Below, piece after piece: positions 1 through 64,000 of a stretch of 64,000 nucleotides of DNA. Source of the stretch: Terramyces sp. JEL0728 (Eukaryota; Chytridiomycota; Chytridiomycetes; Rhizophydiales; Terramycetaceae); assembly GCA_027603945.1 (NCBI GenBank), contig JADIIU010000068.1, positions 1 to 64,000 of the forward strand, given 5' to 3'. Made by a program: the position numbers and the translations under genes. Position 1 is the first letter of the stretch. Each line of letters starts with the position of its first letter. The notes below the pieces were generated by a model, which saw only the letters and a program-made list of their open reading frames with translations, was not told where the DNA came from and did no database searches.

Positions 1-168
1 ATTCTCAAAACACTGACTTTCTCTTTCCTGCTGTTGCGCTATCCTGTTATTCTCAAAACTCTGACTTTCTCTTTCCTGCTGTTGCGCTATCCTGTTATTC
101 TCAATACGCTGACTTTCTCTTTCCTGCTGTTGCGCTATCCTGTTATTCTCTATCCGTTGTCTTTCTCT
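1..168. repeat. 48-bp tandem repeat
   Basis: A 48-bp unit begins at 1, 49, 97 and 145 (the last copy partial), with only a few substitutions between copies. The period is 16 codons and the array is coding on the minus strand, giving repeats of the form RIENNRIAQQQERESQ. It lies inside the partial gene at 1-273 and continues off the left edge. Confidence 0.95.
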
Positions 169-273
169 TCTATCACTTTCTGCTCTTTGGAGAAGCCTTT
201 GTCTTTCTGCTCTTTGGAGAAGTCTTTGTCTTTCTGCAGATGAACTGTCTTCAGTTGAGCAACAACATCCCAT
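1..273 (-). CDS. G-alpha-like N-terminus with repeat-expanded helix (partial)
   Basis: The minus-strand frame opens with ATG at 273 and stays open to the window edge, so the 3' part of the gene is missing. The first residues are MGCCCSTEDSSSAERQR. Gly2 followed by three cysteines and then STED, SAER is the dual myristoylation/palmitoylation start of fungal and animal heterotrimeric G-alpha subunits. In a normal G-alpha this leads into one short alphaN helix. Here it runs into two copies of a 9-residue unit (ERQRLLQRA) and then at least three copies of a 16-residue unit (RIENNRIAQQQERESQ), all charged and predicted helical. The GTPase domain is not in the window, so the G-alpha call rests on the first ~20 residues only. 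Another lipid-anchored coiled-coil protein is possible. Expected role: membrane-bound signalling. Confidence 0.55.
   Translation of the reverse strand, partial: MGCCCSTEDSSSAERQRLLQRAERQRLLQRAESDRRERQRIENNRIAQQQERESQRIENNRIAQQQERESQSFENNRIAQQQERESQCFEN
177..239. repeat. 27-bp tandem repeat
   Basis: Two full copies of a 27-bp unit start at 177 and 204, with the start of a third at 231. The period is 9 codons. On the minus strand it encodes the ERQRLLQRA repeats that join the lipid-anchor start of the G-alpha-like gene to its 16-residue repeats. Confidence 0.9.
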
Positions 274-400
274 TTGATAAAAAGCTGGAAAAATATTGCA
301 GTTCAAAATTGTTTTAAATTGGCAAGCCGCATTTGTGGCGTAGAGTTTTGCTAAAATACCAAGAGACTTTAAAAATATTAAACTCGAAAAAGAAAGTATT

Positions 401-709
401 TTATTCATTGCTTGCTTTAATAGGTTTTTGATCATCCTCCGTATCTTGACTGCAGTCACCATTGCACCAGCCAATCTGAGTAGCGAGAGGGGTTAAAATG
501 CCAATAGCACTACCGATGCTGCCAAAGAGTAATATTCCCATTCCTGTTGCACCAAGTGATTGTAGAATTGCAAACGTGCTTCCTGCGACAACAGCTGGTC
601 CTTGAATACTAGCTGCAAAGCTACCACCTACAATGCCGCCAAGACCGAATCCTAGAAGTGGTAATACTGCACCTCCTACAACTGCACCGCCTAGCCCTAA
701 TCCTAGCAT
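401..709 (-). CDS. ISG12/IFI6-like small membrane protein
   Basis: This 102-residue single-exon gene starts at ATG 709. The protein is almost entirely Gly/Ala/Val/Leu, with the pattern of the interferon-inducible IFI6/IFI27 (ISG12) family: a GG-rich first helix, the segment VVAGSTFAILQSLGATGMG, and a closing FGSIGSAIG. Family members are small hydrophobic proteins of mitochondria, ER or nuclear envelope with unsettled biochemical function. The C-terminus is short and acidic (CNGDCSQDTEDDQ). Despite the name, the family occurs in many protists and basal fungi, so no interferon link is implied. Confidence 0.75.
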   Translation of the reverse strand: MLGLGLGGAVVGGAVLPLLGFGLGGIVGGSFAASIQGPAVVAGSTFAILQSLGATGMGILLFGSIGSAIGILTPLATQIGWCNGDCSQDTEDDQKPIKASNE

Positions 710-1338
710 CAATTTTCTTAATGTTTTTATGTTCGTTTCATTGTTTAAGGGTTTACCACAATTTGGACACTTTTCCCACGTAATTTTTTGGTAGAAAGAT
801 TTAAGTTCGAGTTATAAATTTATTACCCAATCAATTCATATTCACTTCATTTTGGAATCGATTGATAGATCCGATACATCGAGAAAGAGTCGGATCTGCC
901 AACTAGATAATAGGACGGGATATTTTAAACTTTCAGCTGGACGGAATCGACAACTGCTGTTTCGCTGATCTTGGGAAAGGCAATGATAATATTCACAAGG
1001 ATCTTATTCCGCTCTCTGTAACCTGCGGAACTACATGGTAACCAAGCTCTTATTTGATATGCTCATCGCTTTTAAATAATAGGTAATATTATGCGTAAAA
1101 GCTCCTTTCCAGCTCATTTCATTTATGTAATGTCAATGCGCATAAAACAATGGCGAGTCAGATTTTCAATGCTACTCCTCCATCACTGCGATTTTCTCAT
1201 TCCAAAACCCGTTCCGAAGAGTAATAGTGATGGTAACCTTGGTCGTTTATTAGTCCTCTTTTAATCCAACTTTGGAACGCCTCAGGTCTCAATGAAACAA
1301 CGCCCCTTCCAAATTGAAAAAGTTTCAATTTTACATAC
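710..1338. other. Intergenic stretch without a recognised gene
   Basis: About 630 bp with no open frame over 60 codons. A short plus-strand frame from ATG 1150 could read through to 1312 as a 44-residue peptide if a 33-nt GT...AG segment were removed. That length is outside the range of the other introns here and I recognise no family, so I do not call it. The rest is AT-rich and probably holds the divergent promoters of the flanking genes. Confidence 0.6.
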
Positions 1339-2721
1339 ATGTTACTACGGTTGCTACTAACACTCTTAACTGTAGCAGTTGCAGCACAAAAAGCATGTAC
1401 CGATCATAGCCAATGTCCAGGTTCGTTTTGTCAGTTTCAAGTAAATACTAATGGACCACCAAGTGGAACTTGTGCAACTGGTACTGCGACAGTTGCAAGT
1501 CCAACCAGTGTTCCATCAGCCGTAACTTGTGTAGCGAATATTACTTTAAGTGGTATTAATGGTGGATGTCCAAGTGGGCAGTTTTGTATTAGCCAACGCT
1601 GTACCTCCCCAACTGACGAAGCAAAGTCCTTCTTTACCCCAACAGTATTTAGTTTTTGATTATAGGTGATTGCAATCATTGTCGGGGTTGCTATTCTGGT
1701 ATTAGGGCTTTGTGGGTGCTGGATTTGTTGTTGTTGCAATATTTGCTGTTTTGCTGGAAGAACAGCCGGTAAAGCTACCAAAGGTGTTGTTAAGGGTGGT
1801 GCTGCTATAATTGCGGCTCCGTTTACTGGGTCCAAACGAGAAGACAGAAGTAGAAATAATAGAGATGATGCTAGAAGCAATAGAAGTAACCCAGCTCCGC
1901 CTCCTCCAACTGAAGAATATAGACCGCAAGCTCAACCTAAAGCACAAAAGACTGGCCCTGCACCACTACCTTCTAATTACCAAGCTCCTCTAAAACAATA
2001 TGAAACTCCAAAGCAAAAATTCGCTTATGAAGAGGTTGTTGAAATTGTGCCTATAGCCCCGCCTCCACAGCAGTATGCTAATTATCCTGCTCAATACCAA
2101 CCTCCTCCTCAAAATTACGATATTCCGCAATCTTATCCCCCTCAAAACTATTCTCAGAGCCCACCACAAAGCTATCCACAGAGTCACTCTCAGAATTACA
2201 GCCCTCAATTTAACGACATTACTCCGCCTACCTCATATGCCCCTATGGTTAGACAGAATTCAAAGAGCACCCACTACGACAGTCTAAAAGCTGAAAATCC
2301 AGTAAAAGAACTGGGCAATTTGAAACCGGCTGGCATTCCAGGTTCAAAGCCTTACAAACCAGTGATGAACCAAAAAGTTGGTCCTGTGGTTTCTGATTTG
2401 AAACAACCTCCGACTACACCTGGGTTCTTTGGTTTCTGGGACAAGAAGGGTAAATTCCACCAGGGCTTCACTGACGATGACAATTTTGTACACGGTGGAG
2501 TGTTTGATGACCAAGGGTTCTTCCATTTCGGGGTATTTGGGTCAGTAGAACCTATCTTGGTTGAAGATTCTATGATGGCCACTGAAAGAGTTGCGAAAAC
2601 AGAGACTGCAATCAGCATATCTGAACGCTCTGAGGTAGATAAAGCTGAAGTGAAAGATGCTAAAGATGCGGTTTCGTTTGATGCGACGTATCGTGGTAGC
2701 TTTGATGTACAACATAAATAA
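1339..2721 (+). CDS. Cys-rich single-pass membrane protein with Pro/Gln/Tyr-rich tail
   Basis: Two exons with a 21-nt intron at 1645-1665 give 453 residues. Residues 1-16 are a signal peptide (MLLRLLLTLLTVAVAA). A ~85-residue ectodomain follows with two similar cysteine blocks (CTDHSQCPGSFC and GGCPSGQFCISQRC). The intron sits exactly before the transmembrane helix (VIAIIVGVAILVLGLCGCW), which ends in ICCCCNICC, a likely palmitoylation cluster. The ~300-residue cytoplasmic part is rich in Pro, Gln and Tyr. Near the C-terminus is an aromatic/Gly patch (FFGFWDKKGKFHQGF and FDDQGFFHFGVFG) that looks like a short repeat. The layout is that of a surface receptor or adhesion protein with a protein-binding tail. 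I do not recognise a named family. Confidence 0.8.
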
Positions 2722-2803
2722 AACTATACTATATTTAAAGTAGCACCAAGAGTTGTTTGAAATTACTCTGCCAACTCTATAAAACTAAACCAATGTATTA
2801 AAA

Positions 2804-4284
2804 CTATTCTCCTAAATCCAATCCAAATAAATCTTGGGCCAGCAAATCCAAATCCTCAGGTTCATCGCCAAACGCTTCAAGCTTCAAGTTGCTCCCAAAC
2901 GCTGCATTCTCGGTACCTTTCTGTCTAGTCCTCTGATTCCAATGTAAAGCACGTTTCAAGCTTTCAAACCAGTCTATACTTGATGAATCTTGGCAGACTG
3001 TTGGTACTGGGTACCGGGATAGTTTGACCACAATGTAATCGCCTTGTTTGAGTTCTGTGCGGTGACGGCCATCGAACGATGCCCATGCGGTCGATCGAGA
3101 ATCGATAGGCACTTTGATTTGCAGTTCTGTAGAGTCTGGTAAGAGCATTGGTCTAAATGAGAGTGAATGTGCGCAAATTGGTGTAAGGAGAAAAGATGGG
3201 ACTTCAGGGTGTACTAGACTGCCCCCAGCTGCCAACTATCATTAGTGCTAATTACTGAATACGCTGTGCTGCCTGTCGGCGTAGATACCACCAAACCATC
3301 GGCTTGAACCGCCGTCAATGGTTTTTCTTCCACGTACAAATCAAGTTGAGACATGTACGCAGAAGGACCTCTATCTACCACCAAGTCATTTAATATTTCA
3401 AACGTTTCTCCAGGCACTGCTTTCTGTTCATTCAAACTAGGCACAGATTTGGATCTCTTTGAATGCTTTTTTGGTAGCGAAATATCATACGATTTTGCAA
3501 GCGATTCCATTGATCCACGATGATCTCGTTCTGGAGATCTACCTTGTCTTTCAAAAAAGGAATTTCTAGATACGTGTCGTCTTTCTGCGTTATTTACATT
3601 TACCGTTAAATGTGCTTTCTACATCCGGCATTCGTTCGTCAAAAGAATTAGTGACGGGTCCCACTTCTTTATCTTTGGCTCTCCATATAGTGCAAGATAG
3701 TCGCATTCGCATATTGACGTGAATTCCGTCTATTTGGTTTCCATGTTGAACCACTCTATCAAGCACGCTATCTATTTCGTTTATTTTGAAATTAGTCAAG
3801 AACCCTAATGAACCGAGATGGAATGGGATGATGGGCGGCACTTGAATCGTCTGGAACATCCAGGTTGTGTATAATACCGTTCCGTCTCCCCCCAGCGTAA
3901 TAATAAAGTCAATGTTATCTGGCTGGGAAGCGCACAACTCTGCAGTCCATCCTTTTAAAAATTTCGCATAATGTGGATGTTTCTGAACTATTTCAGAATA
4001 ATAAAATGAAGGGTTATTGAGTAGCTTGTTTTCAATATAAACAACTAGCTTCCGCTGGTCTATCAAATGCCTCGCCAATTCTCTAGTGAAATATACTAGC
4101 TTTTGGTCCATTAATTTTGCAACTATCATTACTGAGGATGGATGTTCGAGCTTCAGTATTGCCTTTCCTTCCGTTACAAATATTTACCTATTCCTTTGGC
4201 TGCATCTCTAACGCATAGTGCGGTTTCAGCCAAGTCATACGCTGAATGAGAATATTCTTTGTTTAAAGTACAAGGGTCTTTCAT
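2804..4284 (-). CDS. NAD(+) kinase
   Basis: Four exons with introns at 4168-4187 (20), 3585-3603 (19) and 3236-3255 (20) give 473 residues from ATG 4284. The protein phosphorylates NAD to NADP with ATP. The signature LGGDGTVLYTTW is near residue 125. The NAD-site motif STPTGSTAYS is followed, across the last intron, by LAAGGSLVHPEVP; that intron interrupts GSTAYS-LAAGG, and only its removal restores the family sequence. A low-complexity insert rich in Arg, Ser and Lys lies around residues 215-260. The start is 38 bp from the start of the divergent RING gene, so they probably share a promoter. Confidence 0.95.
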
Positions 4285-4322
4285 GCTGCGCGAGAAAATA
4301 GTTTGATTTTTTTGCTTTGAGG

Positions 4323-5200
4323 ATGATGAGTGGAAAACAGCCAAAAATCATTGATTTGGAAAGCGAGAATATTCATAGAGGTGCTGAAAAGAAGGGTAAA
4401 GCAAAGAAGGCGAAAAATACTCTGGATATGGATGATTTGGTGGTTTTAGAAGATGAAAGACCCAGAAGGCGGGTAGATAAGGGAAAGAAACCGCTTCAAA
4501 TGGACGAAAGATCTATGAGCGCTAAACCAACTGGAAAAGGGAAACGAAAAGCCAGCGTGTCAATAACGCAAGTTGAAAAAAAACCTTCGTTAGAAAACAA
4601 CTCGCCAGTGATAATTGACGATACACCAACAAAACCGACAGCGGTTGATACCGGAACACCAAGGAAACCTGTAATATTAGATATTCCAGATACACCGTCA
4701 GATATTCAAGTAATCTCCTCAACTAGACCATCTAATCCTCCAATCGCATTCGCAGACGACGAGGAATTAGCACGTAGATTACAAAATGAAGAATATGAAG
4801 CGTATCAACCACCCTCATATCTAAGCATCCTTCAAAACGACTTTGAAATCGATGATTATCATAATTTCATGGCAGATATTCCAACAAATAACTACATTCC
4901 CGATGAGCAGTTTGATGATTCATACGAGACTTTATTGCAGCTTGGTGATGCCATAGGAACGGTAAACACCGGGTTACCGAAATCTATTTACAGCACTTAT
5001 CCAACTATAAAATACAAGAACGAAAAACTGGAGCAGTGTGTAGTGTGTATGACCGATTATGAAAAGAGGGAAAATGTAATGGGATTACCGTGTCTGCATT
5101 GGTTCCATAAACAGTGTATTTTATCGTGGTTTGAACACAGCAGTAAATGTCCAGTGTAATTCATTATTAATTTAGATGCCGCTTTGATTTGAAAAATTAG
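4323..5200 (+). CDS. RING-H2 finger protein (putative E3 ubiquitin ligase)
   Basis: Two exons, intron 5156-5175 (20 nt), 285 residues. ATG at 4323 is chosen; a second ATG follows at 4326. The N-terminal two thirds are disordered and basic/Pro-rich, with DVDTG-like and IIDD acidic patches that could bind SUMO (IIDLES, VVLED, PVIIDD, VILDI). The C-terminus is a complete C3H2C3 RING: CVVC, then CLHWFHKQC, then KCPVCRFDLKN. The second cysteine of the last CPVC pair is supplied only after the intron is removed; unspliced, the frame ends at CPV. The multiple hydrophobic-acidic patches before a RING suggest a SUMO-targeted ligase, but this is inference. Confidence 0.9.
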
Positions 5201-5310
5201 AATAAAGGTTAAATTTTTAGCGTCGTCGAAACATTAAGATGTGCTTAGAACAGGAAATTCAATTTCTTGCCGTCTTTTCCAACTGTATTTTCGAAATTAC
5301 AAGGACAAGT

Positions 5311-6248
5311 TTATTCCTGGTGTATCATTAGCGTCTGAATGGCTTTAGAAATGATATTGAAATTGTATTCCACCAGCCCCTGCTTTTCAAACTGCTCTTT
5401 TCTAATCAAACAAACCAAAACCAGTTTTCTAAATTAAATATTTCTTACTCGTTGATGGTATACAAATACAGGAGCATTCCGTTATCCAAATGAATAATAG
5501 AAAAAGACGGATTACTATTGGAATAAATAAACGTCATGTCCAGGATTACATCAATCATGTCCGAGCACAATTCGTAACTCTGCATATCGACTGGGATTAA
5601 ACGAAATTACCAGGAGAACTATCAGTAGCGATATATATCTTGCTGTTTAAATCAAAAATGAATGCTTTTTCAATGCCAGAGTTTGAACAAAACATATTCA
5701 AGAGGTTTTCAAGTGCCGGCAACTCCATAATCAATTTCTGTACAATCTTGGAAAACGCTTCAAAAATAGAGTGGTCGTAAATACTGGTTTGGTGGAATGA
5801 CAAGTTGATTTGTTTCTCATTGTCAATCAATTCATCATTGATCCGTTGAAACACATCCCGTTGAATATCAATCTTATCGTCATCTGATAACCCGTCGACT
5901 TTATGAATGAATATTTCAAAAGAAATCTTTGGGTTTTGGCTGTACGCATTCAATAGTATAGGAATAAGTTTATGCAGTGATTCGATATAATCGTCCTGTG
6001 CATCTACTATGTAAACAAGCGAGTTTGCAGTAAAAAAATCTACCTCTGTCTGGTCGGGACAGTCCCACACTTGGAAATCAATGAATGATGAAATGAAAAT
6101 CTTGTGAATTTTTAATGTTTGTTCCAGGTATAAAGTTTCATTCGCTTGCATTTTGTTGAATACTACATTTTGAATACTTGATTTTCCTGATCTTTATTAG
6201 CTGGATTTACTTTTTCTGTCCCATCAATAAGATTTTCAATTCACTCAT
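5311..6248 (-). CDS. GTR2: Rag GTPase Gtr2/RagC
   Basis: Four exons, introns 6192-6210 (19), 5591-5610 (20) and 5429-5448 (20), 292 residues from ATG 6248. Rag GTPases work as Gtr1-Gtr2 (RagA-RagC) heterodimers on the vacuole/lysosome and recruit TORC1 when amino acids are plentiful. The P-loop GQKKSGKSS is assembled across the first intron and runs into [18 protein letters not shown], typical of the RagC/Gtr2 branch. VWDCPDQ is the switch II region and HKVD the G4 motif. The C-terminal roadblock domain includes [15 protein letters not shown] and [10 protein letters not shown]. Iml1, the GAP of the partner Gtr1, is encoded at 31.8-36.2 kb. The start codon is 2 bp from the stop of the upstream LRR gene. 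Confidence 0.95.
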
Positions 6249-6250
6249 TT

Positions 6251-7273
6251 CTAGATTGCCAAAATGAAAAATGGAAATAACCATGCATCTGTTGGTAACA
6301 CAACCAATTCCGCAAGGCTCTGGCTATGGCACCGATTTGCAACCAAGAACGACAATCTCGGCGAATAAAATGTAAACTTATTTATTTGCAACAGCTTGAT
6401 AAAAGCCTGCTTTGCAATCAATATTTTCTCTCTATTGAAATACCGTTTAATTCCCTCGAGATCCAGGAAATACAAATCCAGCAGTTGCCTGGCTTGCTGC
6501 AAATCAAACCCGAATTCTCTTAAATCTCTTATACTTTTTTCAATCACTGCAATCTTTTCTTTTGTCTGTTTAGCACTTAATATCCGGTTAATCAAACAGG
6601 TTTCAACAAACTCGACGAGATCTAGAGTCATGTACGGGTACAGTTCATGTATCCCTGACTCGTACTGGCCAAATTCGTTTCGGAAACAAAAGAAATTAAA
6701 TATATGCGGATGAATGGTTCGTTTGATTTGTTCCAAGTCGAATTTCTCATTTGCTGCATCGTTAATTTCATTCAGCGTTTCTTGGCTGTTGCTTTTGATC
6801 ATATCACTCGTGTACCTTGTGTTTGGATGCAATCTAAAGGATTTCAACGGCAGACCAGTTAAATCCACGTATTCCAATTCTGCACGCGACAAATCCAAGT
6901 AATCAATTTCATTAAAGCTTATGTCCAAGTATTTACAATTAATGATTTCTACGCTAGTTATTTGGTTGTTGTTTGCTATTAAATGATCTACGTGTACCTG
7001 AATCAGTGTTTTGATTTTATTGAATGAAATGTTTAGCAGTGCAAGTTGTTTTAATTCTATCGATTGTAATTCGTTCCTTGCAATGAGTAAACATTCTAAT
7101 TTCGGGTATAGGTTGGTATTGAACGACACTAATTGGTTTCCTGTCAAATCTAGTATTTTTAAGCAAGGCAAAGCATATTCAAATGACGCTGTGTCGCTAA
7201 ATCCGAGATCTAGGATTGTAATGTTACTCGGTATAATCTGGTTATTGATCGAGTACGTTTCTGTTTCATTCAT
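6251..7273 (-). CDS. Leucine-rich repeat protein
   Basis: Single exon, 340 residues, ATG 7273. Residues ~15-165 hold about eight short LRR units, for example LKILDLTGNQL, LALLNISFNKI, CKYLDISFNEI and LEYVDLTGLPL. The C-terminal half is helical and charged (FVETCLINRI, IAVIEKSIRDLREFGFDL) with no domain I recognise. LRR proteins are protein-binding scaffolds. It lies head to tail with gtr2, 2 bp apart on the same strand, so the gtr2 promoter must lie inside this coding region or the two are transcribed together. The last ~20 residues (hydrophobic, VVLPTDAWLFPFFILAI) look unlike a soluble protein end; a further 3' splice cannot be excluded. Confidence 0.75.
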   Translation of the reverse strand: MNETETYSINNQIIPSNITILDLGFSDTASFEYALPCLKILDLTGNQLVSFNTNLYPKLECLLIARNELQSIELKQLALLNISFNKIKTLIQVHVDHLIANNNQITSVEIINCKYLDISFNEIDYLDLSRAELEYVDLTGLPLKSFRLHPNTRYTSDMIKSNSQETLNEINDAANEKFDLEQIKRTIHPHIFNFFCFRNEFGQYESGIHELYPYMTLDLVEFVETCLINRILSAKQTKEKIAVIEKSIRDLREFGFDLQQARQLLDLYFLDLEGIKRYFNREKILIAKQAFIKLLQINKFTFYSPRLSFLVANRCHSQSLAELVVLPTDAWLFPFFILAI

Positions 7274-7325
7274 CAGAAAAACGCGTAAAATTCATGGTCT
7301 TATTGAGATTCAAGGGAATAATTGT

Positions 7326-7826
7326 TTATTCTTTATTGAGAGGAACCAAGACAGTAGGCGATTTACAATGATGAATAATGTGTTCAGATACACTACCCAA
7401 CAAAACCCTAGAAACAACCCCTAAACCTCTTGTGCCAATAATAACCAAATCAGGCTTATCATTATCTACTACCCGCTCAATTTCTGCTCTAGCATCGCCA
7501 GTAACAGCAATAGCATCAACATGCATATCCATACCCTGAAACACCTTTCCAATTTCAATCAGCATTTCAATCTGTGCCCGTTTTTCTTCACCTAAAATCG
7601 TACATAATGGTAGTGCTTCGTATTCACCTGGTGGAAGTTTCTTTGAAATCATTGAAAACTCTGAACTTGATCGAGCGTTCAAGAGCGTAATCGAGTCTGA
7701 TTGTTTCAGGACGTTTTGTAATGCCCACTGTGAAATTACGTATGCGGTTTCAATGTTATTGCTGATACACAACAGTACCCTTCTGGTTGGCGTGTTTGCG
7801 TTGGTATGAGAGTAGACTTTTTCCAT
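7326..7826 (-). CDS. Universal stress protein (UspA family)
   Basis: Single exon, 166 residues, one Usp domain. The ATP-binding signature is complete near the C-terminus: GTRGLGVVSRVLLGSVSEH, that is G-x2-G-x9-G-S. The DLVIIGTRG strand and the closing SPTVLVP strand are typical. Usp proteins bind ATP or AMP and respond to nutrient and oxidative stress; the exact role in eukaryotic microbes is open. It starts 27 bp after the end of the FAH gene on the same strand. Confidence 0.9.
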   Translation of the reverse strand: MEKVYSHTNANTPTRRVLLCISNNIETAYVISQWALQNVLKQSDSITLLNARSSSEFSMISKKLPPGEYEALPLCTILGEEKRAQIEMLIEIGKVFQGMDMHVDAIAVTGDARAEIERVVDNDKPDLVIIGTRGLGVVSRVLLGSVSEHIIHHCKSPTVLVPLNKE

Positions 7827-7853
7827 TGAAACGCGTAAAATATTATGCAGATT

Positions 7854-8531
7854 TTATTTTCTATTATATGCTTTGAAACAAATGGTGTCCAGCAGATTAT
7901 CTTGGGAATACATCTTTCCTACCAATTCGTCGCCGTGTTCAACTGGACCAACACCTTCGGGAGTTCCAGTCAAGATCAAATCTCCTTTTTCCAATTTCAT
8001 AATAGAAGATACATGCTCAATGATGCGGTTGAAGCTAGTCAATTAAACAGTTACTTGAAGACCATATCTTTTGTATTTCCGTGTTGTTTCAATCCACCAT
8101 TCTTGAACAGTTTCAATTCTATATCTTGCAAATTGATCTTTCCCCTCGGTACCAGCCTTCCAACTGGTGTAAATGTATCGTAGCCTTTAGATACAGTCCT
8201 GTATTAACTATAATTACCATGGATTTCCTTCCCTTTTGGCTTTATTCTGCAAGTTACGGGCAGTCATATCCAAACACAAAACAATGGATTCGATATACGC
8301 ATCCGCATCAGACTGTTCAATATTCCTGCCGTTCTTTCCAATAACTATTCCCAATTCTATTTCATGGTGCACTAAGCAGTCTTTTGGTAACTCTATGTTT
8401 TCAGGTGCTTGAATTATTGAACTTGGCGGTTTGAGAAAGAGCAGCGGTTCTTTTGGTACATTGCTGTTCAATTCTTTTGCATGTTTGGAGTAGTTCCATC
8501 CTATTGCTATAATTTTTCTGCAATTTTGCAT
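7854..8531 (-). CDS. Fumarylacetoacetate hydrolase-family protein (FAHD1-like)
   Basis: Three exons, introns 8199-8217 (19) and 8035-8054 (20), 212 residues, close to the usual ~220 of FAHD1. FAHD1 proteins are mitochondrial oxaloacetate decarboxylases/acylpyruvases that need Mg2+. Visible family features are [14 protein letters not shown] at the start, [22 protein letters not shown] (metal-binding E-x-E), [15 protein letters not shown] across the first intron, and [13 protein letters not shown] near the end. Each intron restores a conserved block. No clear mitochondrial presequence is visible, though the start is basic. Confidence 0.92.
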
Positions 8532-8737
8532 TGGAATTTGGAATCAAATCTGGAAAGGTTATTCACGATTGGAGTAAAGATACCAATCACAGAGACGATA
8601 GCGGTCAAGGAAGATACCAGCGAGTATTTTCCATTTTTCATCCGTTGAAATAATATTGCTGCAACCCGTACCTTTGAAATAGAACCGGAAGTAATGGATC
8701 GCACCAAATACCGCTCATTGGAGCTAGTTCTTCCCAT
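8507..8737 (-). CDS. Possible small protein, unrecognised
   Basis: A 76-residue frame starts with ATG 8737 (MGRTSSNERYLVR). It has a basic N-terminal half and one hydrophobic segment (SLVSSLTAIVSVIGIFTPIV), so it could be a small mitochondrial or membrane protein. Its 3' end overlaps the first 25 nt of the FAH gene on the same strand. I see no family match by eye and give low confidence. Confidence 0.3.
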   Translation of the reverse strand: MGRTSSNERYLVRSITSGSISKVRVAAILFQRMKNGKYSLVSSLTAIVSVIGIFTPIVNNLSRFDSKFQCKIAEKL

Positions 8738-8793
8738 GAGCAAAGAACCCCTTGTTAACACACGAAATTATGCTCGCAATGAAATGAAACGTT

Positions 8794-9582
8794 TTATTTA
8801 CTTTCAGATACAGATGGTCTTGAGATATCTCGCACTGATTTCCTTCTAGACTCAGATTCCGACGTTTTACAAGATTTCAAATTTCCCTTGCTTTCTGGAT
8901 TGATAGTTTTGCCAACGTACTTTTCAGCAAATAAGAAAGCAACAATATCCAGCGACCAGAAAGTGTAAGCTGGCCCATCGCCTATATCTGGGTCCAACGC
9001 ACCCCAAAGGCAAACCAGTAAAAACAGGAAACACGTTATCCATGGGAATGCAACGCAGCATCTGTCCCTTGGCTTCATTGCATCACGATCAACCATTTGC
9101 CATATCTTGTAACTAATGAACCCGTGAGTAACAAAATCACAAGTAGCCAATAAAGCATTGCAAATGTTAAACACAGTAACTACGAACGACGGTTGCGTTG
9201 GCTGTAAAGCGCTAATAATACCAACAACTGTAGTTGCAATGTATACTCCAGGGAATATCACCAATGCCCAAGATAATTTAGCACAGGTTTCACTTTCAAT
9301 CAGTTTGCGCATCAAGCAAATATACCCCACTTGCAAAGTAACTGAAGACACGTAATCGCATATAGAAGCGGTAATAGTCATCCAATGAAATTCTGTTGTT
9401 CCTTGTTGAAATCCGTAAATAGCAATCACTTGCTTGCAGTAGCAATACACAAAAGCAGATATATTAGCAGTGAATATTAGTATAGTCAATGTTTTCCGTT
9501 TTTTAATTGCCTGCAAGTCCATAAGTGAGAATGCAAGGCCGATGTTTACAAATGCTATGGAGTAGAATATATCTTGCGACAT
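8794..9582 (-). CDS. Seven-helix membrane protein, GPCR-like
   Basis: Single exon, 262 residues, ATG 9582. Seven hydrophobic segments are evident, for example IAFVNIGLAFSLMD, LTILIFTANISAFVYCYC, LVIFPGVYIATTVVGII, FPWITCFLFLLVCLWGAL and WSLDIVAFLFAEKYVG. The ~40-residue tail is rich in Lys, Ser and Glu (SCKTSESESRRKSVRDIS), which would suit phosphorylation. No retinal-binding lysine motif or other class signature is obvious, so the receptor idea is inference from topology. The presence of G-alpha-like and arrestin genes in the window makes it of interest. Confidence 0.7.
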   Translation of the reverse strand: MSQDIFYSIAFVNIGLAFSLMDLQAIKKRKTLTILIFTANISAFVYCYCKQVIAIYGFQQGTTEFHWMTITASICDYVSSVTLQVGYICLMRKLIESETCAKLSWALVIFPGVYIATTVVGIISALQPTQPSFVVTVFNICNALLATCDFVTHGFISYKIWQMVDRDAMKPRDRCCVAFPWITCFLFLLVCLWGALDPDIGDGPAYTFWSLDIVAFLFAEKYVGKTINPESKGNLKSCKTSESESRRKSVRDISRPSVSESK

Positions 9583-9770
9583 TAAAGGTGACGTTTTTAC
9601 GCGCAGATTATTTGAGCCAGTATATTTTCAATTATCGAATTCGTAACCATTTCGTAAACTAGTACTTTGATAGCTGCGTGAATTCGAGTAGGTCTGCCTA
9701 TATAATTCATCATTGCAGTATCACGCCTTATTTTGATTTCCAAACAGTTTCGTTTCGTCCAGAATTTGAA

Positions 9771-10643
9771 ATGCATCAATTTTTCCCTCCAAACAACCAA
9801 GAGACGCTGAAACTGGAACTGCAGATAGAAGCTTTAAACAAGATATTAAATGAATATTCAAAGCAAGAGCCACCTCTGCTTCAACGATGGAGATCAAAAG
9901 TGTACCAACAAATGGTAACCCACAAATTCGAGATCCTCAGCAAAGATGCAGATATAAACCGATTACAAGATCAGCTGATGAAATATGAATCAGAGAATCA
10001 AGAAAAGGACGCTGAAATCAAAAGATTAATGGAATTAACCCAGAACAGAGATTTGGAAATTCATCAGTTGAAAAGCAATATTCAAGGATTAGAAATAAAA
10101 AGTAATCAGCTGCAGTTGTCGAATAATCAATTCAAATCAACGCAGGAACAGCTGGAACAAATACACAAAAACAAAGTTCAGCAGATTCAAAGGTACGAAT
10201 CTATTAACCCAGCTTTGTAAACTTGAACCTGTCAAATTTATCCAGTAACATTGATCAGCAACTAACAATACTGGACAAGCGACTCTGTTTTGCAAACGAT
10301 CGCTTGTTGATGCTAAAAAGTATACAGGAATATTAACAAAGGTATGAATGATCAGGAAACCAAGAAATTTGAATTTATAAAGCAAGAGAAGGATTTACTG
10401 CAGCTGGAGGTTTCGCAGCTACAAAAAGATCGGAAAGCGCTGTTACAGCAATTGCTGGATAAACCAATTGAAAAGTCGATTCAGCCAATTGATAAACTGC
10501 AAAATGTCGAGAGCAATCAGGAGCCAGTAAAACAAGATGATGAAAGAAATGTCCCACAGGAACAAGAGATACGGAAATTGGATGCAATGGACAAATTAGA
10601 AGCGCTGGATCAGTTGTCTGAATTGCTGTTGAAAATAGTCTAA
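9771..10643 (+). CDS. Coiled-coil protein
   Basis: Three exons, introns 10193-10212 (20) and 10320-10341 (22), 276 residues from ATG 9771. After a short start (MHQFFPPNNQETLKLELQ) nearly the whole protein is heptad-patterned Glu/Lys/Gln/Leu-rich coil, with a break around residues 140-170 (FVNLNLSNLSSNIDQQL). Its C-terminus ends in KLEALDQLSELLLKIV. No family recognised; cytoskeletal, centrosomal or tethering roles are all possible. Confidence 0.8.
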
Positions 10644-10758
10644 TAAATCGTTTTAATTATTCTAGAAACAGCCAGTTTATTAAATTAAATGGTATAGCAG
10701 AGAGCTGAGTTGGTGCTGTATTAATTAGCTGAGGTTCAAAATGATTCGAATTAATCCA

Positions 10759-11001
10759 TTACACCGCAACTGCTTCCTGATCAAAATCCACAGTCTCCCC
10801 GTCCTCCCTGAATTCGTCCACATCATATATAACTCTAATAATCAACGAGCAAGAAGGGCAAGTTGCAACATCGATTTCATCTGCTAGGTCTTGTCTGGAT
10901 ATCTGGAATTTGTCGCCGCATGGACAAGGAAAGTAAAATATCTCTTCTTCTTCATTGTATTCGAAATCTTCAATTTCAATTTCGTCGTAGAACGAAGTCA
11001 T
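10759..11001 (-). CDS. DPH3: Diphthamide biosynthesis protein 3 (CSL zinc finger)
   Basis: Single exon, 80 residues, full length for the family. It supplies electrons to the Dph1-Dph2 radical enzyme that starts diphthamide formation on elongation factor 2. The family pattern is complete: the acidic start [20 protein letters not shown], then PCPCGDKF (first Cys pair), the CSL core [19 protein letters not shown] (second pair), and an acidic tail. The four cysteines bind iron or zinc. Confidence 0.96.
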
Positions 11002-11041
11002 TTTTTGGAAAAGAAAAAAAATGAAACCGACAATGGATGAT

Positions 11042-11502
11042 TCACATTTTCATAGCAAGTGTCAATATTTCTCTTAGACTAGTATATTGGCGACGGATAA
11101 ATTGGTAGAACTCATAAAGGGTATGAAAGACTGGGTAGCGCTCCGTTGCATTGGCGTGAGGTATTCCAGATAGCCTTGCTGTGTTATGAATTTCAATTCC
11201 TCCAAGAAATCTTACCATTAGAATCACTCCAAGCTTAATCTAACACTCACCGTTGACGGAATCATTGTCACAAACGCTTTTGGCAAACCAGCCATAACCA
11301 CCAATTCAGCTCTGGGATTCAAGAATTCAGAGGAAGCCTCAAGGCCAATGTTCCGAACTTGAGCATAAGTCCTTAAACAACTAAACAAAAGTGAACCCAA
11401 CCTTTGGGCTCTATCTCTGCTTTCCGTTTTCGGATGGTAATACAAGCCGCAAAAGCACGGACAAATCTTTACAAAACATAGAAAGAGCGAAATGAATTTC
11501 AT
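11042..11502 (-). CDS. Hypothetical protein, gene structure uncertain
   Basis: Two minus-strand frames lie end to end: 11224-11502 (or from ATG 11568), with a signal-like start ([19 protein letters not shown]) and the segment [19 protein letters not shown], and 11042-11227 ([18 protein letters not shown]). Joining them needs removal of a 17-nt GT...AG segment at about 11235-11251, shorter than every other intron here. Without it the first frame simply stops. The 5' end overlaps the start of the DOMON-b561 gene on the other strand by at least 11 bp. I do not recognise the protein. Confidence 0.35.
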
Positions 11503-12946
11503 TTCACTAGTATTATTCACATGTACCTTTGATTTTAATTCTAGTTGCCCTTGGCGGAGCTTCGTCATCTTGCGCAGGAGAAACCATATGTGTTTATGGC
11601 AATGCTGATGGCCAAGGAAATGTGATTATTACTGTTCACGCAGCAGCAAAAGGATGGGTATCAATAATGAATGGCGATGATATGAGCACCGGCCAAGTAT
11701 TTGTGGGGTGGAAAAACAATGGAAATTACGTTATTTCAGACAGAAAATGTACTGGAACTACTCTACCAACAGCATTCCCTACAACCGCTTCAAAAATCAC
11801 TGAACTGCAAGTCAAACAACCTGCATGGGCAAACTTGGCATTCTCGTTCATCAGGCCATTAGCAAATACTGATATTAAAATTCAATCCACCAATGTTTAC
11901 AGCTATGCCTATGCTAATCAAGCGGTACTTTCGCCAAGTAACCCTAATTCAGCTTTTGGGATTCACGATATTCATGCTAAGTTTGGACCCTTGGATTTCA
12001 CCACCATTCCAAAGGGAAATAATACTCCTCCCCCAGTAGCTGCAGCAGCTCCAAGTCTTCCTATTTTGGTACTGCCTATTGGGTTTTCTTACTCTACACT
12101 TGTAGCAATTCATGCATATCTGCTCATGTTTGCTTGGATTGTTTCACCTTTCATTGGTATTTATATTGCAAGGTATTTAAAATCTGCACTTGGAGTGTGG
12201 TGGTTAAGATTGCACACTCTCTTCATGCTAATTGGTGTATGTATTTGTTCAGTTACAGGAATTCTATTTATATTCTTGTATCGACCAGGTCCTCACTTTA
12301 ATGTGGAAGGAAGTAATCCCCACAAGGTAATCAATTTTAATTGCAGTTGATTGGTATAGTAGTAACTGGCCTTTTGCTTGCCCAAATGATTCTTGGGGTT
12401 GTGTGCGACCAACTGTTTGAAATTGATAGAAAATCCATTCCGTGGTATGATAAGGCTCATTGGTGGATCGGTAGATTAACTTTCTTGGTTGCTCTCGTCA
12501 ATATTTACTATGGGATTGCTCTATTCCAAAGCACATTCAATTCTGATATGCCCTCATATTTGCCGTATGTTGCTTATGTGTTGGCTGGTTTAGGTGTCAT
12601 AGCAATGATTGCAGGACATTTCATTCATGGTGGTCAGGATAGTAAATTATAAATAACATTAGATCATGTGGCACCAGCTTCAGAACCCGTAAAGCAGTCC
12701 AATTTCAAACCACCTTCTGATTACAGCCCATACAATTCACAAGATCGCTACAAGTCGCAAGAAAGACCACAAGAGAGCTATCAACCCAGTGACAGATACA
12801 ATTCCAGTCCGAGATCCCCAACTGGAAGTGGTTACTCTAGTCCTAGACCCCAGGAAAGGTCTCAAAGAACACAGGAAAGGGACAGAAGAGGGCAAGACAG
12901 AGAAAAGGGGGATAGATACAGGGACGACAGAGACTACCGTCGCTAA
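11492..12946 (+). CDS. DOMON-cytochrome b561 membrane protein
   Basis: Four exons, introns 11523-11544 (22), 12327-12346 (20) and 12642-12662 (21), 463 residues. A signal peptide ([18 protein letters not shown]) completed across intron 1 leads into a DOMON domain (residues ~20-170, GWVSIMNGDDM, VGWKNNGNYVISDR). A short Pro/Ala linker is followed by the b561 core: five hydrophobic helices with candidate heme histidines in AIHAYLLMFAWIV, RLHTLFMLIGV, PHKLIGIVVTG and KAHWWIGRL. This architecture carries electrons across the membrane, usually from ascorbate, to ferric iron or monodehydroascorbate. After the last intron comes a ~100-residue disordered cytoplasmic tail rich in Pro, Ser, Arg and Gln with repeated QER/RPQE runs. 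Confidence 0.92.
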
Positions 12947-13103
12947 TGTTATTTTCTTTATGTTTAAATAAATTTACATAATGTTGAACTTTATGTGTAA
13001 TAGCAAGAGAGTCCAACTACTAGGCGCTGAATGCGAAACACTTGGAAATCATTACTTTGAAAAGTATATTAAATACATCGAATCATGATAAATTCATAAA
13101 AAA

Positions 13104-15835
13104 TCAAGAATCACTACCGCCTTTACCAGCAGTCATATCAACAACAACTTGGTGCCTAATAGTTTCCAATTTAGTTTGTGAAGTTCTAGTATTAATATGG
13201 TCTTACTGTAAATCTCTAGTTGACGCTTTATCTTCTGGAATATGAGTAATTCCTTGCAGTTTCAAGTTACCCCTATCGTCACATATTCAGTTACCAATAT
13301 TCTCTGTTTTTGGCGAGCCTACTTGTTATAGAAGGAATAGTCTGGTATGAATCTAAGGCGCCGAACAATGGCTGTACGACGTAATCAATGAAACCGATTT
13401 GACAACTGGCTACATTCACATTATCTCTGTCCATATATGGAGAAACTGGCAGATTCAGCTTCTTTTCCAAGTCGCCTTGGCACACAAACTCTGTCATTAT
13501 TAGTCTGGTCCACTGTTTGTAGATTGGTAGATCTTTTGTTGGATTAGATACATCGGAGCATTTTATCATGATTTTGAATAAGAGCATTCTGTCTTCTCTG
13601 GTTTCATACGGATCAAATGTCTCTGCACTGGCAACTTTCGATTTGAACATGGACAGTAGGGCAAAGTGCTGGGTCAAATCTAAGTTAGAACCAAGAACCT
13701 GTTGCTAATACCAAATCTACTACAATTTCTCTGATGGATTTGAACTCGGCTTTTGTTAGGTGGGCTAAAAAGTTATTTTCTGGCTTGGCCAATACAACAA
13801 ACGAAGATGCAGAGTGATGGTTTTCTAGTACGGCTTTATCATTGTACAGAATGGCTTTTGGATCTGAAGTTGCTACCAAAAAGTTATTTGTGTATCCAGG
13901 GTGGTCGTGGTCGTGGATAATTGCTGCAAAGTACATTCCTAATAGCTCAATGTCTGACCATATATCTTTAATTTTTGTAGTGTTTGCTAAACAGTGGATG
14001 CAGTGTAGTACGTCAGTGGCATGAAGAGAATTATGATCTATGGTTAATTGTTTGTTACATGGTAAATCTGCGTGGTAGCCTTTTTCAATAGCGCTAATGC
14101 AGTTTCCAAATTTATCTAAAGGTATAAGGAATGCTTCAAACAGCTTTGCCTGGGCAAATAGGTGGTGTGACAAAACCATCAGGGTTCGGTTACCAGTAGC
14201 TCTCGACAATTCAAACAAATTAAAGTCGTATTCATTATAGCGTGTAAGTAAAGTTGCGATTTCTTCAATTTCAGGAGGATATACTGCCCTTGGATCCTGT
14301 GCGATATTCGAGATACGGCGGTCGTCGCCAGTGAGCGGTGGAGTGGCCACGACGGCACCGGTAGCATTAACTTCCGGCTCTGCTGCAGCAGGAGTACTTT
14401 CTTCTTCGTTGGCAGGTGTTTTAGCATTAATAGGGGGGTTTTCAGCTGTGGTAGAAAGTCTTCTTCTGTAGTTTGATTTTCCTCTTCCTTTTCGTCGTCT
14501 GGCTGCAATTTCAGAGAATAGCCATGCCTGATGTTAATTCGTAAATACCTGCTGTTCATTATCCATAGAATCACCAATAGTACTTTCAAAATCTGGAGTC
14601 AGCAAGTTGGAAGATCCAAGGAGAGAAGTAACTTGGCCCAGGGCTAACAAGTGCCGAGAAGACAAACCCGGATCAGCCATCACCGATCTAATAACCATCA
14701 TGCTTCTTTCCAAAGGCGACTCGATGGATTTAACCGCTTTCTGGTTGTAAGACTTGGCCAAGGTCAAAAGTTGGTTTTTGAGTTTGGCATTATGCTTCTT
14801 CATATCTTTGGACATCAAGAACTGCATTCTGTAAAAGTGTTCTGTTTCATAAGAAGTAAAAGTAACAACTCCAGAAGTTATAATGATACAAGCAAAGCCG
14901 AGCCCAAAAGCACCATAAACTTCGCTTGGTATGTTACTATTCAGTATCATTGCAACGATATTCATTATAATCCAGACAAATGTGATTGTGCCAACAGTTA
15001 AAAGTGTATGGATGAATCTAGCCCTAACCCCAAAGAATGAAAGTAGCAGCAAGGATGTCATTACTAAAGTTGGCTGTAAAAAGTTCAATTGCGCTTCAAT
15101 TACAAATGTCCTGACTCCGACACCGATAAATATTTGAAAGAAAACCACTAGCGATGTTACCAAATCTATGGATTCGTAGAATACTTGGGGCTTGATGTAG
15201 TAGCACGACCCAAGTCCCAATATGTAAGGGACTAAAACTACTACAAACCAAAATGCGGCATCATAAATCGGATCGTAGGAATTACAAATGTAATTTGGGT
15301 TGCATTTGTTGCTACGATTAACATTATTTACCAATACACTCCGGTAGGACATGTAATGCTTGCTCCGCTATTAATTGCTGGCAAGTACAGGGTCGAGTAT
15401 TGATCGTAGCCTATTGTGTCGCTTGCTATAAAATATATGTATAATACTGATAGTACGGAGAATAGTGCTGTTAATGTTTTCCTCCATCTGGCGAGATTCA
15501 ATGCTACAAAATAACTCGAAAATTCTGATTCCAAATCTGGAGATCTGAATGATAAGAACGCAGAGAGCAGTGAAGCATGATCTTCTAGTGTCTGACTCTC
15601 TGTCACGTCGTGTGCTTCGTTCTTTAGCTTGTCGGGTGAAGTTGCCATAAATGAATCTCTGCGCACTGAATCCAATTCGTCTTGGCCAGGGTGCTGTTGT
15701 ACTCTGACTTTATCTAGCAATTATAATTCACAAACCTGTAAATGTAATCGTCTTTTTCACTTCCATTCCGTCGTTTATTTCTGCGCCTGTTGATACTTTC
15801 GGAGATACACTCATATGACTGTTTTGCTTATTCAT
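13104..15835 (-). CDS. Membrane-anchored cyclic nucleotide phosphodiesterase (6 TM + PDE)
   Basis: Seven exons, introns 15714-15735 (22), 15312-15331 (20), 14528-14548 (21), 13680-13698 (19), 13273-13294 (22) and 13186-13206 (21), 868 residues from ATG 15835. The N-terminal half has six membrane helices (LTALFSVLSVLYIYFIA, FWFVVVLVPYILGLGSCYY, LVTSLVVFFQIFIGVGV, TLVMTSLLLLSFFGV, FVWIIMNIVAMIL and GLGFACIIITSGVVTF) with a Cys-rich loop after the first. A charged coil follows (FYRMQFLMSKDMKKHNAKL), resembling the exit helix of membrane adenylyl cyclases. The C-terminal class I phosphodiesterase domain has the metal-site motifs HNSLHATDVLHCIHCL, IIHDHDHPGYTNN and KCSDVSNPTKDLP, so it should hydrolyse cAMP and/or cGMP. 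No retinal lysine is evident, so it is not clearly a rhodopsin-PDE. Confidence 0.9.
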
Positions 15836-15953
15836 GCAGCTTCGGAATAGAAAGCAGAGAGTGTTTTCCTATCTCAATTAGAAAAGATTTGATGATATCA
15901 CTTCAATGTGACATCACAATATAGAACAACGCGATCAAAAGCGTGAGAAAGTT

Positions 15954-16684
15954 TTATTTTAGATCCCATAGATATTGCTGATCGCCTATCGTACAGTGAA
16001 TTTTGCTTACAACCACTTCCACGGCTGACAGCGGGTGTTGCAGTCTTTGAAATTTTGAAGCACCGTCTGCCCAAGCCAACGAGTAATGGAAAGATGGATT
16101 CTGGTTAAAGCTATCTTACTTTGTAGTATGTCTCTAAGCCGTACAGTTGCAGGATCAAATTGATTTCATCAACCAGCGTCTTCAAGGTTTCTTTGCCAAA
16201 GCCAATATCGACAGAAGCAAAGCTCTTTGACTCATCGTCATTGTTGTAATTTCGGACTGTTGCTGTTCTCAATTTGAACCTGCAATTAATTACAGGCACC
16301 TTGGATGATCGCGGAAAATCTTGCCAAGCTTTTCTACTAGACTGTTAATCTGAAAGACTTTTAAATATACGGTTCTGGATAAGCTAATGTGGACATTGGT
16401 AATTGCCTGTAAATCTGCACACATCTCTCTTGCTTTTTCCAACACTTCTGAATTCAACTCTTCCAGTTCACAATAATCCACTGAGAATTTAATTAACCCA
16501 ATACTATCTATATAAATAAAAGTCGGCTATGTGAGAATTGAACTACCCAGTTCCCATTCACTGTGTCTTTTTTGGTACTCTCTTCCGTAGATAGGAATTG
16601 TGCGGAAGGTATTTTTGCCTTCTTTATGGCTGGCTTCAAATCTTGCTCGTCATCTGACGACAAGTACTGTCTAATGTTTTCCAT
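15954..16684 (-). CDS. USB1: U6 snRNA phosphodiesterase Usb1
   Basis: Four exons, introns 16527-16546 (20), 16280-16299 (20) and 16101-16119 (19), 223 residues from ATG 16684 (an in-frame ATG at 16714 would add ten). Usb1/Mpn1 is a 2H phosphoesterase that trims and seals the 3' end of U6 snRNA. Both catalytic HxS/T motifs are visible: HISLSRTV in the middle and FHYSLAW near the C-terminus. The second is created only by splicing (ETYYK joined to NPSFHYSLAW). NWPTFIYID across intron 1 is also typical. The divergent SH3 gene starts 33 bp away. A U6-maturation factor in a genome with 20-nt introns is worth noting. Confidence 0.9.
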
Positions 16685-16716
16685 TTGTTTGAAACGAAAT
16701 TTCGCAAATCTCATCC

Positions 16717-17449
16717 ATGACACTGATTATTCGCGATTATGCATATAAACCGACAGATACCAGATATAATGGAGTTTATCCAACGTTAGTAGCGGAACAG
16801 AAATCTGCAAAAGCAGAAAAAGAGCAATCTTCTGAGGAGCAAGAGGAGGAATACGACTCTGACGATTCAAATACGGATGAAGACTGGGAATGGGGATGGT
16901 CGTACAGTATGAATAAAGCAAGGAAATCAGTGACAAAAGGAAAAGGTAATGCTTGTCTGATATTGAGAAAAGAAGCCGGTGGAAACCGCAGACTTGGATA
17001 CTACTTTAATACCTAAAATTACAAAACAGCTACAAGCCATGGTTACGCAACCGGATTTGGCAGTAAAAGTATATCGCGCTCGCACGATATTTCCATTTGT
17101 CAAAGGAACCGATTACGAAATGTCGCTAGAATCGCCTGAAGAATTATTAATTGTTTCAATTGACAAACCAAAAGCGCCAAAGGAAGAAACAAAAGAAAGA
17201 TGGTCGTCAATTGATGATTTGGAAGAAAAGAAACCGGTTGCTCAGAAATCTGTAAATCTCAAAATGGAACCTCCTGCAGAATCGTTCTACAAGGAAATTG
17301 AGCAATTCCTGGGATATAATAAAAACTACGGAGACGGATGGCTCACTGCGCTAAAGGTAAAAATATACGGAAATTGGACACTGGGAGTTTCTTTAGTTGT
17401 AATGAAGGATTTGGGATTAGTCCCAGGAAATTATATTGAACCAATTTAG
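16717..17449 (+). CDS. SH3-domain protein with large loop insertion
   Basis: Two exons, intron 16946-16967 (22), 236 residues. The middle is acidic (QEEEYDSDDSNTDEDWEW). The C-terminal half looks like an SH3 fold split by an insertion: RARTIFPFVKGTDYEMSLES then ELLIVS gives the first strands and RT loop. About 65 residues of Lys/Glu-rich sequence follow. Then GDGWLTALK, GNW, LGLVPGNYIEPI supply the conserved GWW-like turn, the ALYDY-end strand and the PxNY peptide-binding motif. SH3 domains bind Pro-rich ligands; several proteins in this window have such tails. Partner unknown. Confidence 0.8.
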
Positions 17450-17486
17450 GAATAAAATGATTGTTTGTAATCAAGAATTCTATATA

Positions 17487-19135
17487 TCAAGTCAGTGTTT
17501 GCAGTTCCAGATTTGCATCCATGTCATTTTGCCTTTGATATGCACCTCTTGAGAGTAGGGAGGATATGCTTTCCTTGGCTCTGCTAAGCGAAGACAGCGA
17601 ACTAAAGAACAGCACTATATCTAGCGTGAGTGAGGTTTACCTTCCCAGGTAAGATCAAATCGATATCCAACGTAGTACACAGGAATACCGCTTGACATCA
17701 AGAACAAGGCATACAGGGCCTGAGTAGGTGCTTCCCAAACACTACACGCTATTAACGCACCTGATACTAGGGAAAATAGCAGAGGGAACGCTAGCCATAC
17801 TTTGAATGGCCGTTCCGCATATGGTTCTGCCATTCGTAGTATTAGTATTCCAAATACACACAGAAAGTAGAATGTCCAGCCAATAAATGAATACAGGTTT
17901 ACAAGAACTTTGTAATCACCAGAGAGAATATAAACCATGGACAACGCAGCCTGAAGGATGAGTGCATTAACAGGAGTTCTAGAAGAAGATATTCTAGAAA
18001 AGAATTTAGGGGCGTGTCCTTGCTGCGAGGTGATGAACGTCACCCTAGCGCCGGTAAATACAGTAGCGTTGGCTGCTCCTAGCGTGGATATAATTACAAT
18101 CAGCGGGATTATTGATGATCCGACATTTCCAAATACTGCCATGCCAAAGTCCTACAGTCAGTACAGCCTTACCATCCCAATAGTAGTAGACTTGGCTACC
18201 ACTCCTTTATCCAAAACTGCAAAATAGGCAATATTGGTAGTGAAATAGCAAATAGTAACCAGTATCGTACCTCCTATGACTGCTCTAGGTAAATTTTTAG
18301 ATGGATCTTTAAGTTCGCCAGTTACAACATTCAGATTGTTCCACCCATCGTATGCCCACAATGCACTAAACAAAGCCAAGGCGTAATTCCCTGGGTATGA
18401 AGATGAATCTTGAAAAAGTGTGGTTTTAAAATTGTCAGTAGGGGAGCCTCTATAAAGGTAAAACGCACCCATCGCTGCAATATAACCCAGCGAACCTATT
18501 TTAAGGGTCGTCATAAAATCTTGAACCCTTGTACTTGCGTTTGTTGACACGCAGTTGATTAAAGTAATTATACAAATGATAAATATTGCAATTAGCTTGG
18601 TATACAAAGCCGACTGTTGCCCGTCGGTACTGGACTCTAATAATCTAGTTATATACTCTGCACATGTGTGCGTAATGATTGCAATACCTCCTGGTCTTCC
18701 TGCTAGTATTCCAGTCCAGCTAAACAAGAATGCTGGTAATGCCCCGTAAATTCTTTTCAGATATGGATGTTCTCCTCCAGATGACGGTATCATAGTCCCT
18801 AGTTCTGCATAACATAAACCTCCGCACATTGATAGAAATCCTGCAACCAACCACACACATAATGCCCCGCCTACACTACCACTGTACTCTACTATTGGAC
18901 CAGGAGATGCAAAAATACCACTTCCAATAATTGCGCCAATTATGAGACCCAATCCATTCCATATCGTTATCGATTTCTCCAGTTCTGTTTCGCTGCGATG
19001 AAGAGTATGCGAAATGGGAATTTGAGGTAACGAATCGTCAAATTCGAATAACGACTCTGTGTCAGATAATTGGTTAAACAGTAGCTCGATATCCTCTGAT
19101 CCGTCCTGGTTGTTAAATCTGCTTTCCACGTCCAT
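17487..19135 (-). CDS. APC-superfamily amino-acid permease (LAT-like)
   Basis: Three exons, introns 18152-18172 (21) and 17621-17640 (20), 535 residues from ATG 19135. After a ~65-residue acidic cytosolic start, the protein has twelve hydrophobic helices. The substrate loop in TM1 is GLGLIIGAIIGSGIFASPG, with the GSGIF motif of L-type and methionine/general amino-acid permeases. Other family blocks are CYAELGTMIPSSGGEHPYL, ALWAYDGWNNLN and STLGAANATVFTGARV. The C-terminal exon adds a short Ser-rich cytosolic tail. Likely plasma-membrane or vacuolar uptake of neutral amino acids, which fits the TORC1 genes nearby. Confidence 0.92.
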
Positions 19136-19263
19136 GTGAATTGATTCCAAAAAGCAAAAAATATTTCAATTGCAGCTGAGCTTAATATCAGATAGCAAAT
19201 CAATGCAATCAGACTCTGGATTTGTTCATTCCAGTTTGTTTATAAAAACACCAACAAATCCCC

Positions 19264-20826
19264 ATGGCAGGAGGAATCATTGCACCGTTTGATCCCACAG
19301 TCGTCGATCTTAAGGAAAAGGAAAGGCTAGGTAAATCGAAATGGTAATTCGCTTTTAAAGAGGCTTCCTCCATTGGCAAACCAGGTCGAGTTGCACGTAC
19401 GGCAAGTACCGAGCAGACAGACACCAGGACATGTAATTCGTGCAAAGAAAGCCAGCGGCCAAAAGTCAGCTAATAAGCTTGGTAGCTGGGTTTTAATTCA
19501 GGCTCGGACAGATTTCCAAAACTGGACATTATACAATCGGATCAAAGGATAAAGTTATTGAAGGTTCAAACGAATTAACCAAGATCAATCCAACTTCTAG
19601 GTTCCTGATGGCGCTTCATGACAGATCCCTGGAGCACAAGAAACAACAGGAGCAACTGCAAATGAAACGAAATATGACCAACAGCCAAGCTTATGACTGG
19701 GTGATTGTCAAGCAAATCAGTCAAGAATATCAATTTCTGAAATATATCGAAACTTTAAAACAAAAAGGTGAGGCGATAATGGAGCAGATGCATGAAGAGG
19801 ATCGCATTTTGATTGGACATTTGGCTGAATCCATCACCACGACAGAACATTCAAAGGCTGATGGGGAAGATCAGACCAACATTAACAAGGGACCAAAGAT
19901 ACCGATTACTACAGAAAAGGGCCTGGCGCTAATCAAAGAATTTTTGGATAATATCAAAAGATATATGCGGTCCAGTCCTTTCAGACCAAAATTAAAAGGA
20001 CAGACAGCAATGACAAGGCATTTTCCTGATAGGGAAAAGGACCATGTGTTTGGAAAACCGCCAAAGTTCACAGAAGAGATGGCAATGGAATTCAACCGTA
20101 CATTTGGGGAAATCGAGTCTTTGGGAGCAAATGTTCAATTTAAAATATCAGCAATCGAGGCAGATTCGAGATTATTTGAAATTGCTCCGACTATTGTAAA
20201 TTTTCTTGATGTAGGCTGCAGCTATTGAGGCAATTCAAGGCAATGCTCAGACTATGGGTAAAGTAGACAAAAAACTTGAAACACCAAAAAACAAGGAGAA
20301 TATTGTCGAGGTAACCAGATGTTAATTGCAGGGGGTTATAGAATTATTGAAAAGAGAGTTTGCTGCGGACCAGCAGACAATGCAAAAGCAGCTGATGAAA
20401 TATCTACGTTTGCGCTCGAATGAAAGATTGCAGAAAAGTTTGGGGCTTGACTCTATGGTGGAAACGCAAAATTTAGCAAACCTGACTGTTGAACAGTTTA
20501 TAGACAGCCCAAAGCTGATCCCACCTGCACCTAAAGACCCTCCAAACCTATGGTAAATGAAATTAATAGGTAGGATGTATGGAAAGGTCGCTACAAATTT
20601 TCCATTTGAGTTTTCTAAAATCGGTATTGTTGATCCAATCGTCCCTGCATCGAACATACATGCGTTTCATAGAGACAGAGCAGCACCAGCTGTGCAAGAT
20701 GCAAAAGCCAACTTGTCAAAGATGGACAGTCAGTCTAGGTTCGATGAGCAGCTAACCGCAATCAGGCTAATGTTTGCCCAAGAATTTGGGGATGTGATGC
20801 CGCAGAAAGAAGTAAAAAGGGAATAA
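19264..20826 (+). CDS. Unrecognised seven-exon protein
   Basis: Seven exons, introns 19344-19362 (19), 19482-19501 (20), 19564-19583 (20), 20211-20229 (19), 20311-20331 (21) and 20553-20573 (21), 480 residues from ATG 19264. All six joins keep one frame, which is the main support. The start is MAGGIIAPFDPTVVDLKEKE. Central parts are helical and charged (YDWVIVKQISQEYQFLKYIE, GEAIMEQMHEEDRILIGHL). A tract PPAPKDPPNLWMYGKVATNF lies near residue 390. No membrane segment or signal peptide. I do not recognise the family; a cytoskeletal or flagellar protein is a guess only. Confidence 0.75.
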
Positions 20827-20876
20827 CGGAAAATTAATTGCAATAAAATCTTATACTACAAATCCATTCTTGGTGT

Positions 20877-22640
20877 TCAATTTTGCTTGGTCTCTGGTAT
20901 TATACCAACGACTTTGCCGACACCTTTGGTTCTGCCCTCACGGAAAAGCACCTTGGTACCAACCTTGATATATTCTGGGTGTTGAAGGAATCTAGTGTAA
21001 ATAAAAAAGTACCTAAACGTTACAATGGAGCGATCTCCAGTTCTTAATATTTGTTTGTCAGTCATATTTACAATTCGTGCGGTTTGGCGAACACCTCCAC
21101 AGTGTAACATTGCTTGATACCTCTCTTTAATGGTGGTACTGTGGTATAACACCAAAATTTCAGCTTCAAACTCCATCACAGCTTGTGGTTCCAATGATTT
21201 ACTAAATTAGTAGGACACGTACCTCAACATAACCATTCCCTTCCTTATACCGGCTCTCTTGACTTTCTTCAGAGCAAAAGAAGCACCTTGTCCGGCAGAA
21301 GCACAAGGAACGTTTACCCTTTTGCGATGAATTGATTTGACCATTGATGGAACGAAATTACCGAGTGTGTCTGGGCCAAGCAACAGAGTATCACCCACAT
21401 GTACAATTCCGCTAATGATATTGCCACTCACCACCGTTCCGACACCTGGAACAGAAAATGTATCGGTGATCTGATACTCCACTGGTGCTTTACTGTCGTA
21501 CTTGTTTCCAGAGTTCACGTGCAATAAGTTGATGAACATGCGTAATAGATCCAACCCTTCACCAGTAACATTAGAAACTTGGAATATTGGACACACCCTT
21601 TCGCTAACAAACTGTCCAGAAGTAATCAGCACATCTCCTTCAGACTTAATAAACATTGGGATCTTTCTGCAGCCGCTAGATTTCAAGATTTTTACAAGCT
21701 GGTTTACAGTGGCTTCCAAAACGTTAGCTGGACACATATCAATCTTTGTGATAACTATATACACTGGGACTTGGAGAGCAAGCGCCAAACCTAAATGTTC
21801 TTTCGTCATTCCTATTATCCCAGCATTGGCTCCAATCATCAACATCACGAAATCAGGAGAACAGCCGGTCATACCAAATACAGTGGTTTTTAAATACTTT
21901 TCGTGGCCAGCCAAATCCAAGAAAGACACCACTTTAGACGATTTTAAGCAAATATCGTCCCATCCCATTTTCTGTTTTGCTGCTGGTGGAGTGATTATTG
22001 ATCCAGTGGAGCTAAATCCCATAATTTCTGTACCAACAGATGATGTACGTCCGGTTTCTACTTCATGCTTGAAACGGAATAGATTTACTCTAGCTTTGCC
22101 GCGGCCGTCATCCAAAGCATTCTTTGTAAGTACACCCAATAGCGTAGATTTGCCAGCGTCGACATTTCCAACAACACATATCCTTAATTCTGGCAAATCT
22201 TGCATCTTCCCTGGTCTTAATCGCACCAATAAATGAGAGTATCTAAACTCTGTAGATTCTACAGGCTCCGCGTTTGTAGATGTTACTAACGTTGGGGCGT
22301 TGCGCTCATGTAATAATGTCACATCAGCCCCCAGCTTTTCTGCTGCATCCCTAATATTGGTTAGCACAACTTGGTAATCTTGTTTGGTCAAATCCATAGA
22401 AGATCCGTCATCTACACATCAAAGCAATTTACCTTCCAAACCAACTTCAAAAATTGTTTCTCCAATGTCAACTTGTATTTTAGAATTGATCAAATCTTGC
22501 AGTTGTTCACCGCCAATTAATAGAATCTCCCTAAGAGTATTGATTTTGGTTCCTGGAGATATCGATATCGAGGCTATTCCTTCTGTGAGGTCGAAAGCCA
22601 AAGCGCTAGCATCTTTGGCAGAAAATCCTATTTTTTCCAT
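20877..22640 (-). CDS. GTPBP1/GTPBP2-like translational GTPase
   Basis: Three exons, introns 22412-22432 (21) and 21202-21222 (21), 573 residues. GTPBP1-type proteins are EF-Tu relatives linked to mRNA decay and ribosome rescue. The G motifs are complete: GNVDAGKST (G1), [12 protein letters not shown] (G3) and ITKIDMCP (G4). [13 protein letters not shown] fits the switch I/G2 region of this subfamily. Later blocks are [17 protein letters not shown] (domain 2), [13 protein letters not shown] joined across the last intron to [20 protein letters not shown], and the closing [12 protein letters not shown] (domain 3). Length and order match the family. Confidence 0.93.
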
Positions 22641-22847
22641 GCTGAATAATTAACTTGGTGTTTTTTAAAGAATTTTCGAAGCCACAATCTCATACGAGTC
22701 ATCCAACAAACAAAGAAAGCAGCTCCAAATTATTTAATAATAGTCAGCTCCGTCATCGTCCCAATTGCGGGTATTTTGTGCTGATTCGGCGGACAACGAA
22801 TTTTGAACACGCTCCTTCCAGTAATAACCCATCACATTTTACTTTAT

Positions 22848-23771
22848 TTATGAAACAACCTTCTTCTTTGGACTATTACTCTTTCTCTTCTTTTTCTTTT
22901 CTTCTCCTTGAGCAGCCTTGACAATCACCAATTTATTGACTTTTTCTTCCAAGACTAAGATTAGATCATCAGCACCTTCAACAGGATCTTCTAATTCTGG
23001 TTCCTTTACAATTGGCTCACTTAAAAAATTGATAGAGTCGGAAGATTGAGTAGTTGGAAAAGATAGTGGCTCTGGTTCGACAGTAACTCCAAACATTCCG
23101 AATTTTGGCTCTGATGGAGGATTCATCAAACGAACGATTAATTCATCAATTTGCGCATATGTCAAGTGTGAACCTGCGAATAATTCTTGACTCTTTGTGT
23201 ATAATTTTTCATGGAACTGTCTGCTGAAATCAACGCTGGCAGTAGCACTAAGATAAATTATAGAATACCTTTGAACTCCAACAAACGGACCAAATAAACT
23301 GGTTTTAGCTAATACAAGGGCATTAAATTCAGCTTCGTTAATGGATTGTCTGCCGATTAATGCAGGCCAGTGCACATTAAGGGCAAAATTAATCAAATGT
23401 AAATGGTTTTGTGCGTCTTGTAGCTGTAATTCAACCTCAGCCCTTTTCTCTTCCAGCAACTGGTTGGTTTCTAGTTGTCGTCCTTCAGCTTCCTTTTGCG
23501 CTTGGAGAAGTTGCTTGGTGAAAATATGATTACCTCTTCTTCGATAACTGCAAGTTGCTTCATGACTTCTTCAAACTCCTTGATCAAATATGAAACTTCA
23601 GGTTTTCTACCAATAGCTTCTATCTGATCTTGGTTCAGGGCTGATTTATCTGCAGCTTCATAGTTTTCAATTTTAGTCTTGCTTTAGATCATCAAGTACC
23701 ATTCGCTTTCGCTGGGTGCGAAGCTTTTTATTGATCAAAGCTTCAATGGGATTTTCAACTCCAGAGATCAT
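22848..23771 (-). CDS. Caprin-like RNA-granule protein
   Basis: Three exons, introns 23688-23709 (22) and 23514-23533 (20), 293 residues from ATG 23771. The N-terminal coiled coil (NPIEALINKKLRTQRKRM, then ALNQDQIEAIGRKPEV) resembles the caprin homology region, whose usual start is a long helix followed by LNQDQ and a KYxEV block. It continues through a helical domain (ALVLAKTSLFGPFVGVQRYS, LTYAQIDELIVRLMNPPSEP). The C-terminus is acidic and ends in a Lys-rich tail (KKKKRKSNSPKKK). Caprins bind mRNA and join stress granules. The call is by pattern of the first half; the second half has no clear RGG region. Confidence 0.6.
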
Positions 23772-23805
23772 GGCTCAAAACTGAAAAAAATTTCAAACAC
23801 AATTT

Positions 23806-24932
23806 TCATTTCTTGGCTTTCTTGTTGTCTTGATCAACGTCTTCAGTCTTTCTCTTCTTTACCAAGCTGGAAATATCTTGTGCAGGAGCTTTGGAAGGAG
23901 CAATTTGCTCGCCCTCGGTTTCCTTGTCAATTAGAGTGTTTAAATCACCAAGCTTTTTCAGTAAAAAATTACCTTCATTTCCAGATCTGCAAGCGATTCG
24001 TGGATTTCGCTAACTTCCTTTTCAATTTCTTTTGATAGTGGTGCTTTTCCTTTGGAATTTGAAGGCAGCAAGTCCTCAATTCTCTTGTGGAGTGCTTCCA
24101 TTGCCAAATTCACCTGTTCACAAGCTTCTTCGTTCAATTCAGAATATTCAAATGATAGAGCTAGCTTGAAATGGGCTTCAGCCAATTCACGGTAATTGCC
24201 TCCAAAATGCTCTTTTTTTAGACCAAGCGCAGTCTCAAAGTCCTTGATTGCCTGTTCAAAGTTTTCTTGTTAATCCAAGCTTACCAGATTCCAAAGATAC
24301 ATCGCCAAGTGACAAATGCACTTCTGCTAATTGATGAATAGACTTTTCATCAGTCTGAGTTGAAAAGATTAAACGTGCAACATCCAAATTTTCCCACGCC
24401 AGTTCAAGATCGTCTGCCGGGGGCAGCTCAATTTCATCCAAGACCTTTCCTTCATCATCTTCTAAATCCTCTTCATCCCCTTGAAAGGAAAAGTTTGGAT
24501 TGTTAATTTGCTGTTCTTGGACAGGTTGATCGGCCTTTTCTCCCAGCACAGAATTCTTTTGTGCCCCAACTGCTAATAGCGCCTTACCATACAAGTAAAA
24601 TGTAGGTGCAACTTCTAGTGCGTACTGTCCCAAGTGTTTTACTCTGAAATTAACAATATTTACTGCAGTTCAACTGCGATTGCCAATTTCTCTGCTGCAT
24701 CGTCATAAAGACCAAGGGCGAGTGCCTGGGTACCTTCCTGAAGTAAGATGTATGCATCATTTAAAGTTAATTTGTCGATCATTTCTCGATGGGATTGATC
24801 TTCATTTTCCTCGCCCTCTTGTTCTAACTGTCCCTCTGGCAGATCTTCATTTTCTGGTTTTCCTTGTACTTCCTTTGTCAATTTATCTTTCATTGAGAAT
24901 TCAGTTTGGCTTTCTTCTTGGGAGATTGTCAT
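23806..24932 (-). CDS. NASP/Sim3/Hif1-type histone chaperone
   Basis: Four exons, introns 24644-24663 (20), 24266-24284 (19) and 23953-23972 (20), 355 residues from ATG 24932. The SHNi-TPR family binds H3-H4 (and CENP-A in Sim3) and passes them to chromatin. Seen here: a first TPR (DAYILLQEGTQALALGLYDD), a second repeat broken by an acidic stretch (GDEEDLEDDEGKVLDEIELP), then FEQAIKDFETALGLKKEHF and ELAEAHFKLALSFEYSELNE, the SHNi-TPR signature. The end is a Lys-rich nuclear localisation tail (KKRKTEDVDQDNKKAKK). The acidic loop inside TPR2 is the diagnostic feature. Confidence 0.92.
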
Positions 24933-25041
24933 TGAAAAATTTAAATTGGACTGGACATGTATTTGTCCAGAATGAAATTCCAAGGTATTGCGAAACAGGA
25001 GGCTAATGAACTATTTTATTTTACTAGCCATGCAGTTGAGG

Positions 25042-27791
25042 CTATTTCTTCCCCAAAAGCATCTTGCGAAAGTCATCCTGCGATTTCGGCTTTAGATCTT
25101 GATCTGTGGACTTGTTTTCATTGGGCTTATCTTTCTTCAAGACGCTTTTCTGGTGCGATCTTCCAATTACTCTTGGGACTAGACTTGCCGTCTGTTTTGC
25201 TTGGTCGTTGAATGGTTTCTTGTGCTTATTTGGGTCTGCAATAGATACAGTGATGTAGCGATTATCAACTTTTGTATTATTCAATTCCAATCCTTTCTTT
25301 GCAGATTCCTATCATTAATCTTTACCCACCACATCTTGGAATCTGACATAGCCAAACCCTCTGGGATTATTCTTCCCGTCGCAAATAATTCTGATATCCT
25401 TTATGCTACCACACTAATATTAAAACAAGTTACAGGAGCGAATAAACTCTTCAGATCGGGCTCGAGGATCGATTTTGACAAATTCGTAACGTACAACACT
25501 CTTTCATCTGCTTCATGAAAAGTCTTTTTTTGCGGATTTGAAATCGCAACGCTGACTTGACGATCATTTTCAATCTCGGTCAGATTTAATTTGCAACTTT
25601 CCTGTGCATCTTCCTATATTAATTCATTGTACAAGTTTAGTGAATTGGATATATGCAAATGCTGACTTTCCTTTAAATTGCAATCGGATATCTTTGATTT
25701 TCCCGTACTGCGTTAATAAATATTACATATCCAAAGTGCTGCCTAAGAATAATCTTGTCAATGTTACTGGAGAGATTGGACACATATACAGTATCTTTTT
25801 CTTCTACATTCCTAAACTTCCACTTCATTTCTGCAGGACGACATCGCTGAGGAGACAGAGTAAATCCATCAAAGTCAAACTCTCCTTTGGTTATTACGTC
25901 TCTGACAGACTGTGGATACTGATATTCCAAAAATGCTTCCAGCTGTCCATTTTCGGGATTTGCTGACATGTAAAAATCAACAATTTTTCCATATTTCCGG
26001 AAGACGCTGATTATCATTGTGTCAGTAATGTGGCTATCTAAATTTCCAAAAAATAACATGGAGCCAGCATTTGTGCTTGTTAAAATCACCTTACCTATCG
26101 ATAGTTTTGAATTGAGAAATATCCACTTTTGTTTCTTTTTTGATTTTCTTTCGTTGGTAGTTTTCGTCGTCGCTGTCGAACTCGCGCTTCTTTGAAATTT
26201 GCTCCGGTTCTTGAACGTTTGGAACAAGCTTTACTTCTGGAACTTTGGTATTTCGTCTGTCCGTTTCCCTTGCTGTAAAAATAATTTCTCGACAGCTAAT
26301 TATAGATTCCAGGGATCCGAAAGTCTCTTCAAATTTGGACCATGCCGTATATAATAATTCAATATTATCCTTGTATTTTCGAACAGAGTTGCGGTACACG
26401 TCCCTTGCTATTTCTCTATCTTGGATGTGCAAAGCAGTTTCGGCATATTCCACCCATATCTCCGCTCTGTCGTTTACTTTTAATATTTGCTCAAATATCT
26501 TGTAGCCTAGTGCTTTTTCGTTGTAGTTGAAAATATATGCTTTTGCTAATGCCTTTTGCAGTTCAATATCTTTATTTTCCGGGTCGTAGGCTAACATTAA
26601 TACAACGTACATATTTGGTACTCTGATAGCTGCTGGTATAACTGTTTCAGCTCTTCGATAGGAGTAGTTTGTCGCTTTGCGAGGTTTAGCCTAGTAGCTA
26701 GTATCCGCGTCAAATCATGGAAATTTCCGCTTGTAAAGTATAGACTCCGTTGGAAAATTTCGTCGATATTTCCCTTTTTTGTTTCAACTACGTTCAAGTA
26801 GCAGATCCAGAGGTCACAGTTTGTCATACAGTTCAAGGAACTACTAATTGCTCTATAAACTAATTTTTCGGCAATCTCTGGCTTTACTTTGTTGATAATA
26901 TAATTTATATATGAATTCCAAATGTACGGATCTCCATGAAATATCTCTGATGCTCGTTCGTATATGCGGACGACTCTTCCCAAGTCATTCTCTTTCTTTT
27001 CATAATCCAAATACAATAGATAATCTTCTAAACCTCCGTTCTTGATTCGGATTTCGAACTCTTCTCTTTTCTTGAATAATTTTTTTGTTTTTCCAACAGT
27101 TATCGATGCAGCCTTCATTCGCTCGTCGTACTTGTCTTGCAGATTCGATTCAAACGACGAATAATTGCTAAAAGTTGAATCGATTTCCAGGTGGATGGTT
27201 TCCAATCTCTTTAAATATTCAGCCCTACATTCTTTGGTGTTCTCCTTTATAAATTCAAGATAGATTTCATAGAGCGAATGGCTCTATCGTTAAACAACAC
27301 TTGCCTCTTTAAAATCCGATTTAAATTCTCCAAGCTGTTTTTGCATTAATCCCAACACTTGTTCATGCGTAATATTTCCATCTTCACATTCCATTACCAA
27401 AAACTCAAAGAATTCGGTGCATATATGGATGCCTGTTGGTTAAATGATAGAATACCTATGGGTTAGATCTAAATACTCTTTTGTTGCTCTAATGCCTTCA
27501 AATAACACTCGATGATTTCCTGCTTTTCGGTTGCGGATATTGTTAAATCTGATATCCATTCCAACCACATATCTATATTATTACACGGATACCAACTGTG
27601 AGATTAAATACGGCAGAGAACTCTTTTCTAGCAGCATTCAACTTTTCCAGATCACTCCTCAACAATTCCAATAGTTGTATATGAGCCTGGTAATTATACG
27701 GGTTATTTCTTAATGACGTTCGCAATTCATCTTCCACTTCTCCATGCTTGGAAGCCATATCTACATCGTCTTTACTTTCTGGAGATGCCAT
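25042..27791 (-). CDS. SART3/Prp24 U6 snRNP recycling factor
   Basis: Ten exons, 848 residues from ATG 27791. Introns: 27573-27592 (20), 27433-27476 (44), 27284-27304 (21, GC-AG), 26591-26610 (20), 26076-26094 (19), 25708-25726 (19), 25614-25632 (19), 25414-25433 (20) and 25309-25329 (21). The protein anneals U4 and U6 snRNAs. The first ~550 residues are HAT repeats (MWLEWISDLTISATEKQ, LYEIYLEFIKENTKE, YIWNSYINYIINKVKPEIAE, RAEIWVEYAETALHIQDRE). A basic linker precedes three RRMs with RNP2 strands MLFFGNL, TVYVSNL and VLYVTNL. The C-terminus is the LSm-binding peptide SQDDFRKMLLGKK. This is the most intron-rich region for its length and holds the two odd introns. Confidence 0.94.
27284..27304 (-). 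other. GC-AG intron in SART3
   Basis: A 21-nt segment that begins GCAAGT and ends GATAG on the minus strand. Its removal joins FKSDFKE to SHSLYEIYLEF in frame and keeps the total SART3 coding length a multiple of three. Unspliced, the frame meets TAA and TAG inside it. GCAAGT is the usual strong 5' site of the rare GC-AG class. A 15-nt GT-AG reading of the same place also keeps frame but would be shorter than any other intron here. Confidence 0.75.
27433..27476 (-). other. 44-nt double intron (21 + 23 nt, no exon between) in SART3
   Basis: On the minus strand 27476-27456 is a complete 21-nt intron (GTATTTAG...CTAACCCATAG), followed directly by 27455-27433, a complete 23-nt intron (GTATTC...TTTAACCAACAG). 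Only removal of both joins LEQQKS to IHICTEFFEF in frame. Removing the first alone leaves an early stop. Removing the first recreates a GT right at the junction, so the unit could be spliced in two steps or as one 44-nt intron. Confidence 0.85.
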
Positions 27792-27812
27792 AATAATTTG
27801 AAAAAAATTCAA

Positions 27813-28055
27813 CTATTTATTGAAATGACCACACTGCTGATGGCCAGGTACACACACATACCAGTCGGCAACCATGCATTTTGTCCCTGAGGTGCATTTA
27901 CAATCTAGAGGGGAATCAACGCAAACTCCATCTCTGCATTCATACTTGGTACAACCCAACGGTTTCTGTTCTTGTTTTTTTGGCTCCTCCTCTTGGAAAA
28001 AGTTGAAAAACGCAAAGCTACTCTGTAGGAATATAAATGTGAAAAGCAACTTCAT
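27813..28055 (-). CDS. Small secreted Cys-rich protein, LCL2-like
   Basis: Single exon, 80 residues, starting 22 bp downstream of nothing but followed closely by SART3 on the same strand. Signal peptide MKLLFTFIFLQSSFA, then FFNFFQEEEPKKQEQK and a cysteine domain C-x4-C-x4-C-x6-C-x-C-x5-C and two more cysteines near the end. The aromatic FFNFF start followed by an acidic/Gln tract and the pattern C-x-Y-x-C ... CV ... DCKC match the fungal Lcl2 family, small ER-lumen proteins tied to ER-associated degradation and lifespan. The match is by pattern only. Confidence 0.55.
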   Translation of the reverse strand: MKLLFTFIFLQSSFAFFNFFQEEEPKKQEQKPLGCTKYECRDGVCVDSPLDCKCTSGTKCMVADWYVCVPGHQQCGHFNK

Positions 28056-28102
28056 TGTGTTTCGTCACCCAAATTTTATCGTGGAGTTGAGATTGTCAAA
28101 GT

Positions 28103-30753
28103 ATGAATTTGCCAATGAATCCCAATCAGCGACCCCACTCTAGACAACCAAGTCAAAATAATCCAGGACAGTTTGCAGATTTATTGGGGGATTTCACATT
28201 TCCAAAAAGCAATGGGAACTCTCCAAATGGCAAAACGCTTAGTCAATTAGCTCAGCCAGGAACACCAAAGCAGACCAACTACCCAGCAACCAAGCCAAAT
28301 CAGCCAATCAACTCTGGTATTAGTTCCCCAGCAATTAAACCATCTCAATTTGTAACTGTTGGATCCGTAAATTCTAATAGTAATTCGCCTAAAGTTCCAA
28401 ACAGCGCAAATATTCAGCCGATAGCACAAACCCCGCCGACAAATAACTTGCAGTTCAATAACTTTCAAAGTCCGATGAAACCAACTCCAACTTCCCAAAT
28501 CAATCTGGCAAACATGCAGAACCAGATGTTGATGAATATGGAAAGTTCTCTTTCAAAATCGAATACAGTTCAGAAGCCTAATAAAGTACAAAGTCCGGAT
28601 TTGAATACCTTGATGAAAAGCCAAACGGTAGTGAATCCTCCTTTCAAAAATACCACAACGGCCAATAATCCAATGCCTGCAAAAATGAACACCAACGCTT
28701 CGTTAAACCAAGCTGCAACATTGAATCAGTTTGGAAAACCAATAATAAATAACGCACCAACAATACCAGCATCATCCAATTCCCAGAATGAATGGCAAGG
28801 ATTTGATATTTTTGGGGAGAACACTAGTGTTCCCAAACCCACCTCAAATGTACAAACAACAGCTCCTTCCAAGCAGCTAGATGTGTTTGATTTGGAATTT
28901 TTGGGAAAAGGAGCAGAATCAAATACAGGAAACCAGGGCGGTTTTGATACCAAAGAAAATCCACTAGGAATATTAGCATTGCCGATCGACAGCTCTCCAA
29001 AAAAACCAACTGTTGAACCGGAAGTGGTCCCAGAAAAGAACCCAGATTTATCACCAGTGGATACTCTAGAGTCTCAATTGATCAAAATGGGATTCAGCGC
29101 CAAAGAAAGTAAACTTGCACTTAAAAATACCAATAATGATTTGGAAAGGGCCATTGAATTATTATGCAATCCTGCTCCATCTGAACCAAGTAATTCGGAC
29201 TATGCAGCAGACGATATTGCAAGACTCCAGTCAATGGGATTCAAGGCAGAGCAGTCTAGAATTGCTATGGTTGAAGCGAATGGAGATGTGGAAAAAGCTA
29301 TAGATATTCTTGTCCACCAGAAATTTACAAGAAAGGTGTCTTTTAGTGCTGAAACTCCTAATAGAGCAGAGAGCAAGGCTGATACAGCCAAGATAGTGGA
29401 TACGGCTTCTCTCATCGGAAAAACAATGTTTAATGGTGCAAAATCGGTTTTAGCATTTTCCAAAAAAAAGGTGGAGGCAGTTTTGGATAATATTGCAAAA
29501 GAAAAAGAGGAAAGAGGGTATTATGACAAATCTGATGACGAACTGGAATGGGCAAAAAGTAAATATAAGGACAATGCGGCTACTAAATCATCGGAGCAAA
29601 GTGAGCCAGTTCAAAAGCTGTCCAAACAGTCCCCAGTGCATATGCCTGGATTTGAGGAGGAAGATGAAGCTGATATTCCTCTGGAAAAGAAACGCAGTTC
29701 AAGCACGCAAAAAGCTGCTGCAAACCCCCAACCGGATTTGTTTTCTCCGTCATTTACTATACCTGTGGCTAAAAGAGCCCAAATCCCTGTATCAAATAAT
29801 CAATCCGATATATCATCTTCACCTTATGCAAAACCTGCACCTCCCCAAAATCAGATTAAAGAGGTGGCTGCAACTCGAATGCAATTAGATTCTTCAAATT
29901 CTCACAAACAGCTTGGGAACGAACTATTTAAAAAAGGTCAGTTTGGAGATGCAGAACAAGAGTATGCTGCAGCCATCAATGAATTACCAGAGGGGCATTC
30001 GTTGACTTTTACATTGTTCAATAACCGCGCAGCTGCTAGATTAAAAACCGGTGATTATAGGGGGGCCATTAGTGACTGCAACTTGGTGTATAATAGGGAC
30101 CCGCAAGACGTTAAATGTTTATTACGAAGGGCAAATGCATGGGAGGCGTTGGAGCAATGGGAAAAGGCAAAGGATGATTACAAGAAAATTATGGCAATTG
30201 ATTCAAATACAAAAGGTGTATCGTTGGCTATTGCTCGATGCACTAGTGCTGCAGCTCCGCAAGAACAAACAAAGCAAGTGCCTAAGCCTGCGTAAGTTTT
30301 TATTTTAAATCAGTGTAATGAGCGCTGCGGTAAAAACGGCAGTCAATCAAGCAGTCCAAAATCTTCGTGCAGCAAATGAAGCAATTGAGCTGGAGGAATC
30401 TCAAAAATTTGCGCTATTAGACTCAGTGAGCGATAGAGTAATAATTGTTAATTTAGGTTGAACTATGGAAGAAAAACAAGGAAAAGAATTTAAGAGCCTT
30501 ATTGTCTTCGCTGGAGTCTATTCTATGGCCAGGATGCAACTGGAAACCAGTGAATCTTGGGGAGCTTATTACACCACAGCAAGTAAAGGTAAAATACATG
30601 AAAGCTGTTGCAAAAGTTCATCCCGACAAGGTAGGATTTTTCTGATCACAGTTATCTCCTAATTGTACAGTAGAGGAGAAGCTGATTGCAAACTCTGTAT
30701 TTTCGATTCTCAACAAAGGATGGGATGAGTTTAAAATTGCCAACAACATGTAA
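28103..30753 (+). CDS. SWA2: Auxilin/Swa2-like clathrin-uncoating J protein
   Basis: Four exons, introns 30292-30313 (22), 30438-30456 (19) and 30631-30651 (21), 862 residues. Auxilins recruit Hsp70 to strip clathrin from vesicles. The ~330-residue disordered Asn/Gln/Pro-rich start contains clathrin- and adaptor-binding-like peptides (FADLLGDFTF, DVFDLEFLGKG, GFDIFGE). Two UBA domains follow (LIKMGFSAKESKLALKNTNN and LQSMGFKAEQSRIAMVEANG). A three-motif TPR domain comes next (KQLGNELFKKGQFGDAEQEY, FNNRAAARLKTGDYRGAISD, LLRRANAWEALEQWEKA). The C-terminal J domain has KAVAKVHPDK, with intron 3 right after the HPD. UBA-TPR-J is the yeast Swa2 order. The single-J C-terminus and missing PTEN domain agree. 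Confidence 0.93.
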
Positions 30754-30776
30754 TACAATGATATATTATTTAGCGT

Positions 30777-31732
30777 TTAATATGTTTTAATTGGACTGCT
30801 TTTCATTGATGCCCACTCGGTCCATGACCCGTCGTATAGCCTAACATTCGTGCGTTTTCCAATTTGATCTAGAGCTAGGTAGATGATAGCCGCGGTAACA
30901 CCAGAGCCGCACATTGTCACAATTGGCAGTTCAAGGTTTACTCGCTTCTCATTGAAAATATCCTTCAATTTAGAAGGTGGGTGTAAACAGCCCGTTTCGT
31001 TGTTGACGAGAAGACCAAATGGAACATTGACTGCAGAAGGACAGTGGCCTCATATCAAATTAGATTACCTGAGGGCAAGCCAGGCCTGGGTTCTGGATCA
31101 GTGCCAGCAAATCTGCCGCCTGATCGGGCATCAAGGATTGTATCTTTGCGGTTGGAGGTAAAGTCTGATACCGATGTAAGCAATTGCGAGTAACTAATTA
31201 TCATGTTTGGGCTAATTTCAGCAGGAATGTCATAACTTGAGGTCTGGTTAACCACAAAGTACCTTATAGTCTGGAATAGTCGATTCTAAAGGACGGTTTT
31301 CCATCTTCCACTTCTTCATTCCTCCATCCAGCACCGACACTTTTTCGTGTCCAAACGCCTTTAACATCCACCAAATTCTTGGAGATGAAAATATCCCATG
31401 AGTATCATATACAACTACGTGATCATCCTTGTAAATCTCAAGATTTCCTGGGGTCAATAAAGAATACCCATATGCCGTGCAAAATCGACTTCATTCGGCA
31501 TCATATGTGGTAATGTAGAAAGGGGGTCGCTAACTAGATCCAAATCGATAAATCTTGCGTTCGGAATGTGCTGGACTTTGTAATCTAGCAATCCTTTTGG
31601 CTCTTGTCCAGCTTGCTTTGGTAATAAATGCCACGATGCATCAAGGATTACGACATCCTTCCTACTCGCCAACCATTCTGTTGAAACCAAGCTTGATATA
31701 TTTGTTGCAGCAGTGGACATTTTGCGAAACAT
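30777..31732 (-). CDS. 3-mercaptopyruvate sulfurtransferase (two rhodanese domains)
   Basis: Four exons, introns 31448-31467 (20), 31244-31262 (19) and 31049-31068 (20), 298 residues, the usual length. It moves sulfur from mercaptopyruvate to cyanide or thiols. The N-terminal inactive rhodanese repeat has VVILDASWHLL and GHEKVSVLDGGMKKW. The second repeat has TILDARSGGRFAGTDPEPR, then GHCPSAVNVPF and the catalytic loop MCGSGVTA. CG-S-G-V-T is the mercaptopyruvate form; true rhodaneses have CRKGVT. The frame MFRKMSTAATN could be a weak mitochondrial leader or a second start at Met5. Confidence 0.94.
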
Positions 31733-31758
31733 TTCAGATTACTTTTCAAGAATTTCAA

Positions 31759-34700
31759 ATGTTGAAAAGGGGGGAACTCACAGTATACAACTTGTGGGTT
31801 CATGATGAACGCACTATCCATCATGATTTGGTAATCAATCCGGATGTGTTCAACGATCTCGCAATTGGAGATTTGGTAGAAATTACACTATACGAAAGAA
31901 ATAACGAGAAAGCCAGCCAATTACTCTTGAAAGTAGCTGTGCTAGAGAAGGACATGATTGCGAAACAATTGCAGGTAAGTGAGGGTAACGTTAGATCTCA
32001 ATTGCACAGAATATTGCGACGCAATTTCAAATGCCCGCGAGGAGTCTCGTTACTCTTAGAAAAATCACCGAAGTAGAATCAATATCAGTGCTAGAGATTG
32101 CTTTTAGAGATCAGTACATTGGGAGGAGCGATATGTGGCAATTGAAGAATTCCCTGATAGGAAATTGCGTATATGTTGGGAAAAAGGTTACCTCATTAGG
32201 GGTAAGAGGGCAGATTAAAGGAATTTATCTGAATGGAGTGGCAAAATTATCTGGATACGTCTCTGAACAGACTCGCCCTATATTCCGATCGGAAACTGCC
32301 AAATACTTTATATTCATTCAAATGAGCAAAGAAATGTGGGAGTTTGATGAAGACGGAGAAATAGTGTTTGAAAAGGGGGTTCATGGTTTCTTGCCAGAGT
32401 TGTTTGCGAAATGGAAAAGCATTGGAACAAACCATATAGTCTCGATAGTCCTTTTTGCGCGTATATTATATCCCCAAGAACCTAAAAACGTAAACCAAAG
32501 CTTTCACAGAGATGCAAATGGCAGGTATTGTCGAGATTTTTATCGCGTAATAGTTGATTGGGAAACGAGGGCTGACTGGAACCAAATACTTGGTAATTAG
32601 TTTCTTAAATAGTGCCTCTTAAAACTGAATTTATCAAATTCCAGAGAGATGTGCTTCAAATGCAAGGTATGGACGGATCCACTATCCTGATGGGGACAAA
32701 TTCGACTGCCGCAGAAGGAAATTTATTGGAAGCTATTAATCTGGCTCTGAACCCTTTCGACAAGCACTACATTGACCGCGATCTATCAAGAACTGTACTT
32801 TTGTTTAAATTGTAGGGGCTATCTGTTGTAATAATTACTGCATCTACCGGAATATTTGAGGTAGAAAAGAAATTGTGTAGGATGACAACCCAAAGAATGA
32901 TTGACAATGGAATATCGTTGGATTTGGTATGTCTGTCTAAACCCCCCTTACATTCAGTTCCACTGTTCAAATTTTTGACTAAAAACCCACGACCAACTAC
33001 TAGCCATACCAACAGCTACGACCCAAGCTTTGATTTTGGACCTTTATCTTTAAGCATTGCGACCAGATCCGATAGGAGCATGGACAGGGATGTTTACACT
33101 TCGAGGATTGCAAACTCTGAACTACGCAAGCAGGAGGTTTTCGACTATCTATATACAGATGACGAAATTGATGAACCCGAGTCGTATGTATATATGATTC
33201 CCGATTGGGTAGATTGCAGTTTTTGGAGCAGAGAGAAACCAAAACTGGAATGGGAAATCAACGAAACCTCATTTAAATCCAGGTGTAAAATGTATGAAGT
33301 TCAAATGCTGGGATTAATGGACATGGAGTCAAAGATTCATCTACCTTACTTGGATATATTCACCAATGTTGATGATAAAGGGCCTTTTCCAATTTCAAAG
33401 GACCCAACCTCAGCTTGCATTGCTCACGACGAATCAATATTCAAGATAGCTAAACATAAATACAAAAGTTTAAGCTCGTTACCAAATGAAGAGGAATTGG
33501 ACAATGCGCTCCACCGCTTTGCAAGTCCTGATAGCCACGGAAACTCTTCAAGATCCACCACAAACTTGACTAGATTTAGTGTAGAGGAGCCTGAAAGAAA
33601 ATTAGGGCCGCGTCTAGGTTCAAGTTTACCAAAAGGTGTTCCTTTGGGCTCCAGCCTCCCCAAAGCTATACCTTTTGTTTCCACTGCAAATGACAGATGG
33701 GTGCGAGAAAGCTCATATCCCGACAAGCAAATAGATTTAGTGTCAAAGTTTCGGAAAAAGAATTTCCTGGAGGGGAAAAATGACAATATTAAAGATACAT
33801 ACGAGTACTCCAAGTATTCTACATCAAGAGAACCCATCACCATTGTAAATCACCATCGCTCGTTCCAAAATTACAGAAATGACGATCACAAGGGAAGCTG
33901 CTCCACAGATTCAAGAGGCAACTCTCCAGTTACAGAATCTCAGAGGCTGTTTTCAAAAGGAACTTCTCCTGGGAAAACCCCCATCAAACAGCAATTCCTT
34001 CGACATAATTACGTCAATCCTTTTCAGAGAGGGAAACGACTGAAGACTGGTATAAACGATAAACGATGGGAACATATATTTCCAGTATTTTCGAACTAAC
34101 ATGTATAAATGGGTGTCCCATGATGAAAATCAAAGCTATACAAACTGGAAATCTTTATGTTCCCCAGCCTGTCTACCTCTAACCATCGAATATTTTCCGT
34201 CGCAAGAGGAACTAACAGAGTTTTATCAGGAATATACTTGTAACAATTGCTGAGATTAGATAACGTTCTCCCAAGTGATGAGCTTGGCACCCTCGACAGC
34301 CATAAAATTGAATCCCTGTTAGTTGAATTAATTGGCCAGCGCTTAGCACAAGGCTTTCAGTTGATCGTTTCACCAATGGCAGACATATCACAAGGTATAT
34401 CGTATATAACACAGCAAAACACGCTGATTCAAGAACACGCACCTTGAAACCCGATGGGACTTCTTCAGTCCAAACCATTTCAATTTCAAAGCCATATTAT
34501 GTCTGTCTAGGGGATCATGTGCATAAACTGTTTTATGATGCCTCTGGAAATAACGTTGAAGTGAAACGCTACACCAGAGTTGTAAAATACAATCGTGAGC
34601 CCATAGACTATACATGTGAAATATGGTATAGAGATTTTGAGGGCTACATGACCAGAACAGTTTCCTTTGCTTATCCTGCACTTTCCACGTACAATTGGAA

Positions 34701-36215
34701 TTATCTGGACCACTTGATTACTGGAAATCAAGATCAAATGACGGATGCACTACGATTCTGGAGAATTAGGTTTTTGCTGATCCCAACTGAAGCTCCGCCT
34801 AGTTTTTCTACTGCAGAAAAATTGGACGATGAAGAAGAAAGACTAGTTGGGTTTGCAAAGTTTATGTGACAAAAGTTAATAGTAGGGAGCACATAGAAAA
34901 AGCAAGATATCACAATGGCGAAGATATGGATGCAAATGGGCAAAATAGACAATCTCTAGATATTCAACTAACTACACTTAATCTCAGTAGCCTGGTCGCA
35001 AGCGAGAATGTCCATTCATTACTACCGGAAGCGTTTACTAAAAGCAAATCAGACGAATTTGGAAACATGAAGATAGAACAGCTTTCAAAGAAAATGAGTT
35101 TCGAAAGCATTGCCGTAGCCATGAAAAAAACACCTCCAGATGGGCTGTGTTTTCAGGATAGACATTGGCATAACGAAATTTGTATATTACCTGTAACGTA
35201 GATGTTAATGTTATTACTGGAGCTGAACTGGTGGATTGGATTTTAAAGCATTTTGAAGAGGTTGACTCTAGGGAAGCTGCAATTGATATCGGAAATTATT
35301 TTATAGATGGAGGCTTGCTCGAGCACGCAAAACAACGGCACAAGCTGCTGGATGGATTCTACTTTTACAAATTTTGTAGAAATTGGGAAGGTGAATTTGC
35401 TGGAAAGGCCGATACCGAAGCCCGCCAATCTGGATCCCGTTTCCAGGCTGTCAAGCAGCTTCCAATTGATATGGATCCTTACAAAAAGTCTTCCCGACCT
35501 GAAATGGCTCTGCTTCATTATGATACAACTCACAATACCAAAAACTGTTATCATTTTCAATTACATTGGCTAGTATGTACTGCGCGATTAGTTGAAGATA
35601 TGCTTCATTCATGGGGGAGAAGTGCTGAAAAGTGCGGGTTTAAATTAGTGGAATGCCCGGGAGTTCAGGTAATTTATTTTTACGTTAGGCATCCGAATTT
35701 GGGGAAGATAATCCGTTTCAAGCTCTTAGACCAATCAAGCTGTCTGTCCTGCCTCCTCATTCCGAATCAGTTCTCAAGAATGTAAAGAAAAAAGTGCTAT
35801 TACCCAGTGAATGGTTCAAGAGGGAACTTGTCAGGACTTTTAACTTTGTCTTGGATACAGAATCTGATTCATCATTCCCTCCAAACTCTAGGGGGTTTTC
35901 ATACCAAAGAAAGCCGTGGCCAAATAGTAATTGTAACTGATAATAGCCCAATATGTCCATAGAAGCGGTATCGCGTTCGTTCAAATACTGCCCAATGACC
36001 AAGGCTTCTTGTGGGTAAACAATCGGTTGTTATTAGCGAGCAACACCAGTAAATCCACCCTTGGAACAATTCCCTCTCCCGACCTCTGCAGAAAGCAATT
36101 CGAAGGGTTTTGTGCGGATTCCAGCGCATTGGAAAAGTTTTGGATTTCATTGGGAGAGAAACTGATTGCCTTAACGTCTCAGTTATCTGATCCAATCATA
36201 ATAGATAGTTTGTAA
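31759..36215 (+). CDS. IML1: Iml1/DEPDC5, GATOR1 (SEACIT) catalytic subunit
   Basis: Eleven exons, 1418 residues. Introns: 31975-31994, 32593-32612, 32795-32815 (21), 34085-34103 (19, see its own entry), 34240-34259, 34395-34414, 34866-34885, 35182-35201, 35669-35688 and 35927-35946; all others 20 nt. Iml1 is the GTPase-activating protein for Gtr1/RagA and turns TORC1 off when amino acids are scarce. Recognisable regions: the N-terminal [15 protein letters not shown], the SABA-type [20 protein letters not shown], then a long Ser-rich linker, [37 protein letters not shown], the DEP domain ([39 protein letters not shown]), and the C-terminal [16 protein letters not shown]. Gtr2 is at 5.3-6.2 kb. 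Confidence 0.94.
34085..34103 (+). other. Possible GT-TG intron in IML1
   Basis: After ...KRWEHIFP the frame runs GTATTTTCGAACTAACATG and hits a stop (TAA) in it, while the conserved [10 protein letters not shown]...SPACLPLT continues at 34104. Removing 34085-34103 (19 nt) restores the frame. The segment has a GT start and a CTAAC branch-like motif at the usual place, but it ends in TG, not AG. Removing only 16 nt also keeps frame and adds Met. No AG lies within reach. Confidence 0.5.
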
Positions 36216-36283
36216 TTTTTATAATATTAATCAGTCCATGATCATTTGGAGTTTGTAATTCCCAGTACAATTTTTTTGCCCAA

Positions 36284-39155
36284 ATGAAACAAAGATTTTC
36301 AGCACTAGATATTTCAGTTTCTGTGACTGAATTAGCTCCCAAGTTGATCGGAATGAGACTTGCAAATTGTATTTGGGATTAACCTAGTATATGATATCAA
36401 CTCGAGAACCTTATTGTTGAAATTCCAAAAACCAGACAGGAAAGAAATGCTACTTTTGGAATCTGGAGTTCGAATTCATACTACGAATTATGTCAGAAAC
36501 AAAGAACAGACACCTTCTGGATTCAATATGAAGTTACGAAAGCACTTGCGATCAAAACGGTTAAATTCATTTAGCCAACTTGGACATGATAGAAGAATTG
36601 ATATGGAATTTGGTGAAAAGGAGTACTCGTTCCATTTAATTATTGAATTCTTTGCGGCGGGAAATATTATCCTTACTGACCACGAATATCGAATCCTCTC
36701 TGTCTTAAGAAATGTTGACTTTAAAGACCAAGATTCTATTCAAGTGGGCAATGTGTATAGTTTGGAAAATATTTTCAGGTTTAAGCCTATAGATGGAGAG
36801 ACTCTTTACAATGCATTGACAAAAATTGAGGATAACGACGCACCAAATATGAAATTCAAAAAGAAAGCCCGCAATCTCCGAAATTTATTACGAACTTCAC
36901 TGGGCACCTCCTACGGACCTGCTTTGATTGATTTTACCATTGCAAACGCAGGTTTGGATCCCAATCAAACTAATTTGGCGGGTTTTAAAGAAAGGGACAG
37001 CTCGGATTTCCAAGCATTAATGAAATCATTTGCAGCCACAGACAAACTAATACTTGATCCAGCAACAGCTGTTTTTAAAGGTTTTATCATCAACGAATCT
37101 TCCACTGATGAAAAATTGGGTGCCGTTTATGACGAATTTCATCCATTCTTTCCAGCACATATGAAAACCCGCTCCATATTAGAATACGATTCCTTCAATT
37201 CTGCGGTCGATGAATTCTTTTCCAAAGTTGAATCGCAAAAGTTGGAACAAAAAGCGAGACAGGCGGAATTGCATGCTATCAAGAAAATAGAATCAGTTAA
37301 GCAAAATAATTTAAACCAAATTAAAAACTTTCAGTTATCCCAGGAAGAAAAACAATTGAAAGCGGCTGCAATAGAAATGAATCTAGATGCGGTTGAATCG
37401 GCAATTCAAACAATTTGCTCCTTTGTAGCATCTGGAATGGATTGGATAGATCTCCAGGAGTTAATCAAAGAAGAAAAAGGCAAAGGCAACCCTCTAGCCT
37501 TGATTATCGCTGAACTAAAGCTCTCTGTCGGCATGATAACTTTGGAACTACCTCACCCAAATTCAGACAGTGATCAATCGGACTATGATTCAGACGACTC
37601 CAGCACTCCGCCGCGGAAACCAGCCGACAAATTAAAGATCGATGTGGATATTTATCAATCAGCGTATGCAAATGCGAGGGGTTACTATACTGCGAAGAAG
37701 GTAGCTGTTGAAAAGGAAAAGAAAACAATATTGGCGTCTACAAAAGCTATAGATAGTGCAGAAAAGAAAATTATGAAAAATTTGGCAAGTAAAGAGTCGA
37801 AATCTGCTAAAATTACAAAATATAGATCTCCAATGTGGTTCGAAAAGTTCTTGTGGTTCATTTCAACTGAAAACTATCTGGTGATTGGAGGGCGGGATGA
37901 CACACAAAATGAATTGCTAGTGACAAAGTATATGCAATCAGGCGATGTGTATGTCCATTCAGATTTGGAAGGAAGCTGTAGTGTGATCGTAAAGGCTCTT
38001 GATGGTGATTTGCGGAGGTATGCTTCAATGACAACTCTTATTCAAGCTGCAGCAATGTGTATGTGCAATTCTAAGGCCTGGGATTCGAAAATTGTTACTT
38101 CGGCTTTTTGGGTTAAGAGTAATCAAGTAACAAAGAAATCTTTTGCAGGAGACAGTATGCCATTGGGAAAATTCAGGATTTTAGGCGAAAAAAACTTTTT
38201 GCCAGCTACCCAGCTAATAATGGGAGTCGGTTTATTGTTTGAAATTGAAACGCCAAATGCTACACATCAATATGAAAGAAGACCATGGGCAAATAATGGG
38301 ACAGTAGCTTTGGAAGAAATCAAAGAGTCATTTATTGATGTAGGAATTGATTTGTCCAGTGAAAACAGACACAATTTAGATGGTGCAACACAAAGCGTAA
38401 CAAATAACAAGCAACTTGGAAGCGAGGAAGATGAACTGGCAATACCAAATGATGATATTGAAAATGCAGCTAGTATCACTGTGGTTGATCAACCTGTTGA
38501 ACCACTTGGCCAATATGAATCAAATTCCGCCAGAGAACTCGAAACCGAAACTAATGAGAGCCAAGTTTCGAACGAAAGTATACAGTCCAACAATCAATTG
38601 CCAGCAAAAGCTGGAAGAGGGAAAAAAGGAAAATTAATGAAAATAAAAAACAAATATGCAGATCAGGACGAAGAGGATAAAGAAATGATGATGAACTTGC
38701 TCGGATCAGCCAAAGGGCCACAACCAAAGGGAAAGAAAGCGAAAGCAGCAGCAGCAAAGGCTAAGGAGCGCACGCAGTTTGAAAACCAAAAGGAAAAGAG
38801 AAAGAGTGGTGTAGCTAAAATTCCAAACATTGTTGCTAACAGTGCAACTGTCGATATTCCCTTGATCAATTACGATTTGCTAACCAGTCAACCTAATGAA
38901 CAAGATATAATCATAAACTGTCTTCCTGTTTGCGCTCCGTGGACTGTCCTGCAAAAGTATCAGTATAAATTGAAAATTACACCTGGGTCACAAAAAAGAG
39001 GGAAAGCTGCTAAACAAGTGTCCAACGCTTTAATTTCTTTCACAGAAAAGCAGTCATCATCAGAAATTTGTACGGCAATCAAATCAATTCCAGAGCAAGA
39101 ATGGATAAATGTCATGTTCTCCAGAGTAAAAGTTGGGGCAATTGAAAAGAAATAA
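36284..39155 (+). CDS. NEMF/Rqc2 (Tae2) ribosome quality-control factor
   Basis: Two exons, intron 36369-36387 (19), 950 residues. Rqc2/NEMF binds the stalled 60S subunit, recruits Listerin/Ltn1 and adds C-terminal Ala/Thr tails. The first exon (MKQRFSALDISVSVTELAPK, ending LIGMRLAN) joins LYDINSRTLLLKFQKPDRKE and LLLESGVRIHTT, the NFACT-N start. The central coil and acidic linker (SDSDQSDYDSDDSS) are followed by NFACT-R (WFEKFLWFISTENYLVIGGR, GDVYVHSDLEGS, VYVHSD being diagnostic). The end is NFACT-C (LPVCAPWTVLQKYQYKLKI). A Lys-rich tract (GRGKKGKLMKIKNKYADQDE) before it is typical. Length is as expected. Confidence 0.96.
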
Positions 39156-39255
39156 AAAGCATAACAGGACATGAAATTCAAATATTTTTCATTGTCAAAT
39201 AAATCCTACAATAGAGTGAGCAAAATCGTGTAAATTCAAAAAAATATATGAATAT

Positions 39256-41013
39256 CTAAGCAAGTAAAGTCTCCAAATACTTTTTTGCCTGTTTGGTAGG
39301 GACGGATTTGAATGTCGCACATTTTTGATTCTGCGAAATTGCAGGTATGATCGCAGAATCTCCAGTCTTCATCGTTGGATGGTTTGTCCTTGAACTATGG
39401 CCAAAAGGAATCCCTACCTTAATTGATGGAATATAAATAGAAGTTTTTTTAATTGGAGTAGTAGATGGTCGTTTTCTAGCAGATTTGTTGGATTTTGTGT
39501 TTCCTAAAGCACCTAAAGCAGATGCGGTGGTTGCCCGGTATTTTGGCTGCTGCAATACTTCTGTGGGAATTATGACAGTAGTTTCTTCATGTTCGTCAGT
39601 CTCGAAATATTTTGGCAAAGTGTCAAAGTCAATTGCAGTTGAGGGTCTTGATATAGGGAGTAAGATGTTGGACAAGTCTCTTTTCTTTTTGAAAAAAGAT
39701 TCGTTATCCTCCAATTTACGGTTTTTGGCCTTTTTCTCAATTTTTTCAATTTTTAGACGCAGCTGCCGAGATAATCTCTTTTCCTCTGCCAAGGCGTCTA
39801 AACACTCATGTAACGAAATTGAATGTTCACAAAGTTGCTGCTGAATTTTCGAAATGTAAGTTTCAACAGATATTGTTTCCATGAGATCTTTGTTTGTCTG
39901 AATTTTAGATGTTGAGAGACTAGGAGTATACTGGGACAAGTACTTTTTCAATGACTCTATGTGACTGCAGTTGAAATTGGTTTCTGGGTACCGTTTTGGA
40001 ATACCTGTTCGTACATTCTTGTATGGATTATTCCTAGCATCAGATCAACAGTACAAATGTTGCAAATTTTCCATTGTACGTTTGACTTCTACATCAAACG
40101 AACTCGGAGGTTCAAAAAGTTTCTGTGCGCCAAGGATATCCGCAGTTTCGCTAATACAATCGTTCATAGATATATGCAAATCATTCTTATCCCCGATATC
40201 GTCGTCCATAGCCAGGGATGTTGTAGTGAAATTGACGGCTTTCTTTTCAGGCTTAGATTCCATTTCTTTCGCATTCGTCGGGTCGGACACTACGTTTTCA
40301 ATTTTGGTTGAAACTTTTCTTTTTTGAGTGACATATATACTCCTGAATTCTTCAAGGGCAGAATCCAAGATGGCAGCTTCGTCCAAAAACGTTCGTTTAG
40401 TAGGCTTCCGCCTTTCTTTATTCTTTTCCTTGGCTTCGTTAGAATTGCTGCTATTTTCCTTCTCCAAAACCAGTTTGTGCAAATCATCTCTTGACTGATA
40501 AGCGACTATCCTATCTTGCACTAATTTCTTGTTAGAAGCAATTAAATCTGAGTTTTGCTTAGATATTGTCTGCATGGACTTTCCTATCTCATCCAATAAT
40601 AGATTTTGCATTTTAATCGTGCTTTTCAATTCCTCTACACTTGCTTCTTCGGAATCATAAAGTACGCCCTTTTCAGCAGATGAGGGTTCGCCAGGAGTAA
40701 GATTTAATTTGTAAATTACTTTGTTAATTACCCTTGACAAGTCAATATCTGAAAACTTTATAAGGGTAGCAGGATTCGTGGCCACTTCTTCAGAAAGGGT
40801 GACCTTTATAGTCTCGTTAATGGTATTTATGTGGGCTAAATCTGGAGGAGCGACGGAAGCAAATCTGTTGTTTCTGGCCTTTTGATAAAATTCTTCTTGT
40901 TGGTTGGCAAATGCTTTCTTTTGTTTTACATGTGTTGCTACAATATTACTTTTTTGATGAGTATGTTCGTCAGGAATTTTTGTGAAATCAATGAATAACT
41001 CGTCTGATGACAT
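39256..41013 (-). CDS. Coiled-coil protein, unrecognised
   Basis: Two exons, intron 40034-40054 (21), 578 residues from ATG 41013. The N-terminal part (MSSDELFIDFTKIPDEHTHQ) is followed by QKKAFANQQEEFYQKARNNR and a heptad-rich region (TIKMQNLLLDEIGKSMQTIS) with Lys/Glu-rich linkers. The second exon has another coil (LDALAEEKRLSRQLRLKIEK) and a basic Ser/Thr/Pro-rich end (KSARKRPSTTPIKKTSIYIP). No catalytic domain seen. Basal body, spindle pole or cytoskeletal roles would fit but are guesses. Confidence 0.8.
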
Positions 41014-41169
41014 TATTTGTAAGGGCAAATTTCCGATAAAATTTTTCGTATTGTTTACGGGAATAAGTTCAGATATAGACTAATTAAGTAAACAGGTCTT
41101 TGTATTAGTAGCACTTAATACTTTATTAAAGAGAAAAATAGCCAATATATTTCAGATATTGAGCACAAT

Positions 41170-42989
41170 CTATTCCAGTGGAACGCAAGTAAACAATTTG
41201 TCTATTTCTTGACCTAAATCCATTCGAGGTGTTCCATCCAGATTATCGTATAAGGGGTTGATACCTTCAATAACGTGAGAGTTTGACTTCTTGATTATTG
41301 ATGGTGCACTTGACTGTGGGAATGGAACTGATTGGAATGTGTTTGTCTTCATTGAAGCTGGCGATGGAGATTTAATCGTTGGACGTCTACCAGCACCTTC
41401 AGTTCGAAGAAATGACAAACTTTTAATTGTATCTCCTTGGATAAGCACAGATTACCTTGCTTTTTATCCTCAGCGTGGTCTTTTAGAGTGACCTCTGATG
41501 GTCTAATGGCGTGTCTATCTTCCAGAAGTGGTGGAGAATTTCGATCAAATATTTCAGATACTTCATCGGAAACTAAATCCAAAGCTGACTTCACAATCCT
41601 TTTCGCTGCAGGTACATCTTTCAAAAATGAAGCGGGATGGTAAATAGTTACAGGAATATCTAACTCGACCTTTTTAATTCCAACCCACAGAGAAACAGTA
41701 ATAACGTAGAAGACATCGATTAGATTGGAATTTCGTATTGTTGCGGCTGAGAGCTGATATTAATTAATTATTACTGGAATGGACAAGTCCAACACCACAA
41801 TTTTCGCATCCTCTGCTTCAATCCCATCCCATTCGCCAATCTGGGATTCCAGCGAGAATTCCTCTGAATTTGCATTGTTTTTCCAAATATCCAAACCTGA
41901 AGCAGTTTTTGATCGGGAATGATCGAATACTTTTTTGGCAATGGTTCTTTTGGAAAATGACACGGGATTAAACGATGAAGACCCACTTTGCGTATCGCTG
42001 GCATAAGTTTTAATTTTTCTAACTAGTTCCAATTCGATTTTGTTTATCTGGGTTACACCAGGTTACCTTTTTCACCGTTTCATTCTTGATATCAATATGC
42101 AAGAAACACATGTTACCGCTTTCAATCACGCCTCTTTCTTCATGCTCTTGTTGTACGGAACGGGTACAAACTGATGCTTTTACCGCCAACTTTAGTTTCT
42201 TTCCAAATCCGAATAAACCGCTGGAAACAAGCTCCTTTTTCTCGACTGTGACCACTGACCGTTCATTCAGTTCATAGGTGTTGCTGATTGAATGTGGTAC
42301 AGACTCGTAAACTGTCAATTGCTTGTAGGCGGCAAGAGGTTCCCTTGGAACCATTCCTTGCTTAGATTCGAGTATTCTAAATAAAAAACTGGCTACCCTG
42401 CGACAAAATATCTAATTCCGCCTGCTTTTTGGTGCCAAAAGCTGCTTGGAAGTGGATGCATAGGTAAAACTTCAGTTTTGATATTGTGATTCTCTTCATC
42501 CCTTTGCAAATTAAATGGGATTGAAAATTTGTACGACATGGAGCCATATTTAGCTTTCCACATTCCGTGCTCATCTGGAGTTCCAGCATACACCGAATCA
42601 CACGGCACCAGACGAACATCTTGCAATATCCAGTGCTTTGATATGAACAGTCTGGGTTTTGAGTTTTTAGCTGTCAAATTTTCTTCAATTCCTACGAGAT
42701 AAACCAAAATCCTCCCCAACTTGCAAAAACCCTCCTTGTAACAAGTGATTTTCAATTTTCCATCTACAAAGCTATTTGTTACAAAAGTGCTCCTATCCAA
42801 ACTAATTTCGACTTCTAGCGATGGAATGCGCGATTTGACTTGCTTTGGAGCAGTTTCAAATGGCGGCAAGACTGATTTAAAAACTCTAGAGTCGTTGTCG
42901 GTGCGTGGTGGGCGATTATCAATCTCCTTTTCATCCATGTAATCCTGACTAATTGCAGTAGAGATAGGGTTGGATTGCCAACTGGTCAT
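41170..42989 (-). CDS. Arrestin-domain protein
   Basis: Five exons, introns 42377-42396 (20), 42048-42066 (19), 41754-41774 (21) and 41436-41455 (20), 579 residues from ATG 42989. Arrestin-N: SLEVEISLDRSTFVTNSFVD, GKLKITCYKEG, YGSMSYKFSIPFNL, PLPSSFWHQKAGGIRYFVAG. Arrestin-C begins with ELNERSVVTVEKKELVSSGL, with LKLAVKASVCTRSV and the strand DVFYVITVSLWVGIKKVELDIPVTIYH. The family includes alpha-arrestins (ubiquitin-ligase adaptors for permease endocytosis) and visual/beta arrestins. No clear PPxY motif is visible. It could act on the amino-acid permease or a receptor; this is inference. Confidence 0.85.
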
Positions 42990-43237
42990 GTTTTTCAAAC
43001 TATTGACGCGTCAATTAAACTTTTATGCCAACTTAAACCCTAGACGTGGAAATAATGGCTATCCAACAGTACACCAGCAATTAATGTGCTCTCAAATCAT
43101 TGTATTGATATTTTAGAAATTGGAAATGCCAAGTTATGCAAATACTGCATTAGAGCATCAGAAGAAGACGAATATGTTCCAAAGTGCATTCGAGGTTTAA
43201 TTAATCGCACTGGGTTTATTTGGTTTTAGCCGCAGTT

Positions 43238-43244
43238 TGACTCA
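43238..43244 (+). promoter_or_regulatory. Gcn4/AP-1-type site TGACTCA
   Basis: Perfect TGACTCA, the core site of Gcn4/AP-1 bZIP factors, 62 bp upstream of a TATA-like box (43300) and 341 bp upstream of the bZIP reading frame whose basic region is GCN4-like. Self-regulation is possible. A single 7-mer has limited statistical weight. Confidence 0.45.
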
Positions 43245-43299
43245 CCCTGTATCGACAGTTTGATTGGCCGAAATCCTGGAGAAGTGTGGCTGAGGAAAG

Positions 43300-43307
43300 T
43301 ATAAAAA
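43300..43307 (+). promoter_or_regulatory. TATA-like box for the bZIP gene
   Basis: TATAAAAA at 43300-43307, following a TGACTCA site and preceding the bZIP leader. If transcription starts 25-35 bp downstream, the first upstream ATG at 43320 would fall just before or at the mRNA start. Confidence 0.4.
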
Positions 43308-43319
43308 CAATAAACTACA

Positions 43320-43415
43320 ATGCATTCTAAAATCCCTGGCTTTATAAGTAGCAGTTCATCGCATACGCACCACCTTATAGCAGCCGAACACAAATCTCAT
43401 ATAATCTCCCCTTAA
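43320..43415 (+). promoter_or_regulatory. Upstream ORF 1 of the bZIP gene (31 codons)
   Basis: ATG 43320 to TAA 43415, Ser/His-rich peptide (MHSKIPGFISSSSSHTHH). It precedes the bZIP frame and is out of frame with it. It may or may not be in the mRNA, depending on the start site (TATA-like box at 43300). Confidence 0.3.
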
Positions 43416-43472
43416 AACCTTAAAAATTTACAAAAGCCCAGTTAGTCAATATCAAACAAAAGAAAATCAAAA

Positions 43473-43556
43473 ATGCAACACTCAATTCAAAACCAATACA
43501 ATTTTATCGCTAGATCACCTCTTTTTACCTGGGCAATCAAAAAACCCGCCAGATAA
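43473..43556 (+). promoter_or_regulatory. Upstream ORF 2 of the bZIP gene (27 codons)
   Basis: ATG 43473 to TAA 43556, ending 22 nt before the first called codon of the bZIP frame and out of frame with it. It is the last ATG before the bZIP domain region. GCN4 and ATF4 are controlled by uORFs in this way, so a similar translational switch is plausible. Confidence 0.4.
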
Positions 43557-43578
43557 ATTCCCTGAATGTGATCCAAAC

Positions 43579-44070
43579 TTGGACCTCTTCTCATTTGATG
43601 ACTTTTTCAACCAACAACCCACCACTGACTTTTTCTCTAATAACTACACTTTTGACGACTTTCTGTCCGAAGAAACGCCTATATTACAAAATACTCTAGA
43701 TATTGACTCGAATAATGTACAGATTTCGTTATCCAATTCTACACCTTGCCTGTCAATAGCTAATCACTTGTCGCCTGCTGAACAGTTATATTCACCCCAT
43801 CTGAATTTATCGTCAATGCCGATAAAGACCTACAAACCAATTGCTCCTGCAGTTACTGGTAAACCAATTCCTGTTCGCAGTGATATTTCCAGCAAAGTTG
43901 TGCATAAACGCATGCGCAATACCGAATCAGCCCGAAGATCCAGGGAAAGGAAAGCCCTTCGTCTTGGTGAATTGGAAAAGCTATTGGAACAGTCAGAAAT
44001 TGCTCGAATTAGCTTGGCAAGTGAATTAGCTATTCTCCAATTGCAAAAGAAAAGGGATTGGAGTAACTGA
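43579..44070 (+). CDS. GCN4-like bZIP transcription factor (5' end unresolved)
   Basis: The frame shown has 163 codons but starts with TTG; it is open back to about 43405 with no ATG. Either a non-AUG start, an undetected intron or a longer leader applies. The N-terminus is acidic and aromatic (DLFSFDDFFNQQPTTDFFS, YTFDDFLSEETPILQ), a typical activation domain. The C-terminal bZIP has the basic region KRMRNTESARRSRERKALRL, close to Gcn4 (KRARNTEAARRSRARK). A short zipper follows (LGELEKLLEQSEIARISLA, then ELAILQLQKK). Gcn4-type factors turn on amino-acid synthesis during starvation and bind TGACTCA. Confidence 0.8.
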   Translation: MDLFSFDDFFNQQPTTDFFSNNYTFDDFLSEETPILQNTLDIDSNNVQISLSNSTPCLSIANHLSPAEQLYSPHLNLSSMPIKTYKPIAPAVTGKPIPVRSDISSKVVHKRMRNTESARRSRERKALRLGELEKLLEQSEIARISLASELAILQLQKKRDWSN

Positions 44071-44138
44071 AATAAACCCCTTTTGTACCATTCATTTTTT
44101 ATTTAATATTTTGCTTTGAAAATTTCTTTCAATCGTGG

Positions 44139-45163
44139 ATGGCAACAAGACAGGAAAGACAGGGTGACAAAGCATTGAATGAAAAGCACACCAAAATTCT
44201 AAAGGAATTAATGGCAAGACCGGATAACAGAAAATGCACCGATTGCGGAAAGAAAGGTAACTGAGCCGTTTACAAGATCCTCGCTGGGCATCGTGGAATT
44301 TAGGAATCTTCTTTTGTATAAATTGCTCTGGCGTGCATCGCTCTATTGGAACACATATTACCAAAGGTTCTTTGATTTTAAACATAGTGAAATCTGCTGA
44401 TTTGGACACTTGGACACCAGAGCAAGTGGAAAATATGATTAGATGGGGGAATGCTAAAGCAAAGTAATGCAAAGTTTAATGCAGTTATTATTGGGAACAC
44501 GATTTACCCAAGAATTTCCAGAAAGGAAGTGGAAACGTGGATGCTTTCATAAGAGACAAGTATGAGAGAAAGAAATTTGCTTTGCGTGGGGATATTCCAG
44601 ATCCTTCAACAATCAACTTGTCAGGGGTAGTTGTATTTTTATCATAGGCGGAAGTACCAGTTCCTCGACCCAAAACTGCAGCACCACAACAGGATTCCAC
44701 GCAGCAATTATTTAGTGCATTCCAAAATGCCGCTCCAACCCCAGCACCTGTTGCAAAGCCAACACCGACTGATCAGCTCTTTGAAGCCTTTCAATCTGCC
44801 CCTGTTGCTTCACAACCGCCTAAAACTACAAAGGATTCTATATTGTCGTTGTATTCAACTCCGCAAGCACCACAAACCACTTTACCGCCTACCGGATTTG
44901 CAGCTTTCCAATCACAAAATTCGTTTACTGCTCCAACCAATTTTGCAGGTCCGCCTACAACACAAACTAATCCCCAGCAAAACTTTGGAATTAACACACA
45001 AAACAATAATTTCACCCCATCTCAGACAGATTTTGGAGGGTTTGCATCTACTGTAAAGCCAGTTCAAAAAGATCCATTTGCAGATTTTGGAAATTTTGGA
45101 GCAACTTCACCAAGTACGAATACAAATTCAAAACCGAAAGATGATTGGTCTGCCTTTGAATAA
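44139..45163 (+). CDS. ArfGAP protein (SMAP/AGFG-like)
   Basis: Five exons, introns 44257-44276 (20), 44367-44387 (21), 44464-44484 (21) and 44627-44647 (21), 313 residues from ATG 44139. The GAP domain is complete: CTDCGKKDPRWASWNLGIFF, CINCSGVHRSIG (C-x2-C-x16-C-x2-C zinc finger and the arginine finger in GVHR), then WTPEQVENMIRWGNAKANYY and VDAFIRDKYERKKFA. It stimulates GTP hydrolysis by Arf. The C-terminal half is disordered with FSAFQNA, LFEAFQS, FAAFQSQ repeats and DPFADFGNFG, the kind of short motifs that bind clathrin adaptors. Intron 1 splits the zinc finger. Fits vesicle traffic with the auxilin gene. Confidence 0.93.
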
Positions 45164-45196
45164 CCAAATGTAATAAATTCTGCCAACACCATAGCT

Positions 45197-46813
45197 TTAT
45201 TTTAACACGAAATTGCTATATTGGACATTCTGTCTTAATATCCCTGTAAGTATTAGTTCAACTTCAAATATTTTAAATCCCATCTGTTGAAAACTTTTGA
45301 ATTCGCTCGTTTGCTGTCTACTAGAAATGATCAAAACTGATGGATCTGTAGGAGGATTCTTCATCAGCTAATGTTAGTACAGGTCACCTTTCCGCCGGCA
45401 GCTTCAACAATCTGTTTTAATTCTTCATACTCTGGCTTGACGCTTTTTGTGGAGTGAAACACCAAATTTTCAAAAAGTGTATACCCTGACCCTGATTGCG
45501 AAATTGAAATTGAGTTTTTTAGATTGAACCCCCATTTTTTTTCGTCTTTGGCATCTTTCAAAATGTACTTTGATTCATCTAGATCAACCGATGCTTACCA
45601 ACAAAATATCCTGCTTTTTTTGAGGCTTCCAGCCATTTTGAAGTAACAATGTATTTCCCATAAGACAAACAGCACAGGAACTTGACAGTTCTTCTCATGA
45701 TATCCATTACAAAGTGTGTACAATTCTGATAGTCTTGAGCTTCTTCCCCATTCAGATATTCCAATGTCTCTCTGCATTCTTCTAATGTAATAATTTTCCC
45801 CAGTAATACACGAGGTGTTTCCTTCCTGTCAAGTGAATTTCGCGGTTTTTTCGTACTTTGGCTGTCATCAGAGTATCTTGAGGTTAAAGAGGAGCGTTTT
45901 TTTCTCGTACTAGCCGGTTTGGCCAGAGTTTCATTACTTAACATATCATCAATTGCTACTTCTAGCTCCTCAACCTTTGCAGTGTGCATTCTTTGTTTCT
46001 TTGCTGTTTGCTTCTTTGCTTTCTTTGCAGTTTCTTGACCTTTCTCCTTTTCGACTGCTGGAGGGTTGTTTTCCTTTTCCCTGAGCTCATTGCTTATAAT
46101 TTCATCCTGATTCATCTTTGGATTCGTGCTTTTAGAATCTGCTTTAATTTGAGAATCTTTGGAGGTATTAATTGAATCGTCAGCATTTATCTTTCTATTC
46201 TCTGTAGAATCGAGATCCAACCCAATGTCCCCATCTATTTCCATACTTTCAACTACATTGAAACAATTTTGTTCTGGCTCTTGCTTATTGGTATGAATGC
46301 TTTCTAATGGCATTTGTGGATAATCAATACCCGGCACTGCTGGTTCCTCAGTGCTACTTTCAGTCAAATCATTCCAACAGTCCTACAATTAGAAAACCCA
46401 ACTTTTAGCATTTTGTATTGGCATTTCGTTGGCCCAAATGTTATGATTTTATGATCAAGCAATTGATACATCCGCCTGCTGGACAGCCGATATTCAGCAG
46501 TCCCCAGGAATGTTCCATTAGTTGAGCTTAAATCTTCAATAAAGTGTTCGCTTCCATCCGGTGAGATTTCTAATTAGTAATTTAATACCAATTATGGCAT
46601 GATAGCTGCTTACGCCGACTCCATCCAATTGTATATCGACTTTTGGCGCTGATCCTATTATGTTTGTTCCGTTGTAAATCTTGTGAATTTTATTAAAGTC
46701 CAGTTCGTGCAGCTCAGCAATCTAGTTCTAAATATGATTACCAATCTTATGTCCTGCTCCTCGATTCTCATTTTTCCTCTTTGGTTGATGTATGCGATTC
46801 TGTTGTCGTCCAT
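45197..46813 (-). CDS. FHA-BRCT protein (MDC1/NBS1-like)
   Basis: Six exons, introns 46722-46741 (20), 46570-46588 (19), 46383-46402 (20), 45579-45598 (20) and 45368-45387 (20), 505 residues from ATG 46813. N-terminal FHA domain (residues ~20-110): NGTNIIGSAPKVDIQLDGVG, VSSYHAII, EDLSSTNGTFLG, so the phosphothreonine pocket residues G, S, H and N are present. A ~230-residue Lys/Glu/Ser-rich linker follows. The C-terminus looks like a BRCT pair: LNGEEAQDYQNCTHFVMDIM, KYIVTSKWLEASKKAGYFVD, then WGFNLKNSISISQ and DPSVLIISSRQQT. FHA at the front and BRCTs at the end is the MDC1 layout; NBS1 has them adjacent. Likely a DNA-damage scaffold. Confidence 0.8.
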
Positions 46814-47092
46814 TAGATTGCTAAAGTTCGGACAGTTTAAAAATGCCAGAGATATTGAAATCAACTAGTGGTCGAGATATCCACAAGTAGTTCACTGGGA
46901 TATCCGGTTTAAATTATTTTCTGGCTACCCCGTATCGACAATCTGTTGGCACCGAAATTATTTAAAATAAAGCCGATTCAATGGTTGTAATTTGAACCGC
47001 AATACTCAAACCTGCCTTTGCCAGTGATAGAAATAAATGAACGGCTCGCCATTTTGGATTTACATTTTTGATTACTGGAGCATGACTCAAAA

Positions 47093-47127
47093 TAAGCAAA
47101 GCATCAACAATTACTCAACATGACTCG
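47093..47127 (+). promoter_or_regulatory. Two Gcn4/AP-1-type sites before the CBS gene
   Basis: ATGACTCA at 47092-47099 and TGACTCG at 47121-47127, within 70 bp of the CBS gene start. TTACTCA lies between them. With the site before the bZIP gene this suggests control by the GCN4-like factor. Confidence 0.45.
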
Positions 47128-47136
47128 GAAAATGGG

Positions 47137-47143
47137 TATAAAA
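47137..47143 (+). promoter_or_regulatory. TATA-like box for the CBS gene
   Basis: TATAAAA only 17 bp before ATG 47160. A start site 25-35 bp downstream of the box would lie past that ATG and favour ATG 47214 as the true start. Confidence 0.4.
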
Positions 47144-47159
47144 TGGGAAAAAAGTTTCC

Positions 47160-48260
47160 ATGAACATAATGTTAGTACTTCCAAACCAACTGGCTGATGT
47201 CCAAGGCAAAATCATGTCTTGCTATGAAGTATTGGATACTTTCTCGATTTCCCACTTGATCAAGTTCAAAAATTCCAGCGGAGCGCGTGCAATTGTGGAT
47301 GTCAATGAATCTACTCCTCTCTCAGAAGTCTTGCAAACTCTCAAAGACAACAACATCCTGGCCGTCCCAATCTACCGAACCAGCCCCGACTATAGCGCAA
47401 AGATCTACACCGGAATTGTCTCAGTGCACGATATTCTCTCATTTGCTTACTTTCAACAAATCTTTGACAAGGACACCATTATCAGCAAAGACGAAATGTC
47501 TGCCGCCGTCAATAGCTTTGTAAAGAAGCAATTTTTTGAATCTCCGGTAAAGAACATTCTGCGTAGACGAGAAGAACCAGTTCCGTTTATCTTTTCCTCA
47601 ACTGATTCAATTACAAACTTGGTTAAAGCATTCACAATTGGTGGTCACCACCGTGTTTTGGTGGTTGATTCGGATATTATGGTAGATTCCTTGGTTGGCC
47701 CTATTCCAACTAGCTCCACCCTTTCAATTATATCCCAAATGGATCTTGTCAATTACCTGTACGCATCCGATGTCGATAAGACCAAGCTTCCCCCAGAATT
47801 CATCCGAAACATCTTTACACTTCCACTTTGTGAAATCCACTCTCCTGCAAAGGAAAAGGTAGGCAGCACTGCAATTGCAATCAACTCTTTCCAGCCCGCT
47901 CTTGCAGCCTTCAACATCATGCACTTGGACAATGTTCATGCATTGCCCGTTATCAACTCGGACGACAAAATTATAGGCACTATTAATGTAAAGGACTTGC
48001 GTGGGATTACTATGGAAAATATTGACAAAATGGCCCTGACTGCAATGGAGTTCTTGGAAATCGAAGATCCCATAGATGCAGCATACAACAAACACACTCT
48101 CGATATTACCAACGCGTCCTGCACCGTGAATCACGCAATTCAAATTATGCTGCAAGACCGCATTCACCATGTTTGGACTATTAGCCAGAATTCGGATATC
48201 AGAGGCTGTGTTACTCTTACCGATATCTTGTATTTGTTTACCAAAAAAGTTGCAAAATAA
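47160..48260 (+). CDS. Four-CBS-domain protein, SNF4/AMPK-gamma-like
   Basis: Single exon, 366 residues from ATG 47160, or 348 from ATG 47214 (MSCYEVLDTFSISHLI), which I favour because of the TATA box position. Two Bateman modules are visible: ARAIVDVNESTPLSEVLQTL with AVPIYRTS, then KAFTIGGHHRVLVVDSD with SIISQMDLVNYL, NSFQPALAAFNIMHLDNVHA with ALPVINSDDKIIGTINVKDL, and SCTVNHAIQIMLQDRIHHVW with GCVTLTDILYLF. Such proteins bind AMP, ADP or ATP and sense energy (AMPK gamma/Snf4, Sds23). AMPK versus Sds23-type cannot be told apart by eye. GCN4-type sites are in its promoter. Confidence 0.85.
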   Translation: MNIMLVLPNQLADVQGKIMSCYEVLDTFSISHLIKFKNSSGARAIVDVNESTPLSEVLQTLKDNNILAVPIYRTSPDYSAKIYTGIVSVHDILSFAYFQQIFDKDTIISKDEMSAAVNSFVKKQFFESPVKNILRRREEPVPFIFSSTDSITNLVKAFTIGGHHRVLVVDSDIMVDSLVGPIPTSSTLSIISQMDLVNYLYASDVDKTKLPPEFIRNIFTLPLCEIHSPAKEKVGSTAIAINSFQPALAAFNIMHLDNVHALPVINSDDKIIGTINVKDLRGITMENIDKMALTAMEFLEIEDPIDAAYNKHTLDITNASCTVNHAIQIMLQDRIHHVWTISQNSDIRGCVTLTDILYLFTKKVAK

Positions 48261-48287
48261 ACTAATTACCACTACTTTATTGAAACT

Positions 48288-50031
48288 CTAAAGTGATAGA
48301 GTCAAGATCCTCTCATAGCACCAAGAGGTAAGATGCTGGTCTATAGTAGCACAGCGCGGCCATTTCGTTTCATCCAATCCCATTTCGCAGCACTGTACGA
48401 GCAAGTCAAGCTCGCTCAAAATCTTTTCCTTGGAATATTCGTCTAGCGAATTGAACTTATCTTTTAAATCTTGATGGTAAGTTGTCTTGACTTTGGATTC
48501 CTCCAATTGCAAAATGTATTCAATCAGAAAATCTGCCAGAGAGGTAATCATTTGCAGCTCCTTTGTAGTCCCAACCAATTTTGCCATCTTTACCAGAACC
48601 GGATAAAAGAACTCTGCAAATTCTGTCAGTGGTAAAATCAAATCTTCAATAACCTGCTTGTCAACAGCGTCTTTGTTTTCAGTATTAACATTACTATGTT
48701 TAAGTAGTGCTTTCAGAATTCGATCCACCAATTTAAAATAATTCCCAACGAATTCTGAAAGTGCGACACTCTGTCTGAATTCATTGAGAAGCTTAGGAAG
48801 GAACTGGAATAGGTGGACAAAAAGATCGTGCTGAGCTGGAGTATTCAGATGTTCGATGAACGCCTTCTTTTCATTTAATCTGATGGAGAGTCTAAAGTAT
48901 TCAATCAAAGTGTCGCTGGGAACTGGAATATCTTCATTCTTGGCAACTGTTACAAACTTTGTATCATCGTCCAAGCTAGAGAGCACATTTTCTTCTACCA
49001 AAGTATTAATTTTTAGTATTTCAGTCTCTGATAAATTTCCCGCTATGCTTTTTAACTGACGACTGGTTTCATCGTACCCACACAAGTGCGAAGCCATCCT
49101 TTGAAATAAAGAATAAACACCAGGCGAAGGCTGCCATAGGAACAGCTTCACACATTGCCTGATAAATGGAGCTCTACCAGTTAACTACAATTACGGATTC
49201 ACAATTTTCAACGAAGTCACTAATAACGAGGTTGGTATCTTGTTGTAGATGGCAGACATTTTTTCCAATCTTGCAGGCTCGTCCTAAATTAAACGTTATA
49301 TACCAGGATGTTATTCAAGACATGAGCAGCTGCATTGATAGCGGTTCTTACCAGCTCTTGATGCATTGCAGGCAAGTCCTTCATTTTCGGATATTGGCGT
49401 AGCAATGCCCACCAAGGTTTAATGTCGGCTGAAGAGAGCTTCTTCATGTCCTCTTTACACGGTGGGACGCAGCGCAGAAATATTCGCAGCGACTCTACCA
49501 TTCTATTGTATTTGTTCATCCTATTTGCGTCAAATTGTGTAGCATGTGTAGGCCTATCTAAACTAAATGAATTGGTGGCTGCATATCTGTAATATAAATA
49601 TCTATTCCAAATTGAAATTTCGTTTCTGATTCCCATTATTTCTTCCAGATGTAGACGATAAAACAACGAGGTATAAAATTTCAAAAAAGCCTAATTAAAT
49701 ACGGTATTACTAGAGCATCCATTTTGGTGGCAATCAACAAGTGCCCTTGGCTGGCTGCGTACGATTTATCCATCAGACTGTCGAACGCAGCCAAGTATTC
49801 TGGCCCCATCTTGGAAAAGAATGGAAGAGCTCGAAGGAACTTTTTGTATAGCCTCCTGGATAATTCCGGATACTTTGGACATGAATTTTCCTCTGATAAT
49901 TTATTGATGGCCAAACTATTTCGCGGGATTCTTGTTAGGACGGTCGCATTCTCTCCAAGAGCGGTATACCATTCGTTTACTAAAATCGATTCCCATATAT
50001 AAGTATATAGGACTGTCTCCTGTTTGAACAT
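48288..50031 (-). CDS. PX-associated (PXB/YPR097W)-like protein
   Basis: Four exons, introns 49691-49710 (20), 49284-49303 (20) and 49174-49194 (21), 560 residues from ATG 50031. Joining intron 49174-49194 creates NPAPFIRQCVKLFLWQPSPG followed by VYSLFQRMASHLCG. This resembles the P-x-P-F-x-x-x-x-x-x-LFL-x-x-P-F-x-x-x-SL-x-Q-R block of fungal PX-associated proteins such as yeast YPR097W. The rest is helical and unrecognised (YPELSRRLYKKFLRALPFFS, EISIWNRYLYYRYAATNSFS). No PX domain is seen. The start is uncertain: two other frames are open upstream to about 50224, and an additional 5' exon is possible. Confidence 0.55.
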
Positions 50032-50331
50032 TTGAAGGGAAGAAGCAAAATGGCCCGGTGACCAAAGACCAGATGTGACTTCTTGGCGGGATTTTTAACG
50101 AGTTTATCCACTTCAATCGCACAAAGCATTTCTCTAGATTCTCCTCCGACGTTGCTAACAGCCGTTGCTTGTAGTCGCAGAATAAAGTCTGCAAACAAGT
50201 ATTATATTTCAACCACCGCATCAAAATCCTATCCTCCCTAAATAATTGTGTAGGTATTAATTACAATCTGGAAGTTTACAATCGTATTCTGAAAATTTCC
50301 TTTTTCATTTTTTTTTCTTTCAAAAAAAATA
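50032..50331. other. Divergent intergenic region
   Basis: 300 bp between the PX-associated-like gene and GMP synthase. Minus-strand frames of about 70-100 codons are open here (MRWLKYNTCLQTLF in one frame, RLQATAVSNVGGESREML in another) but none joins the downstream gene through a 19-23 nt intron. A T-rich tract and an A-rich run lie just before the GMP synthase ATG. It probably holds both promoters. Confidence 0.5.
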
Positions 50332-52016
50332 ATGGCAACTCAAATCGCTGGACAATACGATACTATTCTTATTTTAGACTTTGGGTCCCAATATACTCAT
50401 TTAATTGCTCGCAGAATTCGTGAATTTGGCGTGTATTCAGAATTATTGGCTTGCACCACCAAAATTGCGGATTTGTCATTCAAGCCAAAAGGTGTAATCC
50501 TTTCTGGAGGACCATATTCTGTTTATGAAGCAGGATCACCACATGTCGACCCCGCTGTCTGGGATTTAAAAGTGCCTGTTTTAGGAATCTGTTACGGTCT
50601 TCAAGTACTTTGCATTTAATCCAGGAAATGTGCCATACTAAAGGTGGAAAAGTTGAAAACTGCGAAAAGAAAGAATTTGGAAAGACGGTCATCACTGTTC
50701 TCGAAGAATCCAAATTGTTTGAAGGTTTGGCAAAGGAAATCTCAGTATGGATGAGCCACGGAGATCAAGTAACCAAAGTGCCTGAGGGGTTCACTACAAT
50801 TGCAACTACTGAAACTGCTCCTTTTGCAGCTGTTGAAAATGCCGCGGAAAGAATTTACGGGATTCAATTCCACCCTGAAGTCACTCACTCCTTTTCGGGA
50901 AAAGAGCTATTGGAAAACTTTGTAGTAAAGATTTGCAAGGCACAAGGCTCATGGACAATGGTTAGTGGTATCTCACTATAGAAAAACTTTATTGAAACAG
51001 AAATTGAACGCATCCGCAATCAAGTTGGACCAACTGCGCAGGTAATTGGCGCTGTAAGTGGTGGAGTAGATAGTACCATTGCTGCCAAGTTGATGAGCAT
51101 GGCTATTGGCGACAGATTCCATGCAATCTTGGTGGACAACGGGGTAATGAGATTAAACGAATGTGTACAATCTAAAGTTCTGTTGCAAGAGCATCTGGGA
51201 ATTAACCTTACATTGGCAGATGCCAGCGACCTATTTTTAGGAAGATTGAAGGGTGTTATTGTAATTTCCATTGATGATAGAACCCAGAACAAAAGAGAAA
51301 GATTATTGGAAATACATTCATCGAAGTATTTGAAGATGAAGCTGCCAAGATTGAAAAAGAACAAGAAGAAACAGGAAAGGGAAAAATTGAATTCTTGCTT
51401 CAAGGTATTCATTTTTAATGCAAGGAACTTTATATCCTGATGTTATTGAGTCAGTTTCATTCAAGGGCCCATCTGCTACCATCAAGACCCACCACGTACG
51501 GAATTTCTAACGTAGAATGTTGGAGGCTTGTTGGAAGATATGAAATTAAAGGTGATTGAGCCTCTTCGTGAGCTATTTAAAGACGAAGTCCGTGAACTTG
51601 GTTCCCTTTTGAAAATTGATGACGAACTAGTTTGGAGACATCCTTTCCCTGGGCCAGGTATCGCAATCAGAGTATTAGGGGAAGTTACTCCTTCCCAGGT
51701 TGAAATTGCAAGAAAAGCTGATTATATTTATATTGAAGAAATTAAAAAAGCTGGGTTGTACCGTAAAATTTCACAAGCATATGCTGCACTCCTACCGGTG
51801 AAATCTGTGGGGGTTATGGGCGACAACAGAACATACGAGCAAGTTATTGCGCTCAGAGCAGTCGAAACTACAGACTTTATGACTGCAGATTGGTTTGAAA
51901 TGCCTTATTCTCTTTTGAAGAAGATCAGCAACAGAATTATTAATGAAGTAGATGGTGTAAACAGAGTGGTTTACGATATTTCGTCCAAACCTCCAGCCAC
52001 TATTGAATGGGAATAA
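50332..52016 (+). CDS. GUA1: GMP synthase (glutamine-hydrolysing)
   Basis: Six exons, introns 50605-50624 (20), 50961-50981 (21), 51261-51280 (20), 51405-51424 (20) and 51496-51515 (20), 527 residues, full length. It makes GMP from XMP, ATP and glutamine. The class I amidotransferase domain has the catalytic GICYGLQ (Cys) with intron 1 directly after it, and IQFHPEVTH (His, Glu). The ATP-pyrophosphatase P-loop is [12 protein letters not shown]. The C-terminal dimer domain has [31 protein letters not shown] and the closing [14 protein letters not shown]. All five introns restore invariant sequence, so this gene is the best calibration for the 20-nt intron rule. Confidence 0.98.
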
Positions 52017-52036
52017 ATCTAGTGGGGAATAATAAT

Positions 52037-53239
52037 TTATTCATTTTCTGCTTTTAAGTGAGAAACTTGCTCTATCTGAACCCACGCTTTGCTAGGATAA
52101 CTGTCATGGTTTCCATATCGAACTGTAAACTTCACCTTCAGTACATCAAAGTCAACTTCGTAATTTTGCACGGCAGTTTTCTGTTGATTCGTCCTTTGCC
52201 CTACTAGTTCAGTCATCGGCCCTTGCCCTCTTCCCCGATGAACGGATCGAATATCCAAAGATAGCATTTCTGCTATGGCATCAATCAATATTTGAGATTC
52301 CCCCTTCACGTAGAACTTGCTGCTATTTTCATTCGAATCAACTAGATTTCGAATAAATTCAATAGACTCTGAATTCCATTCAACTGGCAGCTGATACGGA
52401 TCCTGGAGTCCTGCGGCAACCCATTGTGGTATTTCCATACTAAATTTTCCACATCTAGGGCCATTCTTTGGACATGTGTATCGACTGGCCAAGTCATGGT
52501 CGACCATTTGGTGAATGCAATTGGGGCAGTCAAAAGGGCCCCAAGGCTTCAGGTCGACAATTGGGGTTCCGTTAACTAAGTCTGCGCCGGCAACTGTCAC
52601 AGTCTTTTCTTCTAGGTCTACACGCACTATTTGAACAAGACTGGAGCCAATAGCATTTGGTCTATGTGGGGATCTGGTGGCAAATAAACCTATCGACCCT
52701 CCATTCAATAATGGAGGTAAGACTTTTGCAGCAAACGACTGCACCCTGTTGGTGAATGTCTTTGATTTGCTGCTAAAGCTTCTTGATTTTAATGACGATT
52801 CGGAATTTCCTTCATTCGCAATTAAAGTCTTTACGAGGTTTGTATTTTCGTGAAATAAGAACAGTATATGCAGATGTGAATATGTAGCCAGCCCCTCTAA
52901 TGTTTCTCGAGGTAGCTCTGGTGAAAGTTTAATCACAGACCTCGAAGAAGGAACCAGCAAACCCTGTCGCGGAGTTCCCCTTCTGGCTAGGTACGGCGAT
53001 TCCACAAATCCAATTGTTAAAAGCGGATATCCAGAGGCACAAATTTTATCAACAGCTCCCTTACGTAGTGATTTTTCTGCATTAATCCTCCCGACTCTCT
53101 CAGCTTGGATTTTTCTTTTACAATGCTCGTGTCCTGGCAACTGCTCCAACTCCAACTCTTTTTGTTTGGTGAGAGTAAAGTAAAGTGCAGTCAAACCAAT
53201 TCCAACCACAACGCCAATTGAAAGTTCTTTGAGTTCCAT
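52037..53239 (-). CDS. TrmO-like tRNA m6t6A37 methyltransferase with membrane anchor
   Basis: Single exon, 400 residues from ATG 53239. TrmO/TRMO uses S-adenosylmethionine to methylate N6-threonylcarbamoyladenosine at tRNA position 37. Family blocks: IGFVESPYLARRGTPRQGLL, LFATRSPHRPNAIGSSLVQI (the signature), GADLVNGTPIVDLKPW. The extra C-terminal domain with a cysteine motif (FDCPNCIHQM, YTCPKNGPRCG) and SVHRGRGQGP agrees with eukaryotic TRMO. Residues 1-30 hold a likely membrane helix (IGVVVGIGLTALYFTL), unusual for a tRNA enzyme. Its ATG is 25 bp from the ATG of the divergent UGT gene. Confidence 0.93.
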   Translation of the reverse strand: MELKELSIGVVVGIGLTALYFTLTKQKELELEQLPGHEHCKRKIQAERVGRINAEKSLRKGAVDKICASGYPLLTIGFVESPYLARRGTPRQGLLVPSSRSVIKLSPELPRETLEGLATYSHLHILFLFHENTNLVKTLIANEGNSESSLKSRSFSSKSKTFTNRVQSFAAKVLPPLLNGGSIGLFATRSPHRPNAIGSSLVQIVRVDLEEKTVTVAGADLVNGTPIVDLKPWGPFDCPNCIHQMVDHDLASRYTCPKNGPRCGKFSMEIPQWVAAGLQDPYQLPVEWNSESIEFIRNLVDSNENSSKFYVKGESQILIDAIAEMLSLDIRSVHRGRGQGPMTELVGQRTNQQKTAVQNYEVDFDVLKVKFTVRYGNHDSYPSKAWVQIEQVSHLKAENE

Positions 53240-53264
53240 TTTATTCAAAAAAAAATTCAACATC

Positions 53265-54668
53265 ATGACAAACGAGGAACACTGGGTTGTATTTCCATTC
53301 ATAGCTTTTAGCCATATGATTCCTACATTAGAATTATGCTACAATCTCATTAGAATCCGGAAGATCCACTTTACCATTGTTTTGGATTCGGCTCTGATTG
53401 AAAAATTAAACAAGGACAAGCTAGTTCCCAAAGATTTGCTTGCAAGCAGTCCAGGAATCGAATTTTATCCTCTACCGGCTTTCGAAAGGACCAACGACGA
53501 AGAAGTCGATGGAGACAATTTCATTGATACTTATATAAAGCATTCTACCGAGGCCATGGAAGCAATTAATTCAAAACACAAATTAACTGCAGTTTTATTG
53601 GAAATGTACGGTGCATTCTGTCATAAGCAGGTGTTACAGTTTAACCTGCCACACTATGTGTATTTTACTACCAACTCTTTAGCAACTTATTTTAGAGTCG
53701 CCCAACATATGTTTCCCCAATTAGTAGAAAAGCAACCAGAACTACCAGAAACGATATCAAAGGAGTTTGCTGGCAGGGCACTTGGTGATTTAAACCTGCT
53801 CTATTGGGTTCATATGCGATTTAGAGGTGGAGAACCAAAAACCCCTGATTATCTCAAGCATTTTTACTTTACAAATGAAAACGCCAACATTGTTGCTGCC
53901 ATGAAGAATGCCAAAGCTGTAATATTCAACTCCTTTTCAGCTTTCGACACTGAAAACAAGGACCTGCTATTCAAAGATAAATCTCTCAATACAAAGTATG
54001 TCCATGTCGGACCAGTTGCTGTTTACGAAACCGCACCAAAACTACGCGATTTTCACGACCATGCAATTATCAAGTGGTTGAATGGACAGCAAAAGGGGTC
54101 GGTTCTGTATGTTGCATTTGGCTCTGTATTCAAAGTCAAAAACAAAGAAATTCCACAAATTGCTGATGCTTTAACCCAATTGAATATTCCATTTATCTGG
54201 GCACTGAAGAAAGACCAACATCAATATCTGCCTGAAAACATGAGGCCATTTATCGTCGAGGACGGAAAAGTAATCCCTGTTGATCAAAAAGGAATGATTA
54301 CGGCTTGGGCACCTCAAGTTGGCATTTTAAAGAATCCAGCTGTTGCTGCTTTTGTTAGTCATGTCGGATGGAATAGCTTTTTGGAAGCGATTAGCGGTGG
54401 TGTGCCGCTGATTGCATGGCCAATTTTTGCTGAGCAGCTAATTAATGGGATGATGATTTTGACCAAGGGAATGGGAACTCTTATGCAAAATACTGGCTTA
54501 TTTAGCAAAAAGGTTTTGGAGACTCCTGAAATTATCGCTACTATCAGACAAGTCTTGCCAGAAGATGGTTCTTCTCCATTCAAAGCAAAATTGGAATACT
54601 ACCAAAAAGAATTATGGGAAGCAATTAAACCATCAGGGGATTCCTATAAAGAGTTGCAATCGTTATAA
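53265..54668 (+). CDS. UDP-glycosyltransferase (GT1 family)
   Basis: Single exon, 467 residues. The donor-binding signature is FVSHVGWNSFLEAISGGVP followed by LIAWPIFAEQ, the plant/fungal type with a final Gln that often prefers UDP-glucose. WAPQVGILKNPAVAAFVSH and SVLYVAFGSVFKV are the usual preceding blocks. The N-terminal acceptor domain starts EEHWVVFPFIAFSHMIPTLE with the catalytic His in a slightly changed context (FSHMIP rather than GHxxP). No signal peptide or membrane helix is seen, so it is probably cytosolic and acts on a small lipophilic acceptor. Acceptor unknown. Starts divergently from TRMO. Confidence 0.92.
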   Translation: MTNEEHWVVFPFIAFSHMIPTLELCYNLIRIRKIHFTIVLDSALIEKLNKDKLVPKDLLASSPGIEFYPLPAFERTNDEEVDGDNFIDTYIKHSTEAMEAINSKHKLTAVLLEMYGAFCHKQVLQFNLPHYVYFTTNSLATYFRVAQHMFPQLVEKQPELPETISKEFAGRALGDLNLLYWVHMRFRGGEPKTPDYLKHFYFTNENANIVAAMKNAKAVIFNSFSAFDTENKDLLFKDKSLNTKYVHVGPVAVYETAPKLRDFHDHAIIKWLNGQQKGSVLYVAFGSVFKVKNKEIPQIADALTQLNIPFIWALKKDQHQYLPENMRPFIVEDGKVIPVDQKGMITAWAPQVGILKNPAVAAFVSHVGWNSFLEAISGGVPLIAWPIFAEQLINGMMILTKGMGTLMQNTGLFSKKVLETPEIIATIRQVLPEDGSSPFKAKLEYYQKELWEAIKPSGDSYKELQSL

Positions 54669-54709
54669 TAAATTGACCTTTATTTATGTTCAATAGATAA
54701 CTACAGCGT

Positions 54710-57700
54710 TCAAGATACAGCCAGATTTAGCCAAGAAGTCATACCATCAAAAAACACATTCATTCTTCCGAGCAAGTTTCTTTCCTCAGCTTCAATTTCC
54801 GGGTCTGCTTCTTCAATGCTTAGTCTTTGCTGGTACTTTAATCTGTGCAACAATGCTTTCTGCAGCTTTCCTTGGCCTTTGCGCAGAGATTCAAAATTAT
54901 TGCCTTCAATCCAAGGCAGTGGAAGCTTCCCAATCAATGCGGGATGCATGTACGAATGCAGCTGCGCATCTTCTTCAGCGTCGTCTACTGCTGTATTGTC
55001 TGATTCTTCTCCATACCTTAACATGGCTGATTCCAGAGGAACATCCAAGATTCCAGAAACTCTGGTCATTGGAGGCTCAATATGTCTTTGCATTGTGTTT
55101 GTGTCGACTCCATTATTCACTGGTAGGTATCCGGCATTCGGGTTGGCATCGAGGACTGGGTTTACTTCCGAGGGGTCATGAAATGGATTGAAATCGGTGT
55201 TTGGTTGAATAATACTAAAAGTACTGAACCGTTTACTAGGCAACACTTCATCGCCGGAGGAGGAATCATCGGACAAGTTGATGTGCACTTGATCTTGCTG
55301 ATGGCTCCGACTTAAAGAAAATGAAGACAGCCTGTTTTTTAGCTTTCTTTGTGGTAATCTGTCGATGCCAGCCAACTCTTGTTCAAACAGCAGTTCAGGC
55401 GGACTAATTTGGTAACTCGATTGGCCATGATTCAGTTCGGTTTCCTCGTCCGATTTACCAAACGACCGAATCGCCTTTCCAATGATTTCCAAGGGAATAT
55501 TCCGAATCTGTTTTTCATATGCATCGCTGAGCAGCTTATGGGTGAAAAATGTAATACACAATAATGGGATCACTCCAATGACCATTTGTGCGTAGGCAGA
55601 TAAACTTTCTGCACTTCCAGGATTAGCAGTTGCAGAAAAAGAACTATCTTCTGCAGATTTCAATGCTAAAACACCCATCATCGATAGCTGCATAATTGCG
55701 AGTCCGGCCAGGCATCGGTTGACCACATATGGAGTTGCGACACCTTTCGATTCATACAGAGGAATATGAACGTACATCAACAGATACTTGTAAATGAAAT
55801 ATGCAGTCGCAAAGAACAGTGTACAGAATGGAAGAATCAGGGGCTGAATGGAAAAATACATGGTACCGATGATAAATACCTAAAGTAAACAGGTAAATAC
55901 CAAAATTGGCAATGGATAAATGATTCCATAATGAATTACTGTCAGAATAGAAGGGTAATATGCATCCGAGGTTTGTCTGGGAGTGCTTTTTTGCAAAGTT
56001 GTGAGTCTGTACATCCACGTCAAAAATAACGGAGCCGCAAGTAGCAATTGGGCTGGCAAAATCGCAGTGCTCTGTAAAATGATTAGATTGATGAGGGTAA
56101 TCGCGGACTAGGTTAAATAGAGTTACTTTAGGAAGCATCTGCCCTAATTTTTCAATAACCTTTTGCGGATTCCACAAGATGATTTCATAAATAAAGTTTG
56201 CAAATGGAATTACTAAAACTACATTCCAGAGTTGGTAAAAGAAATATCTATAATTAGATTGGCCGTACTTGGACAGCAAACTTAGCTGGATCCAGCTTTC
56301 TGCTTCAATTCCTTGAAGTTGGCACAAAACTACATCAAAAACAAGTTACGCAACAATACGCTGGGCAAGCAAGAGTTCCATGCTGCAATTAACGTGGGAG
56401 GAATGACACCCTGGATGAATTGGATCCATGTTTCAGGAAGTTCTGCCAGAATTGGTTTGAGGATTGGAAAGATGCTCGCTAATTGCTCCAAATCGTTTAG
56501 CCGATCAAAGGAAGAAATTACAAAGGCAGAGGAGGGAACTAGCAACGACATCACAGACATTACAAAAACCATACGGAGCAATTTTGTGTAGCTATGTGCA
56601 GCTTTAGAGGAAAGGTTCTGCCAATATATATCCCTGGGTTCCGGAGCATTCTTTACAATGCATGAAAACGGATCCATATGGCTAACAGCTTGACTAACGA
56701 TAGTTGCCGAAATTGGAGATTCAAAGGACACGATTCCTATAGATGTTGCTGCACTGAGATGGGGATTCTTTCTGAATTTTTCAACCATTGAATCCCAGTG
56801 CTTGAAATTTGCCACGTAATTTTGAGTCGAATCAACTGCTTCTCCAAATAACCCCCAAACCCCGGGTTTGTGCGTTGGCCGATAACTTGGCTCTATGCTA
56901 TTATATCGGCTCATAATTTCTTCAACCGCAACTTCCACAGCTGTAACTTGGCCTCTGAAGGTTGCCGTTGGGATTGCAATAGATCTTTCCAATTTTGGGA
57001 GACCATCTAGTTTGAGACATAACTTTTCAAGCTTTTCCAAGTAGTACAGTCGTTTCTGAACGGCTTGTTGAAGCAAGGACCAATTCCTACACAACACAAC
57101 ATTTTCTACTTTTCCAACTTGAAGGTTGTTGAAAAATATAGACAAATTGACTTCATTTCTCAATTCTTTTGGGATACCAAACACAATGACGCTACGCATT
57201 TCAATTTTGCTGAGCTTCGTTCTCTTTAGAGCATACTCGTCGTACTGCAACTTTAAAGAAATGTAGTTGCGGTAAAATACTATGATAAACCCATAAATTA
57301 TGAAAGATACAATCCAAACGCATCCCAAAATAACCTTGAGATAGAATGACCGCTGTGGAACCTGAGTTAATCCAATACTACGTTTTCAATTGACAATGAC
57401 GGGATCATTCTTGCCTCAAGTTGGTAGTATCCTGTAGCATTCCTTAGATCAGGTGGATTCGAATAGTAATTAATAGGACCAAGGATTGCAGCTCCGATAA
57501 TTGATAATAAAAAGAAAAGCTTATATCCCATTTTCAAGAACCGTAAAAACATTACACCATCCAATCCAACTGTATTGATCAGGAAAGTTTCCGGTGTGCG
57601 ATATACTGTAGCAATCCATGCAAATATCCCATGCGACAAACTGGGAGGCCGTCCCCTGGAAAGCATTTTCCTTGGTGCATATATATCGACTTGCCACCTG

Positions 57701-57853
57701 CATAAGATCAATTTACCTTCGAACAAAGCAAAATATAATAATACAGCACAATCCAATCGTAGTGAATGTAAAGAATGGGACAATTATCCCTTGCTGAGAT
57801 TTTTTCTCTAGGGATACAACTGAATGTATGAGAAAAGGTATGATCAGCTTCAT
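54710..57853 (-). CDS. CSC1/TMEM63 (OSCA-like) calcium-permeable channel
   Basis: Six exons, introns 57698-57716 (19), 57362-57381 (20), 56330-56349 (20), 56108-56126 (19) and 55880-55900 (21), 1014 residues from ATG 57853. The family forms stress- and stretch-gated cation channels. Start helix FFTFTTIGLCCIIIFCFVR then QVDIYAPRKML. The cytosolic region has MRSVIVFGIPKELRNEVNLS. The 7TM-pore region includes YTKLLRMVFVMSVMSLLVPS, LPSVLLLLCQLQGIEAESWI and LINLIILQSTAILPAQLLLA. The end has MYFSIQPLILPFCTLFFATA and a long disordered tail. Two introns (56108, 55880) lie inside membrane helices, and each removal restores the channel sequence. Confidence 0.94.
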
Positions 57854-57900
57854 TTTTCAAGTCTAAATTTTCAAAAAATAATTTGAACCGAATTGGTTTA

Positions 57901-60495
57901 TTAAAAAATGTCTTCACCGTGCAATTCATAAACGGCCTTTGCTGCATTCCAGATCGCAAGGATACGATCATCGATCACAGATCCAAATACAACCCCGTCA
58001 AGAGTGAATTTCAACTTGTCAATTTCCACTTGGAATTCCCTAGTCATTTGACGGAAGAGGCCAGAAGTCCATCTCCAGTAGACTACGTCCTCTGCACCGA
58101 TACCCGATAAAATTTCAACAAATTTCTAATTGAGCAACAATTACCTGCATGCAATGGATAATAGTATCCTTGCGCTCTTTTTGAGCGGCTTCCAAAGCTC
58201 CTTCTAACGAAGCCACGCTTTCTTGAATGTCATCTATATCAACAGAACTTACCATTCATCATTTCGTCCGACGGAGACTTTTTTTCCAACCTGAGTGTAA
58301 TCTGTTGTACTCTCACAGTCAATTTATTCAACGTGGTAGAGAGTATATTCCATACAAAGAACTTGGTGCAGTTCTTTTCCAAGTTTTCTGCGGAGAGGAG
58401 CCAGGTAAATATAGCTTTAGCCTCTATGACTTTGTAGTTAACCAATTTGGTGAGAATGATTTCCAAGAATTGCGGATTGTTTTCCCAGAAAGCGTGAGTG
58501 ACTTTGGTAGTGAGCAATTGATGCTCTTCGGTTTCATTTATCTTTTGCAAGAGCGGCAGATATCTTTCAATCACCCCTAATAGATGGGAGAACGACTTGC
58601 TTCCTTGGTACATAATACACTGCAAAAACGCTTCGTGTGCGTTTTCGTAAGAAGTCTTTCCAATAAATCTTTCAGCGAAATTGCTTGGGTTTTCTGCTAT
58701 ATAACTGTCGATGGATTTCAGCACTTCCTCGATAAGGTTAGCATCGTCTCTATGCGAAATTTTGGAGTTTAGTTCTCTGATCAAATCAAACAAGTTGTCG
58801 TCTGCTACTATGTCTGATTCTTGGAATGAAAACAAAAACCCTGGTGCGGAAGTGGCAAAGATCTGACCTTGCAATTCAAAAGTTTCAGGAATACTATTTT
58901 TGATTCGGTCATAATAAGCTAAACGGACGCAGTTGTGCAATGTTTCTCTAACAAAAACAAATTTGCCACAAGTAGGATCTGCGTCTAAAACATACTCCCT
59001 AACATAAACCAGCAATTACCAATCAGACCATTTCCAAGAGAACCCAAAGTTACTTAGATGACGCGCGAAAAACTCGCTAAATCGTTTAATGCATTCGACA
59101 TCCATGCCGCCAGCGCCATTTTCGCTGTCTAACCTGGCGAAAAGCAACTTGATTGATCTTCCTAAAACACTAGGTATTTTATCCAGAGACTCTTTACACA
59201 AATCAATGACGAGAGTTGAATAGTACACAAATCTTTCGTGGCACTTTGGTAATCGAAACATTTCTTGGAAAATTGCTTCAATAACAGCTTCATAAACTTG
59301 TATACCCTGTTGCTCAATGTAACTAGTATTGAAATATTGTTCAGTGTTCAATAAAATCAATGCACATTCTTTGTGATTCAACGAAAACATTCGGATGATG
59401 TCGATGATCGAATCTTCCAAAATATGTCTGGATAATAGTGTGGTCGATGGAAGATTGCAAATTTTCTTCTAAATTAAATGACACTCACATTTCCTGGGGC
59501 ATTAACATTGTCATCAAATATCCAGAATTTGGTTTGGTACAAGAATTTGACTTGCGTGACACTTGTAGGAATGGTGATGGCTGGGATATCATGGGGAATC
59601 TGCCTGCTGTTAGCCTCGGCAAATTTCTCATTATATTTTGGAAGGATTGGAGTTTCCCAGTTTGAATTTTTCAAATTCAGAGTCTGTTCCCATAACAATG
59701 TCAATTTCTACGGTAAAAACCCGATTACATCTACTGCTTCATAAGGCTCACCTTCCACACAGTCTCTATAAACCAACAAAGCACTATTTGCCGCACTAAT
59801 CCCACTGGCATTTACATTTTCAGCTCTTTGAGCCATGTAATTCTGTAATTCACCCATGATTCTTTCCAACTCCATCAAATTTCTATCTCTAAGCTGAACT
59901 GCAGCCCAAGGTATAGCAGCCATTACCACGTAGACAAATGCATCTGCCCTTTCTTGATTGACATTGATTTCCGAAGCAACAGCCAGGAAAGTGTCAAATA
60001 GCCCAATCAACTGTCCCGGCAAGATAACTCCAGCATTGACACATTCTGCAAAATATCGAATCACAAGCTTGATTTGTCTGAATGATGATGATTCCAGTCC
60101 TGCATTCAAAAGTTCTGCTGCCGCGACAATCATATCTTGTCCAATATCGAAATTTCTAGCATTAAGAATCCCCGTCAATGTTCCATATAAAGAAATATTG
60201 AACGAAATCGGAAGACAAGATTTCCACGACTTGATGAAAATATCACGAGGCTGGTATTCCTTCTCCAACAGATCAGCTAAATGTTCCAAATGCTCTTGCG
60301 GTTGATGCTAAGGTTAAATGAAACCAACTTTATCTCCAATTTTGAAAAATAAATTGACAATCCGTTCGTTCTGTTCTTCCTCAGGCGACTTCATTATCAC
60401 TGGATCCTCTTGATACTGTCCTGACGAGCTGTATCTTTTCTTGTAGCTTTTGTAACCTCTTTCTCTGTCTGTTTTTAGCAACAATTCTTACTCAT
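57901..60495 (-). CDS. NCBP1: Nuclear cap-binding protein subunit 1 (CBP80)
   Basis: Eight exons, 816 residues. Introns: 60469-60491 (23), 60308-60328 (21), 59708-59728 (21), 59469-59488 (20), 58999-59019 (21), 58234-58252 (19) and 58126-58144 (19). The first coding exon is only 4 nt (ATG plus A). CBP80 binds CBP20 and the mRNA cap and supports splicing and export. A basic start (RERGYKSYKKRYSSSG) is followed by the MIF4G region (SLYGTLTGILNARNFDIGQD, IKLVIRYFAECVNAGVILPG, MAAIPWAAVQLRDRNLMELE). MIF4G-like 2 and 3 follow (FRLPKCHERFVYYSTLVIDL, AVLFSYLAFLS-like helices at the C-terminal half). The last exons supply YWRWTSGLFRQMTREFQVEI. Length matches the ~800 of the family. Confidence 0.93.
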
Positions 60496-60776
60496 TCGAG
60501 ATTTTATAAAAAAATTTGCTAGGGAACCTATGCAGATGGATGCTTTTCGATGAAAGACTAAGAAAACCCTATCGATATTAACGGTAGGTTGAATTGGCGG
60601 ACCAAGATGGTTCAGATTTAAACCCAAGACTAGAAACCCTAGGAATTCCACTTTTAGTATTATTGAATAAACTCTCATTCATAATTTCATTTTCGTCTCT
60701 GCTCATCAATTTCTATTGACTGACACTTGCAAACATCCAGACTTTTTTTTGTTTTTGAAAACGATCTGGTCTGAAA

Positions 60777-61350
60777 ATGACTGAGGATAAGGACAGGGCA
60801 GAAAGAGTTGAGCATCACAAAGTGGTTGTCTCCAACCTCACAACTAAAATTAACGATAAACATATAAAGGAGATTTTTGGAAAGTTTGGTAAAATCAACT
60901 ACACTGATATTTCTGAAAAGAAACTAGGTAATAGGAATTAATACAGGCAATGGAGAAATTTCAAAAAAAGCCTATGTCTCATTCGCTACAAGGGCAGATG
61001 CGGAGGCTGCAATTAAACACATGGATAAAGGAATCATTGACAAGGCAGTGATTGAAGTATCGTTCTTTACACCATTCAGACGGGAACGCCCAAGTAGAGG
61101 AAGAGAATATGGACAAACAAGACGCAGATATAGTCCAAAAAGAAGATCCCCATCTCCAAGAAGACATGAACGGTCCCCGCCAAGGCGTTATCGTTCTCGC
61201 TCCCGCTCTCCTGTTCGTAGACGCTCCCCTCCAAGAAGAAGATCTGTATCCCCTGAAAGAGAAAGGGCTCGTCGTTCTCCTTCGTATTCGCCAAAAAGAG
61301 ATAGAGCATCCCCTCGTTATTTACCAAGAAGTCGTAGTCGCTCACGTTAG
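60777..61350 (+). CDS. RNPS1-like SR protein
   Basis: Two exons, intron 60928-60946 (19), 184 residues. One RRM: HKVVVSNLTTKINDKHIKEI, FGKFGKINYTDI, joined across the intron to GNGEISKKAYVSFATRADAE. The RRM is followed by an RS domain (RRRYSPKRRSPSPRRHERSP, ending SRSRSR). RNPS1 is part of the exon-junction and ASAP complexes and promotes splicing. RRM followed by RS with the VSFATRADAEAAIKHMDKG pattern fits RNPS1; Tra2 is less likely because its RRM is flanked on both sides by RS regions. The 280 bp upstream show no gene. Confidence 0.85.
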
Positions 61351-61422
61351 CAGGTTAAATAAATATTGTTGTAACCATATTACTTTGTGATTTGTTCGGG
61401 TTTTTTTTTCACCACTTGCAAA

Positions 61423-62578
61423 ATGTCAATGCCAGGATTTGGAGTGGATACTCCTCACTTGTCTCCCAAGTTGGAGCAGAGGTTGAAAAAGGCCCATGAA
61501 GTATTAACCAGGAATAGAACTTCTTTATTATTGACGTTAAAATCAGGAGAAAAGCTTTCATATGCAGAAGTTGGTGATAGAAATGGAATTCCCACTCTGT
61601 GGATCAATGGACCAACGGCAAATAGATTTCTGATTGCTTTATATGACGAAGTTTGTACGGAATTGGGGGTTCGCTTAATCTCGTTTGATCGTCCTGGGAG
61701 AGGAGCTTCATCTCCATTGAAAGACCCTAAATGTTGGACATTTGCTAGCTATGCAGGTAACACTATTCTAAAAAGATTATATTGATGAAGCAACCGATAT
61801 ATTGGAGATCCCCAAGTTCTATGTGGTTGCACATTCCTTTGGGACTTCATATGCACTTGCAGCTTATGAAAAACTATCCCACAAAATTGTAGGAGCATTC
61901 AGATTTTTAGCTACTTGGGCACCATCTAATTTACCATGTATGCCTTCATCATACGCACTTCAACGCTCATTACCAACTTCCGCACTACGCACATTAACAT
62001 CATTTTCTCAGTCATCCTGGCTGTCCTCTCTTACTTCAACTTCGGTTCCTTGCCAAATGGGTGCTATTGGTGCTAGAGAAAAAGATATTATGAGTGATGG
62101 TTTTGGTAAAAGGATACTGGAAAAATGTAAACTGGAACATGATGGAGATAGTTACAAAGCTTACGAATTGGATTGGCTATTAGCATTGGAAGTTCAACAT
62201 AAATTCTCTTTTGATCATCGACAACTAAAATGCTCTGTAAAATGTTGGCATGGAATGGATGATTCAATTACACCGCTAGGAGCTGCGATGTGGATGCAAA
62301 GGGAAATGGACCACTTTTTGTTGTATGCGGTTGAAGGAGCGACACACAATATTCATTTTGATTCTGCGATCGTTAAAGCTGTCTTTGCAGATATTTGTGC
62401 AGATGCTCTAGCTAGAAAAGCAAAGGAAGCGGAACACGCGCAAGAACAGACTAATGAAGCTATCCCAGCAGTAACTGATACCGCTAGTGCAGCCGCCGAA
62501 CCTGCTGCCACTGAACCAGCCCCAGATACTAACCCAGCAACACAATATCCCGAGGAGCAAAATGTTTGGGAACAATAA
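61423..62578 (+). CDS. Alpha/beta hydrolase
   Basis: Two exons, intron 61757-61775 (19), 378 residues from ATG 61423. Fold features: LWINGPTANRFL (oxyanion strand), LISFDRPGRGASS, nucleophile elbow VVAHSFGTSYALAAYE (Ser in HSFG), VKCWHGMDDSITPLGAA (acid Asp) and GATHNIHFDS (His). Splicing brings the helix DYIDEATDILEIPKF next to the elbow. The last ~55 residues are Ala/Glu/Pro/Thr-rich and disordered. It is a lipase/esterase-type enzyme; the substrate cannot be told. Confidence 0.88.
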
Positions 62579-62583
62579 ACCCT

Positions 62584-63087
62584 TTATTTCTTAAATAACC
62601 TTTTCAAGAACGATCCCTTTTTCCTTTTGAAACCATTCTTTTTATCCAGCAACCAGCTCAACTGCAGCTTGTTGATCGCACCTCTTCTCCGCTGCCGCAC
62701 ATATTCCACTGCTTCTAATCTATCCATTCCTGCATCAATCAGAGCACAACAGACCAGCAATGGCGCTCTGCCGATTCCGGAAACACAGTGAATTCCAACC
62801 GCAATATCTTGATTTTTCCATTTATCTATGTAATTCAAATATTTTTCAATTATTTCAGCGGTTGGAACGCTCCCATCCTCAAAATAACTCTCTATGACTG
62901 AAATCCCTTCATTTTCCAATAAATTGGCATCATATGTCGGCTCTGAAATCCGGATTAGTTGCGTGCAATTATATGACTTTAAAATTTCTATGTACTCGGG
63001 TACAAATTCTGACGGGGGACAATCCGTCACAAGAAATTTAATTCGAAGCAATGGAGTGGTAATTAGACTGTGATTCAGTTGCTGCAT
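62584..63087 (-). CDS. PRL-type (PTP4A) protein tyrosine phosphatase without CAAX
   Basis: Single exon, 167 residues, the usual length of PRL phosphatases. IRISEPTYDANLLENEGISV, then SYFEDGSVP (general acid Asp in the WPFDDG position) and the P-loop GIHCVSGIGRAPLLVCCALI (C-x5-R) identify the PRL branch, whose normal form is HCVAGLGRAP. YVRQRRRGAINKLQ is also diagnostic. PRLs normally end in a prenylated CAAX box after a basic patch. Here the basic patch is present (FKRKKGSFLKRLFKK) but the protein stops without CAAX, so membrane binding, if any, would rely on charge. PRLs regulate Mg2+ transporters (CNNM). Confidence 0.93.
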   Translation of the reverse strand: MQQLNHSLITTPLLRIKFLVTDCPPSEFVPEYIEILKSYNCTQLIRISEPTYDANLLENEGISVIESYFEDGSVPTAEIIEKYLNYIDKWKNQDIAVGIHCVSGIGRAPLLVCCALIDAGMDRLEAVEYVRQRRRGAINKLQLSWLLDKKNGFKRKKGSFLKRLFKK

Positions 63088-63119
63088 AGAAAACAAATTG
63101 GCGACAAAAAAATTCTTTT

Positions 63120-64000
63120 TTAAAAGTACATTTTGCCATTTCGAAACCCTGATACAAATTTCGGGACATCTACCATGATTTGCCCAAACTCTGGGTCTTC
63201 TTTAGTCTTTCTGCTTTCGCCTACACGTACAACAAAATCAAACTTGTTCCACATTACATCGGTATCCAACATTGGTGTAATTCCGAATGCCTGGACTGCT
63301 GCAGAATTGACCATCACCGTAAAGTATGTGCGGTCGTGTGCAATTCTTATTCCAGGGCCCAAAGGTTTCTTTGCTCGCAGCCAAGGGATAAATGCAATCA
63401 TACAGAGGAACAAGATAAATAGCTCAATCACTACGAAAGCAATCCCCATGCCATATCCAAAATCAGAAATATGTATAATCAAGTAATCTGGGTTAACAAT
63501 ACTTTGTGGACACGCGTATCCTTTGGAAGGATATGTTCGGATCACTGCTGATCTTAAAAGAATGCATATCATGGTTTCTATGCCTGGTTCCAATATTGCT
63601 GGGTCTACAGCGATCATATTGGACGTTGTCCACCAAAGGAGCGGATTCACTGCCCCGTTGTACGTTTGGGGAAGTAGATAAAAAGAAGTTTCCCCTTCGA
63701 GCAGATTAACAAGCGATTGATATAGCCATGTAATGTTTGCCGGTGTTCCGACTTTTAGAATTTTCGCATTGTGAGGGGAAACAGAGGCTGATGATCCGTC
63801 TGTAGCGAATTCCATTGAAATTGAAGCGTTTTTGTGATTATACAACTGGGTAGTGCATAATGGGTATAATTGTATCGATTCGGCAGTGATGGCACATGCT
63901 GTGCTTCCGGTAAGAATTGTGGTTACTGTAATATTGTCTGCGGACGGCTGGGCGACATTATTAATGAATCCAGGTTTCGAAAAATCTTGAGGCTGTGCTG
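63120..64000 (-). CDS. Membrane protein with large outer domain (partial)
   Basis: The frame is open from the right edge (no start in the window) to stop 63120. The extracellular part is rich in Asn-X-Thr/Ser glycosylation sequons (PSADNITVTTIL, HKNASISMEF, TPANITWLYQ) and in small residues. A single strong transmembrane helix (GIAFVVIELFILFLCMIAFI) is followed by a ~90-residue cytosolic tail (WLRAKKPLGPGIRIAHDR, ending RNGKMYF). It resembles a receptor-like type I membrane protein. No family recognised. The next gene, the PRL phosphatase, starts 33 bp downstream on the same strand. Confidence 0.7.
   Translation of the reverse strand, partial: AQPQDFSKPGFINNVAQPSADNITVTTILTGSTACAITAESIQLYPLCTTQLYNHKNASISMEFATDGSSASVSPHNAKILKVGTPANITWLYQSLVNLLEGETSFYLLPQTYNGAVNPLLWWTTSNMIAVDPAILEPGIETMICILLRSAVIRTYPSKGYACPQSIVNPDYLIIHISDFGYGMGIAFVVIELFILFLCMIAFIPWLRAKKPLGPGIRIAHDRTYFTVMVNSAAVQAFGITPMLDTDVMWNKFDFVVRVGESRKTKEDPEFGQIMVDVPKFVSGFRNGKMYF

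Follow-up and report, generated by a model that had tools for sequence, protein, structure and literature searches.

The window analysed here, a 64,000-nt stretch of the genome of Terramyces sp. JEL0728, contains genes on both strands that are interrupted by introns of about 20 nt. The final models for the window comprised 37 genes with 69 introns, 67 of which were 19–22 nt in length (13, 30, 19 and 5 introns of 19, 20, 21 and 22 nt, respectively) and occupied all three phases (30/20/17). Genes carrying these tiny introns are given below.

1339–2721, + strand: Cys-rich membrane-protein-like gene; intron 1645–1665 (21 nt)
2804–4284, − strand: NAD kinase (PDB match); introns 4168–4187, 3585–3603, 3236–3255
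5311–6224, − strand: Gtr/Rag-family GTPase; introns 6192–6210, 5591–5610, 5429–5448
7854–8531, − strand: FAA hydrolase family; introns 8199–8217, 8035–8054
11492–12946, + strand: cytochrome b561-like (named by eye; gene model); introns 11523–11544, 12327–12346, 12642–12662
13104–15648, − strand: cyclic-nucleotide phosphodiesterase; introns 15312–15331, 14528–14548, 13680–13698, 13273–13294, 13186–13206
16717–17449, + strand: unnamed gene (gene model); intron 16946–16967
17621–19135, − strand: transporter-like (named by eye; gene model); intron 18152–18172
19264–20826, + strand: gene without Pfam match (gene model); introns 20196–20214, 20311–20331, 20553–20573
20877–22640, − strand: GTP_EFTU-domain GTPase (gene model); introns 22412–22432, 21202–21222
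22848–23771, − strand: unnamed gene (gene model); introns 23678–23699, 23514–23533
23806–24932, − strand: unnamed gene (gene model); introns 24644–24663, 24266–24284, 23953–23972
25042–25969, − strand: RRM protein, SART3/Prp24-like C-terminal part; introns 25708–25726, 25614–25632, 25414–25433, 25309–25329
26091–27118, − strand: HAT-repeat-like part (named by eye; gene model); intron 26591–26610
28103–30645, + strand: unnamed gene (gene model); introns 30292–30313, 30438–30456
31759–34099, + strand: upstream Iml1-like part (named by eye; gene model); introns 31975–31994, 32593–32612, 32795–32815
34376–36215, + strand: Iml1/DEPDC5 C-terminal part; introns 34395–34414, 34866–34885, 35182–35201, 35669–35688, 35927–35946
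36284–39155, + strand: unnamed gene (gene model); intron 36369–36387
39256–41013, − strand: unnamed gene (gene model); intron 40034–40054
41170–42989, − strand: arrestin-like (Arrestin_C, 34.3 bits spliced); introns 42377–42396, 42048–42066, 41754–41774, 41436–41455
44435–45163, + strand: unnamed gene (gene model); introns 44464–44484, 44627–44647
45364–46313, − strand: unnamed gene (gene model); intron 45579–45598
48288–50031, − strand: DUF3818 (PX-protein; Pfam, 43 bits spliced); introns 49691–49710, 49284–49303, 49174–49194
50332–52016, + strand: GMP synthase gene; five introns (20, 21, 20, 20 and 20 nt)
50605–50624, + strand: GMP synthase intron 1, 20 nt
50961–50981, + strand: GMP synthase intron 2, 21 nt
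51261–51280, + strand: GMP synthase intron 3, 20 nt
51405–51424, + strand: GMP synthase intron 4, 20 nt
51496–51515, + strand: GMP synthase intron 5, 20 nt
56330–57531, − strand: unnamed gene (low-score gene model, 6.9); intron 57362–57381
58115–60394, − strand: CBP80, nuclear cap-binding protein subunit 1; introns 60308–60328, 59708–59728, 59469–59488, 58999–59019, 58234–58252
61429–62578, + strand: alpha/beta-hydrolase-like (named by eye; gene model); intron 61757–61775

Intron removal restores conserved proteins

Removal of the introns restores protein families that their retention destroys. The two GMP synthase introns quoted in the initial annotation (50605–50624 and 51496–51515) were exact, and the spliced protein (527 aa) aligned with 94.3% identity and no gaps to that of Boothiomyces sp. 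JEL0866, a Rhizophydiales chytrid, with matches to GMP_synt_C (159.4 bits) and GATase (149.8 bits), compared with a partial GATase match alone (78.5 bits) when the introns were retained. Seven of eight genes compared in this way matched Pfam better when spliced, with spliced and retained scores of 78.8 bits and none for NAD_kinase, 135.6 and 49.3 bits for the NAD kinase C-domain, 173.3 and 119.6 bits for the FAA hydrolase, 269.5 and 115.5 bits for PDEase_I of the phosphodiesterase, 105 bits and none for the RRM, and 65.0 and 53.9 bits (DEP) and 53.8 and 39.7 bits (DEPDC5_CTD) for the Iml1/DEPDC5 part. The two MIF4G domains of CBP80 (135 and 129.4 bits) were likewise found in the spliced form and not in the retained one, and CBP80 residues 6–716 align to the solved CBP80 structure. 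The EF-Tu-like GTPase scored nearly equally in both forms and is therefore uninformative on splicing; its two introns, both 21 nt, are in frame and contain stops. The claim that frame and conserved residues return upon removal was borne out by Pfam, by PDB matches across junctions and by the GMP synthase alignment, with restoration of the GGDG motif in the NAD kinase and of the P-loop in the Gtr/Rag-family GTPase (Gtr1_RagA, 206 bits), previously read as Gtr2.

In the first gene, a modelled 239-nt intron was wrong, and a 21-nt intron at 1645–1665 instead joins 1339–1644 to 1666–2721 in a frame open to the stop at 2721. A candidate 158-nt intron was modelled at 19344–19501 in the gene at 19264–20826, and the frame was lost when it was split into two tiny introns instead. 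The RRM gene also shows a weak Lsm_interact match (21.3 bits, just below the 21.4 cut-off), and it probably forms one SART3-like gene with the HAT-repeat-like part at 26091–27118.

Number and length of the tiny introns

The survey was extended to 264 kb by adding 20 sampled 10-kb stretches of the same genome to the window. Final models gave 235 introns in 135 gene models, of which 227 were 19–24 nt and eight were longer; 226 of the 227 were 19–22 nt, with a mode of 20 nt, and all 227 sequences were distinct from one another. Introns were present in 95 of the 135 gene models, at a mean of 1.74 per model, above the ~0.1 per gene or fewer of intron-poor genomes, and at ~1.3 per kb of coding sequence; extrapolation to the whole genome gives ~13,000. 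Most genes of this chytrid appear to be cut by tiny introns, and these appear to lie near the lower size record for any organism. The 102 window introns of the initial annotation were not reached, as strict models gave 67 and relaxed models 75 with a gene-finding method that mostly misses in-frame introns lacking a stop.

The main runs imposed GT-AG ends; when GC donors were allowed, 4/240 calls were GC-AG, and an arbitrary control dinucleotide gave none. A gene finder with a flat length prior (15–120 nt), requiring only GT and AG and using a coding model from 31 long ORFs, called 54 introns, 30 of them at 19–21 nt, and the retrained gene finder placed 43/84 at 18–23 nt. A scan of the window for motifs alone (lengths 14–79 nt) found 19 matches at 19–21 nt compared with 1.4 expected (mean of five shuffles), and at most four at any other length. 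Taken with the final models, the flat-prior and motif-only runs confirmed the proposed genome-wide population of tiny introns, at 19–22 nt with a mode of 20 nt, under the imposed GT-AG ends. As controls, the reversed window gave no introns and five low-scoring models, and we used 65 genes picked for having all their introns (179) at 18–24 nt. The trained run returned all 179 by construction, because the genes had been chosen by that length, and the flat run placed 53 of 81 calls at 18–24 nt. With the introns cut out, no introns were called in these 65 genes, and with shuffled intron letters inserted at random places the 18–24 nt calls were 5/58 (flat) and 4/17 (trained).

Donor and branch architecture

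The donor consensus of the tiny introns is GTAAtT, with GTAATT (GUAAUU) the commonest donor (38/227) and a weak +5G (52/227), which shows a weak trend with length (30/158 at 19–20 nt versus 22/68 at 21–22 nt, p 0.038). The CTAAC/TTAAY-like motif noted earlier close to the AG was seen as TTAAY/CTAAY, ending 4–5 nt upstream of the intron end, with YTNAY present in 194/227 introns. Branch positions were assigned by motif fit, restricted to motif ends 2–8 nt from the intron end, and on this fit the branch A is intron base 14–16 in 225/227. Donor-to-branch-A distances were 13 (115 introns), 14 (88), 15 (22) and 16–17 nt (2), and distances from the branch A to the last G were 5 (107), 6 (99), 7 (12) and 4 nt (9). 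The predicted hallmark of the tiny class is the 13–15 nt from donor to branch. In most tiny introns 2–3 nt separate the motif from the AG, so close that a 3′ polypyrimidine tract would not fit.

Longer introns in ribosomal-protein genes

Five longer introns were found in four cytosolic ribosomal-protein genes: RPL7 (215 and 123 nt), RPL22 (155 nt), RPL18 (47 nt) and RPS3 (45 nt). This set is small and was picked post hoc by eye among the gene models, the RPL18 stretch having been fetched on purpose. All five have +5G, compared with 52/227 tiny introns (Fisher p 0.0008). The best protein alignment spans three of the junctions (RPS3, RPL18 and RPL7 intron 2), and these alone give 3/3 (p 0.013); the other two fall at residue 3–4, and there the upstream start has to be joined on, since in the second exon itself no start codon precedes the next stop. 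A candidate 197-nt intron modelled in L010 begins with GTAATT, counter to the +5G pattern. One of the longer introns holds a snR39/SNORD2-like snoRNA candidate. According to these models, the genome combines tiny introns with a minority of longer ones, the latter in ribosomal-protein genes. The statement that all introns but one are 19–23 nt is too strong genome-wide, because homology-supported introns of 44–215 nt exist outside the window. The tight branch-to-AG spacing claimed for the tiny introns was found, but is not peculiar to them, since the longer introns have nearly the same distance (6–7 nt from branch A to last G).

Spliceosome components

A search for snRNAs (U1, U2 and U6) and for SF1 and U2AF, along the lines suggested in the initial annotation, succeeded in part. 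A canonical U2 snRNA (140 bits) carries GUGUAGUA, to which the branch motif is complementary, and genes for SF1, U2AF65, Slu7 and Prp18 were found, as was a METTL16-family gene. Spliced U2AF65 scored 334 bits (family cut-off 310.3) and contains two paired RRMs and a UHM; its N-terminal part matches the U2AF59 segment of solved structures, the segment that binds the small subunit. Neither Rfam models nor pattern searches turned up U1 or U6 snRNA, two weak U6 matches (~27 bits) looking spurious, so that the pairing claims made here are based on U2. The loss of accessory factors that marks the reduced spliceosomes of mikrocytids and microsporidia was not seen among the four tested, SF1, U2AF65, Slu7 and Prp18 all being present.

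Discussion

Such introns were said to be untypical of fungi, which agrees with the cited portion of a 644-genome survey, where the short-intron example has a mean of 63 bp (PMC8476143). The tiny introns resemble the fixed-branch, ultra-short introns of Stentor coeruleus, which the cited account gives as GT-AG introns of 15–16 nt with the branch A at base 10–11, 5 nt before the intron end, U2AF1 and U2AF2 listed as present and GUAAUU, the commonest donor here, beginning the most abundant intron (PMC9505925). Unlike in Stentor, where that account describes no strong branch consensus and introns in 18% of genes, the branch A here is at base 14–16 in a clear TTAAY, most gene models have introns and a longer class exists. 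Chlorarachniophyte nucleomorph introns (18–21 nt) have nearly the same lengths (cited in PMC10245619), but in a relict endosymbiont nucleus rather than a 15-Mb fungal nuclear genome. Mikrocytid introns (16–17 nt) share the very narrow length range, but with a highly reduced spliceosome of 17–19 proteins and, in M. mackini, 224 introns, as described in that source (PMC10245619). Yarrowia, Trichomonas and Giardia likewise have branches anchored 2–4 nt from the AG without a polypyrimidine tract, but are treated in the sections cited as intron-poor with uniform motifs, where the motifs here are softer; those sections report no intermediates beside such species (PMC2483917). In Saccharomycotina a +4A preference accompanies a METTL16-family gene, as here, but the portion cited describes limited +5 variation in 240 species (227 Saccharomycotina plus outgroups) (PMC10581693).

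The earlier reading of the segments as spliceosomal introns is upheld by their GT-AG ends, U2-fitting branch motif, three phases and restored frames and by the spliceosome parts found. They are very probably U2-type introns of a Rhizophydiales chytrid that have shrunk almost to the minimum and that a largely conventional major spliceosome excises. Each tiny intron would combine a donor module (GTA-A-t-T) with a compact 3′ module of TTAAY/CTAAY branch, 2–3 spacer bases and AG, joined so that the branch adenosine would fall on base 14, 15 or 16. With nothing polypyrimidine between branch and AG, the 3′ module may be read as one unit, SF1/U2 binding the branch and the nearest AG being used. A loop of ~13 nt from donor to branch may set the lower size limit. 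In such a short loop donor +5 pairing would be largely dispensable, so that intron definition would rest on the fixed donor-to-branch distance, and longer introns would still need +5G. More tentatively, and with slightly less than even confidence, we propose that one largely complete fungal spliceosome serves two classes with different donor rules: ~13,000 tiny introns with a fixed 13–15 nt loop and dispensable +5, and a few older, longer introns close to the 5′ ends of ribosomal-protein genes that keep +5G. On this view, the GUAAUU donor shared with Stentor would be a hallmark to which minimal introns have converged.

It is unlikely that SPF45 (RBM17) replaces U2AF on the tiny introns, with U2AF kept for the longer ones. 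A precedent comes from human introns that are short and have a truncated tract, being spliced via SPF45 and not U2AF according to the cited part of that study (PMC8363638), and the 2–3 nt between motif and AG would suit this route; against it, the few longer introns are similarly compact between branch A and last G, so they too lack a polypyrimidine tract. Quite improbable is a reduced or specialised spliceosome that has dispensed with SF1/U2AF or, for the second step, with Slu7/Prp18, a loss that a branch-to-AG distance of 5–6 nt might lead one to expect: the lack of room for a tract and the failure to find U1 and U6 fit it, but the genes for these factors and a METTL16-family protein are present, U2 is normal and longer introns with conventional donors coexist. 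Sequencing errors, pseudogenes or a gene finder bridging frame breaks with arbitrary GT-AG pieces are a very improbable source; the models are ab initio and included one wrong (239 nt) and one doubtful (158 nt) long call, but this would not explain the flat-prior peak at 20 nt, the motif-only excess, the absence of calls in spliced coding sequences and their scarcity with shuffled inserts (five and four), the restored Pfam domains or the gap-free GMP synthase alignment. DNA elimination is known in ciliates, but nothing seen here favours excision from the DNA itself or by some route other than the spliceosome. Either is scarcely credible given the GT-AG ends, U2-compatible branch motif and three phases, in a fungus whose genome encodes core proteins of the spliceosome.

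For annotation, introns of this size carry a warning, since mapping or gene-finding tools whose shortest permitted intron exceeds 20 nt would split up many genes in species of this kind. In the literature compared here, the smallest introns belong to relict nuclei, parasites with stripped spliceosomes and ciliates. Thousands of 20-nt introns with classical recognition factors in a fungal nuclear genome would offer a system in the kingdom of the yeast models, in which the lower size limit of introns, the action of U2AF and SF1 without a polypyrimidine tract and the circumstances in which donor +5 pairing matters may be addressed, with the longer introns of the same genome as natural built-in controls.

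Intron length distribution in the Terramyces genome

From the 15.0 Mb assembly (231 contigs), we searched 264 kb, consisting of the window (C68:1–64000) and a single 10-kb segment of each contig from C1 to C20, using a gene finder based on codon statistics, ATG, stops and GT...AG introns, in which all intron lengths between 15 and 120 nt were equally likely. This flat-length model, when trained on 31 long ORFs, identified 54 introns in the 264 kb, 30 of which were 19–21 nt, and after retraining it identified 84, with 43 at 18–23 nt. At least one of the longer flat-model introns (57 nt, in the GMP synthase gene) was really a tiny intron plus a mis-set exon. With learned donor and branch patterns and lengths left flat from 12 to 300 nt, 121 of 165 introns were 18–24 nt in length. 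A motif scan of the window, independent of the gene finder, which searched for a donor-like hexamer followed by a branch-like motif near an AG, gave 19 cases at 19–21 nt versus 1.4 in shuffled sequence, with at most four cases at every other length from 14 to 79 nt.

With the learned length distribution included, the final model gave 235 introns in 135 gene models over the 264 kb, 227 of them at 19–24 nt (19 nt, 62 introns; 20 nt, 96; 21 nt, 52; 22 nt, 16; 24 nt, 1) and eight longer. The window contained 69 of these introns, of which 67 were 19–22 nt, and relaxed settings increased the tiny introns there to 75. The 102 introns placed in the window by the initial annotation were not reproduced, and 67 (strict) to 75 (relaxed) is likely to be a lower bound, since in-frame introns lacking a stop are mostly missed and the gene finder failed on the first gene of that annotation, where removal of the proposed 21-nt intron (1645–1665) indeed gives a single open frame. 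A 158-nt intron modelled in the window (19344–19501) is without homology support, and reading it as two tiny introns failed. The contig starts with a tandem array of 3.5 copies of a 48-nt unit (window 1–169), and a second array, with 2.3 copies of a 27-nt unit, is located at 176–237.

Controls and detection bias

As control set we used 65 well-scored genes chosen for having only introns of 18–24 nt (179 introns). The flat model placed 53 of its 81 calls in the real genes at 18–24 nt, whereas no calls were made in the same genes with their introns removed. When shuffled intron letters were inserted at random places, the flat model made 58 calls (five at 18–24 nt) and the trained model 17 (four at 18–24 nt). 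The reversed window gave five low-scoring gene models above the loosest threshold, with no introns of any length.

An in-frame stop was present in 52/53 introns with a length divisible by three versus 99/174 of the others, which resembles the pattern in Paramecium. Simulated 21-nt introns were detected in 348/360 cases when containing a stop versus 31/360 when stopless, while 20-nt introns were detected in 356/360. Hence the excess of stops can be due to detection bias, and selection for stops in these introns is not claimed.

Homology of the spliced genes

The spliced GMP synthase gene (50332–52016) encodes a protein with 94.3% identity to GMP synthase of Boothiomyces sp. JEL0866 (P0001), over 527 residues and free of gaps. 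A database search with a 515-aa version of the Terramyces protein, containing one wrong intron, likewise had the Boothiomyces sp. JEL0866 protein as best match, followed by Globomyces, Gorgonomyces, one unnamed protein, Polyrhizophydium and Batrachochytrium; Boothiomyces is classified in the Rhizophydiales, Terramycetaceae. This one protein accordingly places the genome among the Rhizophydiales chytrids. No relative turned up in a scan of viral contigs. P0001 agrees with removal of the tiny introns in the Terramyces genome, and the annotators of this relative may therefore already have handled tiny introns, if it has them.

Pfam scans covered ten window genes in spliced form, while eight genes (GMP synthase and seven from this set) were scanned with their introns left in place; genes 41170 and 48288 were scanned in spliced form only. 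The NAD kinase N domain (78.8 bits), an RRM (105 bits), two MIF4G domains (135 and 129.4 bits) and the GMP synthase C domain (159.4 bits) were recognised after splicing, and none of these with introns retained. Scores of spliced versus retained sequences were 269.5 and 115.5 bits for the phosphodiesterase, 173.3 and 119.6 bits for the FAA hydrolase, and 65.0 and 53.9 bits for the DEP domain. The practically equal scores for the EF-Tu-like GTPase are uninformative, since its two introns have lengths of 21 nt and fall outside the scored domains, and spliced gene 19264–20826 had no Pfam match. Residues 6–716 of CBP80 aligned to a solved homologue, and NAD kinase aligned to a solved structure in two stretches. 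Two RNA-processing genes share the window, a SART3/Prp24-like gene (25042–27118) and CBP80 (58115–60394).

Anatomy of the tiny introns

All 227 tiny introns differ in sequence. Counted from the first intron base, donors have A at +3 in 208/227 and at +4 in 138/227, and T at +6 in 145/227, while +5 is variable (T 99, G 52, A 49, C 27); the 3′ end is TAG in 150/227 and CAG in 50/227. Two 21-nt GC-AG candidates start with GCAAGT, as if the strong remaining donor compensates for the C. Branch positions were assigned by motif fit, with the motif end restricted to 2–8 nt from the intron end, and YTNAY was present in 194/227 introns (TTAAT 69, CTAAT 37, TTAAC 26, CTAAC 14). The distance from the first G to the branch A was 13 nt in 115 introns, 14 nt in 88, 15 nt in 22 and 16–17 nt in two, and that from the branch A to the last G was 4 nt in nine, 5 nt in 107, 6 nt in 99 and 7 nt in 12. 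In 206/227 introns, 3–4 nt separate the branch A from the AG, which leaves no room for a polypyrimidine tract; T makes up 44% of the sequence from the donor to the branch motif.

A second class of longer introns

All four cytosolic ribosomal-protein genes recognised outside the window carry longer introns close to the 5′ end, while a mitochondrial L24-like gene (L034, named by eye) has tiny introns only.

Introns of cytosolic ribosomal-protein genes outside the window
RPL22 (locus L036): 155 nt
RPS3 (locus L007): 45 nt
RPL7 (locus L006): 215 and 123 nt, as well as a tiny intron (21 nt)
RPL18 (locus L045): 47 nt, directly after the start codon

The five long-intron donors (GTATGT, GTAAGT, GTAAGG, GTAAGA and GTAAGG) all have G at +5, versus 52/227 of the tiny introns (p 0.0008). 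For RPS3, RPL18 and RPL7 intron 2 the best alignment spans the junction, and these introns alone give +5G in 3/3 (p 0.013). The junctions of RPL22 and RPL7 intron 1 fall at residues 3–4, and since a stop is located 3 or 39 nt upstream of the second exon, with no intervening ATG, a start codon further upstream has to be spliced on. Long introns were also searched for directly by pattern, but the output was largely noise and the pattern itself selected for +5G, and these results were left out of the +5 statistic. The branch A to last G distance was 6–7 in all five, at the upper end of the tiny range.

RPL7 intron 2 (123 nt, L006:3082–3204) contains a C/D-box snoRNA candidate resembling snR39/SNORD2, with an snR39 match of 28.7 bits (E 0.005), below the Rfam cut-off of 40. 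Yeast RPL7 introns host snoRNAs. In a PDHB-like gene (L029, named by eye; minus strand, reverse-complement 1566–1609), 44 nt have to be removed, which form either a single intron or a pair of consecutive GT-AG units of 21 and 23 nt, both of which must go because the frame is otherwise lost.

Splicing machinery

The initial annotation had proposed a search for the snRNA and SF1/U2AF/SF3B complement, of which U2, SF1 and U2AF65 were found and U1 and U6 were not detected. The U2 snRNA is full length (140 bits) with the standard branch-pairing sequence. U2AF65 scored 251.7 bits when read through and 334 when spliced (cut-off 310.3), and has the RRM pair and the UHM, while its N-terminus matches U2AF59. 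Together with Slu7, Prp18 and SF1, also found in the genome, this ruled out the expected loss of U2AF, SF1, Slu7 and Prp18. In yeast, Slu7 and Prp18 are dispensable at short branch-AG distances, and the presence of both in this genome points to a different role or to occasional longer cases.

For U1, Rfam model RF00003 had no match in the genome, and a U1 pattern gave four matches versus eight for a control pattern. For U6, the two weak, related RF00026 matches (27.4 and 26.9 bits, below 44) lacked the expected AGC triad and were judged spurious; they are located in closely similar places (L023 and L024, on C199 and C111), perhaps a repeated element. One of two U6 patterns had a single match, inside the PDHB-like gene (read by eye), and the other had none. 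The U1 and U6 genes may be absent from the assembly, interrupted (U6 by introns) or too diverged.

The genome also contains a METTL16-family methyltransferase match, which is likely to be orthologous, in a family that also matches bacterial and archaeal controls. In Saccharomycotina, +4A is reported to be associated with METTL16, which fits the combination found here, while the weak +5G of Terramyces departs from the limited +5 variation reported for that group (PMC10581693).

Comparison with known systems and proposed mechanism

Introns of 15–25 nt are described for heterotrich ciliates, mikrocytids, chlorarachniophyte nucleomorphs, Paramecium and Trichomonas (PMC9505925, PMC10245619, PMC5014332, PMC12316389), and the accessible portion of a fungal intron survey contains no comparably short case (PMC8476143). 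Chytrid introns of ~20 nt were not described in the titles and abstract starts of the open-licence literature, among the matches listed, nor was an intron length distribution present in the available sections of three chytrid papers (PMC5364385, PMC13391722, PMC11797018). In Stentor, the branch A is at base 10 with a 5-nt tail, and the commonest intron starts with GUAAUU (PMC9505925), which appears to be the same solution as in Terramyces, one step shorter.

Both intron classes share the 3′ module and differ in donor-to-branch distance, which is 13–15 in 225/227 of the tiny class (the remaining two have 16 and 17) and at least 36 in the homology-supported longer introns. We propose that the Terramyces spliceosome has a practical lower limit of ~13 nt for this loop, and that deletion pressure may have driven nearly all introns to the limit. 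At ~13 nt, spacing would select the donor, with +5 contributing little.
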